The notes beneath the pieces are model-generated. The model was not told the DNA's origin. It did no database searches and saw only the letters and a program-made list of their open reading frames with translations. This document shows positions 1 through 64,000 of a DNA stretch of 64,000 nucleotides, piece after piece; position 1 is the stretch's first letter; each line of letters starts with the position of its first letter. The DNA is from Bacillus sp. AFS037270 (GTDB taxonomy: Bacteria > Bacillota > Bacilli > Bacillales_B > DSM-18226): positions 72,630 through 136,629 of the forward strand of contig NZ_NUNF01000014.1 in assembly GCF_002585305.1 (NCBI RefSeq). Reading direction: 5' to 3'. The translations under genes were made by a program, and so were the position numbers.

Positions 1-845
1 CAACGACTTTTACGGCAAGTTTAGCAGCGTTTTACAATTCCATTCCAATTGGTCATGTGGAAGCGGGGCTTCGTACCTGGAATAAATTTTCTCCCTATCC
101 TGAAGAGGTGAACCGTCAATTGACTGGAGTGATGGCCGATTTGCATTTTGCTCCTACAACTCAATCCAAAAGAAATCTTGTTCAAGAAAACAAGCAGGAG
201 GATAGTATTTTTATCACTGGTAATACAGCGATTGATGCCTTGAAAACGACTGTAAAATCAAACTATTCGCATACTGTTCTAGATAGGCTGGGAAATGACA
301 GGTTAGTCCTTATGACTGCCCATAGAAGAGAAAACATAGGGAAGCCAATGGAAAATATGTTTAATGCCATTAGAAGGCTAGTGGAAAAACATGCTGATAT
401 CCAAGTTGTCTATCCGGTACATATGAATCCTGTTGTAAGACAAATCGCCGATAAAATTTTGGGTAATCATAATCGGATCCATTTAATTGAGCCACTAGAT
501 GTCATCGACTTTCACAATTTTGCGTCTAGATCATACCTCATTTTAACTGACTCTGGCGGCGTCCAAGAAGAGGCGCCATCGCTAGGGGTTCCTGTGTTAG
601 TGCTTAGGGATACAACGGAACGTCCTGAAGGGGTCGAAGCGGGGACTTTGAAGTTAGCGGGTACTGAAGAGGAAGTTATTTTTAATTTAGCTGATGAGCT
701 GTTAAGCAATACAGAAGTGCATGATTCGATGTCGAAAGCGTCCAATCCTTATGGCGATGGTAATGCTTCAAAAAGAATTGTTGAAGCAATCTTATATTAT
801 AAAAATATTATCAAGACTAGACCGAATGACTTGGGAGAATCCTAA
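1..845 (+). CDS. mnaA: UDP-N-acetylglucosamine 2-epimerase, 3' part (starts before the window)
   Basis: The reading frame is open from base 3 and continues to TAA at 843-845, so the N-terminus lies outside the window. The GTG at 57 is an internal valine codon: the residues before it (IPIGH) run straight into the family motif HVEAGLRTWNK. The motifs LVLMTAHRREN and LTDSGGVQEEAP are those of non-hydrolysing UDP-GlcNAc 2-epimerases, which make UDP-ManNAc for teichoic-acid linkage units and polysaccharides in the cytoplasm. It sits upstream of surface-polymer genes, consistent with that role. A decayed copy of its last codons and terminator occurs at 2511-2615. The family assignment is secure; the precise polymer served is inference. 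Confidence 0.95.
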   Translation, partial: TTFTASLAAFYNSIPIGHVEAGLRTWNKFSPYPEEVNRQLTGVMADLHFAPTTQSKRNLVQENKQEDSIFITGNTAIDALKTTVKSNYSHTVLDRLGNDRLVLMTAHRRENIGKPMENMFNAIRRLVEKHADIQVVYPVHMNPVVRQIADKILGNHNRIHLIEPLDVIDFHNFASRSYLILTDSGGVQEEAPSLGVPVLVLRDTTERPEGVEAGTLKLAGTEEEVIFNLADELLSNTEVHDSMSKASNPYGDGNASKRIVEAILYYKNIIKTRPNDLGES

Positions 846-846
846 T

Positions 847-878
847 AAAACTGATGGTTTAATTCCCATCAGTTTTTA
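847..878 (+). terminator. intrinsic terminator of mnaA
   Basis: An 11-bp stem (AAAACTGATGG at 847-857 with CCATCAGTTTT at 866-876) is followed by a T-run. The same stem sequence recurs downstream of pyrH. Confidence 0.85.
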
Positions 879-934
879 TTATCATCTTAGTTGGAACGCA
901 AGTTAACATAAATTCGTAATTAGGAGTAAATGAA

Positions 935-1666
935 ATGAAGAGCAAAGGCATTATTATATTTCTTTTAGTAGTAACCTGTTTCTTAGCAATTATAGTGATA
1001 AATGATCATTTTATAAAAGAAAAAGATAGTAATTATACGAACAATAATAAAAAACAGGCTATAGAGACTAAAAAAGAAACAAAAAAGGAATTAATTTATT
1101 CGCCTATGGGGGACAGCCTAACAGAGGGCTTTGCTGCAACTAAAGAAGGCAGTAGATATACCGCGGTTTTAGCTAAATTAATAGAAGAAAAGTTAGGTTA
1201 TCATGTTATTCAAAAAGGTGTATACAAATCGGGAAGTACGTTATGGCAATATGGTTTGCCGAATTTTGATAAAATAAATGAACAAAATCCCGACTTAATT
1301 ACCATAGAATATGGAACAAATGACTTGCAACATGACAACAGACACGAAACTCCATACCAATTTAAGTATAATTTACTGCTACTTCTCAACAAGATACAAA
1401 AGGATGATCGAAAAATAGTTTTAGTAACAACCTGGAATAGAGGGGAAAAATCAGCGCCGTATGATCAAGTGATCAAAGAGGTTGGTTTAAAAAAGAAAAT
1501 CCCAGTTGCCGATATCTCTTCAGTGTGGGAAAATCGAACAGATACACAGGGTCCAAGAGGGCTTCAAACACCATATGGAGTTAGTGACAATTTTCATCCC
1601 AATAATAAGGGGCACAAGGAGATAGCAGAAATAATTTTTAAACAAGTGTATCCATTATATAAGTGA
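935..1666 (+). CDS. membrane-anchored SGNH/GDSL hydrolase, copy 1
   Basis: This 243-residue protein has an N-terminal membrane segment (about residues 5-23), a Lys/Asn-rich linker and an SGNH hydrolase domain. Visible blocks are GDSLTEGF (nucleophile Ser), a Gly in the YKSGST segment, YGTNDLQ (Asn) and DNFHPNNKGH (Asp/His). It probably faces outward and acts as an esterase or acetylhydrolase on cell-surface polymers; the substrate is not evident. The start has AGGAG eight bases upstream. It is closely similar over its whole length to the gene at 3737-4468, so the pair arose by duplication. It lies between mnaA and pyrH on what looks like an inserted segment. Confidence 0.85.
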   Translation: MKSKGIIIFLLVVTCFLAIIVINDHFIKEKDSNYTNNNKKQAIETKKETKKELIYSPMGDSLTEGFAATKEGSRYTAVLAKLIEEKLGYHVIQKGVYKSGSTLWQYGLPNFDKINEQNPDLITIEYGTNDLQHDNRHETPYQFKYNLLLLLNKIQKDDRKIVLVTTWNRGEKSAPYDQVIKEVGLKKKIPVADISSVWENRTDTQGPRGLQTPYGVSDNFHPNNKGHKEIAEIIFKQVYPLYK

Positions 1667-1776
1667 CTTGATAATACTTTGTTTAACAACAAATGCTTTA
1701 AGGCAAGGTCACGGAAATAGTTTTTTTATAAGGACACAATGTGTTCGAAAATATACAAATACATACGGAGGTTAAT

Positions 1777-2502
1777 ATGAACAATCCTAAATACAAACGA
1801 GTGGTTTTAAAATTAAGTGGGGAAGCACTTGCTGGTGAGTCCAGTTTTGGTATTAAGCCTTCTGTAATCAAATCAATTGCTGAACAGGTAAAAGAAGTAG
1901 CAGATCTAGGCGTTGAAGTAGCTGTTGTCGTTGGCGGAGGTAATATTTGGCGCGGTAAGATCGGCAGTGAGATGGGGATGGACAGAGCAACAGCAGATTA
2001 TATGGGAATGCTTGCAACTGTTATGAATTCTTTGGCGCTTCAGGATAGTTTAGAGCAATTAGGAATTCAATCACGTGTACAAACATCCATTGAAATGCGT
2101 CAGGTTGCTGAACCATATATCAGACGCAAGGCGATGAGACACCTAGAAAAGAATAGGGTTGTGATCTTTGCAGCAGGTACAGGTAATCCTTACTTCTCAA
2201 CAGATACAACAGCAGCATTAAGGGCAGCGGAGATTGATGCGGAAGTGATCTTAATGGCTAAAAATAATGTCGATGGAGTTTATTCTGCAGACCCAAGAAT
2301 TGATCCTAATGCCACTAAGTATGAAGACCTTACATTCTTGGATGTCATTAAGGAAGGCTTAGCCGTTATGGATTCAACTGCTTCTTCATTATGTATGGAT
2401 AATGATATTCCATTGATGGTGTTCTCAATTATGGAACAAGGCAATATCAAAAAAGCCGTTATGGGCGAAAAAATTGGAACAATTGTTAGTGGGAAAAACT
2501 AA
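1777..2502 (+). CDS. pyrH: UMP kinase
   Basis: The 241-residue product matches the amino-acid-kinase-type UMP kinase: [12 protein letters not shown] at the N-terminus, [45 protein letters not shown] and [13 protein letters not shown]. It phosphorylates UMP to UDP with ATP. I chose the ATG at 1777 because CGGAGG lies eight bases upstream and the family starts there; an in-frame GTG at 1741 would add 12 residues without support. In most Bacilli pyrH lies in rpsB-tsf-pyrH-frr. Here it stands alone beside mnaA and an SGNH hydrolase, so it may be a second copy serving UDP-sugar supply; that is inference. Confidence 0.93.
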
Positions 2503-2510
2503 TGCCAAGG

Positions 2511-2565
2511 CAGGTCATCCTTCATTATAAAAACTAGACCGAAGGAATTTGGTGGGTCCTGCTAA
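2511..2565 (+). pseudogene. decayed remnant of the mnaA 3' end
   Basis: The segment aligns with the last codons of the epimerase at about 790-845. ATAAAAACTAGACCGAA matches its counterpart, and one frame reads IKTRPKEFGGSC-stop against IIKTRPNDLGES-stop in the intact gene. About ten bases are missing upstream. It is followed by a copy of the mnaA terminator. I read it as the displaced original 3' end of the epimerase gene, or the tail of a lost second copy. Confidence 0.7.
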
Positions 2566-2576
2566 GAGTAAGTATA

Positions 2577-2615
2577 AAAAAACTGATGGGGTGTGTTACC
2601 CCCATCAGTTTTTAT
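2577..2615 (+). terminator. intrinsic terminator between pyrH and the LCP gene
   Basis: AAAAACTGATGGGG pairs with CCCCATCAGTTTTT, followed by T-rich sequence. A-runs on the other side mean it could also serve the convergent gene. Stem and flank match the mnaA terminator. Confidence 0.85.
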
Positions 2616-2623
2616 TATCAAAC

Positions 2624-3553
2624 TTATTTTAGTTCTAATTGAGCCCTTAGTTCATTTTGAAGTCTTTGCTTCTCTGCATCAGAAACTAAACCATAATAGA
2701 TACCGCCAATTTTAGTTCCTGTCTCTTTGATTTCCATTTGGGTGATGTTACTGCCAACAGATTTATAATTCTTTTGAATATCGACCATTTCATTAAAAGT
2801 AAGGTTTGTTTTGACATTCTTGCCAAGTGCACTGAAGATATTAGAGTAGTTCGTCAAGCTTGATACGCTTGCACCTTCTTTAATAACTCCTTGAATAATT
2901 TGACGCTGTCTTGTTTGACGGCCAAAGTCGCCGCGAGGGTCTTGTTTTCTCATTCGTGCATATGCTAGCGCTTGTTTACCGTTTAAGTTCAATTGACCTT
3001 TAGCAAAATGATTGCCATCATAAGAGAAATCTAAATCGTTTTGAACGGTAATACCGCCAACGGCATCAACGATATCTTTAAATCCTTCCATATTGACCTT
3101 CATGTAATAATCAATCGGGATATTTAAGAAGTTTTCAACTGTATCAACTGACATTTGCACGCCTCCAAAAGCGTAAGCGTGGTTGATTTTATCTTGTGTA
3201 CCTTTCCCGACAATCTCAGTACGAGTATCACGTGGAATACTTAGCATCTTAACTGAATTAGTATTTGGATTAACCGTCAAGACAATCATGGTGTCAGAGC
3301 GGCCTCTGTCACCCGCTCGCTCATCGACACCAAGCATTAACACTGAGAATGGATCTTTTTCTGTAATCGCCACTGGTTCTGTGCGCTTATCTGATTGTTT
3401 TTGCTCAATCGGCTCATGCATGGTTTCAACAGCCGTTTTTAACGAATTATATACATTATAAGCATATACTCCTCCGCCTACGATGAGGACAAGAAGAATA
3501 ATACCTGTGATCTTCAGCCAAGTCTTTTTCTTTTTCTTATTTTCAGATCGCAT
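2624..3553 (-). CDS. LytR-CpsA-Psr (LCP) family glycopolymer ligase
   Basis: This 309-residue protein has a Lys-rich cytoplasmic N-terminus, one membrane helix (about residues 12-32) and an extracytoplasmic LCP domain. Recognisable motifs are DPFSVLMLGVDERAGDRGRSDTMIVLTVNP, with its pyrophosphate-binding Asp/Arg residues, SIPRDTRTEI, DKINHAYAFGG, VGGITVQND and ARMRKQDPRGDFGRQTRQRQII. LCP enzymes transfer undecaprenyl-linked polymers (teichoic acids, capsule) to peptidoglycan. It lies between two SGNH hydrolases and upstream of the exopolysaccharide locus, consistent with attaching a surface polymer. It is convergent with pyrH. Start: ATG with AGGTAATAT upstream on the minus strand. Confidence 0.93.
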   Translation of the reverse strand: MRSENKKKKKTWLKITGIILLVLIVGGGVYAYNVYNSLKTAVETMHEPIEQKQSDKRTEPVAITEKDPFSVLMLGVDERAGDRGRSDTMIVLTVNPNTNSVKMLSIPRDTRTEIVGKGTQDKINHAYAFGGVQMSVDTVENFLNIPIDYYMKVNMEGFKDIVDAVGGITVQNDLDFSYDGNHFAKGQLNLNGKQALAYARMRKQDPRGDFGRQTRQRQIIQGVIKEGASVSSLTNYSNIFSALGKNVKTNLTFNEMVDIQKNYKSVGSNITQMEIKETGTKIGGIYYGLVSDAEKQRLQNELRAQLELK

Positions 3554-3736
3554 ATATTACCTCCAAAAATTTTACAATTATTTTGCACTCGATAAATAGA
3601 ATACCAAAAAAGTAGGAAAATAGATATATAAAAAAATATGTAAATTAATTAGAAGTTGTTGTTTCGTTTATTCTAAGTGATTCTGGGGAAAGTATATTAA
3701 GCTGAATAATCAAACCAATGATTAGGAGTAAAATAA

Positions 3737-4468
3737 ATGAAGAGTAAAAGTATTATCATATTTCTTTTAGTAGTATCCTGTTTCTTGGCCATTATAGTGA
3801 TAAATGATCATTTTATAAAAGAAAAAGATAGTAATCAAACGAACAATAATAAAAAACAGACTATAGAGACTAAAAAGGAAAAAAGAAAAGAAATAATTTA
3901 TTCGCCTATGGGGGATAGCTTAACAGCTGGTTTTGCTGCAACTAAAGAAAGCAAAAGGTATACAGCTGTTTTAGCTCAATTAATAGAAGAAAAGCTAGGT
4001 TATCATGTTACTCAAAAAGGAGTATATAAATCGGGAAGTACATTATGGCAATATGGTTTGCCGAATTTTGATCTTATTAATGAACAAAATCCCGATTTAA
4101 TTACTATAGAGTATGGAACAAATGACTTGCAAAATGATAACAGACACGAAACTTCATACCAATTTAAGTATAATTTACTGCAATTACTGAACAAGATACA
4201 AAAAGAGGACAGAAAAATAGTTTTAGTAACAACCTGGAATAGAGGAACAAAATCTGCACCGTATGACCGAGTGATTAAAGAGGTTGGATTAAGAAGGAAT
4301 ATTCCAGTGGCCGATATCTCTTCAGTATGGAAAAACCGAACGGATACACATGGTCCAAAAGGGCGTGAAACACCCTACGGGACTAGTGATGACTTTCATC
4401 CCAATGATAAGGGACATAAGGAGATAGCAGAAGTAATTTTTAAACAAGTGTATCAATTATATAAGTAA
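3737..4468 (+). CDS. membrane-anchored SGNH/GDSL hydrolase, copy 2
   Basis: This is a 243-residue paralogue of the gene at 935-1666 with the same architecture: N-terminal membrane helix, charged linker and SGNH domain with GDSLTAGF, YGTNDLQ and DDFHPNDKGH. Even the ribosome-binding region (ATTAGGAGTAAA) is shared, while flanking DNA diverges, so the duplication covers essentially the gene and its RBS. The predicted role is extracytoplasmic ester hydrolysis on a surface polysaccharide; the substrate is unknown. It is followed by its own terminator and forms a monocistronic unit. Confidence 0.85.
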   Translation: MKSKSIIIFLLVVSCFLAIIVINDHFIKEKDSNQTNNNKKQTIETKKEKRKEIIYSPMGDSLTAGFAATKESKRYTAVLAQLIEEKLGYHVTQKGVYKSGSTLWQYGLPNFDLINEQNPDLITIEYGTNDLQNDNRHETSYQFKYNLLQLLNKIQKEDRKIVLVTTWNRGTKSAPYDRVIKEVGLRRNIPVADISSVWKNRTDTHGPKGRETPYGTSDDFHPNDKGHKEIAEVIFKQVYQLYK

Positions 4469-4496
4469 CTGGATAAAGGATAGTTAGTTTCGGTAC

Positions 4497-4530
4497 AAAA
4501 GCTGGCAGGTTTCACCTGTCAGCTTTTTTT
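4497..4530 (+). terminator. intrinsic terminator of SGNH copy 2
   Basis: AAAAGCTGGCAGGT and ACCTGTCAGCTTTT form a nearly perfect stem with a 3-base loop, followed by a T-run. Confidence 0.9.
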
Positions 4531-4785
4531 GCCTTCGATGAACGTCAAAACCTTGATAGTGTCTCGGTGATTAGTATAGTTCTTGCTGTTGGTGCAACTT
4601 AATTGAAACTAAGGGCCTAATATCCAGAAGAAGGATACGTAGTATAGCTCTAATGTGGCGAGTTAACGGAGAGATTTAGGGAAAATTAAATTAGGTCAAA
4701 ATTACCAATATATGTGAAAAAGAAGGATAATGGCCAAATTCGTCGAAATTATAGCGATATATATCATATAAGGGAGAGGACCTCG

Positions 4786-5319
4786 ATGAGAAGCAGCCGG
4801 CCTTATAAATCCCCAAATGCTGCGATGTTATGGTCACTTGTTCTACCAGGATTCGGACAACTATACAACAAGGATTATTTTATCGGTATCATATTATTAG
4901 TATTAGAATTCTTAATCAACTTAAAATCACACCTAAATCTAGTTCTAGTAAATACGTTCAATGGGGATCTCCTGCACGCACATGAGTCGGCTAATTACAG
5001 CTGGGGGCTATTCTATCCATCCCTATATGGCTTTGCCATCTGGCATGCTTATAATTCAGCTAAGGCCAATAATAATAAACTGGAAGGGAAAACAGTTGAA
5101 AAACGAACCTATTTTTCGGGGTTCTTTATTGGGCTGGTTATTGGTATGGATTTCGGCTTATTTTGGCATGATGGGAGTTTAATAAAAACGTTCCCTTTTT
5201 TGGACTATCCAGTTTTTAATGGCGTATTATTTGGACTACTGCTTGGCTTAATAGGTAACGTATTGGAAAAGGAACTCTACCGGAAATCTCAAAAGAAAAG
5301 TACAGAGAAGATCGAATAA
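4786..5319 (+). CDS. TM2-like small multispanning membrane protein
   Basis: The 177-residue product has about four hydrophobic segments. Near its start is AAMLWSLVLPGFGQLYNKDYFIG, spread over residues 11-34, which resembles the TM2-type motif (aliphatic run, PGFGQ(L/F)Y, aromatic/Gly). The C-terminus is Lys/Glu-rich and probably cytoplasmic. I chose the ATG at 4786 with AGGGAGAGG upstream; an in-frame GTG at 4714 would add 24 charged residues and has a weak RBS. No catalytic motif is visible and the function is unknown. It stands alone, downstream of a terminator and upstream of a separate promoter. Confidence 0.7.
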   Translation: MRSSRPYKSPNAAMLWSLVLPGFGQLYNKDYFIGIILLVLEFLINLKSHLNLVLVNTFNGDLLHAHESANYSWGLFYPSLYGFAIWHAYNSAKANNNKLEGKTVEKRTYFSGFFIGLVIGMDFGLFWHDGSLIKTFPFLDYPVFNGVLFGLLLGLIGNVLEKELYRKSQKKSTEKIE

Positions 5320-5429
5320 AAACTTACATTTGATGTGGCTTTGCTCTATAAAAGGGCATGCCTGATTTTATTTGTTCTAATATTTCGACTTTTTACGCAA
5401 ATATTTCACATATTACGACTGGAAATATA

Positions 5430-5458
5430 TTTACATTGCGGAAAACTTAAAGTAAAAT
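5430..5458 (+). promoter_or_regulatory. sigma-A type promoter for the small gene at 5496
   Basis: TTTACA (5430-5435), a 17-base spacer and TAAAAT (5453-5458) lie about 40 bases before the small ORF. Confidence 0.55.
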
Positions 5459-5495
5459 AGGAAACTAGTAAACTTGCAAAGGGGGATTTTGGAGG

Positions 5496-5648
5496 TTGGA
5501 GCGTAAACCTAAGGGGAATAGCCAGAATAATGTCGATTTTACACAAATTGTGATAAAGGCATACGATAAAGGTGTTAATGAAACCGAAATTACTCTAGAA
5601 AAATTGATTGAAGACTTAAAAGCTGATTTAAGACAATTGGTCATTTAA
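5496..5648 (+). CDS. small hypothetical protein (50 aa)
   Basis: A TTG start follows GGGGGA at a spacing of about nine bases. The product contains NNVDFTQIVIKAYDKG followed by an amphipathic, charged helix ending EDLKADLRQLVI. A sigma-A-like promoter precedes it and an intrinsic terminator follows directly, so it has the layout of a free-standing small gene. I do not recognise a family. No membrane segment or signal peptide is visible. It lies just before the exopolysaccharide operon on the same strand but is separated from it by its terminator. Confidence 0.55.
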   Translation: MERKPKGNSQNNVDFTQIVIKAYDKGVNETEITLEKLIEDLKADLRQLVI

Positions 5649-5664
5649 TTATATAAATTACCTT

Positions 5665-5697
5665 AAGCTGTTAAGGAAATCCTTGCGGCTTTTTTTA
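5665..5697 (+). terminator. intrinsic terminator of the small gene
   Basis: AAGCTGTTAAGGA pairs imperfectly (with G:U) with TCCTTGCGGCTT and is followed by six T residues. Confidence 0.8.
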
Positions 5698-6023
5698 TTG
5701 GGTTTATTAATAGTTACTCATGATTGAGGATTAAAAAAATCCTAGTTTCTTCTATTATATATATAATGTAAGTGTTTACAGTTTAATCTCAGACTCGTAA
5801 TTCATCTGTCCAGTGAGTAATAGTGGTCCAAGGAAATATAGGGAATTTTAACCAAATTTAAATTCCCTCTTCTATTTTCTTACAATTCGGTGTTTAATAG
5901 AGTATGTGCAATGAGATTGTTATATTTTGAAATAGTAGTGTAATATTTTTGTTAAATTATGAAAAAAACAACAAATTATGATATAATACTCTAAGTTTTT
6001 ATTTATGCTTTTAGGAGGACGAA
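5698..6023 (+). promoter_or_regulatory. promoter/leader region of the exopolysaccharide operon
   Basis: The 326-base gene-free region ends in AGGAGG before the first operon gene. An extended -10 element (TGATATAAT, hexamer at 5982-5987) lies 36 bases before the ATG; no good -35 is visible, which suggests activation or reliance on the extended -10. A perfect 9-bp hairpin (AGGGAATTT 5840-5848 with AAATTCCCT 5860-5868) lies further upstream and could be a terminator remnant or an operator. The assignments are inference from position. Confidence 0.5.
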
Positions 6024-6773
6024 ATGGAAGAGACAATTAGTTTAAAAGAACTATTTGAGACATTGAAAAAACGATTATGGTTGATCGTGTCGATAACAGT
6101 CATTGCCGCAGTCATTAGTGGAGTCATCAGTTACTATTTTTTAACCCCGATCTATCAGGCATCTACACAAATTCTCGTTAACCAAACAAAAAATGAACAA
6201 GGTGTTTACAACTCAAATGAAGTACAAACAAACCTTCAATTAATCAATACGTATAATGTTATCATTACAAGCCCGGCGATTTTAGATATTGTTTCAAAAG
6301 AACTGGATTTAAACATTACAGCTTCCCAACTAAAAGGCAAGATTACAGTGGGAAGTGAAAAGGATTCTCAGGTTGTAAACTTGTCAGTTCAGGATTCAAG
6401 TCCCGAAGTAGCTGCTCAAATTGCCAACAAAACAGCGGAAGTGTTTAAACGTCAAATCCCGAGCATTATGAAAGTGGATAACATCAGTATTTTAGCGAAA
6501 GCAGATGTATCTGAGAATCCATCTCCAATTAAGCCAAGGCCATTACTAAACGTGGTAATTGCAATAGTTGTTGGTTTAATGGCAGGTGTCGGATTAGCCT
6601 TCTTACTTGAGTACTTAAACAGCACGATTAAAAACGAACAAGATATTGAAAAGATACTAGAGCTTCCAATCTTAGGTGTTATTGCAACGATTGATGACCA
6701 AAAAATCGAAGAATTGAAAATGCACCGAGATTCAAGAAGATCAACTGGAAGAGGTGAGTCACTTGGCTCTTAA
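6024..6773 (+). CDS. polysaccharide chain-length determinant / tyrosine kinase modulator (Wzz-CapA type)
   Basis: The 249-residue protein has a Wzz-type domain: the N-terminal ISLKELFETLKKRLWLI leads into a first membrane helix (about residues 17-40), then comes an extracellular region rich in Asn/Gln, a Pro-rich SPIKPRPLLN motif and a second helix (about 175-197). The C-terminal tail is cytoplasmic. Family members (YwqC, CapA, CpsC) set polymer length and activate the cognate BY-kinase, which is encoded next and overlaps this gene by about 11 bases. It is first in the exopolysaccharide operon, with a strong AGGAGG five bases before the ATG. Confidence 0.92.
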   Translation: MEETISLKELFETLKKRLWLIVSITVIAAVISGVISYYFLTPIYQASTQILVNQTKNEQGVYNSNEVQTNLQLINTYNVIITSPAILDIVSKELDLNITASQLKGKITVGSEKDSQVVNLSVQDSSPEVAAQIANKTAEVFKRQIPSIMKVDNISILAKADVSENPSPIKPRPLLNVVIAIVVGLMAGVGLAFLLEYLNSTIKNEQDIEKILELPILGVIATIDDQKIEELKMHRDSRRSTGRGESLGS

Positions 6774-7470
6774 AAAGAAAAAGTCACAATCGAATCCAAG
6801 CAGAAAATTAATTACCAGTGTCGCACCGAAGAACGCGATTTCTGAACAATACCGTGCCATCCGTACCAATATTCAGTATTCCTCGGTTGATGAAGAAATC
6901 AGAGCGATAATGGTCACATCATCCGGACCGGCCGAGGGAAAATCGACTACAGCAGCAAACCTGGCTGTAACCTTTGCCCAGCTTGGGAAGAAGGTATTAT
7001 TAGTCGATGCCGACTTACGTAAGCCAACAGTTCACCATACCTTTCAAGTCAACAACATCTATGGTTTTACAACGGTTTTGACCAAGCAGACAACCCTTGA
7101 AAAAGCAGTAGTGGAAACAGTAGAAAAGGATTTGTTTATCTTAACGTGTGGTCCAATACCGCCAAACCCAGCAGAGTTATTAAGCTCGAAATCCATGGAG
7201 CAATTTATTACAGATGCAAAAGAAATGTTTGACTATGTCATCTTTGATACACCACCATTATTAGCAGTGGCCGATCCGCAAATTCTGGCAAATCAGTGTG
7301 ACGGTACTATTTTAGTTGTCTACAGTGAAAAAACGGAAATTGAACTGGCGAAAAAGAGTAAGGAACTATTACAAAATGCTCAAGGTAAGCTGCTTGGTGT
7401 AGTGCTAAACCATAAGGAAATAAAGAAAAATGATTATTACTATTATTATGGGACTTATGGTACAAAATAA
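6763..7470 (+). CDS. BY-type protein tyrosine kinase (CapB/CpsD/YwqD family)
   Basis: The product is about 235 residues. The Walker A motif is SSGPAEGKSTTAANLA, Walker A' is VLLVDADLRKPT and the Walker B-like motif is YVIFDTPPLLAVAD. The C-terminus NDYYYYYGTYGTK carries six tyrosines, the usual autophosphorylation cluster. It couples with the Wzz-type modulator upstream to control exopolysaccharide synthesis and export. I prefer the TTG at 6763, giving MALKKKKS, with AGAGGTGA at suitable spacing; a GTG at 6754 is possible. The overlap with the upstream gene implies translational coupling. Confidence 0.93.
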   Translation: MALKKKKSQSNPSRKLITSVAPKNAISEQYRAIRTNIQYSSVDEEIRAIMVTSSGPAEGKSTTAANLAVTFAQLGKKVLLVDADLRKPTVHHTFQVNNIYGFTTVLTKQTTLEKAVVETVEKDLFILTCGPIPPNPAELLSSKSMEQFITDAKEMFDYVIFDTPPLLAVADPQILANQCDGTILVVYSEKTEIELAKKSKELLQNAQGKLLGVVLNHKEIKKNDYYYYYGTYGTK

Positions 7471-7556
7471 CCATTCGACAATTTTCGTCCCTTTACTAGG
7501 ACTTTCGATGGTGCTAGTATAATAAAGTAGGAATTAAGTGGAAATGAGTGGGACCT

Positions 7557-8321
7557 ATGATCGACTTGCATTGTCACATATTGCCCGGGATTGACGATGG
7601 GGCAAAGGATCTGTCGGAAAGCATCCAGATGGCTCGCAAGGCTGTAGAACAAGGTATACAGACCATAGTGGCAACGCCGCATCATTTAAATAATCACTAT
7701 GAAAATCCAAAGCAACAAATCTTGGAAAGAGTTGAGGAGTTAAACCGAGTATTACGGGATGAAAAGATAGATTTAAAGATTCTCCCCGGCCAGGAGACGC
7801 GGATTTACGGGGAATTGGTAAATGGCTATGAGATGGGAGAAATTCAACCGGTGAATGGTAGTCAATATGTATTGGTTGAGTTCTCCTCCAGTCATGTCCC
7901 GAGATACACGGAGAAGTTGTTTTATGATCTACAGGTGAAAGGACTTATCCCAATCATCGTTCACCCGGAACGGAACCAGGAAATCATTGAACAGCCGGAC
8001 CTCCTTTATAAGCTTGTTCAAAATGGGGCTTTAACTCAAGTGACGGCTGGCAGTGTTTGTGGTGACTTTGGCAGGAAAATTAAGAGTTTTTCATTACAGT
8101 TAATCGAAGCAAACTTAACACACTTTATTGCATCTGATGCTCACAATACGAGAAGCCGTACATTTAAGCTGAGAGAGGCTTTTGACCTTATCCATGAAAA
8201 GTATGGGAATGAAATGGTTTACCTATTCGATGATAACGCAGCCCTTGTGATAGAAGGCAGCAATGTTTATAAAGAAGTGCCGGAAAAAATTAAAAAGAAA
8301 AAGTTCTTTAAAATTTTTTGA
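7557..8321 (+). CDS. manganese-dependent tyrosine-protein phosphatase (CpsB/CapC/YwqE, PHP family)
   Basis: The protein is about 254 residues. PHP-type metal ligands are visible in MIDLHCHILPGIDDGAKD at the N-terminus, TPHH near residue 44, IIVHPERN in the middle and ASDAHNT near residue 198. It dephosphorylates the tyrosine cluster of the kinase encoded just upstream, completing the usual modulator-kinase-phosphatase trio. I chose the ATG at 7557, where the family begins; a GTG three codons earlier is possible. The RBS is weak (GAGTGGG). The C-terminus KKKKFFKIF is basic. Confidence 0.93.
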   Translation: MIDLHCHILPGIDDGAKDLSESIQMARKAVEQGIQTIVATPHHLNNHYENPKQQILERVEELNRVLRDEKIDLKILPGQETRIYGELVNGYEMGEIQPVNGSQYVLVEFSSSHVPRYTEKLFYDLQVKGLIPIIVHPERNQEIIEQPDLLYKLVQNGALTQVTAGSVCGDFGRKIKSFSLQLIEANLTHFIASDAHNTRSRTFKLREAFDLIHEKYGNEMVYLFDDNAALVIEGSNVYKEVPEKIKKKKFFKIF

Positions 8322-8349
8322 GTAAATGATTGTATGGTACAACAATTTT

Positions 8350-8480
8350 CAGGTGTTTATACCTGAACGGCGAGGCTTCCCTGTCCGTTATCCATGGAGG
8401 TACTCGGTCATACTGTGGGTCATAGGAATGGCCTTAGACGCATGTCGTCAATAGTATGGTGTGAGGACGGGTTAGATGCC
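8350..8480 (+). ncRNA. EAR-like (eps-associated) antitermination leader RNA
   Basis: This 290-base gap between the phosphatase and galU holds a structured RNA. A small hairpin at 8349-8366 (TCAGGT/ACCTGA) is followed by long-range pairings: CCTGTCC (8380-8386) with GGACGGG (8465-8471), CATACT (8409-8414) with AGTATG (8453-8458), and GGC (8369-8371) with GCC (8478-8480). Its place inside an exopolysaccharide operon after the phosphorylation genes, immediately before an intrinsic terminator, is that of the Bacillales EAR RNA, which lets polymerase read through terminators. Identification rests on position, pairing and remembered sequence character; a covariance search would settle it. Confidence 0.75.
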
Positions 8481-8498
8481 CATTTTAAAATAAAAACG

Positions 8499-8563
8499 AA
8501 TAAATATCTAATGAAAGAATAAGCGTGAATCCGCTTGCAATTCCATTAGGTATTTATTTTTTT
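8499..8563 (+). terminator. intrinsic terminator downstream of the EAR-like RNA, within the operon
   Basis: AATAAATATCTAATG (8499-8513) pairs with CATTAGGTATTTATT (8544-8558) and runs into a seven-T tract. A second hairpin, AAGCG/CGCTT, sits in the loop. It lies between operon genes on the coding strand, so it must be read through or regulated. Confidence 0.85.
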
Positions 8564-8628
8564 GCCCCAGCACTTTAGTGGGGGAAAGAGTTTAGTAGAT
8601 AAACAAATGATAGATGGGGGTATATGAT

Positions 8629-9519
8629 TTGAAAAAAGTTAGAAAAGCAATCATCCCAGCAGCTGGACTGGGGACTAGATTTTTACCAGCAACGAAAGCA
8701 ATGCCGAAGGAAATGTTACCAATCGTTGATAAGCCGACTATTCAATACATAATTGAAGAAGCAGTGGCGTCAGGTATTGAAGATATTATAATCGTTACAG
8801 GTAAAGGCAAGCGTGCCATCGAAGATCACTTCGATATGGCAATGGAGCTCGAGGAGAACCTAATTGGAAAGAAAAAATTTGATCTGCTAGAAAAGGTTCA
8901 ATTTGCAACGAATCTAGCAGATATCCACTACATTCGTCAGAAGGAACCCAAAGGACTTGGACATGCGGTTTGGTGTGCTAGAAACTTTATTGGGAATGAG
9001 CCATTTGCCGTTCTTTTAGGTGATGACATTGTTCAAGGCGAAACTCCTTGCCTTCGTCAGTTAATTAATCAATATGAAGAGACCTACTCTTCAGTGATTG
9101 GCGTTCAATCGGTTCCTGACCAAGAGACACATCGTTATGGGATCATTGATCCTTCATCACAGGACGGAAGATTGTATCAGGTTAACAACTTTGTAGAAAA
9201 ACCAAAACCAGGTACAGCACCGTCGAATCTAGCGATAATGGGTCGATATATATTAACTCCAGAAATTTTTATGTTCCTTGAGGAGCAAGAAAAAGGCGCT
9301 GGGGGAGAAATACAGTTAACGGATGCTATTCAAAAATTAAATCAAATTCAAAGAGTATTTGCTTATGATTTCGAAGGGAAACGGTATGATGTTGGTGAAA
9401 AGTTTGGTTTTGTCAAAACAACTTTAGAATTTGCCTTGCAGCATGAAGACCTCCATGATGACATGATCGATTACTTGAAAAAACTCGTTTCTACTTTAGA
9501 TATAGAAAAAGTATTGTAG
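8629..9519 (+). CDS. galU: UTP--glucose-1-phosphate uridylyltransferase
   Basis: The 296-residue product begins with the nucleotidyltransferase signature [27 protein letters not shown] and contains [35 protein letters not shown] and [10 protein letters not shown]. It makes UDP-glucose from glucose-1-phosphate and UTP, feeding the UDP-glucose dehydrogenase further downstream. I chose the TTG at 8629, where the family starts and which has GGGGG eight bases upstream; an ATG at 8614 would add five residues and overlap that RBS. It is the first gene after the leader RNA and terminator, so its expression probably depends on antitermination. Confidence 0.95.
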
Positions 9520-9539
9520 AGAGAAGGTAGGGGTTCAGG

Positions 9540-10217
9540 TTGCCTGATTTATCAAATCAAAATGTTGTTTACTTAGATGAACAAAATGCTAGGATTGAAG
9601 TAAATAACGGGAAGATGTATATAATAACTAAGAGATTAATTGATATCATCGGTGCTTCATGTGGAATTATATTTCTGTGTCTTCTATTTGTTTTAATCGC
9701 CATCTTAATTAAGATTGAAGACCCTAAAGGTAAAGTTTTTTTCTCGCAAAAGCGTGTTGGATTGAATGGAAAAGAATTTAAAATGTATAAATTCCGTTCG
9801 ATGGTCTCAAATGCAGAGGAGAAATTGCGAGAACTATTAAAATATAACGAAGTAACTGGTGCCATGTTTAAAATGAAAGATGACCCTCGAATAACTAGAG
9901 TTGGAAAGTTCATTAGGAAGACAAGTATTGACGAGTTACCACAGCTTTTTAATGTATTAAAAGGGGATATGAGTTTGGTAGGACCACGTCCACCACTTCC
10001 AAGAGAGGTTGCTGTTTACACTGAATTTGATAAACAACGTTTAATGGTAACCCCTGGTTGTACAGGATTATGGCAAGTGAGTGGTAGAAATAGCGTGGGT
10101 TTTGAGGAAATGGTTGAACTAGATCTTACTTATATTCAAAATCGTACGGTATTATTCGATGCGAAGATCCTTTTTAAAACAGTTTTGGTGCTTTTTGGAT
10201 CCAAGGATGCATTTTAG
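9540..10217 (+). CDS. initiating undecaprenyl-phosphate sugar-phosphate transferase (bacterial sugar transferase)
   Basis: The 225-residue protein has one N-terminal hydrophobic hairpin (about residues 36-60) followed by the catalytic domain: RVGLNGKEFKMYKFRSM, DDPRITRVGKFIRKTSIDELPQ, LKGDMSLVGPRPPLPREV and PGCTGLWQVSGRN. Such enzymes load the first sugar phosphate onto undecaprenyl phosphate at the inner membrane face and so start repeat-unit assembly. It is the short form without the extra N-terminal helices of WbaP. The TTG start at 9540 has GGTAGGGG upstream, 21 bases after galU. Confidence 0.93.
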   Translation: MPDLSNQNVVYLDEQNARIEVNNGKMYIITKRLIDIIGASCGIIFLCLLFVLIAILIKIEDPKGKVFFSQKRVGLNGKEFKMYKFRSMVSNAEEKLRELLKYNEVTGAMFKMKDDPRITRVGKFIRKTSIDELPQLFNVLKGDMSLVGPRPPLPREVAVYTEFDKQRLMVTPGCTGLWQVSGRNSVGFEEMVELDLTYIQNRTVLFDAKILFKTVLVLFGSKDAF

Positions 10218-10304
10218 AGTTTATAAAAATGCAGAAAGTAGCGCTAAATATTAATTCTTCTATGATTTAAAGGAAATGGTTTAAATATATGCTGAAAGGC
10301 GAAA

Positions 10305-11510
10305 ATGATAATGGGAATGAAAAAAAATGTTGTTATTATTCATTCACTGTATTATCCCACTATAGTAGGGGGGGCAGAAATATCTACTAAAATCTTGGCA
10401 GAAACCTTATCTGCCAAATATAATATTTCTGTTATTGCAGTCGGTGGACACAAAAGTACTGATGGAATTTATGTAGAGGAATTAAATAATGTAAAGATAT
10501 ATAGAATTCCTTATAATAACCTTTATTGGATTGGTGTTAAGAAAAATAAATCTTTAATTAGTAAGTTAATTTGGCATATTATTGATATATATAATCCAGT
10601 GCAATATAAATTAATAAAAAAAATATTGGGCGAAATAAAACCAGATATAATACACACGCAAAATCTACCGGGATTGAGTCTATCAGTATGGAAAGTTGGT
10701 AAAGATTTGAACATTCCTATAGTTCATACCTTAAGGGACTATTCATTGTTATCTCCCGTTGAATCCAAAATCTTTTCAAGATTTTATAAAATGATATCAA
10801 TTTCATTTAGTAGATATGTATCTGTGGTTACTGGAATATCAAATTTTATCCTTGAGCAACATTTAAGTAAAGGTATGTTTGTAAATTCTCGGAATTTTGT
10901 AATTCCCAATGTGGTAGAATCTGATGTTATAATTTCAAACAAAAAAATTGAAGATACTCCAGTTAGAGTAGCTTTTTTTGGACAATTAGCTTCAAATAAA
11001 GGATTAGAATATCTAATAAACGCAATTAGGGAAATTGATACTAGGATAGTTTCTACTTTAGAAATTTATGGAGATGGTCCTTTAAAAGAAGACCTAATGA
11101 AATTATCAATTGGTGATACTAGAATAAAATTTAATGGAAAGATTCCAAAGGAACAAATTCAATTAGCAATGTCCGATGTAGATTTGGTAATTGTCCCATC
11201 AACTTGGGAGGAACCATTTGGGCGAGTGATTATTGAGGCCTACCAGGTTGGTACTCCAGTACTGGCATCTAATGTAGGAGGTATTCCGGAAATTATAATA
11301 AATAATTCTCATTTATTCGAACCCCAAAATATTGATTCTATTAAAGAGTCTATACTATCTTATAATAGATTATCTGTTTATGAGAAAAGGCAGTTAAGTG
11401 AACAGTGTATTAAGTATAGTCAGTCTTTTAACACTGAAAATTTATTAATAAAACACGAAACAATATATGAGAGACTTATTAAAAGTAGAAGGAAAGAGAA
11501 AAATGATTAA
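10305..11510 (+). CDS. GT4-family glycosyltransferase
   Basis: The 401-residue protein has a GT-B fold. The N-terminal half carries the Gly-rich loop (YYPTIVGGAEISTKILAE). The C-terminal half carries RVAFFGQLASNKGLEYLI, SDVDLVIVPSTWEEPFGRVIIEA and GIPEII, the EX7E-type donor site of retaining GT4 enzymes. It presumably adds one sugar to the lipid-linked repeat unit on the cytoplasmic face; donor and acceptor cannot be told from sequence. It overlaps the following polymerase-like gene by eight bases, consistent with one operon. The DNA is more AT-rich than galU. Confidence 0.9.
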   Translation: MIMGMKKNVVIIHSLYYPTIVGGAEISTKILAETLSAKYNISVIAVGGHKSTDGIYVEELNNVKIYRIPYNNLYWIGVKKNKSLISKLIWHIIDIYNPVQYKLIKKILGEIKPDIIHTQNLPGLSLSVWKVGKDLNIPIVHTLRDYSLLSPVESKIFSRFYKMISISFSRYVSVVTGISNFILEQHLSKGMFVNSRNFVIPNVVESDVIISNKKIEDTPVRVAFFGQLASNKGLEYLINAIREIDTRIVSTLEIYGDGPLKEDLMKLSIGDTRIKFNGKIPKEQIQLAMSDVDLVIVPSTWEEPFGRVIIEAYQVGTPVLASNVGGIPEIIINNSHLFEPQNIDSIKESILSYNRLSVYEKRQLSEQCIKYSQSFNTENLLIKHETIYERLIKSRRKEKND

Positions 11511-12786
11511 TGAAGTCAGTTTCATGACTAATTCCAAATCTAGAAATAAGATTCTAAGTTACTTATTTGTGTTCACTCTTCTTATATATATATCTTTTTA
11601 TGGAACATTGTCTATATTTATTAATAATTTTCTCTTTAATGTAACCAAAGATGTAGCTTTAATTTTATTAGCGATTTACTCAATAGCAAAAGTACGATTA
11701 TATCTTGGGAATAATTACCTAAATGTCTTAATTGCTACACTTCTTACTTTAACTATATTTGGTTTTTTAGGTACTATTCTTTCAGGTAATTATATAGGAT
11801 ATATTTATGGGTTTAAAATAACTATTCTACCGATTTTTTTGCTACTCTTTGGGGTTTTAATATCAATGAATACAAGTTTTATAAAATACGAAAAGTTATT
11901 CTTGTTGATTTTTATTATAAGTATTGCTATTTGGATTATGCAGTATTTTTTAGGAATCGAGCAGTTGATAAATATGGGATTTAATTATGGGGTGAATGTA
12001 AAAACTTATCTAGGTGATTTACCAAGGCTACCGTCTATGATGGGAGTACCTGAAAGTTATGCTTTTACTCTAGCTCTTTTAGGTTTATTGCTAGCTAATG
12101 GAGAACTATTTTCTGGATCTAAGTCTTCACAATCTTTAATAAGAATTTTCACAATCACTTTTTTAAGCCTAGCAACTATTAGAAACGCAATAATACTTTG
12201 GATAATAAGTGAGATTATGGTTTTTTTGTTTAGTTTTAGGAATAAAAGCGTTAAGAATTTTTACTTATATGCTTCGTTTCTTCCATTCTCTCTAATTATA
12301 ATTCTTGTTTTAATTTATTATTATATATTTTTTACGAATCATAATTTTAGCTTGTTTGCATATGATTCTTTAATCGATCGTCTGGATCATTGGGGGCTTT
12401 ATTTGCCAGGTATTTCTTCTATCAATGGTTGGATTGGATTCGGATTAGGTAGCATAGGAGCTGCAAGTAGAAGGACTGCAACTCTAGGATATAATTCATT
12501 AGATTATGCTGTTGATAATCAGTATATAGCACTTTATCAGCAGTTCGGTATAATTGGTTTCTTAGTATTTCTTATCCTAACTTTCCTTATTTTAACTTTA
12601 CTGTATAAGAATGCTATTAACAATAAACGTAAAAATGCGCAAGTTGCATTTTCAATATTTACAGCTACTCTAATTGTATCTTTTTTTGGGAACAGCTTAG
12701 AGGTTTTCCCTTTTAATATTATGCTATGGTTAATTATTGGTAATGGTATTTCACAACCTATTCATTTAGGAATGAAGCGTAATTGA
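11503..12786 (+). CDS. O-antigen/exopolysaccharide polymerase-like membrane protein (Wzy type)
   Basis: The product of about 427 residues is hydrophobic throughout, with roughly ten to twelve predicted membrane segments and a larger extracellular loop near residues 275-345 (SLIDRLDHWGLYLPGI, GFGLGSIGAASRRTAT). This is the layout of Wzy/O-antigen ligase-like polymerases, which polymerise repeat units outside the membrane. Sequence conservation in the family is low, so the call rests on topology and position beside Wzx and glycosyltransferases. I chose the ATG at 11503 with GGAAAGAG upstream, overlapping the preceding stop; an ATG at 11467 would overlap by 44 bases. The terminator stem begins within its last codons. 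Confidence 0.8.
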   Translation: MINEVSFMTNSKSRNKILSYLFVFTLLIYISFYGTLSIFINNFLFNVTKDVALILLAIYSIAKVRLYLGNNYLNVLIATLLTLTIFGFLGTILSGNYIGYIYGFKITILPIFLLLFGVLISMNTSFIKYEKLFLLIFIISIAIWIMQYFLGIEQLINMGFNYGVNVKTYLGDLPRLPSMMGVPESYAFTLALLGLLLANGELFSGSKSSQSLIRIFTITFLSLATIRNAIILWIISEIMVFLFSFRNKSVKNFYLYASFLPFSLIIILVLIYYYIFFTNHNFSLFAYDSLIDRLDHWGLYLPGISSINGWIGFGLGSIGAASRRTATLGYNSLDYAVDNQYIALYQQFGIIGFLVFLILTFLILTLLYKNAINNKRKNAQVAFSIFTATLIVSFFGNSLEVFPFNIMLWLIIGNGISQPIHLGMKRN

Positions 12787-12812
12787 TTTTATTAATTCAA
12801 TTACGTTTTTTT
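12778..12812 (+). terminator. intrinsic terminator overlapping the wzy stop codon
   Basis: CGTAATTGA and TCAATTACG form a 9-bp perfect stem followed by eight T residues. The TGA stop lies in the left arm. It may be a second target for the upstream EAR-like antiterminator. Confidence 0.8.
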
Positions 12813-13040
12813 ATTGTTCCTTTATTCTGGAATATTAAAAAATAATTGCTGTCATTTAAATAGGCTAATTTAAAATAGTTAGTTGAATTTTAGTAATAAA
12901 ATATATCAAGAGTATGAAAAGTAAATAATCGGTCAAATAAAATATAATTTAAATGTTAAATAACTATTTTGAGTAAATGAAATAAATACAATATTTTGTT
13001 TTTAGGTAAAGTAATTCACTTGTAAAGGTTAGGTTAAAAT

Positions 13041-14483
13041 GTGATGCTGAAAAATTCAATTTGGTCATTTATAAACATAATTGGAATACAGATATTTGCT
13101 GTAATAGTTAATGCTTTACTTGCGAGGATATTATACCCAGAGATTTTTGGAATTCTAGGTATGGCAACAGTATTTACAGGTTTAGTTTTAGTTTTTCAGG
13201 ATTCAGGATTAAATGCTTTTTTAATTCATAAATCAAATATTAGTCAAAAAAATATAAATGCAATTTTTTGGCTTAACATCCTTATATCGCTATTATTATC
13301 TTTGTTACTGATTTTGATTGCTACTCCTGTTTCTAATTTTTATCAACAACCTGAAGTTTCAACAGTAATTTATTATGTTGCATTAGGAGTAATTATTGGA
13401 TCTTTTGGGATGACATATCGAGCAGTGTTGGTGAAAAATAGGGAGTTTAAGAAACTTACAATAATTGATATGGTTGCGGAGTTAGCAAGTAGTGTCATGT
13501 CCATTACATTAGCAATATATCATTTTGAATTATTAGCAGTAACAGGTAAGTTATTAATGAGGCCTTTATTCCAATCTGTACTTCTGTTAATAACCTCTGG
13601 TAAATATTTTCTAAATAAGCCATCTTTTCATAATATTAAAGAAATGATCAGCTATAGTAGTAGAATTTTGGGGTCTCAGATATTTATTTATTTTAATAAT
13701 AATATTGATTATTTTTTAATAGGTAAATTACTTGGCAGTAAGAGTCTTGGATTATATACTATTGCATTTCAATGGAGTGTATTAGCTCGATTTTATATTG
13801 CTGGAGCGATTTCAAAAGTGGCTTTCCCTGAAATTTCTAAACACAAGGATGATTTAGATTTTGTGAGGAATTTGTACTTAAATATTATAAGCAGAACAAG
13901 TTTTTTAACGTTTCCAATATGTATTGGTCTATTAATAGTAGCACCTGAGTTTATTAAAATTGTTTATGGTGACAATTGGGAAAGTGCAATACCAGTCCTT
14001 CAAGTCTTGTTAATTGCAGGTATGATTAGTTCAATCATAAATGTTGGTGGGGCTGTATTTAATGGGCTTGGAAAACCAGAAATAGATATGTGGCTAAATA
14101 TAATTTCTTTTGTATTTCTAGGAATAGCAATCTTTATAGGTTCAAATTTCGGAATTTTAGGTGTTGCATTAGGCATACTGATTAGATCATTAATTTTTGG
14201 TTTTGTACAAATATATATTATTAACAAAACTATTAGGCTTCCACAAATTATCTATTTAAATTCTTTATTGCCTAATCTTTATAGTACGATAATAATGGGC
14301 GTCTCTTTATGTATTGTAAGGTTTTACTTTATAGGAGAATCTGTATTATTAAATTTAATCATTATTGTTACATTAGGTATCTCTCTATATATATTTACCT
14401 CTTATTTTATTAATAAAAGTGAATATATATGGTGGAAGAATAAGTTAATACCAAGTACTAAAAAGTATAAGTTAAATATTTGA
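13041..14483 (+). CDS. oligosaccharide flippase (Wzx type, MOP superfamily)
   Basis: The protein of about 480 residues has 12-14 predicted membrane helices. The N-terminal NSIWSFINIIGIQIFAVIVN and LARILYPEIFGILGMATVF, and later SRILGSQIFIYFNNNIDYFLIGKLLG, are typical of polysaccharide biosynthesis/flippase proteins. It would move undecaprenyl-linked repeat units across the membrane before polymerisation by the Wzy-type protein. Start: GTG at 13041 or ATG at 13044; the RBS (AAAGG) is distant and weak, so the choice is uncertain. It follows a 230-base AT-rich gap with no recognisable gene after the wzy terminator. Confidence 0.9.
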   Translation: MMLKNSIWSFINIIGIQIFAVIVNALLARILYPEIFGILGMATVFTGLVLVFQDSGLNAFLIHKSNISQKNINAIFWLNILISLLLSLLLILIATPVSNFYQQPEVSTVIYYVALGVIIGSFGMTYRAVLVKNREFKKLTIIDMVAELASSVMSITLAIYHFELLAVTGKLLMRPLFQSVLLLITSGKYFLNKPSFHNIKEMISYSSRILGSQIFIYFNNNIDYFLIGKLLGSKSLGLYTIAFQWSVLARFYIAGAISKVAFPEISKHKDDLDFVRNLYLNIISRTSFLTFPICIGLLIVAPEFIKIVYGDNWESAIPVLQVLLIAGMISSIINVGGAVFNGLGKPEIDMWLNIISFVFLGIAIFIGSNFGILGVALGILIRSLIFGFVQIYIINKTIRLPQIIYLNSLLPNLYSTIIMGVSLCIVRFYFIGESVLLNLIIIVTLGISLYIFTSYFINKSEYIWWKNKLIPSTKKYKLNI

Positions 14484-14543
14484 TTTTTCTATGTATTAGG
14501 AAATGCCATTTATTTAAGAGTAACAACTAGAAGGGGAAAAGAA

Positions 14544-15587
14544 ATGAAAATTGCAATTATTTCAAGATATTTACCTAGTGGATCAAAGGGTGGTGTTGGA
14601 TATCAAGTACATTATTTATCCAATCATCTCGTGAAAACAGGACATGATGTAACGGTATATTCAATGTTTGAAAAGCCAGTTGATGCATTATACGATGTTG
14701 TAAAAGTTTCTATAAACAAACCTAAGCAAAAACTTTTGAAAGTATTTGCTTTTGCCGTTGAATTAAATAAACAAGATTTTTCTCAGTATGATATCATCCA
14801 TTCACATGGTGATGAATATTTATTGTGGGGGAAAAAGAAACCAATAATAAGAACATTTCATGGATCTGCCATTGCCGAGGCAATACACAGTAAAAATTTA
14901 AAGGGATTTATTAGACAGATGATTTTATACCCATTTGAATTTTTATCCTTAATTCGTTCCGATTATTCAGTAGGAGTATCGTTAAATACTAAGAAATGCA
15001 TTCCATTGATTAACGAGGTTATTCCAAATGGAGTTGATATCCATTCCTTTGAAAAAAATAATGTTAAAAAAAGTTCGGAACCCTCAATTTTATTTGTTGG
15101 AACAATAGAAGGAAGAAAAAGAGGTAAGTTATTAGTAAAATGCTTTAATGAAATCATTAAACCGGCTTTCCCAGATGCAAAGTTATGGTTAGTTTCTGAT
15201 CAACCGGTTCAAGGTGAGGGAGTGGTAAATTATGGTAGAGTCGATACAAACACTCTAATTGACCTTTATAGTAGTTCATGGATCTTTTGTTTGCCTAGTA
15301 GTTATGAGGGGTTTGGAGTCCCTTATATAGAGGCGATGGCTGCAAGTTCAGCTGTTGTGGCAACTCCGAACATGGGGGCCAAGGAGATACTTAAAAATGG
15401 TGAATTAGGTATAATTGCTCGTGAACATCGTTTGGGTGAAGAAATAATACAATTATTAGGCGGTATGGAAAAAAGGAATGAATTCATAAATAAAGGTAGA
15501 AATGAAGTACAAAAGTATAGTTGGGATTGCGTTTCAAGTAGCTATTTGAAACTATATAAAAACCTCGTAAAAAAAAATAATAAATAA
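14544..15587 (+). CDS. GT4-family glycosyltransferase
   Basis: The 347-residue GT-B enzyme has an N-terminal loop YLPSGSKGGVGYQVHYLSNHL, a donor-domain start SILFVGTIEGRKRGKLLVKC and the catalytic stretch FCLPSSYEGFGVPYIEAMA with the EX7E motif, followed by GAKEIL. It is expected to act on the growing lipid-linked oligosaccharide at the membrane. The ATG at 14544 has AAGGGGAA eight bases upstream. It lies between the flippase and another GT4 in the same direction, only 21 bases from the next start. Donor sugar not predictable. Confidence 0.88.
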   Translation: MKIAIISRYLPSGSKGGVGYQVHYLSNHLVKTGHDVTVYSMFEKPVDALYDVVKVSINKPKQKLLKVFAFAVELNKQDFSQYDIIHSHGDEYLLWGKKKPIIRTFHGSAIAEAIHSKNLKGFIRQMILYPFEFLSLIRSDYSVGVSLNTKKCIPLINEVIPNGVDIHSFEKNNVKKSSEPSILFVGTIEGRKRGKLLVKCFNEIIKPAFPDAKLWLVSDQPVQGEGVVNYGRVDTNTLIDLYSSSWIFCLPSSYEGFGVPYIEAMAASSAVVATPNMGAKEILKNGELGIIAREHRLGEEIIQLLGGMEKRNEFINKGRNEVQKYSWDCVSSSYLKLYKNLVKKNNK

Positions 15588-15608
15588 TAGTATAAAAAGG
15601 TGATAGTG

Positions 15609-16763
15609 TTGACACGCAGATTATTTGTAAGTCTAGATTTTCCGCCAGAAAGAGGGGGAATTCAAAACTATGTTTATGGGATTGTATCAAACCTAAATCC
15701 ACATGAATCATTCGTATTAACATCGGATCATATTGGGGAAGACAATTATAGCGAATTTGATAAATCTCAAGATTTTAAGATTTTTCGGACTGCTTTATCA
15801 GGTAGAAAAAGTATTTTTAAGAAATTAACGTCAATCTTAATATTAATTTATAAATTAATATACTTGAAGTTCAAAGTAGGTTACAAAGAGATACACTTTG
15901 GAAATGTTTTTCCAATTGGGTTGGTAGGGCCTTTAATGAAGAATCTATTAAATATACGGTATGTGGTATATATTCATGGATTAGATGTTCTTAGTTTAAA
16001 AAGGAAATCTAAGTTTTCTTATATCTTATTATTATTTATCTTAAAAAATGCTAACAAAATAATCTGTAATAGTAGCTATACCAAGAATATAATTCTTAAT
16101 ATGGGAATAAAAGAAAAAAAAGTGGCCATAATATCACCTGGTATAGATGTAGAAAGTTTTAAGAGTGAGAATAAGAAAAATTTATTAATTGATAATTATA
16201 AACTTTATGGAAAAAAAGTATTACTGACTGTTTCTAGATTAGTCGAGAGAAAAGGACATGATATGGTCTTAGAATCCTTAAGAACTTTAGTGAATGAAAT
16301 TCCTGATATATGTTATGTTATTTGTGGTGATGGCCCTGATAGGTCAAGGTTAGAGCATCTTGTAAAAAAATATAGTTTAGAAAGTTCAGTGATTTTTACA
16401 GGAAGTCTTCCCAATGAAGAAGTAGATGCTTTATATAAAGCTGCGGATCTATTTATCATGCCAAGTAGAGAAATTAAAGATAAAGGTGACGTTGAAGGCT
16501 ACGGTATCGTTTTTCTTGAGGCAAATTATCATAAATTACCTGTAATTGCTGGTAATAGTGGTGGAATAAGTGACGCAGTATTAGATGGGGAGACAGGTTT
16601 TCTAGTAGATCCAATAAATTACTATGAAATAACAGATAAAATTAAAAAACTTTTATTAGATCAGGAATTATCGGTTGAAATTGGGGAAAAAGGATACAGT
16701 TGGGTTGTAGATAATTGTCTATGGAAACATAGAGTGGAACAATTACAACAACTGAAGATTTAA
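15609..16763 (+). CDS. GT4-family glycosyltransferase
   Basis: The product is about 384 residues and has a GT-B fold. Visible features are LDFPPERGGIQNYVYG (acceptor-side Gly loop), IPNG-like IISPGIDVESF, LLTVSRLVERKGHDMVLESL, YVICGDGPDRSRLEHL and EGYGIVFLEANY with the catalytic Glu pair. I prefer the TTG at 15609 because AAAAAGGTGAT lies at proper spacing; GTG codons at 15600 and 15606 overlap the RBS. It closes a run of genes before a 178-base gap with no recognised signal. The role is repeat-unit assembly; the linkage is unknown. Confidence 0.88.
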   Translation: MTRRLFVSLDFPPERGGIQNYVYGIVSNLNPHESFVLTSDHIGEDNYSEFDKSQDFKIFRTALSGRKSIFKKLTSILILIYKLIYLKFKVGYKEIHFGNVFPIGLVGPLMKNLLNIRYVVYIHGLDVLSLKRKSKFSYILLLFILKNANKIICNSSYTKNIILNMGIKEKKVAIISPGIDVESFKSENKKNLLIDNYKLYGKKVLLTVSRLVERKGHDMVLESLRTLVNEIPDICYVICGDGPDRSRLEHLVKKYSLESSVIFTGSLPNEEVDALYKAADLFIMPSREIKDKGDVEGYGIVFLEANYHKLPVIAGNSGGISDAVLDGETGFLVDPINYYEITDKIKKLLLDQELSVEIGEKGYSWVVDNCLWKHRVEQLQQLKI

Positions 16764-16941
16764 CAAATAAAACCCTTATCTTGTCTAATTCATAGTTTTT
16801 GGGGAAATTTTAAAAGCTACTACGCAATTAAAGTTCTACCATCTTAGGAATTTAAACACACTATAGCACTATATATCAAACCACATGGATTTTATTTTTA
16901 TGAAGGTTGGTGGTTTATCATTATTTCTATGGAGGGAATTT

Positions 16942-18081
16942 ATGAATAGGAGATTTGGAGAATTAGATTCCATACGAGGTTTAGCAGCCGTAACAGTTGT
17001 TTTGTCACATAGTATCACAATTTCTGGATTAGTAGCTCCGGGAACAAATTTTGCAAGTATATTTAATATGATTATTGTAAACTCACCGTTGAAAATTTTA
17101 TTATTAGGCCATGAAGCAGTAATCCTATTTTTTATTTTAAGCGGTTTTGTACTTTCCCTTTCCTATTATAGAAATGCTAATCAAACATACTTTTCCTATA
17201 TTATAAGAAGATTTTGTAGAATTTATATACCATATTTATGTGCAATATTATGTGGCATTCTAATGAGAATTAGCTTTTCAAAAGATATATTTCCAGAGTT
17301 ATGGAATACTCATATAGACTGGGGAGTAATTTTAAATCATATTTTTTTACTTGGTATGTTTAATCAAAATGCTTTCGATCCGGTGGTGTGGTCATTAGTT
17401 CATGAGATGCGAATCTCTATAATCTTTCCTTTTCTGATACTGTTAATTAATAAGTTCCATTGGAAAGTCAATATTGTATTTGGAGTGATATGCTCTTTAT
17501 TAGGGATATCTCTTCATTATTTATTTAAGAATAAATTGGATTTATATACGAATTATTATGATTCTATGCATTATATTCTAATGTTTACAGTAGGTGCCTT
17601 ACTAGCAAAATATAGTCTAGATTTAATAAAAATTTATCAAACAAAATCTACATGGATTAAATTTCTATTCTTTGTTTCAGGATTATGTTTTTATATTTAC
17701 TCTAGGGCGGTAGTTATGAGGTTTCTTGATGACTCTTTACTAATCACTCTGGTTTCGGATTGGGGAACAATGATTGGCGGAGCTATTATTATTATCACTT
17801 CAATAGCTGAAAAGAGGGCATCAAAAATCTTATTAATTAAACCTATATCGTATATAGGAAAAACATCTTATAGTATATATTTATACCATTTGATAATATT
17901 CCTAACTTTAAAAAACCTATTAAATGGGATGTTAAGTAATTGGTTAATTTGGTTATTAGGGATGTTATTTTCGTTATTAGTATCTACTATTATGTATTTT
18001 ATAATCGAAGAACCTAGTATTAGTATAGGTAAGAAACTCACAAAAGTTAAGTTTGGAAATGGTAATAAATCAGTCGCATAA
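16942..18081 (+). CDS. acyltransferase 3 family membrane protein, copy 1
   Basis: The 379-residue protein has about ten membrane helices. It begins FGELDSIRGLAAVTVVLSH, which carries the conserved RGLA and catalytic-type His, and contains FFILSGFVLS and WSLVHEMRIS. Such proteins O-acetylate (or otherwise acylate) polysaccharide. I chose the ATG at 16942 with GGAGGGAATTT upstream; an ATG at 16885 would add 19 residues and lacks an RBS. A paralogue of identical length with strikingly similar motifs (NPVVWSLVHEMRISIIFP) lies at 25504-26643. The SGNH hydrolases at the edge of the locus may act on the same acyl groups; that link is inference. Confidence 0.9.
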   Translation: MNRRFGELDSIRGLAAVTVVLSHSITISGLVAPGTNFASIFNMIIVNSPLKILLLGHEAVILFFILSGFVLSLSYYRNANQTYFSYIIRRFCRIYIPYLCAILCGILMRISFSKDIFPELWNTHIDWGVILNHIFLLGMFNQNAFDPVVWSLVHEMRISIIFPFLILLINKFHWKVNIVFGVICSLLGISLHYLFKNKLDLYTNYYDSMHYILMFTVGALLAKYSLDLIKIYQTKSTWIKFLFFVSGLCFYIYSRAVVMRFLDDSLLITLVSDWGTMIGGAIIIITSIAEKRASKILLIKPISYIGKTSYSIYLYHLIIFLTLKNLLNGMLSNWLIWLLGMLFSLLVSTIMYFIIEEPSISIGKKLTKVKFGNGNKSVA

Positions 18082-18094
18082 ATGGAGGAGACTT

Positions 18095-19156
18095 GTGGAA
18101 ATTTTTATAAATGGTAGATTTTTAACCCAAAAAATCACCGGAGTCCAAAGATTTGCATTAGAGATTATTAAGAGGATCAACCAATACACAGAATGTAAGG
18201 TAATAGTTTTAGTTCCAAAAAATTACAATTATATTCATGCTATAAGAGATGTTGAGGTAAGAAAAATAGGAGTTAATTCAGGTCATTTATGGGAACAAAT
18301 CGATTTATACAAATATGTGAAGTCTAAACCGCTAATAAATCTATGTAATACTGCACCTATTATAAAACGAAATCAAATAGTTGTTATTCATGATACAGCT
18401 GTTTATTCTGCACCTAACGGTTTTTCGAAATTATTTAAGATTTGGTATAAAGTTCTTTTTTTCTTTATAAGTAAATTATCAAAAAAAATTTTAACTATAT
18501 CAAATTTCTCTTCAAAAGAAATACTAAAATATTTAAATATAAGTAAAACAAAGCTTGCTCAAATTAGTGAAGGTACTGAGCATATTAAAGAAGTTAAAGA
18601 AAATAAAGATGTTCTTGGAAAATATGGTTTGGAGAAGGGTAAATATGTATTCGCTGTTAGTAGTTTAAATCCAAATAAGAATTTTGAGGCACTAATAAAA
18701 GCTACTCAATTTTTCCAAGAAAAAAGTTTCAACATTGTTATCGCTGGAGGGACAGATCCGAAAGTTTTTGGGATTTCGAACTTTGAGGGAAATAATATAA
18801 AATATTTAGGTTATATAACAGATGAGGACTTAAAGGGTTTATATATGAATGCGGGATGCTTTGTATTTCCTTCAATATATGAAGGTTTTGGTTTACCACC
18901 ACTTGAAGCGATGTCAGTAGGTTGTCCAGTAGTTGTATCTAGAATTGGGCCCATCCCTGAAGTGTGTGAAGATGCAGCGATATATTTTGATCCTTATGAT
19001 GAAAGAGATCTTGCTAATAAGATTCTTATGGTAATGAATGATGAGTTACTAAAAAAGGAATTACAAAGTAAAGGATACCAACAAGCACAAAAGTTTTCAT
19101 GGCAAAACGCATCACGTCAATTGGCCAATCACACTAGTTGTCTTAATTTTGAATAG
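18095..19156 (+). CDS. GT4-family glycosyltransferase (mannosyltransferase-like)
   Basis: The protein is about 353 residues. It begins EIFINGRFLTQKITGVQRFALEII and has KYVFAVSSLNPNKNFEALIKA, YMNAGCFVFPSIYEGFGLPPLEAM and GPIPEVCEDAAIYFDP, features of GT4 enzymes such as WbaZ-type mannosyltransferases. GDP-mannose genes are present in this locus, so mannose is a plausible donor, but this is inference. I chose the GTG at 18095 with GGAGGAG upstream; an ATG at 18053 would overlap the acyltransferase gene. The spacing of 13 bases to the previous stop supports one transcript. Confidence 0.88.
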   Translation: MEIFINGRFLTQKITGVQRFALEIIKRINQYTECKVIVLVPKNYNYIHAIRDVEVRKIGVNSGHLWEQIDLYKYVKSKPLINLCNTAPIIKRNQIVVIHDTAVYSAPNGFSKLFKIWYKVLFFFISKLSKKILTISNFSSKEILKYLNISKTKLAQISEGTEHIKEVKENKDVLGKYGLEKGKYVFAVSSLNPNKNFEALIKATQFFQEKSFNIVIAGGTDPKVFGISNFEGNNIKYLGYITDEDLKGLYMNAGCFVFPSIYEGFGLPPLEAMSVGCPVVVSRIGPIPEVCEDAAIYFDPYDERDLANKILMVMNDELLKKELQSKGYQQAQKFSWQNASRQLANHTSCLNFE

Positions 19157-19193
19157 TTTAGTTAATTTTTATTTAAAGAAAGGAGGAATATAA

Positions 19194-20270
19194 TTGAGGG
19201 TACTTCATATAGGTGAATATATTAAAGGTGGAGTTGCAACATATATAAGAGAAGTTGTAGACTTTCAAATTTCAAGAAAAGAAATTACTGATATATATTT
19301 AATGCAAAGTAGTTCAAATTCAGAAGTAACTTATAAATTACCAGATACCCACTTAATTACTTATAATTATAAGCGGAAGATTCCCTACTTTATAAAATCT
19401 TTATTTAAAATTAATAAGGAGATAAAAAAATTAAATCCTGATATTATACATGTTCATAGTACCTTTGCCGGAGTTTTTGTAAGACTACCATTACTTTTTT
19501 ATAAGAGGGATTTTAAAGTTATTTATTGCCCACACGGTTGGGCTTTTTGTATGGAGACTTCAGAAATTAAAAGGAAAATTTATTTGGCAATAGAGAAACT
19601 ACTGGCTAAGAGAACGGATTTAATTATAAACATATCTGAATACGAACAATTTGAATCAATAAAAAGAGGGATATCTAGAGATAAATTACTATTAATTAAT
19701 AATGGTATTTCTAATCAAAGGGAGATAAGAAATATACAATTGGATCTTGATAAAAACAAAATTAATATTTTATTTGTGGGTAGATTTGATAAACAGAAGG
19801 GTTTAGATATCTTGTTAAGTTTTTTAAAAACTTATGATAATAATGCTTTAAGATTTTACATTATTGGTGACAATGTACTAGAAAACATCGATATTGAGAT
19901 ACCTTCTAGTGTTATTACCTTGGGTTGGATTGATAATAGTAAAATTGATTCTTATTACAGTCTGTTCGATGCAGTTATAATTCCTTCTAGATGGGAAGGA
20001 TTTGGACTTGTGGCAATTGAAGCGATGAAAAATAAAAAGGCTATTATTGTAAGTAATAGAGGTGCATTACCTGATTTTGTTAAGGTCAATAATGGTTATG
20101 TTTTTGAACTTGAAAATTTAGAGACACTAGAAATAATATTAGATTCATTAAACAAAGAGGAGTTAGTCCAAAAAGGTAATAAGGGATTTGAATTATTTAA
20201 TAGTTGCTACACCAGTATACGAATGAATGAAGAAATTCTTAATTGCTATGAAGAACTATTACAAGAATAG
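19194..20270 (+). CDS. GT4-family glycosyltransferase
   Basis: The 358-residue GT-B enzyme starts LHIGEYIKGGVATYIREVV and has PDIIHVHSTFAGV, INILFVGRFDKQKGLDILLS and AVIIPSRWEGFGLVAIEAMKN (EX7E-type site) followed by GALPDFV. The TTG start at 19194 has AAGGAGGAATATAA immediately upstream. It is the fifth GT4 enzyme of the cluster, so with the initiating transferase a repeat unit of up to six sugars is possible if each acts once. Strong AT bias matches the other transferase genes here. Confidence 0.88.
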   Translation: MRVLHIGEYIKGGVATYIREVVDFQISRKEITDIYLMQSSSNSEVTYKLPDTHLITYNYKRKIPYFIKSLFKINKEIKKLNPDIIHVHSTFAGVFVRLPLLFYKRDFKVIYCPHGWAFCMETSEIKRKIYLAIEKLLAKRTDLIINISEYEQFESIKRGISRDKLLLINNGISNQREIRNIQLDLDKNKINILFVGRFDKQKGLDILLSFLKTYDNNALRFYIIGDNVLENIDIEIPSSVITLGWIDNSKIDSYYSLFDAVIIPSRWEGFGLVAIEAMKNKKAIIVSNRGALPDFVKVNNGYVFELENLETLEIILDSLNKEELVQKGNKGFELFNSCYTSIRMNEEILNCYEELLQE

Positions 20271-20397
20271 TTATTATTAAAATGTTAAATTATGTATCAT
20301 ATTGAAAATAATTAAATATGTAAAATTCTTTTAAGACACGTATTTAAGCACCAATTTTGGTATGTATACTCTAAAAACAGGAAATCAGGAGGACAAA

Positions 20398-21774
20398 ATG
20401 AAATTAGTTTTATTATCAGGCGGCTCAGGTAAACGATTATGGCCTTTATCCAATGATGCAAGGTCAAAGCAATTTTTGAAAGTGTTACTTAATGAAGATA
20501 ACGAGTTACAGTCAATGGTACAAAGAGTTTGGGGGCAATTAGAGAAATTAGGATTGACTGAATCAGCGGTAATTGCAACAAGTAAGTCCCAAGTAGAAAT
20601 GCTTCAAAACCAAATTGGTAAGGATGTCCCTATAATTGTTGAGCCAGAAAGAAGGGATACATTTCCTGCAATAGCTCTTTCAGCTTCTTACTTATTTTCT
20701 AATGGAATAGCAGCTCGAGACGAGATTATAGGTATTTTACCAGTTGATCCATATGTAGAGGATAAATTTTTTGCTAGATTATTAGACTTAGGAGATATAT
20801 TAAATTCATCTGAAGCAGATTTGGCTCTAATGGGGGTACAGCCAACATTCCCTTCTGAAAAATATGGTTATATTGTTCCAGATAAAATACTATCTACTGA
20901 TAGCTTTGTAAAAGTTAGTCATTTTAAAGAAAAGCCAAAAACTGAAGAGGCAAAATTATTATTAGAGCAAAAAGCATTGTGGAATTGCGGTGTTTTTGCA
21001 TTTAAACTTAATAAGATTATTTCTTTATTAGAGCAAAAAGGGTTACCAACAAATTATGAAGAATTATCAGCTAAGTACGGTCTTTTACCAAAAATAAGCT
21101 TTGATTACGAAGTAGTAGAAAAAACTGAGAATATTATTGCAATTCCATATGAAGGCCAATGGAAAGACTTAGGTACATGGAATACCTTAACGGAAGAAAT
21201 GGGGACTAATATTCTTGGTAAAGCACAGGTAAGTGAAGATTCTAAAAATGCACATATTATTAGTGAGTTAGACATACCAATTTCGGTACTTGGATTGTCA
21301 AACATTTTAGTAGCAGCTAGTCCTGATGGGATACTAGTTACTGATAAGGATTCAAGTCCAAGGGTGAAAGAATTAGTCGGTAACCTAGATCAAAGACCTA
21401 TGTACGAAGAGCGTCGCTGGGGATGGTATCGCGTCTTAGATTATAATAAATATGAGGAGCAAAATGAGGTATTAACCAAACGTATAAAAATATCAGCTGG
21501 AAAAAATTTAAGTTATCAATACCATAAATATCGAAGAGAAGTTTGGACTATTGTAAATGGTGAAGGAGTTCTTCTTTTAAATAATGAATTCAAAGTTATT
21601 AGACCTGGGGACATAGTAGAAATTCCAATTGGAACTAAGCATGCTGTTAAGGCTGTTACCGATTTAGAGTTTATTGAGGTACAAACGGGTACTCAATTAG
21701 TAGAAGAAGATAATCATCGTATTTTCTTATCATGGGAAGAGATTGAAGCAAATGTCTATTCACTAATTAATTAG
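20398..21774 (+). CDS. manC: mannose-1-phosphate guanylyltransferase / mannose-6-phosphate isomerase (type II)
   Basis: The 458-residue protein begins LVLLSGGSGKRLWPLSNDARSKQF, the nucleotidyltransferase signature, with VSHFKEKPKTEEA and WNCGVFAF. It ends with a cupin-type domain (about residues 345-455: YEERRWGWYRVLD, YQYHKYRREVWTIVNGEG, RPGDIVEIPIGTKHAV), the arrangement of bifunctional ManC/AlgA enzymes that make GDP-mannose. I chose the ATG at 20398 with CAGGAGGAC upstream; an ATG at 20362 lacks an RBS. With pgcA-type mutase and manA downstream, the locus can make GDP-mannose from fructose-6-phosphate. Confidence 0.93.
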   Translation: MKLVLLSGGSGKRLWPLSNDARSKQFLKVLLNEDNELQSMVQRVWGQLEKLGLTESAVIATSKSQVEMLQNQIGKDVPIIVEPERRDTFPAIALSASYLFSNGIAARDEIIGILPVDPYVEDKFFARLLDLGDILNSSEADLALMGVQPTFPSEKYGYIVPDKILSTDSFVKVSHFKEKPKTEEAKLLLEQKALWNCGVFAFKLNKIISLLEQKGLPTNYEELSAKYGLLPKISFDYEVVEKTENIIAIPYEGQWKDLGTWNTLTEEMGTNILGKAQVSEDSKNAHIISELDIPISVLGLSNILVAASPDGILVTDKDSSPRVKELVGNLDQRPMYEERRWGWYRVLDYNKYEEQNEVLTKRIKISAGKNLSYQYHKYRREVWTIVNGEGVLLLNNEFKVIRPGDIVEIPIGTKHAVKAVTDLEFIEVQTGTQLVEEDNHRIFLSWEEIEANVYSLIN

Positions 21775-21982
21775 TTGTTCTTTCTGTAGCTCTACGAAAA
21801 CAGGTAGACTATTTAATAATGCAGCCAATGTAATTATTATTATGTAATATCTTAAATATTGAACTGTAGGTATACAATTAATTAAAAAGGATTAATGTAT
21901 CAATATAATACATGCTGTAATATAAATATAGGAATCTGATTTGCATAGTATGTTACCAATAAATAAACTTTTAAAAAGTACT

Positions 21983-22011
21983 TTGACAGTTACAGTTGTT
22001 TTATCTAATAT
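21983..22011 (+). promoter_or_regulatory. sigma-A promoter of ugd
   Basis: A perfect TTGACA (21983-21988), a 17-base spacer and TAATAT (22006-22011) lie 44 bases before the ugd start. They sit in a 280-base gap that shows no other feature. Confidence 0.8.
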
Positions 22012-22054
22012 TATTTTTTCATAGTCGAAACTATTTAAAAAGGTGGAATTAAAA

Positions 22055-23371
22055 TTGAAAATTGCTGTTGCAGGAACTGGATATGTTGGCTTAGTAACCG
22101 CGGTATGTTTGGCAGAGCATGGGCATTTCGTTTCTTGCGTAGATATAGATGAAAGAAAAGTGGCATTAATGAAGTCAGGGATTTCTCCCATTTATGAACC
22201 AGGGCTTGAAGAATTAATGATAAAAAATATGGATAAATTGACATTCACAACAGATTACAAAGCAGCATATAAGGATGCAGATGTTATATTTATTGGAGTA
22301 GGAACTCCAGAAAAACATGATGGTTCGGCTAATTTAGCTTATGTATTTACCGCTGCTGAACAAATTGCACAAAGTATTGAAAAAGATTGTATTGTTGTTG
22401 TGAAATCAACTGTACCTATTGGGACGAATGAAAAAATTGATTATTTGGTTAAAAATAATCTTAATTTTAATGTAAATGTATCAATTGCTTCAAATCCTGA
22501 ATTTCTTTCACAAGGTACAGCGGTGAGAGACACCTTATGTGCGTCTAGGATTATAATTGGAGTAGAAGAAGAATTAGCAGCTCAAGTATTAAAGGATGTG
22601 TACAAGGATTTTGGTGCTCCTATCCTTGTTACAAATCGAAAGAGTGCAGAAATGATTAAATATGCTTCAAATGATTTTTTAGCATTAAAAATCTCTTTTA
22701 TAAATGAAATTGCTAACCTTTGTGAAATTATTGGAGCAGATATTGAAGATGTAGCCCAGGGAATGGGATATGATAGTCGCATAGGAAATCAATTTTTAAA
22801 ATCAGGAATTGGTTATGGGGGCTCTTGCTTTCCAAAAGATACTAAAGCTCTGAATTGGCTTGCAAACTTCCATGACTATGAATTAAAGACTATTAAAGCT
22901 GCAATTGAAGTAAACGAAAACCAAAAGTTAAAATTAATCAAAAAATCCCGGAAATATTTTAATACCTTAAAAGGTTTAAATATAGCTGTATTAGGTTTAA
23001 CCTTTAAACCAGGTACAGATGATTTAAGAGAAGCACCATCATTAGTAAATATTCCATTAATGCTTGAAGATGGAGCAAATGTTAAAGCATGGGATCCTGT
23101 TGGAGTCGATAACTTTGAGAAGTTTATTCCTAATGGTATAACATATTGCCTAACGATTGAAGAGACTATTAAAGATGCAGATGTATGCTTTATCTTTACT
23201 GAGTGGAATGATGTAAAAGATTTTGACTTAAACAAATATAAAGAGCTAATGAAAAGACCAATTATTTTGGATGGAAGAAACTGTTATGATATTGCTAGTG
23301 CTAAGGATGCTAATTTAGTTTATGATTCAATTGGAAGAGAAACGGTTAATAGTGTAGAGGTACTTGTATAG
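22055..23371 (+). CDS. ugd: UDP-glucose 6-dehydrogenase
   Basis: The 438-residue protein has an N-terminal NAD-binding loop (KIAVAGTGYVGLVTAVCLAE), GVGTPEKHDGSANL, STVPIGT, ASNPEFLSQGTA, the catalytic GYGGSCFPKDTKAL with Cys at about residue 258, and the C-terminal UDP-binding domain (LGLTFKPGTDDLREAPS). It oxidises UDP-glucose (from GalU) to UDP-glucuronate, implying an acidic sugar in the polymer. The TTG at 22055 has AAGGTGG upstream at eight bases; a GTG at 22043 overlaps that site. It has its own strong promoter, so it may also be expressed apart from the operon. Confidence 0.95.
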   Translation: MKIAVAGTGYVGLVTAVCLAEHGHFVSCVDIDERKVALMKSGISPIYEPGLEELMIKNMDKLTFTTDYKAAYKDADVIFIGVGTPEKHDGSANLAYVFTAAEQIAQSIEKDCIVVVKSTVPIGTNEKIDYLVKNNLNFNVNVSIASNPEFLSQGTAVRDTLCASRIIIGVEEELAAQVLKDVYKDFGAPILVTNRKSAEMIKYASNDFLALKISFINEIANLCEIIGADIEDVAQGMGYDSRIGNQFLKSGIGYGGSCFPKDTKALNWLANFHDYELKTIKAAIEVNENQKLKLIKKSRKYFNTLKGLNIAVLGLTFKPGTDDLREAPSLVNIPLMLEDGANVKAWDPVGVDNFEKFIPNGITYCLTIEETIKDADVCFIFTEWNDVKDFDLNKYKELMKRPIILDGRNCYDIASAKDANLVYDSIGRETVNSVEVLV

Positions 23372-23389
23372 GATTGAAATTTATTCAGA

Positions 23390-23420
23390 GGAAAGAACCA
23401 AAGGTTCTTTCCTTCCTTTA
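23390..23420 (+). terminator. intrinsic terminator of ugd
   Basis: GGAAAGAACC and GGTTCTTTCC form a perfect 10-bp stem with a 3-base loop, followed by a T-rich tract. Confidence 0.8.
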
Positions 23421-23483
23421 ATTCTTTAGATTATAATCCTAGAATCTAAATCGTCAAAATTCTAAGATTAGGGGGATATTATT

Positions 23484-25226
23484 TTGACTTGGTTAAAGAA
23501 TGCAGAAAAATGGCTTTCTTTTAATAATTTAGAATGTGATATAAAAGAAGCATTATTTATGATGGAAAGCGATAAAAAATTATTAGAGGATAGTTTTTAT
23601 AAACACTTAGAATTTGGTACCGGTGGTATGCGCGGGGAGCTGGGCCCTGGAACTAACCGATTGAATACTTATACCATCCGCAGGGCAGCTGAGGGATTAG
23701 CAAAGTATATCGTTGAACAGGGGGAGGAAGTTAAACAGCGTGGGGTTGTGATTGCCTATGATTCACGCCATAAGTCTCCGGAATTTGCGTTAGAAGTTGC
23801 TAAAGTGGTAGGTAAGCAGGGAATTAAGACATTTGTATTTGACGAACTTCGTCCAACACCGGTTTTGTCTTTTGCGGTTAGATATTTACATGCCTTTTCA
23901 GGAGTAGTCATTACAGCAAGTCATAATCCGCCTGAATACAATGGTTTTAAGGTGTATGGAGAGGATGGTGGCCAAATTCCCCCAGAAGCAGCGGATACTA
24001 TTATTAAATATGTAAATGCTGTTGAAAATGAACTTACTGTCGAAGTGGCAGAAGAGCAGGCACTTCTATCAACTGGGTTATTAACCTACATTGGAGAAGA
24101 GGTTGATAATGCCTATGTAGAACAATTGAAATCACTTCAGCTAAATCCTGAGATAGTAACTGATGTCGCGAAGGATTTGAAAATTGTATACACACCATTA
24201 CATGGTACAGGGAATAAACCTATCCGTGCAGGGCTAAAGGTATTCGGATTTGAACATGTTACTGTTGTAAAGGAGCAAGAACTACCAGATGCGAATTTTT
24301 CAACAGTCAAGTCGCCTAATCCCGAAGAACATGCAGCCTTTGAATTAGCCATAAACTATGGTGAAGAAATTGGTGCGGACATTCTCATGGCGACAGATCC
24401 TGATGCGGACCGATTAGGTGTAGCCGTAAAAAACGGTTCTGCTGAATATGTGGTATTAAGCGGAAATCAAATGGGAGCATTAATGCTTGAGTATCTACTA
24501 TCGCAAAAACAATCCAAGGGCATACTTCCTCAAAATGGTGTTGTCATTAAAACAATTGTTACCTCTGAAATCGGTCGGGCCATTGCAGAGTATTATGGTA
24601 TCCAAGCCATGGATACACTGACAGGTTTTAAATTCATTGGAGAGAAAATCAATGAGTTTGAACAATTGGGCCAGCATAACTTCTTATTTGGTTATGAAGA
24701 GAGCTATGGTTATCTGATTGGCGCTTTTGTACGTGATAAAGATGCCGTTCAGTCTGCGATTTTTGCAGCAGAAGTAGCGGCATATTATAAATCGAAAGGC
24801 ATGACCATGTATGAAGGTCTTCTAGCAATCTTTGAAAAGTATGGTTTTTACCAGGAGTCACTTCAGTCAATTACCTTAAAGGGGAAAGATGGAGCAGAAC
24901 AAATTGCTCGTTTAATGGATACATTTAGAAATGAAGACTTGATAGAGGTAGCGGAAATTAAAGTAACAGCAGTGGAAGATTATGCAACTTCTGTAAGAAA
25001 AGATGGTATTTTGGAAAATAAGATTAACTTACCTACATCAAATGTATTAAAATTTTATTTAGCAGATGGTTCATGGTTCTGTCTACGTCCGTCTGGTACA
25101 GAGCCTAAGGCGAAATTTTACTTTGGTGTTAAAGGAAATTCAATAGAACAAAGCCGGGAGAAATTAGTTATTTTACAAACTGCAGTTATGAGTAAGGTGA
25201 ATGATATATTATTAACAAAAGTATAA
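23484..25226 (+). CDS. pgcA: alpha-phosphoglucomutase/phosphomannomutase family protein
   Basis: The 580-residue protein has [18 protein letters not shown] at the N-terminus, the active-site loop [17 protein letters not shown] with phospho-Ser at about residue 146, the metal loop [34 protein letters not shown] and the C-terminal phosphate loop [14 protein letters not shown]. Length and motifs match Bacillus PgcA. It interconverts hexose-6- and hexose-1-phosphates, supplying both GalU and ManC. TTG start with AGGGGGA upstream. Its 3' end and terminator have a decayed duplicate at 28005-28255. Confidence 0.94.
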
Positions 25227-25272
25227 CTTTATATCCTTTTTATTATTAAAAGAAGAAAGCACTAATATTCAG

Positions 25273-25309
25273 CACCCTTGTCCTCTTTTCAGACAAGGGT
25301 GTTTTTTTA
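25273..25309 (+). terminator. intrinsic terminator of pgcA
   Basis: CACCCTTGTC (25273-25282) pairs with GACAAGGGTG (25292-25301) and is followed by eight T residues. Confidence 0.9.
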
Positions 25310-25503
25310 TTTCCGTATATTCAGGCTGAGTGTATATATTGTTTATAAAAGTACTTGGAAAATTCGGTAATATAGATTGAAATATAACCAATGGTTAGCT
25401 TTTTGATATAGGCTATTCCTCTTTATTAACTTATCTTGCTTTACCTATTTACAAAAATTGTTAAATGTTAACGGTGTAAATGAAAAAATAGGAGGATTTA
25501 TTT

Positions 25504-26643
25504 TTGAAACGCTATGATGAATTAGACTCTTTAAGAGGACTTGCCGCACTTAGTGTGGTTATTTACCATGCATTAAATTTGACCATTACTAATTGGAGTG
25601 AAATTAACAATATTATTTGGAGATTATGCATGTATTCTCCACTAAGATTGCTATGGTCTGGTCATCAATCTGTAATCCTTTTCTTTGTATTAAGTGGTTT
25701 TGTATTGTCATTGCCATTTTATAGGACAAAGGTTGACTCTACATTCTATTTTCAATATTTAATTAAAAGGATATGCAGAATTTATATACCTTTTGCTATT
25801 TCTATTGGAGCTGCCATCCTAACAAGAATATACCTAACAGGAACAGTAAATTTGGAAGGATTATGGATCGGTCAAATTTCTTGGAAACCGATATTACAGC
25901 ATTTATTTTTAATTGATATGTTTAATCAAAATTACTTCAACCCCGTCGTTTGGTCTTTGGTTCATGAAATGAGGATATCCATTATTTTTCCGATTATTAT
26001 AGCCGTTATTTTAAAGTACAATTGGAAAAATGTGTTAACTTGTTCTTGGATTTTATCAGTTTTAGCTATAGTAATGCATTATTTATTTCAAGATAAAGTA
26101 GATATTACAACTAACTATTTTGATACTTTTCATTATATTTTAATGTTTGTTGTTGGCTCTTTAATGGCTAAGCACAAAGAAAATCTAATAAGACTATATA
26201 ATTCAGTAAAACTTAATTTGAAATATGGAGTACTTTTATTAGGTTATTGTCTATACGCTTATTCCATTGGAATTCATATCCCATTTTTTGGTCGTTATAT
26301 TGGCGATTGGTTTACTACATTAGGCAGTATGTTGATAATAACAACTGTTATTTCTGGAAGTTTGCTAAGTAAACCCCTTTTATTAAAACCGATTGTTTTT
26401 ATAGGGAAGATAAGTTACAGCGTTTATTTATCTCATTTAATAATCTTTCTTGCATTAACTAATAATTTTTTAGGAAAATGGACAAATTCAGAAATATGGA
26501 TAGTGGGGCTTTTATTAACATTTATTATTTCGACAATATCCTATTACTCTATTGAAATTAATAGTATGAAGTTGGGAAAAAATCTTGCAAATAGAGTTAC
26601 CAAAAGAAAGACTGTACAAAATAACACAGAAATGTCAGCATAA
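25504..26643 (+). CDS. acyltransferase 3 family membrane protein, copy 2
   Basis: The 379-residue multispanning protein begins YDELDSLRGLAALSVVIYH and has FFVLSGFVLSLPF, RICRIYIPF and FNPVVWSLVHEMRISIIFP, the hallmarks of polysaccharide O-acyltransferases. It is the same length as the protein at 16942-18081 and shares many motif blocks, so the two are paralogues. The TTG start has AGGAGGATTTATT upstream. It lies alone between the pgcA terminator and manA, inside the segment bracketed by pgcA and its decayed 3' remnant. Substrate not known. Confidence 0.9.
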   Translation: MKRYDELDSLRGLAALSVVIYHALNLTITNWSEINNIIWRLCMYSPLRLLWSGHQSVILFFVLSGFVLSLPFYRTKVDSTFYFQYLIKRICRIYIPFAISIGAAILTRIYLTGTVNLEGLWIGQISWKPILQHLFLIDMFNQNYFNPVVWSLVHEMRISIIFPIIIAVILKYNWKNVLTCSWILSVLAIVMHYLFQDKVDITTNYFDTFHYILMFVVGSLMAKHKENLIRLYNSVKLNLKYGVLLLGYCLYAYSIGIHIPFFGRYIGDWFTTLGSMLIITTVISGSLLSKPLLLKPIVFIGKISYSVYLSHLIIFLALTNNFLGKWTNSEIWIVGLLLTFIISTISYYSIEINSMKLGKNLANRVTKRKTVQNNTEMSA

Positions 26644-27045
26644 AACGCTATTGAAGAAAATAGTGAAACATACTCACTAGCACGTAAATGCTAATGTATA
26701 AGGAAGGCAGTAGATTAATTAAGTAATCTTCTAAACAGGGACAAACACACTTTTTCTTAATTAGATTTTTCAAAGGGAATCAGTTTATTTCCAATACAAA
26801 AAATCATCAAGTTGTCTTTATAAGACAACACCGCCATTTTCAATAACAGAAATAATAGTCTTATTTGCCGCCGCTAGCATAACACTCATAGAGCATGGGG
26901 GAGAGAATAGTGAGACACTCAAACTAAGCATCTTACAATGGAAGAGTTGGTAGACTATAAATATAGGGGATTTCAAGTAAGATGTAAGGCTTGCAGTTAT
27001 TTTATATTAGCTTATAACAGATTAACATAATGAGGAGGGCTTCTT
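26644..27045. other. gene-free stretch between acyltransferase copy 2 and manA
   Basis: About 400 bases with no ORF I can support. The only structure noted is a hairpin GTTGTCTT-AAGACAAC near 26812-26830 that lacks a T-tract. The manA RBS (AGGAGGG) is at its right end. Confidence 0.5.
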
Positions 27046-27990
27046 TTGGTACCGTTATTTTTACAACCCGTTTTTAAAGAAAGAATTTGGGGTGGTACAG
27101 CTTTACAGGAACTATTCGGGTATGAAATTCCGAACGAAAACACAGGGGAGTGCTGGGCGATATCTGCACATCCTAATGGGCCCTCTATGATAGAAAATGG
27201 CCCTTATAAGGGGATGACGCTAGATCAATTGTGGAGTGAGCGTCCGGAGCTCTTTGGATATCCAAAGGAAAGGGTTTTTCCTTTATTAACCAAGATTTTG
27301 GATGCGGACATGGATTTATCGGTCCAAGTTCATCCCAATGATTCCTATGCATTAGTTCATGAAAATGGTGAACTGGGTAAGACTGAATGCTGGTATATCA
27401 TTGATTGTAAAGAAAATGCCGATATGATTTTCGGGCATAATGCCAAAACGAAGGAAGAATTAAAGCATCAAATTCAAAATGGTCATTGGAATGATTTGCT
27501 TCGCCGAGTGAAAATCCAACCAGGTGACTTTTTCTATGTCCCAAGTGGGACTATTCATGCTTTATGTGAAGGAACGCTTGTATTAGAAACGCAACAGAGT
27601 TCAGATACAACCTACCGGGTGTATGACTATGATCGCCGAGATACAGAAGGGAACTTAAGGGATCTTCATTTGGAGAAAGCAATGGAGGTTACTACTGTTC
27701 CGCATCAAGATGATGTAATTACAAGGGCTGTTCATGAAAATGGTAATACTAGGATTACGACATTTGTGAAATCGGAATTTTTCTCAGTATATAAATGGGA
27801 GGTTGATGGCAAGTCTAGCTTTGCATTTAATGATAAGTATTTGCTTTTTAGTGTGAGTGATGGTGAAGGAACCCTTTCACATAATGGGAAGTATTATGGA
27901 TTGAAGAAGGGGACCCATTTTATAATTCCTGTGGGCTTTGGGGAGTTTGTGGTAGACGGGAATTGTGAAATGATTGTGTCGCATACTTAA
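27046..27990 (+). CDS. manA: mannose-6-phosphate isomerase, class I
   Basis: The 314-residue protein has PVFKERIWGGTALQE, GECWAISAHPNGPS, LSVQVHPND (zinc ligands), GKTECWYII, GDFFYVPSGTIHAL and LETQQSSDTTYRVYDYDR, all typical of Bacillus ManA/Pmi enzymes. It interconverts fructose-6-phosphate and mannose-6-phosphate and so supplies GDP-mannose synthesis with the mutase and ManC. The TTG start at 27046 has AGGAGGG upstream at seven bases. ManC carries its own isomerase-like cupin domain, so this activity may be redundant. It ends just before the decayed pgcA tail. Confidence 0.94.
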   Translation: MVPLFLQPVFKERIWGGTALQELFGYEIPNENTGECWAISAHPNGPSMIENGPYKGMTLDQLWSERPELFGYPKERVFPLLTKILDADMDLSVQVHPNDSYALVHENGELGKTECWYIIDCKENADMIFGHNAKTKEELKHQIQNGHWNDLLRRVKIQPGDFFYVPSGTIHALCEGTLVLETQQSSDTTYRVYDYDRRDTEGNLRDLHLEKAMEVTTVPHQDDVITRAVHENGNTRITTFVKSEFFSVYKWEVDGKSSFAFNDKYLLFSVSDGEGTLSHNGKYYGLKKGTHFIIPVGFGEFVVDGNCEMIVSHT

Positions 27991-28004
27991 GAGAGTAAGG
28001 ACCA

Positions 28005-28165
28005 TTAGACAAGCAGCTGGTCTTGAAAGTAAGATTATCTTGCCGTCATCTAATGTATTGAAATACTAATTAACGGGGCTCATGGTCAGTCTGAGTCGTT
28101 TAGAACAGAGCCTAGAAAATTTAACGGCTATATAAACGGCCGTAATGAATATGGTAAATGATAGA
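28005..28165 (+). pseudogene. decayed remnant of the pgcA 3' end
   Basis: The stretch translates with interruptions as IRQAAGLESKIILPSSNVLKY-stop, against the intact [21 protein letters not shown]. It continues with recognisable but frameshifted blocks (ACAGAGCCTA, ATGAATATGGTAAATGATA) matching the last part of pgcA. A copy of the pgcA terminator, including the GAAAGCACTA lead-in, follows. It is non-functional. Confidence 0.8.
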
Positions 28166-28223
28166 TAGGTTGCAAGGTTATAACCTCATAATTCAATTCT
28201 AATAGGAAAGCACTACTAATTCG

Positions 28224-28255
28224 CACCCTTTTCCTCTTAGGAAAAGGGTGTAATT
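28224..28255 (+). terminator. duplicated pgcA-type terminator
   Basis: CACCCTTTTCC pairs perfectly with GGAAAAGGGTG around a 5-base loop. The T-tract is short. It is homologous in position and sequence to the terminator at 25273-25309. Confidence 0.7.
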
Positions 28256-28278
28256 TTGGAAATTTAAGAGACAGCATA

Positions 28279-28748
28279 ATGAATAAAAGAAAATGGTGGG
28301 TACTTGGAGCCGTAATTTGGATGCTTACGATTTTTACCTTACCCAGCTGCCATACTTTACTGGGGAGAATACCTGTAAAGCCGTTCATAAGGTTGTCGTA
28401 ACAGAACATCAAACGATCCATACACCTAGCGTTGACACTACAGAAGTAGATTCCCTGAACTTAGTCATAAGAAAGGCGACACATATTACCGTATTCGGAA
28501 TTCTTGCCTTCTTATTGTTTAAGTCACTTGAAATCAAACGATTCTCTTTTATTATCTCTTGGTTTCTAACTGTACTATATGCCATGTCTGATGAGTATCA
28601 TCAATCTTTTATGCCAGGTAGGGTGTCCTCTCAAAAAGATGTATTCTTGTTTGATTCTGTAGGCGCGTTGCTAGTTCTCTTTATTACTTATTTAATAAAG
28701 AGAAAGAGACTGATCAAAAACCGTAATTTAAGGCCTATAGGAGACTAA
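28279..28748 (+). pseudogene. VanZ-family membrane protein gene with a frameshift in a T-run
   Basis: Translation from ATG 28279 gives MNKRKWWVLGAVIWMLTIF, the expected first membrane helix, then runs out of frame. The next frame resumes FYLTQLPYFTGENT and continues through ITVFGILAFLLF and the VanZ signature DEYHQSFMPGRVSSQKDVFLFDSVGALL. One extra T in the run at 28331-28335 would join them into a protein of about 156 residues. It is either a recent inactivation, a phase-variable homopolymer or a sequencing error. The open frame from GTG 28293 lacks the first helix. VanZ-like proteins are of uncertain role, sometimes linked to glycopeptide tolerance. Confidence 0.75.
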
Positions 28749-28764
28749 TTCCAGACAAAATCAT

Positions 28765-28815
28765 AAGCCAATCATCTAGCTAGATGCCTATATCTGCTGA
28801 TTGGCTTAATTTTTA
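28765..28815 (+). terminator. intrinsic terminator of the VanZ-like gene
   Basis: AAGCCAATCA pairs with TGATTGGCTT across a 23-base loop, followed by a T-rich run. Confidence 0.6.
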
Positions 28816-28929
28816 AATGTAAGCGATTACTGAATAATACTGCTATTTCCGGATTGTTTTTATTTTTCTTTAGAATCCAAAAAGTTGGTCTATTAATTTT
28901 TAGTATAACTAATGAATACCCAAATTAAT

Positions 28930-28960
28930 TAAGAAAAAGAGTGTATTTAAAAATACACTG
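28930..28960 (-). terminator. intrinsic terminator of the GT2 gene (minus strand)
   Basis: On the minus strand, AGTGTATTT and AAATACACT form a stem followed by CTTTTTCTT just after the GT2 stop codon. Confidence 0.65.
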
Positions 28961-28962
28961 CG

Positions 28963-30315
28963 TTACTTCCAGTTTCTTTTAAATTTAAAAACCTCTTGTA
29001 TATAACCATATACCGATACAGGAGAAATAATTAATTGATAACCAAGAATGAAAAATATAAAGCCTGAAATATTTTTTCTGATTTTTAAGTCTAATGCTTT
29101 AAATACAACATTTCTTTGATAGAAATAAAGAATACTATAACTGATAAGTGTTAAAGGTAATACAAGTAATGTCATTGGGCCAACAATCCAGTTATAACCA
29201 AAGAAGGCCAAAATCAGTCCCGGAATCCAACATAGGGTATAGGTAAGATCTAAATATGGCATGATCAGATTTATGCCTGTTAAATATTTAACGTAAACTT
29301 GAGGCTGCTTCCAAGGCTTTATTTCGTTCAATCCTTCAATCATGCCTCTTGCCCATCTTGCTCGTTGTCGTACAAAGTGAATAAACGTACTTGGAACTTC
29401 AGTAAAAGAAACAGCCAATGGCTCAAAATATACTTTCCATTTTTTCTGAAGCAGACGCCATGTTAGCACAATATCCTCACCTATGGCATCAGGCCAACCG
29501 CCTACTTCTTTAATGCAATTAGTTTTATAAAGACTATAAGCTCCTTGGGCTACCAATGTTCCTTGGTACAAGCCTTGAAGTCTCTTAATGGATGCAATCC
29601 CTAAGAAGTAGTCCCATTCTTGAATTTTTGTCCATAAATTCTCTCTGCTGTTTTTTGTTAGAACAGATCCTGCAACGGCACATACGTCTTCAGGGCTAGA
29701 TTTCATGCGTGCCACAAGATACCGGATAGAAGATGGATGTAGTAGAGTATCGGCATCAATTGTAATCACATAAGGAGTCTCTACCCATTCTAACGCGTGA
29801 TTTAGAGCATTGAATTTTCCGGGTTTCTCTTCATTAAGTAACTCAATTTCAATTTTTAATTCCCTTTTAGCCTTTACTACTTCATGAACTGTTTTATCTG
29901 TCGAACCATTATTGATAACAAATACCTTTACTTTTCCTGAATAGTCTTGTTTATCAATGTAATGTAAAGTCTGAAAGATTTTGTCTTCCTCGTTATGTGC
30001 TGCTATGAGTATGGTAATCTCATCATTCGGATATTCATTCTTAAAGGCAGGTTGGCGATCTAGAATTAAGCTTATGACTAAAAAAGCATTCAGATAGCCG
30101 GGGATGTAGGATATACCACCAATGATAAGTAGGGCTAATGGAAACGATACGATTTTTGCAAGGTCCTCTAACCATGGAAGTGCTATATATATAGAAAAGC
30201 ACATCCATATAAAAGCTGCTATATGACTGATCCAAAACTTTGTTTTTATTGGTATATATTTTCTTTTGAATTCTTTTGTTACTTGGGAGTTAATGGGACT
30301 TAATACTGGTTTCAT
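28963..30315 (-). CDS. membrane-bound processive GT2 glycosyltransferase
   Basis: The 450-residue protein has two N-terminal membrane helices, a cytoplasmic GT2 domain and three to four C-terminal helices. Motifs are ITILIAAHNEEDKI, VINNGSTDKT, YVITIDADTLLHP (the DxD donor site), GGWPDAIGEDIVLTWRL (ED base) and QRARWARGM (the Q/RxxRW processivity motif). This is the layout of hyaluronan/cellulose/poly-GlcNAc synthase relatives, which both polymerise and export. It stands alone on the minus strand, opposite the exopolysaccharide locus, and may make a separate polymer. Product unknown. Confidence 0.88.
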   Translation of the reverse strand: MKPVLSPINSQVTKEFKRKYIPIKTKFWISHIAAFIWMCFSIYIALPWLEDLAKIVSFPLALLIIGGISYIPGYLNAFLVISLILDRQPAFKNEYPNDEITILIAAHNEEDKIFQTLHYIDKQDYSGKVKVFVINNGSTDKTVHEVVKAKRELKIEIELLNEEKPGKFNALNHALEWVETPYVITIDADTLLHPSSIRYLVARMKSSPEDVCAVAGSVLTKNSRENLWTKIQEWDYFLGIASIKRLQGLYQGTLVAQGAYSLYKTNCIKEVGGWPDAIGEDIVLTWRLLQKKWKVYFEPLAVSFTEVPSTFIHFVRQRARWARGMIEGLNEIKPWKQPQVYVKYLTGINLIMPYLDLTYTLCWIPGLILAFFGYNWIVGPMTLLVLPLTLISYSILYFYQRNVVFKALDLKIRKNISGFIFFILGYQLIISPVSVYGYIQEVFKFKRNWK

Positions 30316-30772
30316 AGAACATTAGCCTTTCTTTTATGAAAAAGTAATAACATCCTATAATACCATGATTTTAATTAGAGGGAATTGAGGTTTTAATGTA
30401 AAATAAGGAGTAAATTGGAAGGGACTATTATTTGTAATACAAAAAGTTTCTTTGGATTATTGTGTATTATTATTCGTTACACAACTTGAAACAACTTTTA
30501 TTCTTAAGACATACCGATTTTTAAGTGGGTGTTTTCGGATATATAATCACCAATCAATGATGTTCGGTCTTATATGGGTCTATCATAATCTAATCGTTTT
30601 ATTTGTAAATATTAACTTGAGCCAGAGTGATCACTTCAATAGTGAGCCACTTTATTCTGAGTTATTTCCATTTTTGGTGTGAGTAGATTAGGGTATCTTG
30701 TTCCGTGGGGCTGATACCCTAATCTTCTCGTGTACTTACTGATTTATAATGTGAGGGGCTGTACTTAGCTAG
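30316..30772. other. gene-free stretch with a perfect 12-bp inverted repeat
   Basis: I see no supported gene; a 76-codon plus-strand frame at 30452 has no RBS. GATTAGGGTATC (30686-30697) and GATACCCTAATC (30713-30724) form a strong hairpin with no T-tract on either strand. It could protect or end the transcript of the Xre gene that stops at 30773, or be an operator. Confidence 0.5.
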
Positions 30773-31114
30773 TTATTCTTCTTTTTCATCTCTAAATAAA
30801 TCGCCAATTAAACCTAGGTCTTCTATTTCTTTATAAAGCTCAGAACCATCCATGCCTAGGGCTTGTGCAATTTTTTCGAAGACAGGTAGACTTGGCAAGC
30901 TCTTTCCTGTTTCAATATTACTCATCGCTTTCCTTGTTATTTTACATTCAGCTGCCAGATCATCTTGAGACATTTTCAAATCACGCCTTTTCATTACTAT
31001 TAATTCTCCAATTGACTCTATTTCATATTCCTTCATGGGAAATTCCCCTTTTACCCCAATTACATAATTTGGGCAGGGGGGAGCTCCCAAAAGAGCGATA
31101 CGGTTATTTTTCAT
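30773..31114 (-). CDS. XRE-family helix-turn-helix transcriptional regulator
   Basis: The 113-residue protein has a Cro/C1-type HTH at about residues 33-85 (IGELIVMKRRDLKMSQDDLAAECKITRKAMSNIETGKSLPSLPVFEKIAQAL). It has an acidic C-terminus and no further domain. The ATG at 31114 has AAGGAGA at good spacing; a second ATG at 31037, also with an RBS (AAAGGGGAA), would give only the HTH-containing part. It is transcribed alone, in the same direction as comK but separated by about 160 bases. Target genes are not known. Confidence 0.88.
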   Translation of the reverse strand: MKNNRIALLGAPPCPNYVIGVKGEFPMKEYEIESIGELIVMKRRDLKMSQDDLAAECKITRKAMSNIETGKSLPSLPVFEKIAQALGMDGSELYKEIEDLGLIGDLFRDEKEE

Positions 31115-31278
31115 ATTATTCTCCTTAAGTTTAAGTAATGGATCTATCCTTTATTTGTTCATTCTTATTCTACGTATCTAGCAGGATTTTTTATTATCCC
31201 ATTCCAAGATACTGATATAGGACCTTTCAAGAGAGCTGTTAAAGGCTAGCTCCTTTTGTGGAAGATTTTGCTTTTTAG

Positions 31279-31848
31279 TTAACCGCTGTATTCCACTAAT
31301 GATTTAAAGTTGTATCTGCCTTCTTTCAACTTGTTAATTTGTCTCTGCTTTTCTGATTCATTGAAGTATGAGAGGGGATGAGGATGGTTCCCTCTCTCTC
31401 TGGAAATATTCTTCAGTAGAAGAGCGGTTTGGATCTTGTTGATAAAATAGTACTTCTTCAAATCGATAATGATTGAAACACCATTGCTAAGTTCAACTTC
31501 AGTCTTGCAGCCGCGGGTCTTGGTTTTGACAATATGATCAGGATTAAACCAAACACAATCTTCCTTTTTGGGGGATTTATATGGAAAAAGACAAATGCCC
31601 TTATATGGGTTGACAAGGATGGGGCACATATTGATATTGCCAAGTATGTTTTTTGTACCTTTTATAGCTCCTTTTAAATCGAAGCCTATGTATTTCAATG
31701 TGTCGTCCATTACCTGTATTGGTGTTCTGTTTACTAAGAGTGTTTGCCCGCCGACCATAATTCTCGCACAAAACTTCCCTTCGTTGTTATATTCACCTGT
31801 CATTAAAATGATGTCCTCATCCAATAAATAAAACTGATCAATAATCAT
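31279..31848 (-). CDS. comK: ComK-family competence transcription factor
   Basis: The 189-residue product matches ComK in length and pattern: an N-terminal beta-rich start (EDIILMTGEYNNEGKFCARIM), LLVNRTPIQVMDDTLKYIGFDLKGAIKGTK, PILVNPYKGICLFPYKSPKKEDCVWFNPDHI, VELSNG and a C-terminal helical LLKNISRER. ComK binds K-boxes upstream of late competence genes. It is diverged from the B. subtilis protein, and Bacillaceae often carry two ComK paralogues, so which one this is cannot be told. ATG start with GGGAGATG upstream. It is monocistronic. Confidence 0.85.
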   Translation of the reverse strand: MIIDQFYLLDEDIILMTGEYNNEGKFCARIMVGGQTLLVNRTPIQVMDDTLKYIGFDLKGAIKGTKNILGNINMCPILVNPYKGICLFPYKSPKKEDCVWFNPDHIVKTKTRGCKTEVELSNGVSIIIDLKKYYFINKIQTALLLKNISRERGNHPHPLSYFNESEKQRQINKLKEGRYNFKSLVEYSG

Positions 31849-32150
31849 AAAACATCTCCCGATTTGTTTTTTTGAACTACTTAAATTAGATTAGCGCGAA
31901 CATTTTTGTGAGCAACTAAGTTGAGGTTTACTAGATTTGTGCTTGAACTTCACCTCTTTTGCTGCAGGTTCTATACCTGGTTATAATAGGTGCATTCGCC
32001 AATTCGATTGTTTGGAAATAGAATTGTAAACATGGGAGCGATTTCCTCTAACATTATTTAATTATAATTAGGATTTTTTAACCATGTACTAAAGTGCACA
32101 AAATTCGTCAAAGTTTGACATATTTGTTACAAAAATTGGGGAATCATGGG

Positions 32151-32407
32151 GGAAGCGTGGGGACGGTTCGCGTGCTCCTTTTTAATGATTGCTCTTTCCT
32201 AATTCATTATGGCTTCATTCGATCGGGCAGATTTTGTATCGATTGGACCACGAGATCTAACTTCGACTCAATCCGGTAAAGTAGATAGAGGGTCACCACG
32301 ATGGGGAATCCTACTTCGCTAATGAATGGTATAATTTGTTCCACGAGTCTTCACTCCTTTCATATAAAGGTATAGTTCCGAAGCAGAAGAACCGTCCCCG
32401 CGCTTCC
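32151..32407. repeat. REP-bounded yvrJ element, copy A (intact)
   Basis: GGAAGCGTGGGGACGGTTC at 32151-32169 and GAACCGTCCCCGCGCTTCC at 32389-32407 are inverted repeats with one mismatch. They bound an intact yvrJ gene on the minus strand. The same element recurs at 39947-40196, around 60674-61115, 54414-54528 (truncated), 62655-62703 (ends only), 48958-48985 and 63978-64000 (end fragments). Confidence 0.85.
32207..32344 (-). CDS. YvrJ-family small protein (45 aa), intact copy
   Basis: The minus strand has AAAGGAGTG, a 7-base spacer, a GTG start and an uninterrupted 45-codon frame beginning MEQIIPFISEVGFPIVVTLY and continuing LLYRIESKLDLVVQSIQNL. The pattern (short N-terminus, GFPI membrane helix, LLYRIE, amphipathic helix) is that of the YvrJ family. 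It lies downstream of DUF1659 and DUF2922 genes on the same strand, a grouping I recall from other Bacilli; an intrinsic terminator separates it from them. Function unknown, probably membrane-associated. It is wholly contained in a REP-bounded element present several more times here as pseudogenes. Confidence 0.8.
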   Translation of the reverse strand: MEQIIPFISEVGFPIVVTLYLLYRIESKLDLVVQSIQNLPDRMKP

Positions 32408-32430
32408 ACAGGAGAACCGTCACCCACGAT

Positions 32431-32466
32431 TTAAAAAAAAGGCCGGGTTCATGAGAATCCGGCCTT
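32431..32466 (-). terminator. intrinsic terminator of the DUF1659-DUF2922 operon
   Basis: On the minus strand AAGGCCGGATTC and GAACCCGGCCTT form a GC-rich stem followed by eight T residues, eight bases after the DUF2922 stop. Confidence 0.9.
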
Positions 32467-32473
32467 GCGGTTA

Positions 32474-32692
32474 TTATGCTAGTTCATAGTCGGTTACATT
32501 TCGGTCGATGATTCTTGCCCCTTTTGCTGAGGCAAGTTTGCCGCTGCCTGTAGTAAATACGTTAGCTGCAATAATCTGCGCCATGGAAAGTTTCACCACA
32601 TCTTCATCCACTGGCTCCTTTGGATTATCGACGGTGATTTTCGCCGTTTTTCCAAACTCGGTGTCAAATTGTAATTCTAATGTTTTGGCCAT
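32474..32692 (-). CDS. DUF2922 family protein
   Basis: The 72-residue product starts AKTLELQFDTEFGKTAKITVDNPKEP and ends GARIIDRNVTDYELA, matching the DUF2922 pattern of short soluble proteins paired with DUF1659. ATG start with GGAGGTG upstream. It follows the DUF1659 gene by 37 bases, forming a two-gene operon closed by a strong terminator. No catalytic motif and no signal peptide is visible; the function is unknown in the family. Confidence 0.88.
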   Translation of the reverse strand: MAKTLELQFDTEFGKTAKITVDNPKEPVDEDVVKLSMAQIIAANVFTTGSGKLASAKGARIIDRNVTDYELA

Positions 32693-32729
32693 TTATTTTC
32701 ACCTCCTATCATTGGATATTTATTGGACA

Positions 32730-32948
32730 TTAACCGATAATCTCAGAGCTGTCATTGCGTTCCACTTTGTTTAAGTCGCCATTACATAAAACTGAGATCG
32801 CTTGGGCTGCTTGGAACAGTTGGTCAGCTGTTGCCGCTTTCGTTACATTGCTAAACGTTTTAGACTTTAAGATTGGATTTCCTTCGTTATCGATGCCCGC
32901 TTGAAATACCAACCGAAGCTTTGTCGTTTCTAGTAATCCTTGTGCCAT
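32730..32948 (-). CDS. DUF1659 family protein
   Basis: The 72-residue product begins AQGLLETTKLRLVFQAGIDNEGNPI and contains KSKTFSNVTKAATADQLFQAAQAIS, the DUF1659 pattern. ATG with AAAGGAGGTGATC upstream, an excellent RBS. It is first gene of the operon with DUF2922, and the YvrJ gene lies further down the same strand. Function unknown. Confidence 0.88.
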   Translation of the reverse strand: MAQGLLETTKLRLVFQAGIDNEGNPILKSKTFSNVTKAATADQLFQAAQAISVLCNGDLNKVERNDSSEIIG

Positions 32949-33031
32949 CTTCGATCACCTCCTTTCGTCTTATATATATAGTTTGAGAGACTTAAAGGAC
33001 AGGTAGGTCAAAAATATTTTTACGATTCCAA

Positions 33032-33079
33032 AGGCAGAACGCACCTTATTTCAATGAGGTGCGTTCTGCCTGTTTTTTT
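33032..33079 (+). terminator. 15-bp perfect hairpin with T-run before the TnpB-like gene
   Basis: AGGCAGAACGCACCT (33032-33046) pairs with AGGTGCGTTCTGCCT (33057-33071), followed by seven T residues. Its apical part, CACCTTATTTCAATGAGGTG, matches the hairpin at 34901-34920 beyond the TnpB-like gene in 18 of 20 bases, the two differences forming a compensated base pair. It may be the element's left-end structure as well as or instead of a terminator. Confidence 0.65.
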
Positions 33080-33162
33080 ATGATTTCAAATCACTTCGAT
33101 TGATTATTTCTATAATTATCCATATAATCAATTATATAGAATGTGTGTTCGGGGTGAGGGGT

Positions 33163-34587
33163 ATGGCGAAGGAGAAGAAAATACGTTATATAGTAGAGTT
33201 AGATGTACTTTTAGAGACATTTCAACTGCATATACTAGAAACTAGATTTGAAATTGCTCGTCATATCTCAAATGCTTGTAAAGGAAAAATGCTAGAAAAC
33301 ATTGCTCTTATGAGAGCTGATGAAGAATATCAATTATGGTTGAAGAAAGAAAAATCTGAAGTACGGTCGGCTGCACTAGGAGAAATAAGAGAAAAATATG
33401 ATGTCTCTCAAACCGGGGCTGAGCGAATCGTCAAAGAAATGGGCAAACATTTTAAACAAAAGAAGCCTAAAAATTTGAAGCATAAACAAAAAGTACATTT
33501 AGATTCTCATATCGTACAGAAAATTGCCCTTCAAGTTTGGAAGTCTATTTCTGACTATCTTTTCGGAAAAGGCAAAAAGGTGCATTTTAAAAAGTACGGA
33601 CAATTTGATTCGGTTGAAGGAAAAAACAACGAAGCTGGTTTAACCTACGAAAACGGAGTTTTATATTGGAATGGTTTAGAAATGAAAGTTCATGTTCCAA
33701 TGAAAGATAAATACATACAGAAGGCTCTACACGATGAAATCGCCTATTGTCGCCTGGTTCGAAAGACTATTAGGGGGAAAGTCAACTATTATTTGCAGTT
33801 AGTATTAAAAGGTACTCCTCCACAAAAACACAAAACTTGTGATGGTGAAGTCGGATTAGACATTGGTATATCAACCATTGCAGCTGTATCGGATAAAGAT
33901 GTAATGATTGAGGAATTTTGTGATGGCTTGGAAATGATGGAGAAAGAAAAACGGAGAATTTTTAGAAAAATGGATAGGTCTAGGAGGGCGACCAACCCTA
34001 ATAGGTACAAAGAAAACGGGACTATAAAAAAGGGGAACAGAGATAAATGGATACGTTCTAAACATTATTGGAAACAGTTGTTTAAGCTAAAAGAAATCTG
34101 CCGTAAGATAGCCTCTGTTCGAAAAATTATGCACAATAAACTAGCTAATACCATTCTCAATATGGGAAACCAGGTATATTGCGAAAAAATGAATTACAAG
34201 GGGCTCCAGAAAACAAAGTTCGGCAAAAGAATTGGATACAAAGCACCAAGCATGTTTTTATCCATTGTTAATAAAAAACTATCTTATCAAGGATTAAAAA
34301 TTGAGTACGTAAATACGTGGACGGTGAGAGCTAGCCAGTATTGCCATGTGTTAAATGATTATCAGAAGAAGAAGTTGTCTCAACGGTTTCACGTCCTACC
34401 GGACGGAACAAAAATACAGAGAGATTGTTACTCCGCTTGGCTAATTAAAAACGTAAATAATGCAAAAAATAAAGTAAACAGAAAGAAGTGTATAACCGAA
34501 TATTTATCGTTTCTTGAAAACTACAAAAAGACCGAAAAGTTGCTTCGGTCATTAAATAAAAAGTTTATATTTAGCATCGGATTTTAA
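33163..34587 (+). CDS. TnpB-like RuvC nuclease (IS605 OrfB family), without zinc-finger cysteines
   Basis: The 474-residue protein has a Lys-rich N-terminal half and a split RuvC domain: GLDIGISTIAAVS (Asp at about residue 233), VYCEKMNYKGLQ (Glu at about 341) and KIQRDCYSAWLIKNV (Asp at about 421). All three catalytic acids are present. The CxxC...CxxC zinc ribbon between RuvC II and III is reduced to a single Cys in SQYCHVLNDYQKKKLSQRFHVL. TnpB proteins are RNA-guided DNA nucleases of IS200/IS605 elements. No Y1 transposase gene is adjacent, so the copy is immobile or mobilised in trans. ATG at 33163 with GTGAGGGG upstream. Confidence 0.88.
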   Translation: MAKEKKIRYIVELDVLLETFQLHILETRFEIARHISNACKGKMLENIALMRADEEYQLWLKKEKSEVRSAALGEIREKYDVSQTGAERIVKEMGKHFKQKKPKNLKHKQKVHLDSHIVQKIALQVWKSISDYLFGKGKKVHFKKYGQFDSVEGKNNEAGLTYENGVLYWNGLEMKVHVPMKDKYIQKALHDEIAYCRLVRKTIRGKVNYYLQLVLKGTPPQKHKTCDGEVGLDIGISTIAAVSDKDVMIEEFCDGLEMMEKEKRRIFRKMDRSRRATNPNRYKENGTIKKGNRDKWIRSKHYWKQLFKLKEICRKIASVRKIMHNKLANTILNMGNQVYCEKMNYKGLQKTKFGKRIGYKAPSMFLSIVNKKLSYQGLKIEYVNTWTVRASQYCHVLNDYQKKKLSQRFHVLPDGTKIQRDCYSAWLIKNVNNAKNKVNRKKCITEYLSFLENYKKTEKLLRSLNKKFIFSIGF

Positions 34588-34922
34588 TTATTTAAAATTC
34601 AAACCTTTGCCGTGTTGAATCCCACGGAAGAACAGGAAATCTATGACGTTAGTTTTAGAGATCTCTTGTTTGGCAGGTTAAAGCCAGATGCGAATACTAA
34701 ACGGCGACTGGAAAACCACCGGGTTCCGCCATGTCTAAGACTGTCTTTCTTTTGCGTGGAAGAGCTGTTCATTCGCGAATGTTGCATGGAAAACTCATGA
34801 GTCTAAACGGCAAGAATTGAATGATCTAATGTTCTTGTCTAGTAAGGAAAGGGGAAAGTACATGTACCCTTCATTCAAAGAAGGTCTAATCTTTTAGAAC
34901 CACCCTATTTCAATGGGGTGAG
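34588..34922 (+). ncRNA. candidate omega-RNA (reRNA) region and right end of the TnpB element
   Basis: TnpB guide RNAs typically overlap or follow the 3' end of tnpB and stop at the element's right end. Here about 330 bases without a credible gene follow the stop codon. They contain compact pairings (TGGC/GCCA near 34670; GGCG 34703-34706 with CGCC 34727-34730 enclosing AACC/GGTT) and end in the hairpin CACCCTATTTCAATGGGGTG at 34901-34920. The guide would begin soon after GAGGATTCAG. This is inference from position and structure. A 62-codon frame inside (34612-34800) looks incidental. Confidence 0.55.
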
Positions 34923-34971
34923 GATTCAGAAGTTTGTTGTTTGCGTGTTGTATAGACATGTATAGACACGT

Positions 34972-35002
34972 AAAAAGGGCTGTGCCATGGGTTGGCACAG
35001 CC
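34972..35002 (-). terminator. intrinsic terminator, minus orientation
   Basis: GGCTGTGCC (34978-34986) pairs with GGCACAGCC (34994-35002); read on the minus strand the stem runs into five T residues. No minus-strand gene lies just upstream, so it may stop antisense transcription into the TnpB locus or be a relic. Confidence 0.6.
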
Positions 35003-35263
35003 TAGGATTTGATTCTCCAGTTTCTCAATATTCCGCATTGTTATTTGTTTGGATTAGGAAGATGTATAAATAGAGGATTAAATGGCGACCCCTGAAAGGA
35101 GGGGCAAGAGATCACACCTATATGTGTAAAATAGAAGGCTCTGATGGTAGTAGTAAGGAAGAATGAGCGTTATGGATTGTCATAGTCTCCTATTTTATCA
35201 GTTATCTTGGGTTTAATTTTATCGATTATTGGACAAGCTTGGGGGGAGGGAGGAGAATTCGAA

Positions 35264-35464
35264 ATGATGACTAGAAAAGAGTATTTAGAAGCCATTACCT
35301 TTGTTAAGGAAGAAGAGGAAAGATATAAACGATTAGTTCGTTTAATTTCCAATCAGCTGGACAGGGATTTAACAGGAAAAGAAATCAAATATATTCATTG
35401 GCTGGCTGGTATCGATACAGAAGCGTTTGAGGTATTTGAAAAGATATTCGAAGATATTGGTTAA
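35264..35464 (+). CDS. small hypothetical protein (66 aa)
   Basis: ATG at 35264 is preceded by GGGAGGAGAATTCGAA, a good RBS. The product is charged and helical (MTRKEYLEAITFVKEEEERY, then a basic stretch, ending VFEKIFEDIG) with no membrane segment. I do not recognise a family. The 250 bases upstream hold no gene. A short GC-rich inverted repeat (AAGAGG/CCTCTT) follows the stop. Likely a real gene from RBS and codon pattern. Confidence 0.6.
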   Translation: MMTRKEYLEAITFVKEEEERYKRLVRLISNQLDRDLTGKEIKYIHWLAGIDTEAFEVFEKIFEDIG

Positions 35465-35637
35465 GAAGAGGGGGCTGATGAGGCCTCTTTGTTATAGATA
35501 AAGAACATTTGTATCATTTTAATTAACAGGTTAGTATAATTAAGCCCATATTAGGTATAACTGAACATATTTATTTACTAGCGGGTTAAAATTAAGCTTG
35601 GGGAAGGCTCTTAATGAATTGGTATAAAAGTGCACTA

Positions 35638-35788
35638 TTTTTGTAGAATCATAGGATTATAATAACCTGATTTCCTCGGCAATTTTCTTACCGTCATTTT
35701 AAGGGAAATCCATATATAGCGGTCATTACACTGGATTTAATTAAACGTTTGATTAGTATGGCATAAAGGGAAATTAGTCGAAATAATG
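35638..35788. repeat. dispersed non-coding repeat with TetR-operator-like palindrome, copy 1
   Basis: It is about 150 bases long and similar along its length to 50735-50885, with shared blocks such as TGATTTCCTCGGCA and CTGGATTTAATTAAACGTTT. It contains the near-palindrome TAATTAAACGTTTGATTA at 35738-35755 and ends AGTCGAAATAATG. Shorter relatives lie at 39005-39067 and 59155-59222. It may supply the promoter for the gene at 36029. Confidence 0.65.
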
Positions 35789-36028
35789 GAACAAGAATGG
35801 CGAACAACGTCTAAAGTTGTTAGCCTAAACCTTATCCGAAATCTTTTTGTTTGCGGCAGCGAGCTTCCTGGTAGTTTCGTCGAGCACAGAGATGTTTTTG
35901 CTAATAAAAATGTTATTCATTCAGTTAGAAAAAGATTGGACCTGACCCGTATTTTGAAACGAATTGTTTTGAAATCCGTATTTATAACAATTACAATTGT
36001 TATAAGTATAAAAAGGGCGGTTGGGGAA

Positions 36029-36610
36029 ATGGAGAAATTCTTAAAAGGACTTTTGATGGGTCTTTCGATTGTTGCTGTGGTGGGGGTCATTATTGTCGGT
36101 GTTCTAATATATCAAGTGACTAGCAATGGGAGTGAAAAAACAGTAGCGGATACAGGGTCTTCGCTTGATACGGAAGTCGAAAACGATGGGGAGACTTCAC
36201 TTGATACGGAAGTCGAAAACGATGGAGAGTCTTCACTTGATACGGAAGTCAAAAACGATGCCGAGCTTGAAAAAGAGATTACTGAAGGTATTTACATACC
36301 TACAGAAAAAGAATTCCAATGGATTGTTCACCGTATGACGCACCAAAAAGTTGCTGCAGATGAAAAAGATGGAGCGACCGAAATGACACCCGAAAGAATT
36401 GACCAATTACTTAAAACATTAGATGAAGCCGATTATGTCTACAAAGATGTTTATCTAGGAATCTTGAACGAATGGGATAAAGGGAATTTCCAAAATGCGG
36501 TCGAAGCACACAACGAAATTCTTTCCCTTCAAAACGGGACAATCGGAGTTGCGACACGGTTGTTGACACCCGAGGAAGAACAAGAATTCATTGAACAAAA
36601 CTTTCGATAA
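36029..36610 (+). CDS. membrane-anchored extracytoplasmic protein with 12-residue repeats
   Basis: The product of about 193 residues has a short basic start, one membrane helix (about residues 10-31), an acidic linker of three 12-residue repeats (SSLDTEVENDGE and variants; 36-bp DNA repeats at 36158-36265) and a soluble C-terminal domain (EFQWIVHRMTHQKVAADEKDG ... LLTPEEEQEFIEQNF). It resembles DUF6241-type Bacillus proteins, but I am not certain. I chose the ATG at 36029 (GGGG upstream); starting at 35786 would add residues from the upstream repeat. Function unknown. Confidence 0.75.
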   Translation: MEKFLKGLLMGLSIVAVVGVIIVGVLIYQVTSNGSEKTVADTGSSLDTEVENDGETSLDTEVENDGESSLDTEVKNDAELEKEITEGIYIPTEKEFQWIVHRMTHQKVAADEKDGATEMTPERIDQLLKTLDEADYVYKDVYLGILNEWDKGNFQNAVEAHNEILSLQNGTIGVATRLLTPEEEQEFIEQNFR

Positions 36611-36640
36611 GATGCGGACGGAAAATCCTTTGTGAAATGT

Positions 36641-36690
36641 AAAAGAGTAAGGATCCTATCAAGTTGTGGATCCTTACTCTTTTATTTTTA
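36641..36690 (+). terminator. strong intrinsic terminator
   Basis: A 16-bp perfect stem (AAAAGAGTAAGGATCC with GGATCCTTACTCTTTT) is followed by T-rich sequence. Confidence 0.92.
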
Positions 36691-36817
36691 TTTATTATTA
36701 TCCCAGCTGATCCAGCTGGATAATGGAAGAGGACATAATCCCTATTGTAATAGAAGGATATAATCGTTATATAATAAAAATGGATAATAATATGACTAGA
36801 ATGGGGAAGTAGAGTAG

Positions 36818-37690
36818 ATGTTTAAAAAGGGATTAGCCATCTTTGTTGCCATGTTTGTTTTACTTTCAGGATTTCTTGTAGCTAAACCGGTAGCTGCAGC
36901 AAGCGTAACAAAATATGTAACAGCGACTGCATTGAATGTCAGAACGGGTCCGGGAACGACCTACCAAATTGTAACAACCATTAAGCAAAACCAAGCTGTC
37001 ACTGTGTCACAAACGAAAGGCTCTTGGGATCAAGTAACTGTTGCTGGTAAAACAGGTTGGGCATCCAACCAATACCTAACCACTAAGAATTTGGCGGAGA
37101 GGTTAATGACAGTAGGAAGCAACAAACAGTTAATTCTTGTCACTGCTAATGGCTACAATACCTCAAATGCTGAAATTCGTACCTTCGAGAGAAATTCCCT
37201 AGGGAAATGGGTACCTGTTTTAACCACCACAGGCCATATTGGTAAATATGGATTTGCCACTGCCGCAAGTATGCGTGAAGGCGGTAAAAGGTCTCCAATC
37301 GGAAAGTACTCCATTGGAACCGCATTTGGACGTTATGCAAATCCAGGGACCAAAATGCCTTATAGAAAAATCACTAGCGATGATGTTTGGGTAGATGATC
37401 CAACTTCAAAACTTTACAACACTTGGCAATCAAGAAGTAAAACACAAGGTCAATGGAATAGTGCTGAAAACATGAATATCGCAGCCTATACCTATGGTTT
37501 CGTTATCAACTACAATACACAACGAACTCCGTATAAAGGTAGTGCGATCTTCTTCCACATTGGAAGTGGCTATACGCTGGGATGTACCTCCACCTCACAA
37601 ACGAATGTTGTCAGCATCTTGAAATGGTTGGACCCTAATAAGAATCCAGTCATTATTCAAACTCCGATTCAGGAGCTAAACAAATACTGA
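36818..37690 (+). CDS. secreted SH3b-L,D-transpeptidase (YkuD family)
   Basis: The 290-residue protein has a signal peptide (about residues 1-28, cut near VAAAS), an SH3b domain (about 30-92: TALNVRTGPGTTYQIVTTI, GWASNQYL) and a YkuD-type catalytic domain. The active site reads FFHIGSGYTLGCTSTS with His at about residue 247 and Cys at about 256, close to the canonical HGxx...GC motif. It would cross-link peptidoglycan or attach proteins outside the membrane, with SH3b giving wall binding. It is monocistronic with a strong terminator on each side. The RBS (GGGGAAGTAGAG) is moderate. Confidence 0.88.
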   Translation: MFKKGLAIFVAMFVLLSGFLVAKPVAAASVTKYVTATALNVRTGPGTTYQIVTTIKQNQAVTVSQTKGSWDQVTVAGKTGWASNQYLTTKNLAERLMTVGSNKQLILVTANGYNTSNAEIRTFERNSLGKWVPVLTTTGHIGKYGFATAASMREGGKRSPIGKYSIGTAFGRYANPGTKMPYRKITSDDVWVDDPTSKLYNTWQSRSKTQGQWNSAENMNIAAYTYGFVINYNTQRTPYKGSAIFFHIGSGYTLGCTSTSQTNVVSILKWLDPNKNPVIIQTPIQELNKY

Positions 37691-37708
37691 TTCTCCTCGG
37701 AGAAACAA

Positions 37709-37742
37709 AAAGCCAACAGAGTATTTCTCTGTTGGTTTTTTT
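37709..37742 (+). terminator. intrinsic terminator of the L,D-transpeptidase gene
   Basis: CCAACAGAG and CTCTGTTGG form a 9-bp stem followed by seven T residues. Confidence 0.9.
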
Positions 37743-38023
37743 GCAAAATAGGGATTACCCAGGCGGCCAAAGAAGAGAAAGGGACACATTTATGAATTGT
37801 GGCATTAGCCCACGACTGATCAAGAGCACAAGATATTAAAAGGCCTTTACATTAGGTACAACTTTGAGCATACCATTATGGATTTCTTTCTTTGGATGGA
37901 TAAAAATAGCCATTCATGTTTTTTCCACGTAGTCAGGGGAGTGAACGTTTTTTATTGATAGTTTATTTATGGTAAGGTTTATAATAGAAATCAAAAATAA
38001 ACGATACGGAAAGGAAATGGGAT

Positions 38024-38548
38024 ATGCGTTTACAGGGAAAGAAAATTATCAGCTTGGTTCATCATGAATTTGAGGATTTAGAACTTTGGTACCCGATTTT
38101 AAGGCTTAAAGAAGAGGGGGCAGTTGTCCATTTAGCAGGAGAACTTGCTAACGAAACCTATATTGGTAAATATGGCGTTCCCGCTAAGTCCGAAGTTGCT
38201 TATGCTGATGTGAAGGCTGAGGACTATGATGCCATACTAGTTCCTGGTGGATGGGCTCCTGATAAAATTCGCCGTTTTCCTGAGGTCCTTAGTTTACTCC
38301 AGGATATGAATGCCAGTGAAAAACCAATCGGTCAAATTTGCCATGCAGGATGGGTCCTCATTTCTGCAAAAATTCTGGAAGGTAAAAAAGTAACCAGTAC
38401 ACCTGGTATTAAGGATGATATGGAAAATGCAGGAGCCATCTGGTATGACGAGCCTGTCGTCACTGACGGTCACATTGTTTCAAGTCGCCGGCCGCCTGAT
38501 CTGCCTGACTATTTACGGGAATTTATTTCTGTATTAGAACGAAAATAA
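38024..38548 (+). CDS. DJ-1/PfpI family protein
   Basis: The 174-residue cytoplasmic protein begins KKIISLVHHEFEDLELWYPILRL and has the nucleophile elbow IGQICHAGWVLISA with Cys at about residue 106, plus AILVPGGWAPDKIR. Members are described as proteases, deglycases or glyoxalases and as general stress proteins in Bacillus; which activity applies here cannot be read from sequence. ATG at 38024 with GGAAAGGAAATGGG upstream. It is free-standing and followed by a long terminator stem. Confidence 0.9.
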   Translation: MRLQGKKIISLVHHEFEDLELWYPILRLKEEGAVVHLAGELANETYIGKYGVPAKSEVAYADVKAEDYDAILVPGGWAPDKIRRFPEVLSLLQDMNASEKPIGQICHAGWVLISAKILEGKKVTSTPGIKDDMENAGAIWYDEPVVTDGHIVSSRRPPDLPDYLREFISVLERK

Positions 38549-38579
38549 AATTGTTTGTCACACTGGGAAGATCAGTGAG

Positions 38580-38615
38580 AATAAACTGTTCATTTTAAAT
38601 GGACAGTTTATTTTA
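38580..38615 (+). terminator. intrinsic terminator of the DJ-1/PfpI gene
   Basis: AATAAACTGTTCATT and AATGGACAGTTTATT pair over 15 positions (one G:U), followed by a T-run. Confidence 0.85.
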
Positions 38616-38779
38616 ATTACCAATTACATGGAAAAACTCCTATTCGGAATGATACGAGTTTTTAGTAAGTGCAAGGTTGATCCAGGGTAATAGGATGGAT
38701 ATCATTAATAATTTAACTACGAACCTTTCAATCTTTAATGACTGGATAAGATGAGTTGTGGACAGCTCTCGACATTTTT

Positions 38780-39070
38780 TTCATGCAATTGGGGTGACAA
38801 ATGCAGAAATGACGTGGAAAAGATTGTTTTTAAACAAATGTTTGATTAGATGCGAAAGATAGCGAACTGACAAGAGGGATGTAAGTTGAGTCGATAACAA
38901 TAGAATTTTCCGGGAAATTGTAGTTTTATCTGTGAAATATTCTCACTTGGCTCGACAATCTTTTTTACTAGTTTTGAAGAGTAAAGTAAGAGGGACGAAA
39001 CTTTCAGCTTTTTTAATTAAATGTTTGATTAGTATAGCATATAGGGAAATTTGTTGTTATGATGTCGTTC
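38780..39070. repeat. dispersed non-coding repeats in a 670-base gene-free stretch
   Basis: The interval 38616-39282 holds no supported gene. Two repeat blocks are visible. One is AATTTTCCGGGAAATTGT followed by GCTCGACAATCTTTTTTA (38904-38968), shared with 58371-58430. The other is TTAATTAAATGTTTGATTAG with the AGTATAGCATATAGGGAAAT tail (39005-39067), shared with 35738, 50830 and 59165. A third related palindrome lies near 38821. Confidence 0.6.
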
Positions 39071-39282
39071 CTTGTCATAAAAATTAATCATTAACTACCC
39101 GGATCATACGTGTATATATGGTTTAATTTGATTTAGGAGTGAATAAAATTAGAGGAGTCCTCGAAATTAAGTCAATCCGCAGAGAGACGATTTAATGGAG
39201 AGACAAAAGTGTTTTCAGAGCTTCTTGGAACCTTGGGTGTTTACTGGGTTTTTCCAAAATTTTTAATGTGAGGAGAATTTTT

Positions 39283-39864
39283 ATGAACTTAGCATTAAAA
39301 AGATCATTACTTAAATGGGCTCTTGTGACGCTAGCTTTCATTCTTATGATAGGATGTTCAAGAAATAGCAGTACAACAGGCGGTAATCAGGATCAGAAAG
39401 ACACCACTTCCAACAATCCACCCCCATCTTCTTCCACTTCTCATTCATCTGATGCATCAAAATCAATTGTCTATAAAAATACAAAATACGGTTTTAGCTT
39501 TAAGCTTCCTGCAAATTGGAGAGGTTATTCCATTATAACTGATCAGTGGGAGGGGGTCGCTAATGATAACGGTAGTATAGTAGATGAAACAGGGCCGATT
39601 ATATCTATTAGAGATCCTAAATGGACTAAGGAAACCCCACGCCAGGACATCCCCATTATGGTATTTACACTTAACCAGTGGAACTCACTTAAGCAAGGCG
39701 TATTTCATGTAGGAGCCGCTCCTGTAGATCCAACTGAATTGGGTCGAAACAATGATTACGTGTTTGCACTTCCTGCACGATACAACTATGCCTTTCTACC
39801 GGGATATGAGGATGTGGAAGAAATTTTAGCCAATAATCCTTTACAGACAACCCAACTAAAATAA
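39283..39864 (+). CDS. predicted lipoprotein of unknown function
   Basis: The product of about 193 residues has a type II signal sequence with lipobox LMIGC near residue 25, a Ser/Thr/Pro-rich linker and a globular domain. The domain starts IVYKNTKYGFSFKLPANWRGY, a pattern seen in PsbP-like/DUF-type lipoproteins of Bacilli. I chose the ATG at 39283 with AGGAGAA upstream; a GTG at 39268 overlaps that RBS. It probably sits on the outer face of the membrane. No catalytic motif visible. It is followed directly by the yvrJ element copy B. Confidence 0.8.
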   Translation: MNLALKRSLLKWALVTLAFILMIGCSRNSSTTGGNQDQKDTTSNNPPPSSSTSHSSDASKSIVYKNTKYGFSFKLPANWRGYSIITDQWEGVANDNGSIVDETGPIISIRDPKWTKETPRQDIPIMVFTLNQWNSLKQGVFHVGAAPVDPTELGRNNDYVFALPARYNYAFLPGYEDVEEILANNPLQTTQLK

Positions 39865-39946
39865 GAGGATTGGCTAGATTAGGAAAAATATTCATTGTCA
39901 TTTAAGGATTAATAGATTGAGTTTCTTATGAAGTTGATCTGGAAAA

Positions 39947-40196
39947 GAAGCATGGGGACGGTTCTCATGCTCCTTGACTGCTAGTCTCCTAAATCATTAC
40001 GGTTTTATTTGGTTGGGAAGATTTTATATCTATTGGACTACCAGATCTAACTTCGACTCAATCTGGTAAAGCAGACAGAGGATCACCACGATAGGGGATC
40101 CTACTTCGCTAATGATTAGTATGATTCGTCCCGCGAGTCTTCACTCCTTTCTATAAAGTGCTGATTCCGAAGCAAAAGAACCGTCCCTGTGTATTC
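39947..40196. repeat. REP-bounded yvrJ element, copy B
   Basis: The left end GAAGCATGGGGACGGTTCTC and right end AGAACCGTCCCTGTG bound about 220 bases closely similar to copy A. The enclosed yvrJ frame is dead. The right end lies only about ten bases from the cupin stop codon. Confidence 0.85.
39997..40134 (-). pseudogene. yvrJ pseudogene (element copy B)
   Basis: It is co-linear with the intact 138-base copy, but the GTG start has become GCG, GFPI reads GSPI, and two in-frame stops (TAG, TAA) follow the VVQ codons. The AAAGGAGTG RBS is still present. Confidence 0.8.
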
Positions 40197-40205
40197 TGGA
40201 TCCGG

Positions 40206-40562
40206 TTATTTAACGTATGGCTTGTAATCTACGTCAACCTTATCTTTTTCTTGGTAGGGTGCCAGCATAAAAGCTGCTTTAAAAACGGTATCTCCCTTGT
40301 TGATTAAATAGTGGACTTTTTTTGGTTCAACATGAATAAAGTCTCCTTGTTTACATTGGAAAATTTCCTCGTCTATATGAATTTCTAGTTCTCCCTCTAA
40401 GATAAAGAAGTTTTCCTCCATCACGTTATGATAATGTGCTGTAAAATCCTGTCCTGGTTGTAACACAACGACACCGAAGTTCATTCTCGGTCCTTTCATA
40501 AGGTACTTAGGACCACTATCACCAAATCGGTATTCTAGCTCATTCTCGTTTATAACAGTCAT
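40206..40562 (-). CDS. cupin-domain protein of the lsr locus
   Basis: The 118-residue single-domain cupin carries GQDFTAHYHNVMEENFFILEGE (HxH...E metal ligands) and GDFIHVEPKKVHYLIN. I chose ATG 40562 with AAGGAGTG upstream; a longer frame to 40601 overlaps lsrK. It starts 22 bases after the lsrK stop on the same strand, so it is probably co-transcribed with lsrK. The AI-2 pathway of enterics uses LsrG at this point (phospho-AI-2 breakdown), and no lsrG is visible here. A metal-dependent isomerase replacing LsrG is an attractive but unproven idea. Confidence 0.85.
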   Translation of the reverse strand: MTVINENELEYRFGDSGPKYLMKGPRMNFGVVVLQPGQDFTAHYHNVMEENFFILEGELEIHIDEEIFQCKQGDFIHVEPKKVHYLINKGDTVFKAAFMLAPYQEKDKVDVDYKPYVK

Positions 40563-40584
40563 TTTGTTCACTCCTTTGGATGTT

Positions 40585-42144
40585 TTATAGTCCTGGGGCA
40601 ATCCACATATGGTTTGTGTATCCTTGATCTGCTAGATCTAGTTGTACCTTGTACACAGCCTCCCACTTTTTATATAACTCTTCATAAATGAAGTGATTCG
40701 ATTCGTTTGGTTCGAGGGTTTTTTCGAATTTAACCACTTGAGTAATGGCTTCATTAAAACTTTCATAAACGCCTGCTCCAACACCAGCACAAATGGCCGC
40801 ACCTAGTGCTGTCGATTCCTTTACAAATGGAACTTTTACCTTTATATTCAGAACGTCAGCAACAATTTGGCACCATAGATCACTTTTTGAAGCCCCGCCT
40901 CCAAAAACAATCGATTCCGGTGATTTGTTTGTTATTTTGGAAATGATTTCGATATTGCCCTTTGTGACAAACGCGGCATTTTCCATAATGGCCCGGTAAA
41001 ACGTTGCTTTATTATAGGAGCTATCAAACTTAAAATCTATGAAACTTGGTGCCGCATGTTTCCATGAAAAGTAGTTCATTTTATCGGAAAACGTGCAAAT
41101 CATTCCATTGCAGCCAGCCGGTACATTTTGGGCTCTTTTCTCCATTTGGGCATAAATGCTTTCCCCGCTTTCTTTCTGAAGAAAGGCTTCAAGCTCACAA
41201 AACGTATCCCTGAACCATCTCATGATCAATCCAGGAAAGAAGGCGATGGCCTCATATTGCCAAGTGTTTGGGATGGCATGGCAATTCACTCTTACTTTGC
41301 AAAGATCATTGATTTCAACATGATTGGTTGTATATTCATATTGCCAAAAGCTCCCGCCTAAAACAGCTGCATCCCCTTCGTTAATGACCCCCATGCCAAT
41401 ACAGCCTAATTGAGCATCGCCACCCCCTGCCACAACGATCGTTTGAGTGCTTAATCCCGTAAGTGCTGAGAACTCCTTAGTCACATGGCTAATAATGGAT
41501 CCGCTTTCATTTACAATCGGAAAAATATCACTTCTAAGATCTACCTTCTCAGCAATGCTAGGATCCCAAACTCTTTTCTTAATATCGAAAAGACCAGTGG
41601 TGCAGCCATTCGAAGGTTCAACCGAAATCACATCGGTCATACGATATGTAATCCAGTCGTTCAGCATTGTAACGTATTTAACTTTGTTATAGGTTTCAGG
41701 GTTATTATTTTTTACCCAAAGGATTCTCGGAATCGCTCCTAATGAAAAGGTCTGTCCAGAAACATGATGAATGTCTGCTTCGATTGTGTCACTTATTTTA
41801 CAAAGGTGAGCCACTTCATCGTTTGATCTTGAATCCACGTTGGCACAGGCCCATAATTCCTTCCCGTTTTCATCGTATAGGACAATGGCTTCACGCATAC
41901 TTGTGGTTGAAATAGCCACAATGCTTTCAGGGTTAACCTTACTCTTAGCTAAGATTTCCTTTATTAGATTGATGATAATGTCTATATTTTTCTCGATATC
42001 AAAGTCCATGGAGCCTGGATACCGTTTATCTTCATGATGGGTCCATTCTGATTGTGTAACAAATTGTTCATTGCCTAGTGTGTTAAATAAAATGACTCTG
42101 ACACTGCCGGTTCCGGCATCAATCGCCATTAAGTACTTTTCCAT
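40585..42144 (-). CDS. lsrK: autoinducer-2 kinase
   Basis: The product of about 519 residues is an FGGY-family kinase: YLMAIDAGTGSVRVILFN at the N-terminus, VAGGGDAQLGCIGMG in the middle and SIVFGGGASKSDLWCQIVADVL plus KESTALGAAICAGVGAG at the C-terminus. LsrK phosphorylates imported AI-2 (DPD) in the cytoplasm; phospho-AI-2 then inactivates LsrR. Identity is supported by lsrR next to it and lsrACDBF opposite. I chose ATG 42144, with AAAGGATGA upstream; a GTG at 42153 overlaps the RBS. Confidence 0.93.
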   Translation of the reverse strand: MEKYLMAIDAGTGSVRVILFNTLGNEQFVTQSEWTHHEDKRYPGSMDFDIEKNIDIIINLIKEILAKSKVNPESIVAISTTSMREAIVLYDENGKELWACANVDSRSNDEVAHLCKISDTIEADIHHVSGQTFSLGAIPRILWVKNNNPETYNKVKYVTMLNDWITYRMTDVISVEPSNGCTTGLFDIKKRVWDPSIAEKVDLRSDIFPIVNESGSIISHVTKEFSALTGLSTQTIVVAGGGDAQLGCIGMGVINEGDAAVLGGSFWQYEYTTNHVEINDLCKVRVNCHAIPNTWQYEAIAFFPGLIMRWFRDTFCELEAFLQKESGESIYAQMEKRAQNVPAGCNGMICTFSDKMNYFSWKHAAPSFIDFKFDSSYNKATFYRAIMENAAFVTKGNIEIISKITNKSPESIVFGGGASKSDLWCQIVADVLNIKVKVPFVKESTALGAAICAGVGAGVYESFNEAITQVVKFEKTLEPNESNHFIYEELYKKWEAVYKVQLDLADQGYTNHMWIAPGL

Positions 42145-42195
42145 GCTATTCACTCATCCTTTCTATTCCTTTAGGGATTCATGACCAGGAGCATT

Positions 42196-43125
42196 TCATT
42201 CAATTAGACTTTTGGCAACAACCTCATCTGTAATTAATACATCGATATAGCCCCCTTTTAGTGCACCGATAATAGCCTCTCTTTTTTCAACTCCTCCAGC
42301 CACGGCAACAACATGGTTCAGTGATTTTAATAAATGGATATCAGTACTAACCAGTTGCTTATGCAAGGGAAGATCTAGAACATGGCCATTTCGATCATAA
42401 AATTGGCTTAATAAATCTCCTGCAGCCCCCAATGATTTATAGATTTCCATTTCATGCGTGCTCAAATATCCTTCCTTTACAAGGGTGGCCCGTTCGTTTA
42501 CTGCTCCAATGCCAATAATGGTGATCGTAGAGTAAGGGATCATTTCAAAGATTTTCTTGATTGGTTTTTCATTAATCAACTGTTTGGCGAGGTGTTCGGT
42601 AGATGTTAATAATGGGGCCGGCATAATGTAATGGTTGTAATTGGGATTTGTATAATAATCGGATGATGAATCGATAGCTGTTGGAATGTAGAATTTGACG
42701 CCTCCGGATAACGAGACGAAGGTGACTTTATACTTAGTTGAGATATTTAAATGTCCCAAGGTTCCTGAAACGGCTTGCCCATAACCAACATTAATCATCG
42801 TGTCGCTGGTAATTCGGTCTTGAATATAGTGGGCGGCGGCTTTTGTCAGACTATTTAACGGATTTTCGTTAGAGGCAGGAACGATATAAATATCTTGTAA
42901 TTGATATTGTTGCTTGATTTGATTCTGCAAATCGATGTTAACCAATTTTTCCAGATTAATTTTAAATTGGATAATGTTATTGGCTTTCGCGATATCTAGG
43001 TATTTAATCACTTTCATTCTAGATAGATTTAAAGACTCTGCTATCTCATTTTGCGTCATTCCTTCAATGTAATATTTCCATGCGATTTTTATGATCAGGC
43101 TATTTTCATATGACATGTTCTTCAC
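42196..43125 (-). CDS. lsrR: LsrR, AI-2-responsive transcriptional regulator (SorC/DeoR type)
   Basis: The 309-residue protein has an N-terminal HTH (about residues 15-50: AWKYYIEGMTQNEIAESLNLSRMKVIKYLD) and a sugar-phosphate-binding domain (YGQAVSGTLGHL, FVSLSGGVKF, GIGAVNERATLVKEGYLS, VAGGVEKREAIIGALKGGYIDVLITDE). LsrR represses lsr genes until phospho-AI-2 binds. It lies between lsrK and the divergent lsrA promoter region, the expected place for control of both transcripts. The start is 43125 or the ATG three codons in. Confidence 0.92.
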   Translation of the reverse strand: MKNMSYENSLIIKIAWKYYIEGMTQNEIAESLNLSRMKVIKYLDIAKANNIIQFKINLEKLVNIDLQNQIKQQYQLQDIYIVPASNENPLNSLTKAAAHYIQDRITSDTMINVGYGQAVSGTLGHLNISTKYKVTFVSLSGGVKFYIPTAIDSSSDYYTNPNYNHYIMPAPLLTSTEHLAKQLINEKPIKKIFEMIPYSTITIIGIGAVNERATLVKEGYLSTHEMEIYKSLGAAGDLLSQFYDRNGHVLDLPLHKQLVSTDIHLLKSLNHVVAVAGGVEKREAIIGALKGGYIDVLITDEVVAKSLIE

Positions 43126-43447
43126 TCTCTACAGTTTATTTTTGATACAAAAGTTTTATGTTAAAACAATTGTGATACTTTTGCATGACGGTAAAACAAA
43201 AGTAAAAGCCAAATCCCACGATCACCCTTCTATATTGTAATAAGCATGTAATGAATATTTTGCCTGGTTCATATAATCTACGAGGGAATCATTCATTAGG
43301 TGTTTTGGCTTATTTTTAAAATTTGCCAACATCAGAGATATATAGAAGGTTTACTAGCTAATATATGTTTAATCGTTAATAAAATGTATGAATCCGTAAT
43401 AGGCTTATTAGTAAGCGGTTACAAAAATAGTGCTAAGGTAGGGGGTT
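43126..43447. promoter_or_regulatory. lsrR-lsrA divergent control region with candidate LsrR operators
   Basis: The 322-base intergenic region between divergent lsrR and lsrA contains CAAAAGT (43148-43154), ACTTTTG (43177-43183) and CAAAAGT (43197-43203). The last two form an inverted repeat with a 13-base spacer. They lie near the lsrR start and are the only repeated symmetrical motif I see. Assignment to LsrR is inference. Confidence 0.45.
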
Positions 43448-44959
43448 ATGATGAAAGCGCCGAGGAACTTAGTGAGATTGGAGAATATCCGGAAGGCCTT
43501 TAACCGAAACATAGTTTTGGAGGGGGTTTCATTAGAACTTAATGAGTCAGAAGTAATAGCTATTATCGGCGGTAATGGAGCAGGGAAGAGTACCTTAATG
43601 AAAATCCTCACAGGGATCTACAACTCGGATGAAGGGGTTATTGAGATTGCTGGTGAAAAAGCGGATCATCTAAATCCTTCTTCGGCACATGAAAGAGGCA
43701 TTTATTTAGTGCCGCAGGAACCATTGCTATTCCCAAATATGACGGTTGAACAAAACCTCACGATTGGATTTCGAAAAGATAAAAATGAAGTGAGAGAAGA
43801 ATCTGCAAAGCTAATTAAAGAGTTAGGCTGGAATCTTGATTTGAATCGGTTAGCTGTTACATTGAGTATCGCTGAACAACAACAGCTTGAGATCATAAAG
43901 GGGCTTTTAAGAAAGTCAAAAGTGTTAATTCTGGATGAACCAACCTCTACGTTAACGTTTTCAGAAACAGAGTCATTATTCAAAGTGATTAAACAGTTGA
44001 AAAATGCTGGGGTTGGAATCATCTATATTACCCACCGTCTTGACGAAGTTTTTCAGATTTCCACCCATGCCGTCATATTACGGGACGGAAAAGTAACACT
44101 TAAAGGGAAAATAGAGGAGTTCACGAAAGACATGTTGATTCAAGGGCTGCTTCCAGTTGGAAATGAAAATCACTACGAAAATCAGTTTAAAAGACGAGGG
44201 TCCACTCACGAGGGAGAAGAACCAATCCTAAAAGTTGAAAACATAGTTGGCGATGGTTTTAAGAATATTAGTTTTGAAGTTTACAAGGGAGAGGTTGTGG
44301 GTCTTGCCGGGCTTGTCGGTGCCGGAAGAACAGAGATTGCGGAAGCGATTTACGGAATTAATCCGATTGAGAGCGGAAAGGTCTATCTTGATGGAAAGGA
44401 CATTACAAAGTTATCCATAAATGAAACGCTTGACAGCGGGTTGGCTTATATTCCGGAAGATCGCTTTTTAAACGGTATTTTTTCGATCACTTCTGTGAGA
44501 AATAATATCACATCGCAAATTATTAAACGACACGGTTTTTTTACCAAGAAAAAATTAGAAGAACAAGTGGCCGATCAGTATATTGATCGATTAAGGATAA
44601 AGGTGAATTCCCGGGAGGATGAAATCAAATCACTTTCAGGCGGGAATCAACAGAAGGCTGTGATTGCAAGGGCGTTATCCATGAACCCTAAATTAATCAT
44701 CATGGATGAACCAACAAGGGGAATTGATGCGGCTGCAAGGGGTGACATTTATTCCATCCTGACAGAATTAAAAAGCCAGGGATTTTCCATTCTGCTCATT
44801 TCCTCTGATCTAGAAGAAATCGAAAGAATTAGTGACCGCATCTATGCTGTCTATCAGGGGACCTGCGATGTTTGCCTAAACGTAGACCAAATAAATGCGG
44901 TCAATGTGATGAAGGCAGCTTTTGGAACATTTAAAGGAAGTGATAAGACACATGCCTAG
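43448..44959 (+). CDS. lsrA: AI-2 ABC importer ATP-binding subunit
   Basis: The 503-residue protein has two ABC domains, as in sugar importers of the RbsA/LsrA type. Domain 1 has Walker A GGNGAGKSTLMK, signature-like LSIAEQQQLEI and Walker B VLILDEPTS. Domain 2 has GLVGAGRTEIAEAI (degenerate Walker A), signature LSGGNQQKAVIARAL and LIIMDEPTRGID. It powers uptake of AI-2 through LsrC/LsrD with binding protein LsrB. ATG at 43448 with AGGGGGTT upstream. The stop overlaps the lsrC start by eight bases. Confidence 0.94.
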   Translation: MMKAPRNLVRLENIRKAFNRNIVLEGVSLELNESEVIAIIGGNGAGKSTLMKILTGIYNSDEGVIEIAGEKADHLNPSSAHERGIYLVPQEPLLFPNMTVEQNLTIGFRKDKNEVREESAKLIKELGWNLDLNRLAVTLSIAEQQQLEIIKGLLRKSKVLILDEPTSTLTFSETESLFKVIKQLKNAGVGIIYITHRLDEVFQISTHAVILRDGKVTLKGKIEEFTKDMLIQGLLPVGNENHYENQFKRRGSTHEGEEPILKVENIVGDGFKNISFEVYKGEVVGLAGLVGAGRTEIAEAIYGINPIESGKVYLDGKDITKLSINETLDSGLAYIPEDRFLNGIFSITSVRNNITSQIIKRHGFFTKKKLEEQVADQYIDRLRIKVNSREDEIKSLSGGNQQKAVIARALSMNPKLIIMDEPTRGIDAAARGDIYSILTELKSQGFSILLISSDLEEIERISDRIYAVYQGTCDVCLNVDQINAVNVMKAAFGTFKGSDKTHA

Positions 44960-45935
44960 GGTTAGAAAAATATTCAAACAACGGGAATTTAGAACTCTCC
45001 TATTTTTAGTCCTTCTATTTATTGTTGTGGGTTTTATCAACTCAGACTATTTATCTTTACAAAATATCGATCGATCTTTGAAAAGCAGCTTGCTTTATAT
45101 TGTTCTTGCCGTCGGGATGACCTTTGTCCTGTTAACCGGGAATTTAGATATTTCAGTAGGCGGAACAATGGGTTTAAGTGCTGCTGTTTGTGGAACGATT
45201 CTTCGCGATGGAGGAAATATCCTTCTAGCTGTGATCACTGCCATACTTATTGGGGCTATCATTGGACTCATTAATGGATTTGGAGTGATCAAGTTAAAAA
45301 TTTCTTCGTTTATCATGACTATAGCGATCCTTTCCATTACAAGAGTGGTTCAAGTTATTTATACGGACGGGAAATGGGTAGAGAATATACCTGCAAACTT
45401 CAAAGAGCTTTCGAATGTAGACATCTTTGGAATTAATTTATTATCTTTCATCGTTATTGTGGGGGTCATCTTCGTTCAGTTATATCTATCTAGGAGTAAT
45501 AAGGGAAGGTATTACAATGCTATTGGTGATAACGCAGACGGTGCCATTTCATTAGGAATTCCTGTGAATAGATATATTGCCTATTCCTTTGTCATTTCTG
45601 GTATCTGTGCTTCTTTAGCTGGATTAATCTTTGTTAGTCAAATTGGCTTTGTCTCAACCAACGCTGGAGCAGGAATAGAGTTGACGGTGATCGCAGCCTG
45701 CGTTCTTGGGGGTGTGTCATTGATAGGCGGGATTGGAACGGTTGTTGGGGCAGCGTTGGGAGCGATTATTTTAACGTCCATCAACTCTGCTCTGGTTTAT
45801 ATGAAAGTACCAGCCTTTTGGAATGATACGATTTCGGGTTCTCTATTAATCATTATTGTAGTGATTGATGCCTTGCTTGCGTTTCATTCGAATAAAAAGG
45901 CAAAGAAACTAAGATTAAATGCAAGGGTTTTGTAA
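44952..45935 (+). CDS. lsrC: AI-2 ABC importer permease
   Basis: The product of about 327 residues has eight to ten membrane helices. The conserved BPD_transp_2 region includes VGMTFVLLTGNLDISVGGTMGLSAAVCG, INGFGVIKLKISSFIMT and AACVLGGVSLIGGIGTVVGA (EAA-like loop). ATG 44952 lies within the overlapping ATGCCTAG of the lsrA end, implying translational coupling. It pairs with LsrD to form the channel. The order A-C-D-B-F matches the enteric lsr operon. Confidence 0.93.
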   Translation: MPRVRKIFKQREFRTLLFLVLLFIVVGFINSDYLSLQNIDRSLKSSLLYIVLAVGMTFVLLTGNLDISVGGTMGLSAAVCGTILRDGGNILLAVITAILIGAIIGLINGFGVIKLKISSFIMTIAILSITRVVQVIYTDGKWVENIPANFKELSNVDIFGINLLSFIVIVGVIFVQLYLSRSNKGRYYNAIGDNADGAISLGIPVNRYIAYSFVISGICASLAGLIFVSQIGFVSTNAGAGIELTVIAACVLGGVSLIGGIGTVVGAALGAIILTSINSALVYMKVPAFWNDTISGSLLIIIVVIDALLAFHSNKKAKKLRLNARVL

Positions 45936-45955
45936 AAGGAGGCGTAGAACTTTTT

Positions 45956-46954
45956 ATGTTAAATAAAATCCCTAAATGGAACCTTACTTTATTCGTCTTG
46001 ATCATTGCTGAAATGATCGTTTTTGGGATAATTAATCCAAGATTTTGGAATGTCACGATCTTGTTAAATAGCTTTAACGATTTTATTGCGATTGCCATTA
46101 TTGGCTTTTTTGTCACACTGGTCGTTATTACAGGAGGAATAGACATTTCAGGCGTTTCGATTATTGGGTTAACCTCCGTTGTCACAGGTCTTTTGTCGCA
46201 AGTGGTTGGAATTAATATCTGGGGCTCCGTCATTTTTGCCATTTTAATTGGTGGGTTATGCGGCCTTCTTAATGGAGTTCTTATTGCTTATGGAAGAGTT
46301 CAAGCGATGGTCATCACCCTTGGCGGCATGCTTTTATATAGCGGGATTGCTATTGTGCTGGTGGGATTTTCTGGTGTAAGTACCTATGAAGGGATTTCGG
46401 GCTTTCCTGATAGTTTTAGCAACATTGCAAATGGAGAGGTCATGGGAATCCCTCATGCTGTTATCTTATTTGTTATTATGTTTCTCATTGCTTATATTCT
46501 CCTGCACCGCACAAGGTATGGCAGATATATATACTTGACAGGAATTAATCAAAACACAGCTGATTACTCCGGAATCAATACGAAAAGAATCATTGCTAGT
46601 TCATACGTCTTGTCAGGGTTAAGTGCTGGTATTGCAGGGGTTGTATTAACTTCCTATTTAGGCAGTGCAAGAGCCGATTATGGTGCTGAGTATCTAATGC
46701 CCATTCTAACTGTTGTTGTGTTAGGAGGGACATTAATCACAGGAGGTAAAGGGGGTGTTGTAGGGACAGCGTTAGCCAGCATAATATTAGGATTTATGCA
46801 GATAGGATTACAAATGGCTGGGGTCTCTACCCAGTATATAGGATTAGCTACTGGGGTTCTACTTATCGTATCTGTCGCATTCCTGGGCATAAATCCAGAG
46901 TTCAGATTTAACATGAAAAGGATCTTAACACAAAAACAACATATTGGGGGTTAG
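45956..46954 (+). CDS. lsrD: AI-2 ABC importer permease
   Basis: The 332-residue hydrophobic protein is of the same fold as LsrC, with FVTLVVITGGIDISGVSIIGLTSVV, LLNGVLIAYGRVQAMVITLGGM and LTVVVLGGTLITGGKGGVVGT. AAAAGGAGG precedes the ATG. It is placed 20 bases after lsrC and 5 bases before lsrB. Second membrane subunit of the importer. Confidence 0.93.
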   Translation: MLNKIPKWNLTLFVLIIAEMIVFGIINPRFWNVTILLNSFNDFIAIAIIGFFVTLVVITGGIDISGVSIIGLTSVVTGLLSQVVGINIWGSVIFAILIGGLCGLLNGVLIAYGRVQAMVITLGGMLLYSGIAIVLVGFSGVSTYEGISGFPDSFSNIANGEVMGIPHAVILFVIMFLIAYILLHRTRYGRYIYLTGINQNTADYSGINTKRIIASSYVLSGLSAGIAGVVLTSYLGSARADYGAEYLMPILTVVVLGGTLITGGKGGVVGTALASIILGFMQIGLQMAGVSTQYIGLATGVLLIVSVAFLGINPEFRFNMKRILTQKQHIGG

Positions 46955-46959
46955 GGACA

Positions 46960-48036
46960 GTGAGAAAAATAAAGTCTATTAGAATAGTAAGTATTATGGC
47001 GATTCTGACATTATTATTAGCTGCCTGCGGATCCAATGAAAGCTCTTCCGGAGACGGGGGTAAAAAGAAAGATCCTAAAGATATTCAGGTGGTTTTCATT
47101 CCAAAAATGACAGGGAATGCCTTCTTTGAGTCTGGAAATGATGGGGCACAAGAAATGGCCAAGAAGGTTGGTTTTAAAGTAAAGTACGATGGTGCCCCTG
47201 AAGGTACGGTAGCTAATCAAGTACAAATTATTAATAGTGCCGTCAATAGCGGTGCTGATGCGATTGCTATTTCTTCAGTCTCTTCTGACGGTTTGAATCA
47301 AGCATTGAAAAAGGCATTAGATGCCGGCGTTAAAGTTGTCACATGGGACTCAGATGTTGATCCTAAATATCGTTCTGTTTATGTAGACCAAGGTACACCA
47401 GATATCCTAGGAAAAATGCTTGTTGACATGGCTGCCCAGCAAATGGATAAACCTGATGAGGCTAAGAAAATTGCCTGGTTCTATTCCAGCCCGACAGTTC
47501 CAGACCAAAACTCATGGGTTAAAGCTGCAAACCAATATATTAAAGAAAAATATCCAAAATGGGAAGTTGTTACGACTCAATACGGTGATGCAAATGAACA
47601 AAAATCATTACAAGTGGGAGAAAGTATTTTAAGTTCTTATCCTGATATTGATGCGGTTATTTGCCCAGACTCAACCGCTCTTCCGGCAATGGCACAAGCG
47701 GCTGAAAATAAAGGATTAAAAGCGGATGATGTCATTATTACAGGATTTGCTTCTCCCAATTCAATGAGACAGTTTATTGAAAACGGTACTATTAACAACC
47801 ATGGTTTATGGGATGTAAAAGATCAAGGTGCCCTTGCCGTATACGTCGCTTATTGGTTAGCACAAGGAAAGGAACTAAAAGTTGGAGACTCTTTGGATGT
47901 TCCTGATATGGGTTCCGTTAAAGTAGAGCCGAACACCATCCAAGGCTACGATTATACAGCAGATGATTCAGGAATTATTGTGTTGCCGGAACGGATTGTA
48001 TTTACGAAAGACAATACGAAAGACTACGATTTTTAA
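46960..48036 (+). CDS. lsrB: AI-2-binding lipoprotein
   Basis: The 358-residue protein has a lipoprotein signal (lipobox LLLAACGS, Cys near residue 23) and a periplasmic-binding-protein fold of the sugar class: IQVVFIPKMTGNAFFESGNDGAQEMA, INSAVNSGADAIAISSVS, VKVVTWDSDVDPKYRSVYV and VICPDSTALPAMAQAAE. These blocks, including Lys, Asp and Pro residues used for furanosyl DPD binding, match LsrB. It is anchored outside the membrane and delivers AI-2 to LsrCD. GTG start at 46960 five bases after lsrD. Confidence 0.93.
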   Translation: MRKIKSIRIVSIMAILTLLLAACGSNESSSGDGGKKKDPKDIQVVFIPKMTGNAFFESGNDGAQEMAKKVGFKVKYDGAPEGTVANQVQIINSAVNSGADAIAISSVSSDGLNQALKKALDAGVKVVTWDSDVDPKYRSVYVDQGTPDILGKMLVDMAAQQMDKPDEAKKIAWFYSSPTVPDQNSWVKAANQYIKEKYPKWEVVTTQYGDANEQKSLQVGESILSSYPDIDAVICPDSTALPAMAQAAENKGLKADDVIITGFASPNSMRQFIENGTINNHGLWDVKDQGALAVYVAYWLAQGKELKVGDSLDVPDMGSVKVEPNTIQGYDYTADDSGIIVLPERIVFTKDNTKDYDF

Positions 48037-48074
48037 GAGTTAAATAGAGTACTTGTTATAAAGGAGTGAGAGAA

Positions 48075-48953
48075 ATGGCTGATACACAGGGCAACAAAAA
48101 TGCAAAGGATTTTTCTGAGAGTATCCCGTTCGCGAACAATGGGAATTACCATGTAAAAGGTGCAAACAATTATGATTGGGGAATGAAGGATCGGTTATCG
48201 AGAATTTTTAACCCGGACACTGGCAAAACCGTCATGTTAGCGTTTGATCATGGTTATTTCATGGGACCGACTTCAGGGCTAGAAAGATTAGATCTGCTTA
48301 TTCCTAGATTAGCAAATTTTGCCGATTGTTTAATGGGTACTAGAGGGGCTATTCGAAGCAGTGTCCCGCCGACTTTTAATAAAGCGATAGCCTTACGAGC
48401 TTCCTCTGGTTCCAGTGTTCTCCAAGATGACCTGAGTCATGAATCCATGGTCGTTGATATGGAGGATGCTATTAAGATGAATGCAAGTGCGATTGCGATT
48501 CAAACCTTTATTGGCTCTAATGGACAGAAGGAAACCATTGAAGAGTTAAACCGAGCTGTTAACCTTGGCTCAAGATATTCCATTCCCACACTAGGTGTCG
48601 TAGCCGTTGGTAAACAAATGGAGCGCACCACTAACTTCTTCTTGTTAGCCACAAGAATGCTGGCCGAATTTGGTGCACAAATTGTAAAAACCTATTATTG
48701 TGAGGACTTTGAAAAAGTTGCCTCAGCTTGCCCAGTTCCATTGGTCGTTGCAGGCGGGAAGAAACTACCAGAAAAAGATGCCCTCACACTAGCCTACAAC
48801 TCTATTCAAGGTGGAGCAGCTGGAGTGGATATGGGAAGGAATATATTCCAATCTGAATACCCCGAAGAAATGATTCAAGCAGTTCGTAAGGTTGTTCATG
48901 AAGGGTTTACTGATAAAGAGGCTTTTGAGTTTTACCAACATCTCATAAACTAG
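48075..48953 (+). CDS. lsrF: 3-hydroxy-5-phosphonooxypentane-2,4-dione thiolase/aldolase
   Basis: The product of about 292 residues is a class I aldolase-type (DeoC/FbaB-like) protein: KDRLSRIFNPDTGKTVMLAFDHGYFMGPT, LMGTRGAIRSSVPP, QIVKTYYCEDFEKVA (Schiff-base Lys at about residue 205) and VAGGKKLPEKDALTLAY, GGAAGVDMGRNIFQ. LsrF transfers the acetyl group of the processed phospho-AI-2 to CoA. I chose ATG 48075 with AAAGGAGTGAGA upstream; a GTG at 48066 overlaps that RBS. Last gene of the operon before a terminator. Confidence 0.94.
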   Translation: MADTQGNKNAKDFSESIPFANNGNYHVKGANNYDWGMKDRLSRIFNPDTGKTVMLAFDHGYFMGPTSGLERLDLLIPRLANFADCLMGTRGAIRSSVPPTFNKAIALRASSGSSVLQDDLSHESMVVDMEDAIKMNASAIAIQTFIGSNGQKETIEELNRAVNLGSRYSIPTLGVVAVGKQMERTTNFFLLATRMLAEFGAQIVKTYYCEDFEKVASACPVPLVVAGGKKLPEKDALTLAYNSIQGGAAGVDMGRNIFQSEYPEEMIQAVRKVVHEGFTDKEAFEFYQHLIN

Positions 48954-48957
48954 AATC

Positions 48958-48985
48958 ATAGGGACGGTTCTGGTGCTTTTTTTAG
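48958..48985. repeat. fragment of a REP end after lsrF
   Basis: TAGGGACGGTTCTGGTGCTTTTTTT matches the left end of the yvrJ-carrying elements (GGGGACGGTTCTNNTGC). No opposite end or cargo is visible nearby. Confidence 0.6.
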
Positions 48986-49030
48986 GTAGTATCAACTAAC
49001 TAATCTTATAATAAAAGTATGTTATTATGT

Positions 49031-49066
49031 AAAGCTTCTACTTTTGAGTAGGAGCTTTTCCTTTAT
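49031..49066 (+). terminator. intrinsic terminator of the lsrACDBF operon
   Basis: AAAGCTTCTACT pairs with AGTAGGAGCTTT (one G:U) around a 4-base loop and leads into a T-rich run. Confidence 0.75.
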
Positions 49067-49145
49067 ATATGGTGCCTGTCACCGCTTCCTGATTCTATTA
49101 ATGAAGTAGCAGTAAATGGTTATGACCCATCATTCTCCAAAAACA

Positions 49146-49174
49146 ACAAAAAAAAAGACGACAAAATATTGTCG
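49146..49174 (-). terminator. intrinsic terminator of the 93-aa gene (minus strand)
   Basis: On the minus strand CGACAA-TTGTCG forms a short stem followed by nine or more T residues just after the stop codon. Confidence 0.75.
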
Positions 49175-49178
49175 CCCC

Positions 49179-49460
49179 CTAACATTGTCTTTCGATATCT
49201 TTTAATTCTTGAAGAAAGTCTTCTCGTACCCAGTAATATGTTTTGGTTTGTTTAAATGCTTTAATACATTCTTTTAACTGTTTATTCTCTTCCATTGAGG
49301 TTGCCAATGTTTCTGACGACAAGTTATTAGGAACTCTGTTCAGTAATCTTTTTAAATTTTCATGTGTTACCGGATCCAGTTTAGAAAAAGTAACTTCTAA
49401 AGCAATTTCCATGAATGTCTTAAACCTACAGGGGCTTGGAATGACTATACATGTCTGCAT
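49179..49460 (-). CDS. hypothetical protein (93 aa)
   Basis: ATG at 49460 is preceded by AAGGAGGAGATTTC, an almost ideal RBS, and the frame ends beside an intrinsic terminator, so a real gene is likely. The product has Cys residues near the start (QTCIVIPSPCRF), a helical middle (LEVTFSKLDPVTHENLKRLLNRV) and a charged C-terminus (KQTKTYYWVREDFLQELKDIE). I do not recognise a family. It is free-standing between the lsr operon and a small membrane protein. Confidence 0.6.
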   Translation of the reverse strand: MQTCIVIPSPCRFKTFMEIALEVTFSKLDPVTHENLKRLLNRVPNNLSSETLATSMEENKQLKECIKAFKQTKTYYWVREDFLQELKDIERQC

Positions 49461-49499
49461 GAAATCTCCTCCTTCTAATGCTTTGTTCTAGCATAACAG

Positions 49500-49913
49500 G
49501 AAGTGGACAAGAAGTTTGTTCTTTTATGGTAAAAAACATAAATGATTTTGTCGTATTAGAGCAGTCTCTCTTTGAATCATTCTGAAATTTTTCCAATAAA
49601 TTAGAATCGGAAACAACATTAGTTTATGCGGCAGCAATACTTTCTGTCATATTAGAGGATGGGTGCCCACCTCTTGAATTAACAGGAATCTGGTTTTTAA
49701 AGTAGTTTTCTTCAAACACAATCAAAATATGGCCAATTTTAGGCAGTTAAAGACTACATATTTTTTATGAGAAACAACTGTCCTATTATTTTCAAAGTTT
49801 CGACCTGAAGTATTTTCGAGGATTTCAACTACGACCGAGTTCTCTCCTTTAAGAATAATACCTAGAGGGAATGAAATAATAAAAGTAATAAGCAGTAAAA
49901 GAGGTTGATTACT
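49500..49913. other. mostly gene-free stretch
   Basis: This 410-base interval holds only the DUF2187 fragment listed separately and the RBS of the following membrane-protein gene. I see no other supported feature. Confidence 0.5.
49745..49850 (-). pseudogene. truncated DUF2187 gene fragment
   Basis: On the minus strand this segment encodes ENSVVVEILENTSGRNFENN and then RTVVSHKKYVVF, nearly identical at the DNA level to the last two-thirds of the DUF2187 gene at 58516-58692. The N-terminal third and start codon are absent and the similarity ends abruptly at about 49850. A partial duplicate, not expected to be functional. Confidence 0.8.
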
Positions 49914-50393
49914 TTGTTAAATAAAATAGTATTATGGACTATATTAATTGCTCCATGGTTCACATTATTTTTAGTTGAGAAGGAAAATATAAAACGCTTT
50001 ATGCCTGCAGCGATGTGTGCATCCTATTTAATGATCATTTATAACGTGGTCGCCAATAATCAAAAACATTGGGTAATTAATGAGACGCTTATTCCGTGGT
50101 TAAAACCCTTATTTGTTTCTGGTGTATTTGGTGCTTTTCCAGTAATAACTTTATGGGTTTTTCATTATACTTACGGAAAGTTTTGGAAATATCTTGTTAC
50201 TAACATTATCATAGATTTCTTATTTGCTGTTTTTCCTATACATTATTTGTTTCAAGAAGTATTAGGAATCTATGAGCTAGTTAACATTACTATATGGGGG
50301 CGTTTTATCCTATTTGTCTTTTTTTCTATAGTTATTTATGGTTATTATAAGTGGCAAGAGGATATGTTCCATTCAAAACCTAAAAGAACGTAA
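49914..50393 (+). CDS. small multispanning membrane protein (CBO0543-like)
   Basis: The product of about 159 residues has four to five hydrophobic helices with FTLFLVEKENIKRFMPAAM, TLWVFHYTYGKFWKYLVTNIIIDFLFA and a basic tail. The pattern of Trp/Pro-rich helices and the KFWKYL-NIIIDF motif resembles CBO0543-family proteins common in Bacillaceae; the function is unknown. I chose the TTG at 49914, eight bases after AAAGAGG; a TTG at 49905 is too close to that RBS. Monocistronic with terminator at 50589. Confidence 0.7.
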   Translation: MLNKIVLWTILIAPWFTLFLVEKENIKRFMPAAMCASYLMIIYNVVANNQKHWVINETLIPWLKPLFVSGVFGAFPVITLWVFHYTYGKFWKYLVTNIIIDFLFAVFPIHYLFQEVLGIYELVNITIWGRFILFVFFSIVIYGYYKWQEDMFHSKPKRT

Positions 50394-50588
50394 TACATAT
50401 TCCGATTTGGGTGACGTTAGTGAAGTAACAGTTATATTTAAGTACCTTGGTTTAATCTATAAAAAAGTACATATCATAATCTTTAAAGGTGATATAATGA
50501 AAAACTCATTAATTATTTTATATAGCTTTGCTAATTGTACCTAGTATTTTCAAAAGAAGTCCCTAAACCATCGGACTAAACGTTATTT

Positions 50589-50612
50589 GGCACCTTTTTA
50601 GGTGCCTTTATT
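50589..50612 (+). terminator. intrinsic terminator
   Basis: GGCACCT and AGGTGCC pair over 7 bp, followed by TTTATTATTT. It lies about 200 bases after the membrane-protein gene. Confidence 0.6.
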
Positions 50613-50734
50613 ATTTGCCCTTAAAATTAGAATAAGTTAGTTTAATGGATAAAGATTTGGCTAAACAGTATTAATATTTAGCCTAATTTTTGGGGCTACT
50701 AGAAACAACATGAATATGATGAAATTGGACAATT

Positions 50735-50885
50735 CTTGTAGAATATTAGGTTTTAAAAACGTGATTTCCTCGGCATTTTTCTTCCATTCATTTTGAGGAA
50801 AATCCTTAGATAGCAGTCACTTTACTGGATTTAATTAAACGTTTGATTACTTTTAACATATAGGAAAATTAGTCGAAAAAATGTC
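50735..50885. repeat. dispersed non-coding repeat with TetR-operator-like palindrome, copy 2
   Basis: It matches 35638-35788 over about 150 bases, including TGATTTCCTCGGCA, TACTGGATTTAATTAAACG and AATTAGTCGAAAAAATG. The interval 50613-51077 around it holds no supported gene. Confidence 0.65.
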
Positions 50886-51077
50886 GCATCATAGAGATTG
50901 ATTGTGTTAGCGATATTTGACAATTTATTTAGGATCTATTTCAACAATTTTTTTAAGATTGCATTTGCAAAGAAGCAAAAGGGACGCTTAGGAAGACAGG
51001 AAGCAAGAATATTCAATTATTTAAAGTTGGCCGGAAAGGTACGAACCAACTTTCCCTTCTGTCGGTTGCCTTTTACA

Positions 51078-51102
51078 AAGCCCTTCCCCGTAGAGAAGGG
51101 CT
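51078..51102 (-). terminator. hairpin after the acidic surface protein gene (minus strand)
   Basis: AGCCCTTC and GAAGGGCT form an 8-bp stem. The T-tract after it on the minus strand is weak, so terminator function is likely but not certain. Confidence 0.5.
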
Positions 51103-51108
51103 AAGGTA

Positions 51109-51990
51109 TTATTTTAAATTTTTTCGTCCTTGTTCATATTTCTTTTCATGCAAATGATCTACATAATCATCTGAAATTTCACCTAAATGAAGTAAATCCT
51201 CTCCGTTGTCCACAACATCCAATGATTTAAAATACTGTTGAGGGATCGTAAAGTCAATCAGAAGTTCCCCTGATGTACTATAGATACTGCCGGATAAATT
51301 GCCTTTTGGAGGTTCCTCCATTTTTAATAAATCGTTTAACGTTACAGCTTGTCCGTTCACCTTAAAGTTCATTTTAATTTCATACAAGGCAATGGTTTGC
51401 TCCAAAATTTGAACCATTTCATTTAGGTCTTCGTCGCTTAATTGACTAGGATCTTCTACATTGAGGAATTTTTCCCAAAGGGTATCGTTTGTTGCAATTT
51501 GGTCAAGTTGATCTTTATTTTTTTCTTCTACATCAGCTAAATAGTTGAATAATTTTTCCGCTTCCGCTTCCGTAATGCCAAATTCCCCTAATGCATTTTC
51601 GACCTCTGCCATATACTCATCGTTATTTACATAAAATTCAAGGGATGCATCCAAATCCTCTATAAATTTATAGTCATTCACGTTATCACCAAAATGGTCC
51701 ATCAAATCATCAAATTCTTTCTCGGTCAGGCCATATTTAGTTAATAACTCCTGAAAATTTTGCGAGGTAATGGGAGTTCCCATGACATCTTTAAGTTCTT
51801 CCACAGTGTTAAAATCATCTAATGGAATTTCATAGTAGGAAAGGTAGTGGAGTAACTCTTGTTTCGTCCATCCGATCTCCGCTAAATATTGGTTCAATTC
51901 GGTTTCTGGTGGAGCAGCATTCGCTGAAGGAACATTTAATAGGAATGGCAGCGTGAGCATGAGCACTAATAAAACCCTAATACGGACCAT
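51109..51990 (-). CDS. secreted acidic protein resembling 'processed acidic surface protein'
   Basis: The 293-residue protein has a signal peptide (about residues 1-26, cleavage near ANA-AP) and then a strongly acidic body with three similar segments: the N-terminal LNQYLAEIGWTKQELLHYLSYY, LLTKYGLTEKEFDDLMDHFGDNV and ENALGEFGITEAEAEKLFNYL. This matches the Bacillus processed acidic surface proteins, which usually end in a sortase-like motif and membrane helix. Here the chain stops at EQGRKNLK with neither, so it may be released or truncated. GGAGGGTACC precedes the ATG. Confidence 0.72.
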   Translation of the reverse strand: MVRIRVLLVLMLTLPFLLNVPSANAAPPETELNQYLAEIGWTKQELLHYLSYYEIPLDDFNTVEELKDVMGTPITSQNFQELLTKYGLTEKEFDDLMDHFGDNVNDYKFIEDLDASLEFYVNNDEYMAEVENALGEFGITEAEAEKLFNYLADVEEKNKDQLDQIATNDTLWEKFLNVEDPSQLSDEDLNEMVQILEQTIALYEIKMNFKVNGQAVTLNDLLKMEEPPKGNLSGSIYSTSGELLIDFTIPQQYFKSLDVVDNGEDLLHLGEISDDYVDHLHEKKYEQGRKNLK

Positions 51991-52214
51991 TGGTACCCTC
52001 CTTTAATTTGGTGCATTTATAATTTACCCTGATGAGGAGTACTTAGAAATAGAAACATACGTAATTCTTTTGGAAGCCTCTCCAAGATTACACAGAAATG
52101 AGGCAGATGAAAGGAAAGTATCCATTGGACGATATTCTTCCCAAAGTTCATTTTCATAAAAACGAAGGTAATGTGAAATCCTATTCACACTGGAACAAAA
52201 TGGGGGAGGATTCA

Positions 52215-54413
52215 ATGAGGGACATTCAAGAAAAAGGTCTATTTTGGCGTTGGGGAATAAGGATGTATAGATTACGCTGGGTAGTAACCATTTTTTGGGT
52301 ATTGTTATTTGTAGTTTCCGCATTCTTTGTTCCAAAACTACCTGATCGACTGAAGGATAGTGGATTAACTGCAAAGGGGAGCGAATCGGACCACGGATTT
52401 TCATTAATGAAAAAGGAACTTGGGACATCTCTGTCTACCATTACTGTGGTTTATACAAGTCGTGATATAGACCTAACTAGCGTACAAGCGAAGAAGGACA
52501 TACTGAAATCATTAGATCAATTGAAAAAACAAAATTATGTTGAAAACATTCATTTCAATGTCACACCTCGTTTAAAAGAGGATAAGGGAATCCAGTCTAT
52601 TGTTGTTGAACTAAAATTAAAGAATCAAGAGGCGCTCAACCATTTTCGAGAGATAAAGGGTCTGATGGGGAAACCCAAAGGCATGAAGACCTTTGTAGAT
52701 GGAGAAATTGCTACCATTCATGAAGTACAGCAGGCGACAAAACAAGACATGGCCCATTCAGAAAAGATTGGCCTTCCGATTGCCTTACTTGTTCTATTAT
52801 TTATTTTTGGGACTGTTTGGGCAGCAATTCTACCTCTGTTAGTTGGTATAATGAGTGTTTCTCTAACACTTGGAATTACTTATCATCTTACTGAATTTTA
52901 CTCGCTTTCGAATTTTCTCCCAAATATAGTGATGATGCTAGGTCTTGCGATCGGAGTTGATTATGCCCTTTTTCTTGTCAGTCGTTTTCGAGAGGAATTA
53001 AAAAGACAGCAATCAGTAGAGGAAGCCGTAGCTATGGCTACACAAACAGCCGGACAATCTGTTTTCTTTTCTGGATTTGCTGTGTTAATAGGTATGTTTG
53101 GCATGCTTTTTATAAAACTCCCTATTATTTACTCGCTATGTTTGGGTGGGGTGCTTGTGGTCTTTTCAGCCATGATCCTATCAAGCACGCTTTTGCCTTC
53201 TTTATTAGGCATTCTTGGCCATCGTATCAACTCTCTTAAGGTATTTGCACGTACTCAAAAGAGAATGGAAAACTCCATCATATGGGAGAGAATCGCACTT
53301 TCTGTCATGAAACGGCCAGCCGTCCTAGCCATCGTGATCAGTACCTTGTTAATATCACTTATGCTCCCTATTGTTCGTATGAAGGTCGGGGTTCCAACGG
53401 CGGAAGTATTGCCCCCATCATATGAATCAAGGAGAGGGGCGGAATTGTTAAAAGAAAATTATGACGTACGGAAATCAAACCCGATTTTTATTATTGTGAA
53501 GACAAAAGAAAATGTCACAGAAGTATCATCCATTCGAAGTATTAAGAAATATGAGGATAAGATTCACCGATTACCTGGTGTGCTTTCGGTTCAAAGTTTT
53601 ATCGATGTCCTTGGAAATCGTACACCAGAAGAAACCTTTCAACTTCTTAAGTTAAAGGGAACACATGACCGAATGATAAATGAAAGTTTATTGAGCGGGA
53701 ATTTTGCATTGCTTACAGTTGTACCACTGTCAAAACCAAATTCGGCAGAAGCTGCCAATCTTGTTCACCAGGTAAGAAATGTATCAGCCGATAACTTGGG
53801 AACGTATGTTACTGGGCAAACCGCTTTGCTTGTGGATATGATGGACCGAATAAATTCAGGGTTACCGTTGTTGATGATGTTTATTATCTCCGTGACTTAT
53901 GTAATATTGTTGTATGCCTTCAGATCGGTGCTAATCCCGCTTAAGGCTGTTATGATGAACGTCTTAAGCCTTGGAGCAAGTCTAGGAATCGTTGTCATTG
54001 TGTTTCAGTATGGATGGCTAACGGGTTTTCTAAATATAACCTCCACTGGCTATGTTAGTATCATTATGCCTGTAACGATCTTTTGCATTGTGTTTGGGAT
54101 TTCGATGGATTATGAAGTTTTTTTAATATCAAGAATTAAGGAAGAATACGATAGGTCAGGTGATAATGAAAAAAGTACCGCTACTGGGCTTCAGAAAACG
54201 GGTCGTCTTATCAGTAGTGCTGCATTAATTTTACTAGTTGTTGTGGGTTCGTTCATTTTTACCAATATTGAAATTACAAAAGCACTAGGTGTTGGTTTAT
54301 TTTGCGCCATATTCATTGATGCTACCTTAATCAGAATTATCGTAGTCCCCGCATTAATGAAACTGCTCGGCCCTGCCAACTGGTGGGCCCCCAGATGGAT
54401 TGTAGGAAAGTAG
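52215..54413 (+). CDS. MMPL/RND-family membrane exporter (YdfJ-like)
   Basis: The product of about 732 residues has twelve membrane helices in two halves, each with a large extracellular loop. The MMPL signature regions are MMLGLAIGVDYALFLVSRFREEL in the first half and CIVFGISMDYEVFLISRIKEEYD in the second, both with the Asp-Tyr pair used for proton coupling. Length and layout fit B. subtilis YdfJ. It probably exports lipids, surfactants or drugs; the substrate is unknown. I chose ATG 52215 with GGGGGAGGA upstream; an ATG at 52098 adds a non-conserved 39 residues. It is free-standing. Confidence 0.9.
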   Translation: MRDIQEKGLFWRWGIRMYRLRWVVTIFWVLLFVVSAFFVPKLPDRLKDSGLTAKGSESDHGFSLMKKELGTSLSTITVVYTSRDIDLTSVQAKKDILKSLDQLKKQNYVENIHFNVTPRLKEDKGIQSIVVELKLKNQEALNHFREIKGLMGKPKGMKTFVDGEIATIHEVQQATKQDMAHSEKIGLPIALLVLLFIFGTVWAAILPLLVGIMSVSLTLGITYHLTEFYSLSNFLPNIVMMLGLAIGVDYALFLVSRFREELKRQQSVEEAVAMATQTAGQSVFFSGFAVLIGMFGMLFIKLPIIYSLCLGGVLVVFSAMILSSTLLPSLLGILGHRINSLKVFARTQKRMENSIIWERIALSVMKRPAVLAIVISTLLISLMLPIVRMKVGVPTAEVLPPSYESRRGAELLKENYDVRKSNPIFIIVKTKENVTEVSSIRSIKKYEDKIHRLPGVLSVQSFIDVLGNRTPEETFQLLKLKGTHDRMINESLLSGNFALLTVVPLSKPNSAEAANLVHQVRNVSADNLGTYVTGQTALLVDMMDRINSGLPLLMMFIISVTYVILLYAFRSVLIPLKAVMMNVLSLGASLGIVVIVFQYGWLTGFLNITSTGYVSIIMPVTIFCIVFGISMDYEVFLISRIKEEYDRSGDNEKSTATGLQKTGRLISSAALILLVVVGSFIFTNIEITKALGVGLFCAIFIDATLIRIIVVPALMKLLGPANWWAPRWIVGK

Positions 54414-54528
54414 GAGCATGGGGACGGTTCTTATGCTTCTTTTTACTGATTACTATTCTCCAGTTTCATTACTGCTTCATTTGGTCGGGCAGATTTGCAT
54501 CGATTGGACTACCAGATCTAACTTCGAC
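54414..54528. repeat. REP-bounded yvrJ element, copy D (truncated)
   Basis: It begins GGAGCATGGGGACGGTTCTTATGC directly after the exporter stop codon and follows the other copies to TTCGACTA near 54528, where similarity ends. Only the C-terminal half of yvrJ (minus strand, about 54469-54528) is left. Confidence 0.8.
54469..54528 (-). pseudogene. yvrJ fragment (element copy D)
   Basis: The minus strand reads SKLDLVVQSMQ, matching residues about 27-37 of the intact YvrJ peptide, and then loses frame. The 5' half and RBS are missing. Confidence 0.75.
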
Positions 54529-54779
54529 TACTAGTGCCTACCTGCCGTTATCCGCTACAGCAGTCAAAAGAGAGATTTACGAAGCATACGTGGGAAGTGA
54601 AGATTATGACCGCTTCGTCATGTTAATACTTTTGGTGGTAATCCAGCTTACAGAGGATTATTTTTACTTTATTGTGAAGTGTTTAAAGGAAAGTATTCTA
54701 AACTTGAATTAACTCAATGTTTAATTTCGCTTTACTTTTTGCAATATTTTGATAAGATAGCAAAAAGGTGGTGATATGT

Positions 54780-54968
54780 ATGTCTATAAATGTAATTGAA
54801 CTCCTTGGTGCACCGTATGAAAGCTTGGTTGATGCACAGGTTGATAAGAGTCCAAGTGAAGTGGTGGTAACCGAAACCGGGGAGACGTTTTATATCGTAG
54901 AACGTGAGGTTTATGATACCCAGTTAGTGTCACACGGATATAAAATCGTAGTAGAAGAAGGAGAGTAA
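54780..54968 (+). CDS. small hypothetical protein (62 aa)
   Basis: ATG at 54780 follows AAAAAGGTGGTGAT, a strong RBS, and the terminator overlaps the stop codon. The product (SINVIELLGAPYESLVDAQVD ... VVTETGETFYIVEREVYDTQLVSHGYKIVVEEGE) is acidic and probably beta-rich. I do not recognise a family. It has no membrane segment. A real, free-standing gene is likely from the RBS and terminator. Confidence 0.65.
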   Translation: MSINVIELLGAPYESLVDAQVDKSPSEVVVTETGETFYIVEREVYDTQLVSHGYKIVVEEGE

Positions 54969-54983
54969 ACCTCTCCTTTTTTT
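54959..54983 (+). terminator. intrinsic terminator overlapping the stop codon of the 62-aa gene
   Basis: GGAGAG and CTCTCC pair around TAAAC, followed by seven T residues; the TAA stop lies in the loop. Confidence 0.85.
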
Positions 54984-55066
54984 ATGGGTAGCCGTTAATG
55001 AAAGCCTTTGAAGATAATAGAAAGTTAAGGGGAGATGCTCGCAGGGAGTCCCCTGATCGAGCAATA

Positions 55067-55393
55067 CTATGCCCAGTAAGAACCCCAGTATTTCATCTCT
55101 TTTATTATGGTATGTAGGGATTGTCCTTTTTCAGTAAGTGAATATTCAACTGTTACCGGTACTGTGGCGTGAACAGTCCGAATTAAAACGCCATTGGATT
55201 CTAAATGTCTTAGTGTATCGGTTAAGGCCTTTGGACTTACTTTTGAAATAGCTTTTTGTAATTCTCCAAACCGTTTTGTCCCTTCGAATAACTCTCTTAA
55301 TACGAGAAAAGACCACTTTCCCCCAATCACACTAAGTGCTTTTTCAATGGAACATTCAATCTCTAAGGGTGTCGTTTCCTTTACTTCGCTCAT
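55067..55393 (-). CDS. HxlR-family winged-helix transcriptional regulator
   Basis: The 108-residue protein has the HxlR pattern: EIECSIEKALSVIGGKWSFLVLRELFEGTKRFGEL, SPKALTDTLRHLESNGVLIRTV, PVTVEYSLTEKGQSL. The Cys in ECSIEKAL corresponds to the redox/electrophile sensor of many HxlR proteins. It is divergent from an operon of two aldo/keto reductases and an SDR, which suggests it senses aldehydes or quinone-type stress and controls them. Palindromes in the shared intergenic region support autoregulation. ATG with AGAGGTAGTCT upstream. Confidence 0.9.
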   Translation of the reverse strand: MSEVKETTPLEIECSIEKALSVIGGKWSFLVLRELFEGTKRFGELQKAISKVSPKALTDTLRHLESNGVLIRTVHATVPVTVEYSLTEKGQSLHTIIKEMKYWGSYWA

Positions 55394-55410
55394 AGACTAC
55401 CTCTTTCTAA

Positions 55411-55446
55411 TTTATAGAAACTATAAATTTTATAGTAATTACTATA
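55411..55446. promoter_or_regulatory. two palindromic operators in the HxlR-aldo/keto reductase intergenic region
   Basis: TTTATAG-AAA-CTATAAA at 55411-55427 is a perfect inverted repeat, and TATAGTAATTACTATA at 55431-55446 is a perfect 16-base palindrome. HxlR dimers bind such AT-rich dyads. They lie just upstream of the regulator gene, so autoregulation and control of the divergent operon is inferred. Confidence 0.6.
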
Positions 55447-55557
55447 GAGGTTAGTATATCAAAAAAATTTCAGTGGTTGTTGTTTAAATAAAGAAAACGT
55501 ATACTTTTTTTGTAAACGTTTTTATCGTACATATTGGAAGAGAGGGAGATGAACCAA

Positions 55558-56484
55558 ATGAAATACCGTAAGCTTGGAAAAACAGATTTAAATGTTTCTG
55601 TTGTAGGAATCGGTACTTGGCAATATGGCGGCGAGTGGGGAAAAGATTTCACACAAAAAGAAGTCGATGAAATCTTAGACAAGGCAAAGGAAATGGGAAT
55701 TAATTTGATTGATACAGCCGAATGTTACGGTAATCACCTTTCTGAAAAATTTATCGGCAGTTACTTGAAAAATCAAAAAAGGGAGGATTGGATCGTCGCA
55801 ACAAAATTCGGCCATCATTTCCACGAATCCTTTACCCGTACAAATCATTGGTCTGCTGGGGAAGTTGTTAAGCAGTTAGACGATTCTTTAAGAGCTCTTC
55901 AAACAGACTATGTAGACATATATCAATTTCATTCCGGCGGTGATGACGTATTTCGTAATGAAGAATTATGGACCGTTTTGGACAAGCAGATTGAGGCAGG
56001 GAAAATCCGTCATCTAGGAATTTCAATCGGTTCAAACGAGAATATCTACCAAACGGACTTAGCAACAGAAGTAAATTCCAGTGTGATTCAGGTTGTGTAT
56101 AACCGGTTAGACCGTAAACCAGAGGAACAAGTTTTTCCTTCATGTGAACGGCAAAATCTTGGGGTCCTGGCACGGGTTCCATTAGCAAGCGGTTATTTAA
56201 GCGGCAAATATAAGCCAGGTGTAGTATTTGATAAAAATGATGTTCGGAATAACCATTTACAAAGTGAAGTTTTAAAACAGCTTAAACTAGTTGAAGAAAT
56301 TCAACGAAATGAAGTCCCAGAAGGAGTTAATATGGCTCAATGGGCACTTGCATGGTGTTTAAAGCATCCAGCTGTTACGAGTGTAATCCCAGGATGTAAA
56401 AATGTAGAACAAGTTGAATTAAATGCACTGGCTGCAGACTTGGAATTGGTATCAGATAAGCATCCGCAAGCTGTGGAAGTTTAA
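55558..56484 (+). CDS. aldo/keto reductase
   Basis: The product of about 308 residues belongs to the YhdN/Tas-like AKR class: MKYRKLGKTDLNVSVVGIGTWQYGGEW, INLIDTAECYGNHLSEKFIG (Asp, Tyr), WIVATKFGH (Lys), DIYQFHSGG (His) complete the AKR tetrad, and VIPGCKNVEQVELN is the NADPH-binding end. It reduces carbonyl compounds in the cytoplasm. I chose the ATG at 55558, with GAGAGGGAG at about eight bases; ATGs at 55534 and 55549 are upstream or inside the RBS. First gene of a probable three-gene operon. Confidence 0.9.
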   Translation: MKYRKLGKTDLNVSVVGIGTWQYGGEWGKDFTQKEVDEILDKAKEMGINLIDTAECYGNHLSEKFIGSYLKNQKREDWIVATKFGHHFHESFTRTNHWSAGEVVKQLDDSLRALQTDYVDIYQFHSGGDDVFRNEELWTVLDKQIEAGKIRHLGISIGSNENIYQTDLATEVNSSVIQVVYNRLDRKPEEQVFPSCERQNLGVLARVPLASGYLSGKYKPGVVFDKNDVRNNHLQSEVLKQLKLVEEIQRNEVPEGVNMAQWALAWCLKHPAVTSVIPGCKNVEQVELNALAADLELVSDKHPQAVEV

Positions 56485-56577
56485 TAGGAAAAAAGCTATT
56501 AAATTGGAAGCCTGTTCATCAGTGGAGAAATTATGTAGAGTTATAATTTTTTATAAATGATAAAGGAGGAGAGAGGT

Positions 56578-57417
56578 ATGACAAAAAATTTATTAAGTAC
56601 TACTACGTTAAATAATGGTGTAAAAATGCCTTGGCTGGGATTCGGTGTTTTCAAAGTACAAGAAGGAGAGGAAGTAGTTAATTCAGTAAAGACTGCCCTT
56701 CGAGTCGGGTATAGAAGCATTGATACTGCTGCTATTTATCAAAATGAAGAGGGAGTAGGTAAAGCTATAGCTGAATCGAACGTACCTCGTGAAGAGTTAT
56801 TTGTTACAACTAAGGTCTGGAACGGCGATCAAGGCTATGAATCTACCTTGGCGGCTTTTGAAACAAGTTTGAACAAATTAGGTTTAGACTATTTAGACCT
56901 TTATTTAATTCACTGGCCAGTACCTACTAAGGGATTATATGTTGAGACATGGAAAGCACTTGAGAAGCTTTATAAGGATGGGCGCGTCCGTGCCATTGGA
57001 GTAAGTAATTTTAATGTTAACCATCTCGAAGAACTTCTTGCAAACTGTGAAATTAAACCGATGGTCAACCAAGTGGAATACCATCCAGTCTTTAATCAAA
57101 AGGAATTACATGATTTTTGTAAAAAGAATGAAATCCAGCTTGAAGCATGGTCCCCTCTTATGCAAGGCAGTCTTCTTAGCGACCCAGTTTTAGTTGAGAT
57201 TGCAAACAAGTACAATAAGTCTACTGCCCAAGTGATACTACGCTGGGATATCCAAACAGGAGTAGTGACTATTCCAAAATCAATCAAACCGCATCGTATT
57301 GCTGAAAATGCGGATATCTTTGATTTTGAACTTACACAAGAAGATTTAAATCAAATAAGCACTCTTAATCAGAATAAGCGTCAATTCGGTGACCCTGAAG
57401 TGGTGGGAAGAGATTAA
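56578..57417 (+). CDS. aldo/keto reductase (YvgN/YtbE-type, 2,5-diketogluconate reductase-like)
   Basis: The product of about 279 residues has [36 protein letters not shown] (Asp, Tyr), [15 protein letters not shown] (Lys), LYLIHWPVP (His) and [22 protein letters not shown] (NADPH phosphate-binding Lys/Arg). This AKR5-type group reduces methylglyoxal and other aldehydes in Bacilli. AAAGGAGGAGAGAGG lies directly before ATG 56578. It is 93 bases after the previous gene and 16 bases before the SDR gene. Confidence 0.92.
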
Positions 57418-57433
57418 TAGGAGGGAACTCTAA

Positions 57434-58246
57434 GTGGAACAGAAAGTAGTCGTCATAACAGGTGCAACAAGAGGAATCGGCCGTAACACTGCTTTATTTT
57501 TTGCTGAAAAGGGATTTTCCGTGGTTGGAACTGGCAGGGATTCCGAAAAATTAAAAGAAGTTCGAACAGAGCTTGAGAAATTTTCTCCAGATCATTCGAT
57601 GTTCTCTATGGATGTCACAAAGCAAGCGGAGGTTCAACAAGTAGTAGAAAATGTATTGGGAAAATATGGACGAATTGATGTTTGGATTAATAATGCCGGT
57701 GCGTTCATGGCTATAGGTCCTACTTGGGAAGTGAAACAAGAAGATTGGATTAATGATGTCTCTACGAACCTTTTTGGAACTTTTCACTGTGTCCAAGCGG
57801 TAGTTCCTGTCATGTTAAACCAAGGTTTTGGAAGTATTATTAATCTAGTTGGCGGCGGAACGACTGGTACATTTAAATATGGTAATGGCTATGGGACCTC
57901 CAAAACAGCGATTGCCAGATTAACAGAAAACCTAGTGGAAGAATTAGCGGAAACTCCGGTCAAAGTATTTGCATTAGATCCAGGCTTAAACGATACAGAC
58001 ATGACACGTTACCAGCGATATACAGGAGTAGGACAAAAGTATTTAACTGGAATCGAGTCACTATTCGAGCAAAACATAGATGTACCGCCGCATCAGGCAC
58101 CACAGTTTGCCTTTTTATTGGCGGCAGGGGAACTAGATGAGTATGTCGGTCGAGTCGTGTCCGTTTATGATGATTTAGAGCAATTAAAAACAGTTGCTGC
58201 TAACGCAAGTGATTCCGACTTCTATAAACTGCGGTTAAAGAAATAA
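57434..58246 (+). CDS. SDR-family oxidoreductase
   Basis: The 270-residue protein has a Rossmann fold: VVVITGATRGIGRNTALFFAEKG (cofactor loop), MDVTKQ, DVWINNAGAFMAIG and YGTSKTAIARLTENLVEEL with the Tyr-x-x-x-Lys pair. The Ser usually found about 13 residues before the Tyr is not visible; the segment reads NLVGGGTTGTFKYGNGY, so a Thr would have to serve. The substrate is unknown. GTG start with AGGAGGG upstream, close to the aldo/keto reductase gene, so the three reductases are likely induced together. Confidence 0.88.
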   Translation: MEQKVVVITGATRGIGRNTALFFAEKGFSVVGTGRDSEKLKEVRTELEKFSPDHSMFSMDVTKQAEVQQVVENVLGKYGRIDVWINNAGAFMAIGPTWEVKQEDWINDVSTNLFGTFHCVQAVVPVMLNQGFGSIINLVGGGTTGTFKYGNGYGTSKTAIARLTENLVEELAETPVKVFALDPGLNDTDMTRYQRYTGVGQKYLTGIESLFEQNIDVPPHQAPQFAFLLAAGELDEYVGRVVSVYDDLEQLKTVAANASDSDFYKLRLKK

Positions 58247-58268
58247 GTTCAAGTATTATATGAAAGAA

Positions 58269-58313
58269 TACGCAGATCAATCTTTGATACAGAAGATATG
58301 GTCTGCGTTTTTC
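58269..58313 (+). terminator. probable terminator of the oxidoreductase operon
   Basis: ACGCAGATC pairs with GGTCTGCGT across a large loop and is followed by five T residues. Confidence 0.55.
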
Positions 58314-58321
58314 CGTAAAAT

Positions 58322-58440
58322 GGGTGCCTGTCATGCCCCGAATGCAAAGACAGTTGTGCGAAAGCAAAAGAATTTTCCGGGAAATTGTCTTTTTTTCTGT
58401 AAAATGTCTAAATGTGCTCGACAATTACTTTTACTAAATA
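58322..58440. repeat. dispersed non-coding repeat (AATTTTCCGGGAAATTGT type)
   Basis: AATTTTCCGGGAAATTGT with a following T-tract and GCTCGACAATTA (58371-58430) match 38904-38968. Just before it, GGGTGCCTGTCATG resembles GGTGCCTGTCACC near 49071, another short dispersed motif. Confidence 0.6.
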
Positions 58441-58515
58441 GAAGGACAATTGGAGAAACAGGAAGTTTAATAAATTAGTTTAGTGATGTTCGATAATTAT
58501 TGATTGATTAGAACA

Positions 58516-58692
58516 TTAAAGGACTACATATTTTTTATGAGAAACAACTGTCTTATTATTTTCAAAGTTTCGACCTGAAGTATTTTCGAGGATTTCAACT
58601 ATGACCGAGTTCTCTCCGACCTTCTCCACCTTACCTTTAATTCCATTCATTGATACAATATTGTCTCCAACCATTGCTTTTTTCAAATACAT
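58516..58692 (-). CDS. DUF2187 family protein (YkvS-like)
   Basis: The 58-residue product (KKAMVGDNIVSMNGIKGKVEKV, then SVIVEILENTSG, ending VVSHKKYVVL) has the KOW/SH3-like beta pattern of DUF2187. I chose ATG 58692, with AAGGAGTGG upstream; a GTG three codons before overlaps the RBS. Function unknown; related proteins are short and cytoplasmic. A truncated duplicate lies at 49745-49850. Confidence 0.85.
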   Translation of the reverse strand: MYLKKAMVGDNIVSMNGIKGKVEKVGENSVIVEILENTSGRNFENNKTVVSHKKYVVL

Positions 58693-59422
58693 GTAAACCA
58701 CTCCTTACACCCATTAATTGGTGGATTTATAAAGAAATATTGATTAATAGGCATTTTACATAGAAAAAGGCGATGTGTCATAGAAATTGTAAGAGTATCT
58801 TCCAAAGATATGGAGCCTTTCTCATTTTTTTTAGTAAGTAGAAGAGGAATGTCAATGAGCATTTTTTAAAGGTATACTAGGTGTCTATGTACATATGTCA
58901 TCTAAGTTGGGGAGACAACCATTGACATATTTTTTAGAGGATAGAAGTAAGTAATTCAGGATTAGAGCGTAGTGAAGGCGTTTTTAATTAAACGTTTGTG
59001 TAATGTAGAAAAAGTGGGAATTTAATTGGATTGTGTAAGTTAAAGAGAAGACAATCCGAATTTGTGGAAAGATGAGTTTTCGTATACGGGTTTCTCTTTT
59101 CGAACTCGACAATCTTTTTTATACTTTGCAGTGGAAAACTGAATAGACAAACACTTGAAGCCATTTTAATCAAACGATTGAATAGTATAGCACATAGGGA
59201 ATCTAGTCGTAGGGATGTCGTTTCTTGTAAATTAGGTTTAGAACGCAAGCAATCTGCCAATTTTCAAGCATGATTCAACAAGTTTTTTTTATTGGGCAGG
59301 ATTTCGCTTATTAAAATACTCTAAAAAGAAAACCAATACAGCATGTTAAGATTTTATTAAGAATAAAAGGCTATTATTAAGACAAGCTTTTTCAACCCCC
59401 TTTTTTTATAATATTATTGGAT
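58693..59422. other. gene-free stretch with dispersed repeats
   Basis: No supported gene lies here. The repeat blocks ACTCGACAATCTTTTTTA (59105-59122) and TTTTAATCAAACGATTGAATAG plus the AGTATAGCACATAGGGAA tail (59163-59222) match those near 38950-39067. A partial palindrome TTAATTAAACGTTTG lies near 58985. Confidence 0.55.
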
Positions 59423-59466
59423 GCCCTCAAGGATTGTTTTCGAACAGTCTTGAGGGCTATTTTTTT
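59423..59466 (+). terminator. strong intrinsic terminator without an obvious upstream gene
   Basis: GCCCTCAAG...TTGTT pairs with AACAGTCTTGAGGGC (one bulge) and runs into seven T residues on the plus strand. The nearest plus-strand gene ends more than 1.1 kb upstream, so it may end a small RNA or serve the convergent minus-strand gene. Confidence 0.75.
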
Positions 59467-59486
59467 GAGTGAACATTATTCCCGTG

Positions 59487-59588
59487 CTACCATCTGGAGA
59501 AATTCGCTTCTAAACTCATGCTTCTTCTTCTAATGCTATGGCCTCGTGCAGCCTTACCTGCTGCCCGAGCTCTCGCTAATTTAGCCAT
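59487..59588 (-). CDS. very small Arg-rich protein (33 aa), candidate
   Basis: On the minus strand AGGAAGGAGAAAAAAT precedes an ATG and an open frame MAKLARARAAGKAARGHS, continuing IRRRSMSLEANFSRW and a TAG stop. The RBS and an adjacent terminator support expression. The product is strongly basic (Arg/Lys/Ala-rich), suggesting nucleic-acid or membrane binding. I recognise no family. Its shortness means it could be a chance frame. Confidence 0.45.
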   Translation of the reverse strand: MAKLARARAAGKAARGHSIRRRSMSLEANFSRW

Positions 59589-59773
59589 ATTTTTTCTCCT
59601 TCCTAATGCCTTGTTTGTTTTAGCAGGGATTTATTTTATTGCTGTCTAATAAAATAATAGGGTCGATTTTTTTATTCTTTTTAACTGGAATGTTTGATGC
59701 TGGAATCAATACCTGATCTCCAACGACACATTTCACAGCAAAACAAATGATTTATCAAGGGAGGTTTTTATAT

Positions 59774-60670
59774 ATGGAGATAACAAATCCGAAGCAAAGG
59801 ATAAAGATTGATGAGTCATATATTAGCTATCAAAGATGTTCTGAGGTGAAAGATGATTTTATCTATAAAGCTTTTCAAGATGGTTTTTCAGACTATATCA
59901 TAAAGTTTGAGTTTGCAAAAGAGGATTTTATTCATCGCTTTTTTGGACCAGAGGGAAATGAAAAAGAGATTTCCTTCATTGCCTTTTATGAAGAAGAACC
60001 TGTAGGTCTAATTCTTGGCGGTATTAAAGACTATGAAAGTATTAAAACCATGCGGTGTGGAGCGTTAGCGATCAACCCTGGCTTTAGAGGAACTGGCATC
60101 AGTCAAAAGCTTTTTGAGATACACAAAGAAGAAGCCATTAAGCAAGGATGCAAGCAGCTTTTCCTTGAGGTCATTGTTGGGAATGACCGGGCGATCAATT
60201 TTTATAAAAGTCTGGGTTATGAAAAGATCTACGATATCGTTTATTATACAAATAGTGATTTAGCCCAACTGAAAAATGCTTCAAGGAACGTGGAGAATGA
60301 GATCAACGAGATCGATTTTTCTGCATTCAAAAAGTGTATTCAGAGATGGACATACCATATTAATTGGCAGAATGATATCGACTTTTTAGCCAAGAGCTCC
60401 AATAACACCTATTATGCTGCCTATCAAAACAGTGATTTAATTGGTTGTCTTTCAATTAATCAAAATGGAAATATTAGCTTTTTAATGGTGGATAAGCAAG
60501 AGCGGGGAAAAGGGCTTGGAACATTGTTATTACAAACAGCCTGTAATAATCTTCATTTATCAAAAATGTCTACCGGTTTTCCAAATAATAGTTTACTCGA
60601 AGGATTTTTCAAAAAGCAAGGATTTAAAAAAGGGCAACTTGCCCAGTATGAAATGTATTTGCCTATTTGA
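59774..60670 (+). CDS. GNAT-family N-acetyltransferase with two acetyltransferase domains
   Basis: The product of about 298 residues has an N-terminal GNAT domain (EEEPVGLILGGI, CGALAINPGFRGTGISQKLFEIHKEEAIKQGCKQLFLEVIVGNDRAINFYKSLGYEKI) and a shorter second one (SDLIGCLSINQNGNISFLMVDKQERGKGLGTLLLQTA ... FFKKQGFKK). The R/Q-x-x-G-x-G/A acetyl-CoA loop is visible in both (RGTGIS, RGKGLG). Substrate unknown. I chose ATG 59774 with AAGGGAGG upstream; an ATG at 59747 overlaps that RBS. Confidence 0.88.
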   Translation: MEITNPKQRIKIDESYISYQRCSEVKDDFIYKAFQDGFSDYIIKFEFAKEDFIHRFFGPEGNEKEISFIAFYEEEPVGLILGGIKDYESIKTMRCGALAINPGFRGTGISQKLFEIHKEEAIKQGCKQLFLEVIVGNDRAINFYKSLGYEKIYDIVYYTNSDLAQLKNASRNVENEINEIDFSAFKKCIQRWTYHINWQNDIDFLAKSSNNTYYAAYQNSDLIGCLSINQNGNISFLMVDKQERGKGLGTLLLQTACNNLHLSKMSTGFPNNSLLEGFFKKQGFKKGQLAQYEMYLPI

Positions 60671-60733
60671 GGAAAGCATGGGGACGGTTCTTTCTTAATT
60701 ATTTTTGTATTGCCATAATATAATAGCTGTCAT

Positions 60734-60815
60734 ATGAAAAAGTATTTCTTTCTATGGATTGTTTGGTTTGGCGATTAAACAATTCCACATAAGAAATACT
60801 TTTTCATTTTTTTTT
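60734..60815 (+). terminator. 17-bp perfect hairpin with nine T residues
   Basis: ATGAAAAAGTATTTCTT (60734-60750) pairs perfectly with AAGAAATACTTTTTCAT (60791-60807) across a 40-base loop and runs into T9. It may be the terminator of the acetyltransferase gene, or a small structured insertion. Confidence 0.75.
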
Positions 60816-60909
60816 ACCTTTTTGGTCGGAGGGAGATCTTAATGAGCCAGCTCGTTAGCGATTTCATTCTTGTCATGCTCCCTTTAACATGATTGAGCAT
60901 TTCCTAATT

Positions 60910-61049
60910 CAATAAGGTTTCATTCGGTCGTGCAGATTTTGGATCGATTGGACCACCAGATCTAACTTCGACTCAATCCGGTAAGCAGATAGTGGGTGAC
61001 CACAATGGAGGATCCTACTTCGCTAATAAGTGGTATGGATTTGTCCAAG
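60910..61049 (-). pseudogene. yvrJ pseudogene (element copy C)
   Basis: RBS AAAGGAGTG and a TTG start are kept, but a one-base deletion in CTTTACC (now CTTACC) shifts the frame after ...VTHYLL, and GFPI reads GSSI. Beyond the shift the sequence still aligns to the end. Confidence 0.8.
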
Positions 61050-61215
61050 AGTGTTCACTCCTTTCACCTAAAGGCATGGTTGCGAAGCAGAAGAACCGTC
61101 CCCGTGCTTCCACAGTGTTCTTTTATTGACTTGGATAAATATGGACACTAAAATGTAACAGATAACACACTTATAGGAGTGTGAAAATAGATATCAGAGG
61201 GAAGTGGAATCCGAA

Positions 61216-62649
61216 ATGAAGCAATATAATACCCGTGCCATCATGTCATCGCTGCTTATCTGCGGTTTCGTTGGCATGTTCAGTGAGACGGCTCTCAACA
61301 TTGCGATTAGTAATTTAATGGTCGTGTTTCAAATATCGGCAGCTACCGCACAGTGGTTGACCACCGGGTTCCTTCTTACTCTCGGCATTTTGATGCCGAT
61401 GACTGGGTTGCTCCTGCAATGGTTTACGACGAGGCAATTGTTTATCGGTTCGCTGGCGAGCTCGATTGCAGGCACATTGGTTGCGGCGCTTGCGGTCAAT
61501 TTCGAAATGCTTATGGTCGCTCGTGTTCTTCAGGCGGCCGGCATGGGCCTATTGATTCCGCTCATGTTCAATACGATCCTCGTTGTATATCCACCGGAGA
61601 AGCGCGGGGCGGCGATGGGATTCGTCGGACTTGTGATTATGTTCGCACCAGCGATTGGTCCGACCGTTGCAGGTCTTCTAATTGAATATTTAACATGGCA
61701 CTACATCTTCTGGCTCTCTCTGCCGTTTTTAGTGATAGGGCTGTTGGTAGGGATGAAGTATTTGGAAAATGTTACTGAAGTCACGAAACCTCGAATCGAT
61801 CTACTTTCGGTCGTATTATCAACGATCGGCTTCGGAGGTGTGGTCTTTGGCTTTAGCAAGGCGGGCGAAGGGGTTGATGGCTGGTCCAACCCAGCTGTTA
61901 TCTATCCCATCGTCATCGGGCTGGCGGCACTTGTACTGTTCACTCTCCGGCAGGTGTTTATGCATGAGCCGATGATGGATCTTGGTGTCTTTAGGTATCC
62001 AATGTATATCGTGGGACTGCTTATGGTACTTTCTTGTATGATGATTATCTTGTCAAGCATGATTATTCTGCCCATGTTCCTTCAAAACGGAATGAAACTT
62101 TCGGCATTTACGGCTGGACTGATGCTGTTGCCGGGCAGTGCGCTAAACGGCATTCTATCGCCGCGTATGGGGAGTTTGTTCGACAAATATGGGCCGAAGT
62201 GGCTTGTTATTTCCGGCCTCGTCGTCGTCGCGATCATGTTATGGCTTCTCTCCAGTATATCGCCTTCATCTTCGATTGCATTTATCGTCGCTTTGCATAT
62301 CGGACTAATGGTCGGGATTTCTATGGTCTGGATGCCGGCTCAGACGAACGGCCTGAACCAGCTGCCGCCGGAGCTTTACCCACACGGTACGGCAGTCATG
62401 AACACGCTGCAACAGGTTGCGGGTGCGATCGGAACAACGATTGCGATCATCATTCTAACGAGCGGTATGGAGAAGTATATGCACGCATCCCCTGCTCCAA
62501 CCAAACCGGCCGAGATGGCTAACGCCATGACGTTCGGCTCACAGAACGTGTTCTTGTTTGCATTGATTGTAACGCTGATCAGTCTGGTCATTGCGTTTTT
62601 TATCCGCCGGGTCATCGTCCATCATGCGGCGATGAATTCTCTGCATTAA
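61216..62649 (+). CDS. MFS multidrug efflux transporter (DHA2, EmrB/LmrB-like, 14 helices)
   Basis: The product of about 477 residues has fourteen predicted helices. DHA2 features are ETALNIAISNLMVVFQISAATAQWLTTGFLL, LGILMPMTGLL, ARVLQAAGMGLLIPLMFNTIL and GAAMGFVGLVIMFAPAIGPTVAGLLIEYLTWHYIF (motif C-type PAIGPTVAG). It exports drugs or toxic compounds with proton exchange. Base composition is clearly richer in G+C (many CG-ending codons, long alternative frames) than neighbouring genes, suggesting acquisition from another lineage. The start is ATG 61216 or GTG 61204; AGAGGGA lies just upstream. Confidence 0.9.
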   Translation: MKQYNTRAIMSSLLICGFVGMFSETALNIAISNLMVVFQISAATAQWLTTGFLLTLGILMPMTGLLLQWFTTRQLFIGSLASSIAGTLVAALAVNFEMLMVARVLQAAGMGLLIPLMFNTILVVYPPEKRGAAMGFVGLVIMFAPAIGPTVAGLLIEYLTWHYIFWLSLPFLVIGLLVGMKYLENVTEVTKPRIDLLSVVLSTIGFGGVVFGFSKAGEGVDGWSNPAVIYPIVIGLAALVLFTLRQVFMHEPMMDLGVFRYPMYIVGLLMVLSCMMIILSSMIILPMFLQNGMKLSAFTAGLMLLPGSALNGILSPRMGSLFDKYGPKWLVISGLVVVAIMLWLLSSISPSSSIAFIVALHIGLMVGISMVWMPAQTNGLNQLPPELYPHGTAVMNTLQQVAGAIGTTIAIIILTSGMEKYMHASPAPTKPAEMANAMTFGSQNVFLFALIVTLISLVIAFFIRRVIVHHAAMNSLH

Positions 62650-62654
62650 TAGTG

Positions 62655-62703
62655 GCACGGGGACGGTTCTCATGCTTCGGAAGCGTGAGAACCGTCCCTG
62701 TGC
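62655..62703. repeat. solo REP hairpin (joined ends of the yvrJ element, no cargo)
   Basis: GCACGGGGACGGTTCTCATG at 62655-62674, extended by CTTC, pairs over 24 bases (two G:U) with 62680-62703. It is followed by CTTTTTAC, so it also looks like the terminator between the convergent transporter and amidase genes. The arms are the two ends of the repeat element brought together. Confidence 0.85.
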
Positions 62704-62710
62704 TTCCTTT

Positions 62711-63892
62711 TTACTTTGATTGGAAATAATCAAGTAATCCTAGGTAGATTCCTTCGGCAACGTTATTACGGAAATGAGGACTTTCAACGATGGAGTCATC
62801 TTGTTGATTGGATAGGAAGCCGAGTTCTATTAGAGTAGCTGGTTGTTTGTTGTTTCGGAGAACACCCAGGTTGTTGAATCTTGTTCCAAGGTTAGTTAAT
62901 TTTGTTTCTTTGGCCACCTGATTTATGATAGCTGTGGCTAATTGGTTACTGGATTTTTGATAGAAAAAATCAGTTATGCCATTAACCAATGGGTCGTTGG
63001 ACCAATTGTAATGAAAACTTATAAACGCATCTGCGTGGTTTTGGTTGGAGACATTCGCGCGTTGCTCTAAGGGGATATACATATCGTTAGTTCGCGTCAA
63101 AATGACTTGGGCCCCTGCAGCTTCAAGTTTTTGTTTAACCACTTCCACTGTTGGCAAGTTCAATGATTTTTCAGGTGTGCCTGCAATACTTGTTGTTCCC
63201 TTATCCTTCCCTCCATGTCCTGGATCGAGCACAATGGTTTTTCCTTTCAAGGATTCCTGACTATTTGGCATAATCCCGGTTTGATTGGATGGGGTATTCA
63301 TGGGAGCATCTGAAGCCTTGGCTATATTTGCTTCTGTTGTATTACCTGTATTCTTTTTCGCTGTTTGGGCTGCGGATTGTGTGTGATGGTTGCTAGGTGT
63401 ATCTTTAGCGATGTAATGTTCGTTCACCCACCCGCTCAAACCAGAAGGAGAGACAATTTTGGCCCATCCAGCTTGTTCCGAGTGGATGGTTATTTTTGTG
63501 CCCGCTTTTAAATAACCTACGACACTACTAGAGACACTTGGACGTTCCCGGACGTTTAACGAAAAGGTTTCTATGGTCCCGCTGATTTCTTCAGTCGAAG
63601 TTATGTAGGCGTCATACACCCAGCCAGTTTGGTTGTTTATTAGTTTAATTTGATCCCAATCATTCCGTTTTTGTAGGATTTCAAATGTATCTCCTTGATG
63701 AATGCGGCTAATTATCTTACTTGAAATATCGGCAGATTCCCGGACATTAAGCGTAGGTACAGTGACCGTGACCCGAGAAGTAGCATTATCTGCATTAGCT
63801 GTCTGCTGATTATTCAAGAAGGGGACTGTAATGACACTAAGGATCGTCAGAAATTTAATTAGGCCATTGTTCCGTAATTTAGATGATAGCAT
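62711..63892 (-). CDS. N-acetylmuramoyl-L-alanine amidase with two SH3b domains (Amidase_3)
   Basis: The 393-residue secreted protein has a signal peptide (about residues 1-34), SH3b domain 1 (about 38-98: VPTLNVRESADISSKIISRI, GWVYDAYI), SH3b domain 2 (about 105-165: TFSLNVRERPSVSSSVVGYL, GWVNEHYIA), a low-complexity linker, and a zinc amidase domain: IVLDPGHGGKDKGT, EKSLNL (Glu), ADAFISFHYNWS (His) and TLIELGFLSNQQD (catalytic Glu). It cleaves the MurNAc-L-Ala bond in peptidoglycan; the SH3b domains bind the wall. GGAGGTTGC precedes the ATG. Confidence 0.94.
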   Translation of the reverse strand: MLSSKLRNNGLIKFLTILSVITVPFLNNQQTANADNATSRVTVTVPTLNVRESADISSKIISRIHQGDTFEILQKRNDWDQIKLINNQTGWVYDAYITSTEEISGTIETFSLNVRERPSVSSSVVGYLKAGTKITIHSEQAGWAKIVSPSGLSGWVNEHYIAKDTPSNHHTQSAAQTAKKNTGNTTEANIAKASDAPMNTPSNQTGIMPNSQESLKGKTIVLDPGHGGKDKGTTSIAGTPEKSLNLPTVEVVKQKLEAAGAQVILTRTNDMYIPLEQRANVSNQNHADAFISFHYNWSNDPLVNGITDFFYQKSSNQLATAIINQVAKETKLTNLGTRFNNLGVLRNNKQPATLIELGFLSNQQDDSIVESPHFRNNVAEGIYLGLLDYFQSK

Positions 63893-63977
63893 TTTAGCAA
63901 CCTCCCTGTTTTTTAAACTCTAAAACTAGCATTGACAGATTTTGATAAAATAATAATCCAATTTTTAAGAAAATTAG

Positions 63978-64000
63978 GAAAGCAGAGGGACGGTTCTCAT
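63978..64000. repeat. REP end at the window edge
   Basis: GGAAAGCAGAGGGACGGTTC followed by TCAT is the left end of another copy of the yvrJ element family, cut off by the window end. Confidence 0.7.

What the first reader, a model, noticed from the sequence alone, without database searches (positions are those of the whole stretch)
32151..62703. A dispersed inverted-repeat element carries a YvrJ-family micro-gene as cargo
Seven places share the GGGGACGGTTCT end motif. Read on the minus strand, the 250-bp interior is not featureless. It has an RBS (AAAGGAGTG) and a 45-codon YvrJ frame, intact at 32207-32344, dead but full-length at 39997-40134 (lost start, two stops) and 60910-61049 (one-base deletion), and truncated at 54469-54528. 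The 62655-62703 copy has both ends and no interior. All cargo copies point the same way. This looks like a non-autonomous mobile cassette built of REP-like ends around a tiny membrane-peptide gene, a combination I do not know as a described element. What moves it (for example a RAYT/Y1 transposase elsewhere) is not visible.
Basis: partly seen in the sequence, partly recalled or inferred. Interest (0 to 1): 0.8.

Follow-up and report, generated by a model that had tools for sequence, protein, structure and literature searches.

The report
Mobile palindromes carrying a captured gene
In a soil Bacillus relative, a small gene from a three-gene operon became trapped between two short palindromic repeats and was copied with them to several nearby places, where most copies have decayed; this suggests that such repeats can carry a gene, although what moves them has not been shown directly.

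Summary
The motif occurs at seven places in the window (12 sites with up to one mismatch, 0.07 expected). Four hold yvrJ copies: one intact, two full-length but dead, one truncated. A fifth is a cargo-free pair. The window copies share no flanks.

The reading needs correction. The intact copy is not free cargo. It is the third gene of the ordinary DUF1659-DUF2922-yvrJ operon, with a repeat on each side. The six solo copies I placed form one branch with that gene and its ortholog (100/99), so the operon gene is the likely parent.

The ends behave as REP/REPIN repeats of a RAYT (Y1, IS200-like) system. All 16 close RAYT genes found in relatives have these repeats nearby. Genomes with that RAYT have a median of 136 sites, others 11. 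In N. drentensis JC05, 85 of 131 sites lie within 360 kb around the RAYT. The window holds no RAYT and its genome is not available.

Best reading: a REPIN-like composite whose spacer is a captured host gene, copied locally, most likely by RAYT; the cargo is a passenger. REP-REP recombination is not excluded. New variant of a known kind.

The parts
32730..32948 (-). DUF1659 gene, first gene of the resident operon
   Evidence: Pfam PF07872 E 4.8e-25; both DUF1659 and DUF2922 lie upstream of yvrJ in 69 of 79 relatives' loci
32474..32692 (-). DUF2922 gene, second gene of the resident operon
   Evidence: Pfam PF11148 E 6.2e-25
32433..32466 (-). terminator-like hairpin with T-run between DUF2922 and the cassette
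   Evidence: sequence read directly; same hairpin in the N. drentensis ortholog L100 and, with one change, beside the solo copy G007 5724949
32154..32404 (-). parent copy: REP - yvrJ - REP within the operon
   Evidence: model R1 235 bits (the model was built with it); shortest end branch (0.016) in the cassette clade
32207..32344 (-). yvrJ, intact (45 aa, GTG start)
32388..32399 (-). 5' (promoter-side) REP core of the parent copy; a further one-mismatch REP core at 32413-32424
32159..32170 (+). 3' REP core of the parent copy (one mismatch)
39949..40193 (-). dispersed copy 2 with both REPs (cores 39954-39965 and 40177-40188); dead yvrJ 39997-40134
   Evidence: R1 203 bits (a row of the model); lost start, two stops
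54415..54529 (-). dispersed copy 3, truncated: 3' REP and 3' part of yvrJ
   Evidence: R1 97.5 bits, model 116-255 (a row of the model); abuts the stop codon of the 52098-54413 gene; no REP seen in the 420 bp after four orthologs (L242, L243, L247, L248)
60675..61108 (-). dispersed copy 4 with both REPs (cores 60680-60691 and 61092-61103), frame-shifted yvrJ, about 180 bp of unrelated DNA at about 60692-60869
   Evidence: R1 194 bits from 60870 (a row of the model); sequence
62655..62703 (.). REPIN: inverted REP pair without cargo
   Evidence: fold z -9.8; same gene flank carries a cassette in G007 and G046
48955..48977 (+). single REP after the stop codon of the 48066-48953 gene
   Evidence: present in G007, absent in G049, G008, G013, G002, G043, G039
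63986..63997 (+). single REP core (one mismatch) at the window's edge

Best explanation
A RAYT (REP-associated Y1/HuH transposase, IS200-like) system spreads short palindromes (REPs) as inverted pairs (REPINs), largely within about 100-200 kb of the RAYT gene. In this Neobacillus lineage REPs landed on both sides of yvrJ, the last gene of the DUF1659-DUF2922-yvrJ operon. The two inverted REPs then acted as one enlarged REPIN with yvrJ as its spacer, and the unit was copied to nearby intergenic sites, probably by RAYT acting in trans. The solo copies were mostly not kept by selection and decayed by point mutation, frameshift and 5' truncation. Shown: unit structure, unrelated flanks of the window copies, common origin with the operon gene, decay, and REP-RAYT association and clustering in relatives. 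Inferred: that RAYT catalysed the movement, the direction operon to solo, and that the window's own genome has or had such a RAYT.
For: Unit: copy 39997 aligns to the parent from REP to REP (82% over 248 bp), copy 60910 from just inside its 3' end, where the insert lies, through the 5' REP (86% over 242 bp); flanks share nothing beyond chance. Parentage: 8 of 8 cassette and source-operon rows form one branch, 100/99, among 87 yvrJ rows; parent end branch 0.016 against 0.048-0.48 for w54, w60, w39 and G046_162, and a 0.71 stem for the G007/G046 pair. Other species: end-to-end copies in G007 and G046. REP-RAYT: 16 of 16 loci of the close RAYT (60% identity or more) have exact REP cores within the fetched 1.5 kb flanks (G059 only one core); of 14 fetched loci of more distant Y1 proteins (35-44%) one has a pair, 13 none. 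REP counts: median 136 in 16 genomes with the close RAYT, 11 in 45 without, Mann-Whitney p 1.3e-7. Clustering: 85 of 131 sites of G007 in 360 kb of 6.26 Mb, 20 of them in the RAYT's own 20-kb bin, the fullest. Architecture: in 880 kb, 68 of 87 adjacent inverted pairs are spaced 20-39 bp; of six spaced 190-229 bp, five are yvrJ cassettes. Co-travel: a 5' REP type (outer CAC[AG], inner T[CT]TG) occurs in 5 of 6 cassettes and 4 of 183 other REPs (type chosen after seeing the data; two of the six are orthologs).
Against: No RAYT in the window, and its genome is not held. No clean empty site with both flanks exists for a full copy, so no target duplication or cut site could be mapped. At 3 of 4 dispersed window places a relative has REP-like sequence or a cassette at the same gene end, which also fits recombination between existing REPs. 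The solo copy G007 5724949 has, beyond its 5' REPs, a hairpin nearly identical to the operon's terminator, found in the 880 kb scanned only there and in the two operons: more than the REP-to-REP unit seems to have been copied there. Its frame is open for 41 codons. The parent's G007 ortholog lacks a good 5' REP. G059 has the RAYT but 8 REPs; G004 has 102 without the close RAYT; four distant Y1 loci have one single-mismatch core each.
Confidence: 0.55

Rival explanations
1. REP-REP recombination: REPs already stood at the sites, and the yvrJ interior was spread by homologous exchange, gene conversion or template switching between REPs, with no transposase acting on the composite.
For: Relatives hold REP-like sequence, REPs or a cassette at the same gene ends (window 40.2, 61.1, 62.7 kb). 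G046 162.9 kb and G007 share the left flank and its REP and then diverge right after the REP. Left flanks are often non-syntenic, so REPs sit at rearrangement breakpoints.
Against: Shared homology would be about 20-27 bp per end. The 5' REP's outer arm travels with the cassette, whereas exchange would tend to keep the local outer arm. The 54.4 kb site has no REP in four orthologs read.
Confidence: 0.28
2. Segmental duplication: the copies are pieces of duplicated yvrJ operons, and REPs are incidental.
For: A truncated yvrJ 3' end plus a neighbouring DUF6241 gene is duplicated together in G046 (C17 83 and 99 kb), and related truncated pieces lie in G007 (5838, 5795 kb). G007 5724949 carries the operon's terminator hairpin beyond its REPs.
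Against: No shared flank among the window copies within 1 kb; boundaries sit at the REPs; no DUF1659/DUF2922 match beside the solo copies in the blastn comparisons.
Confidence: 0.09
3. Selected cargo: dispersed yvrJ is kept because extra YvrJ peptide helps the host or the element.
For: In N. jeddahensis an intact solo yvrJ sits between REPs about 110 bp from the RAYT gene. G007 5724949 keeps an open 41-codon frame with the conserved second half.
Against: Five of six solo copies of the window lineage whose frames were read are broken or truncated. Between parent and copy 39997 there are 14 nonsynonymous and 9 synonymous changes, at codon positions 1, 2, 3 in 3, 10 and 10 cases, with two stops: not the mainly third-position pattern of purifying selection.
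Confidence: 0.05
4. Chance proximity: independent REPs happen to lie beside several yvrJ fragments.
For: REPs are common in this region (0.13-0.56 per kb) and often stand near yvrJ operons.
Against: REP-to-REP unit repeated at unrelated sites with one origin; five of six inverted pairs of 190-229 bp being yvrJ.
Confidence: 0.03

Closest known systems
REPIN / REP-RAYT (TnpA-REP) systems of Pseudomonas, E. coli, Stenotrophomonas (PMC3116915 and PMC8266576: passages; PMC3733652: abstract, sections 6 and 16, passages)
   Same: Short extragenic palindromes in inverted pairs forming hairpins; repeats flank a HuH/Y1 transposase gene; copy number follows presence of that gene; several window REPs stand right after stop codons
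   Different: Firmicute host; core GGGACGGTTCT in the loop and no GTAG tag (GTAG within 20 nt in 15 of 189); REPs strongly clustered around the RAYT, whereas PMC3733652 says members of most families are spread throughout the genome and PMC3116915 finds doublets randomly distributed in extragenic space; some units carry a gene in the spacer
TIRtrons / TIRYT (PMC3733652 section 16)
   Same: RAYT-like gene flanked by non-GTAG inverted repeats that also form dispersed families of dimers
   Different: The published motif GGGGWSAS (shared by part of the TIRs) is close to but not met by GGGGACGG; no cargo is described in the section read
Mobile insertion cassettes (MIC) and MITEs with passenger genes (recalled; search listing only)
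   Same: Non-autonomous ends of a transposon flank a passenger gene that is moved in trans
   Different: Known MICs use DDE-type IS ends such as IS231 (recalled); here the ends are REPs of a Y1/HuH system and the passenger is an operon's last gene
DUF1659-DUF2922-YvrJ operon of Bacillaceae (seen here in 69 of 79 loci)
   Same: The parent yvrJ is its third gene
   Different: REPs inserted between DUF2922 and yvrJ and after yvrJ

Membership tests
REPIN / REP of a RAYT system | High-copy, extragenic palindrome | tested here: met
   131 and 143 sites in two relatives with single large contigs; 85 in 360 kb. Extragenic position was read at individual sites only
REPIN / REP of a RAYT system | Inverted doublets folding into a hairpin | tested here: met
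   68 of 87 adjacent inverted pairs spaced 20-39 bp; z -9.8 for 62652-62706
REPIN / REP of a RAYT system | Repeats flank a Y1/HuH RAYT gene | tested here: met
   16 of 16 close-RAYT loci in relatives have cores within 1.5 kb, one of them a single core; PF01797. Not testable in the window's own genome
REPIN / REP of a RAYT system | GTAG (or terminal CGTC) tag | tested here: not met
   GTAG within 20 nt outside the core in 15 of 189 sites; CGTC lies inside the loop, not at an end. Hence filed as a RAYT-linked REP-like family, not as a GTAG or CGTC REP
REPIN / REP of a RAYT system | Cleavage or mobilisation by RAYT | not testable with these tools
   needs biochemistry
TIRtron / TIRYT | TIR with GGGGWSAS motif (shared by part of the family) | tested here: not met
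   GGGGACGG differs at the seventh base (motif from PMC3733652 section 16)
Mobile insertion cassette | Ends shared with an autonomous element plus passenger gene, no transposase inside | tested here: met
   cassette ends are of the REP family near RAYT genes; interior only yvrJ, save the insert in copy 4
Mobile insertion cassette | Demonstrated transposition with IS-type ends and target duplication | not testable with these tools
   no empty site with both flanks for a full copy

The most novel reading that the evidence does not exclude
RAYT systems mobilise whatever lies between two inverted REPs, so a REP family clustered around its RAYT continually samples and disperses neighbouring host genes. 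yvrJ would be a recurrent client: trapped in the window lineage, and again in N. jeddahensis, where a solo intact yvrJ stands between REPs beside the RAYT gene. This would be the first gene-carrying REPIN known to me and a route for local gene capture by a 'domesticated' transposase.
Probability: 0.33. Interest if true: 0.75.

Novelty: new variant of a known kind. Interest (0 to 1): 0.55.

Why it matters
[quoted passage not shown] A natural composite with a recognisable interior, a likely parent, several copies and a RAYT in close relatives gives a tracer: the interior marks descent, which plain 25-bp REPs cannot. The clustering of REPs around the RAYT in Neobacillus also points to local, perhaps replication-linked or cis-acting, spread, unlike the random distribution reported for Pseudomonas fluorescens SBW25. 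For yvrJ itself the finding is ordinary: the solo copies look like passengers, nearly all broken.

Tried and rejected
Exact 21-mer of the interior: 0 matches in genome contigs and in viral contigs. Cassette interior against plasmids and phages: no match, so a plasmid or phage carrier is not supported. Rfam: only epsC at gathering threshold. RAYT tblastn in the window: no match below E 0.7. Long but weak model hits in G033 (98 bits), G001 C58 and G037 C53 (E about 1e-4) were not followed up. Partial model hits of 30-60 nt at the 3' end were not counted as cassettes, because the model's right end is itself a REP with a T-run. Segmental duplication was tested and rejected for the window copies but found for one truncated family in relatives. 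The idea that 5'-truncated partial copies show directional copying was left as an observation: a G007/G046 comparison shows that a site can differ in how much 3' piece remains. On rechecking, three statements of my draft were changed: 87 (not 88) inverted pairs; five (not six) of the six 190-229 bp pairs are yvrJ, the sixth being G046 C38 180877-181105 with only a cassette-like 3' tail; and the G007 5724949 frame is open and has the terminator hairpin beside it. Paper searches for gene-carrying REPINs: 'REPIN'+'passenger gene' 0 papers, 'RAYT'+'REPIN'+'Firmicutes' 0, 'RAYT'+'Bacillus'+'REP sequences' 2, of which I read PMC3733652 in part and PMC3390384 only as a listing; the library lacks most subscription journals.
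Full report
The observation. The motif GGGGACGGTTCT (up to one mismatch) occurs 12 times at seven places in the window; 0.07 are expected. Read on the minus strand, 32207-32344 is an intact 45-codon YvrJ gene with a good ribosome site. 39997-40134 has lost its start and has two stops; 60910-61049 is frame-shifted; 54469-54529 is only the 3' part; 62655-62703 is a bare inverted pair.

The parent is a resident gene. Upstream of the intact yvrJ, on the same strand, lie DUF2922 (32474-32692) and DUF1659 (32730-32948). I fetched 79 yvrJ loci (the best 80 of 130 were kept) from a one-genome-per-species collection. In 69 of 79 both DUF1659 and DUF2922 lie upstream within 1 kb; one has a DUF2922 piece only, and nine have neither, four of these within 470 bp of a contig end. 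So the window's intact yvrJ is the third gene of a common operon. What is unusual is a REP on each side of it. The same locus in N. drentensis JC05 (G007, L100) keeps both flanks, a DUF2922 remnant, the terminator, a degenerate 5' REP and the 3' REP.

The copies are one family. Copy 39997 aligns to the parent from REP to REP (82% over 248 bp), copy 60910 over 242 bp at 86% from just inside its 3' end, and the truncated copy over 116 bp at 83%. The 1-kb flanks of the six window places compared share only chance matches of 16-21 bp, apart from the trivial overlap of neighbouring flanks; next to the 5' REP, copies 32207 and 60910 also share a few bases (CTGTG). A profile of the unit (built from seven copies) searched in 61 Neobacillus genomes found matches in 59, most of them yvrJ genes without both ends. 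Strong end-to-end matches occur in G007 and G046; weaker long ones in G033, G001 and G037 were not pursued. Solo full copies are G007 5724949-5725174 and G046 C38 162915-163169 and 179115-179340. A tree of 87 yvrJ rows (157 columns) puts six solo copies, the window parent and its G007 ortholog on one branch (100/99), with the parent on a very short end branch (0.016). Between parent and copy 39997 there are 9 synonymous and 14 nonsynonymous changes. Frames of six solo copies were read: five are broken or truncated; G007 5724949 has an open 41-codon frame that keeps the conserved second half but not the hydrophobic first half, and its G046 ortholog is frame-shifted.

Sites in other species. At 62.66 kb the window has a bare REPIN beside an amidase gene; G007 and G046 have a cassette beside the ortholog, with other left flanks. 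In G007 this copy is preceded by a second REP and then by a hairpin nearly identical to the terminator of the parent operon; in the 880 kb scanned that hairpin occurs only there and in the two operons, so here more than the REP-to-REP unit seems to have come along. Left of the 61204 gene, N. cucumis V32-6 has two REPs and no yvrJ, and the other eight orthologs read have no REP in 420 bp. After the 54413 stop codon four orthologs have no REP in 420 bp. Left of the 40206 gene G007 has a degenerate REP, and similar degenerate sequences stand there in G008, G013 and G039; six others show none. After 48953, G007 shares the single REP and six other genomes have none. Between the close pair G007 and G046, one site has a yvrJ 3' piece with REP in G046 and only the REP in G007, with flanks 90-95% alike; another has the full cassette in G046, while G007 keeps the same left flank and REP and then differs. 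Units and REPs are thus gained, lost and shortened at gene ends. For full copies no empty site with two intact flanks was available.

The system behind the ends. In relatives, the same core flanks a Y1/HuH transposase gene of about 262 aa (PF01797). Of the 20 Y1 loci fetched from the first ten genomes, six (L082-L086, L088) have several exact cores nearby; four others have one single-mismatch core and ten none. Among 61 genomes, 16 have the close RAYT at 60% identity or more to the N. jeddahensis one. All 16 of those loci carry exact cores in the fetched flanks, G059 only one; of 14 fetched loci of more distant Y1 proteins, one (41% identity) has a pair and 13 none (30 of the listed matches were fetched as loci). 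Genomes with the close RAYT have a median of 136 exact sites, those without 11 (Mann-Whitney p 1.3e-7, not corrected for kinship). Exceptions: G059 has the RAYT and 8 sites, G004 lacks it and has 102. In G007, 85 of 131 sites lie in the 360 kb around the RAYT, with the highest 20-kb count (20) in the bin of the gene itself; 29 listed sites lie before that stretch, 14 of them in a second cluster at 0.66-0.70 Mb, and the remaining 17 were not listed and should lie beyond it. The binomial p of 1e-71 treats paired sites as independent and is only indicative. In G039, 51 of 143 sites lie before 5.48 Mb (with a cluster at 2.8-3.1 Mb) and 49 more in the 228 kb up to and just past the RAYT at 5.706 Mb; the other 43 were not listed. 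Where RAYT and a listed yvrJ are on one contig they are often neighbours: 43-216 kb for the nearest in G059, G051, G039, G006, G007 and G032, about 110 bp in N. jeddahensis and 1.1 kb in N. dielmonensis; in the other eight of 16 genomes the listed yvrJ genes that I compared are on other contigs, which cannot be judged. That may be why yvrJ was the gene caught.

REPIN with a gene. In 880 kb of window and relatives, 68 of 87 adjacent inverted pairs are spaced 20-39 bp, the usual REPIN. Six are spaced 190-229 bp: five are yvrJ cassettes, and the sixth (G046 C38 180877) has only a cassette-like 3' tail. Two at 100-103 bp are orthologs of one another. One other interior, a repeat of about 290 bp, is shared by two larger inverted pairs of G007 at 70%, but that repeat also occurs away from REPs (window 38761-39069). 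The cassette's 5' REP has an uncommon pair of arms (5 of 6 cassettes, 4 of 183 others). I chose that type after looking, two of the six are orthologs, and one of the four others is the G007 site whose G046 ortholog holds a cassette; it favours movement of the whole unit over exchange into local REPs but does not prove it.

How it works, and what is open. The favoured mechanism is that two inverted REPs around yvrJ served as an enlarged REPIN that the RAYT copied locally, with decay afterwards. The catalysis is inferred: no RAYT is in the window, the window's genome is not held, and no cut site was mapped. REP-REP recombination remains the main rival, and the terminator beside G007 5724949 shows that at least one copy is not a clean unit. 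A separate association in N. jeddahensis (solo intact yvrJ between REPs next to the RAYT, on another branch of the tree) keeps open a wider habit of capture.

Comparison with print. PMC3733652 (abstract, sections 6 and 16, passages) describes GTAG and CGTC REPs and TIR-flanked RAYTs, says members of most families are spread throughout the genome, and holds the word Bacillus twice; the passage I saw concerned bcr1. PMC3116915 (passages) reports randomly distributed doublets in Pseudomonas fluorescens SBW25 and REPIN clusters next to RAYTs. PMC8266576 (passages) calls the dissemination mechanism unsolved. I found no paper on a gene-carrying REPIN in the searches named, which cover open-licence papers only; the other papers in those listings were not read, save passages of PMC6006769.

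Noticed in passing
window 38761-39069; G007 region (several copies), G046: A second dispersed non-coding repeat of about 290 bp, partly with the palindrome TTTAATTAAACGTTTGATTA (also 35736, 50831, 58983, 59165), about 70-85% alike among copies and sometimes next to REPs.
   Followed up: no
window 33100-34587 (+): Gene of 495 aa with a weak OrfB_IS605 match (E 4.5e-4, below Pfam's cut-off), TnpB-like, right beside the DUF1659 operon.
   Followed up: no
window 60692-60869: About 180 bp of unrelated DNA inside cassette copy 4, containing a long inverted repeat AAAAAGTATTTC...GAAATACTTTTT.
   Followed up: no
L004 5848-7430 (N. jeddahensis JCE): Solo intact yvrJ between REPs, about 110 bp from the RAYT gene: apparently a separate capture with other REP arms.
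   Followed up: partly
G007:C1 5724949-5725174: Solo copy with an open 41-codon frame (second half of YvrJ conserved, first half replaced) and the operon's terminator hairpin beyond its 5' REPs.
   Followed up: partly
G007:C1 663921-701447: Second dense REP cluster without a detected RAYT, at a place roughly mirror-symmetric to the RAYT region about the contig's start.
   Followed up: no
window 919-1218 and 3721-4020; 49744-49847 and 58514-58617: Two further direct repeats, 300 nt at 90% and 104 nt at 95%.
   Followed up: no
window 36149-36265: 36-nt repeats within the DUF6241 gene.
   Followed up: no
window 8368-8482 (+): epsC RNA element (Rfam RF01735), intergenic upstream of a gene at 8614.
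   Followed up: no
L018, L038, L045 (N. dielmonensis FF4): Three paralogous DUF1659-DUF2922-yvrJ operons, each with a REP about 50 bp before yvrJ, suggesting operon duplication after one REP insertion.
   Followed up: partly
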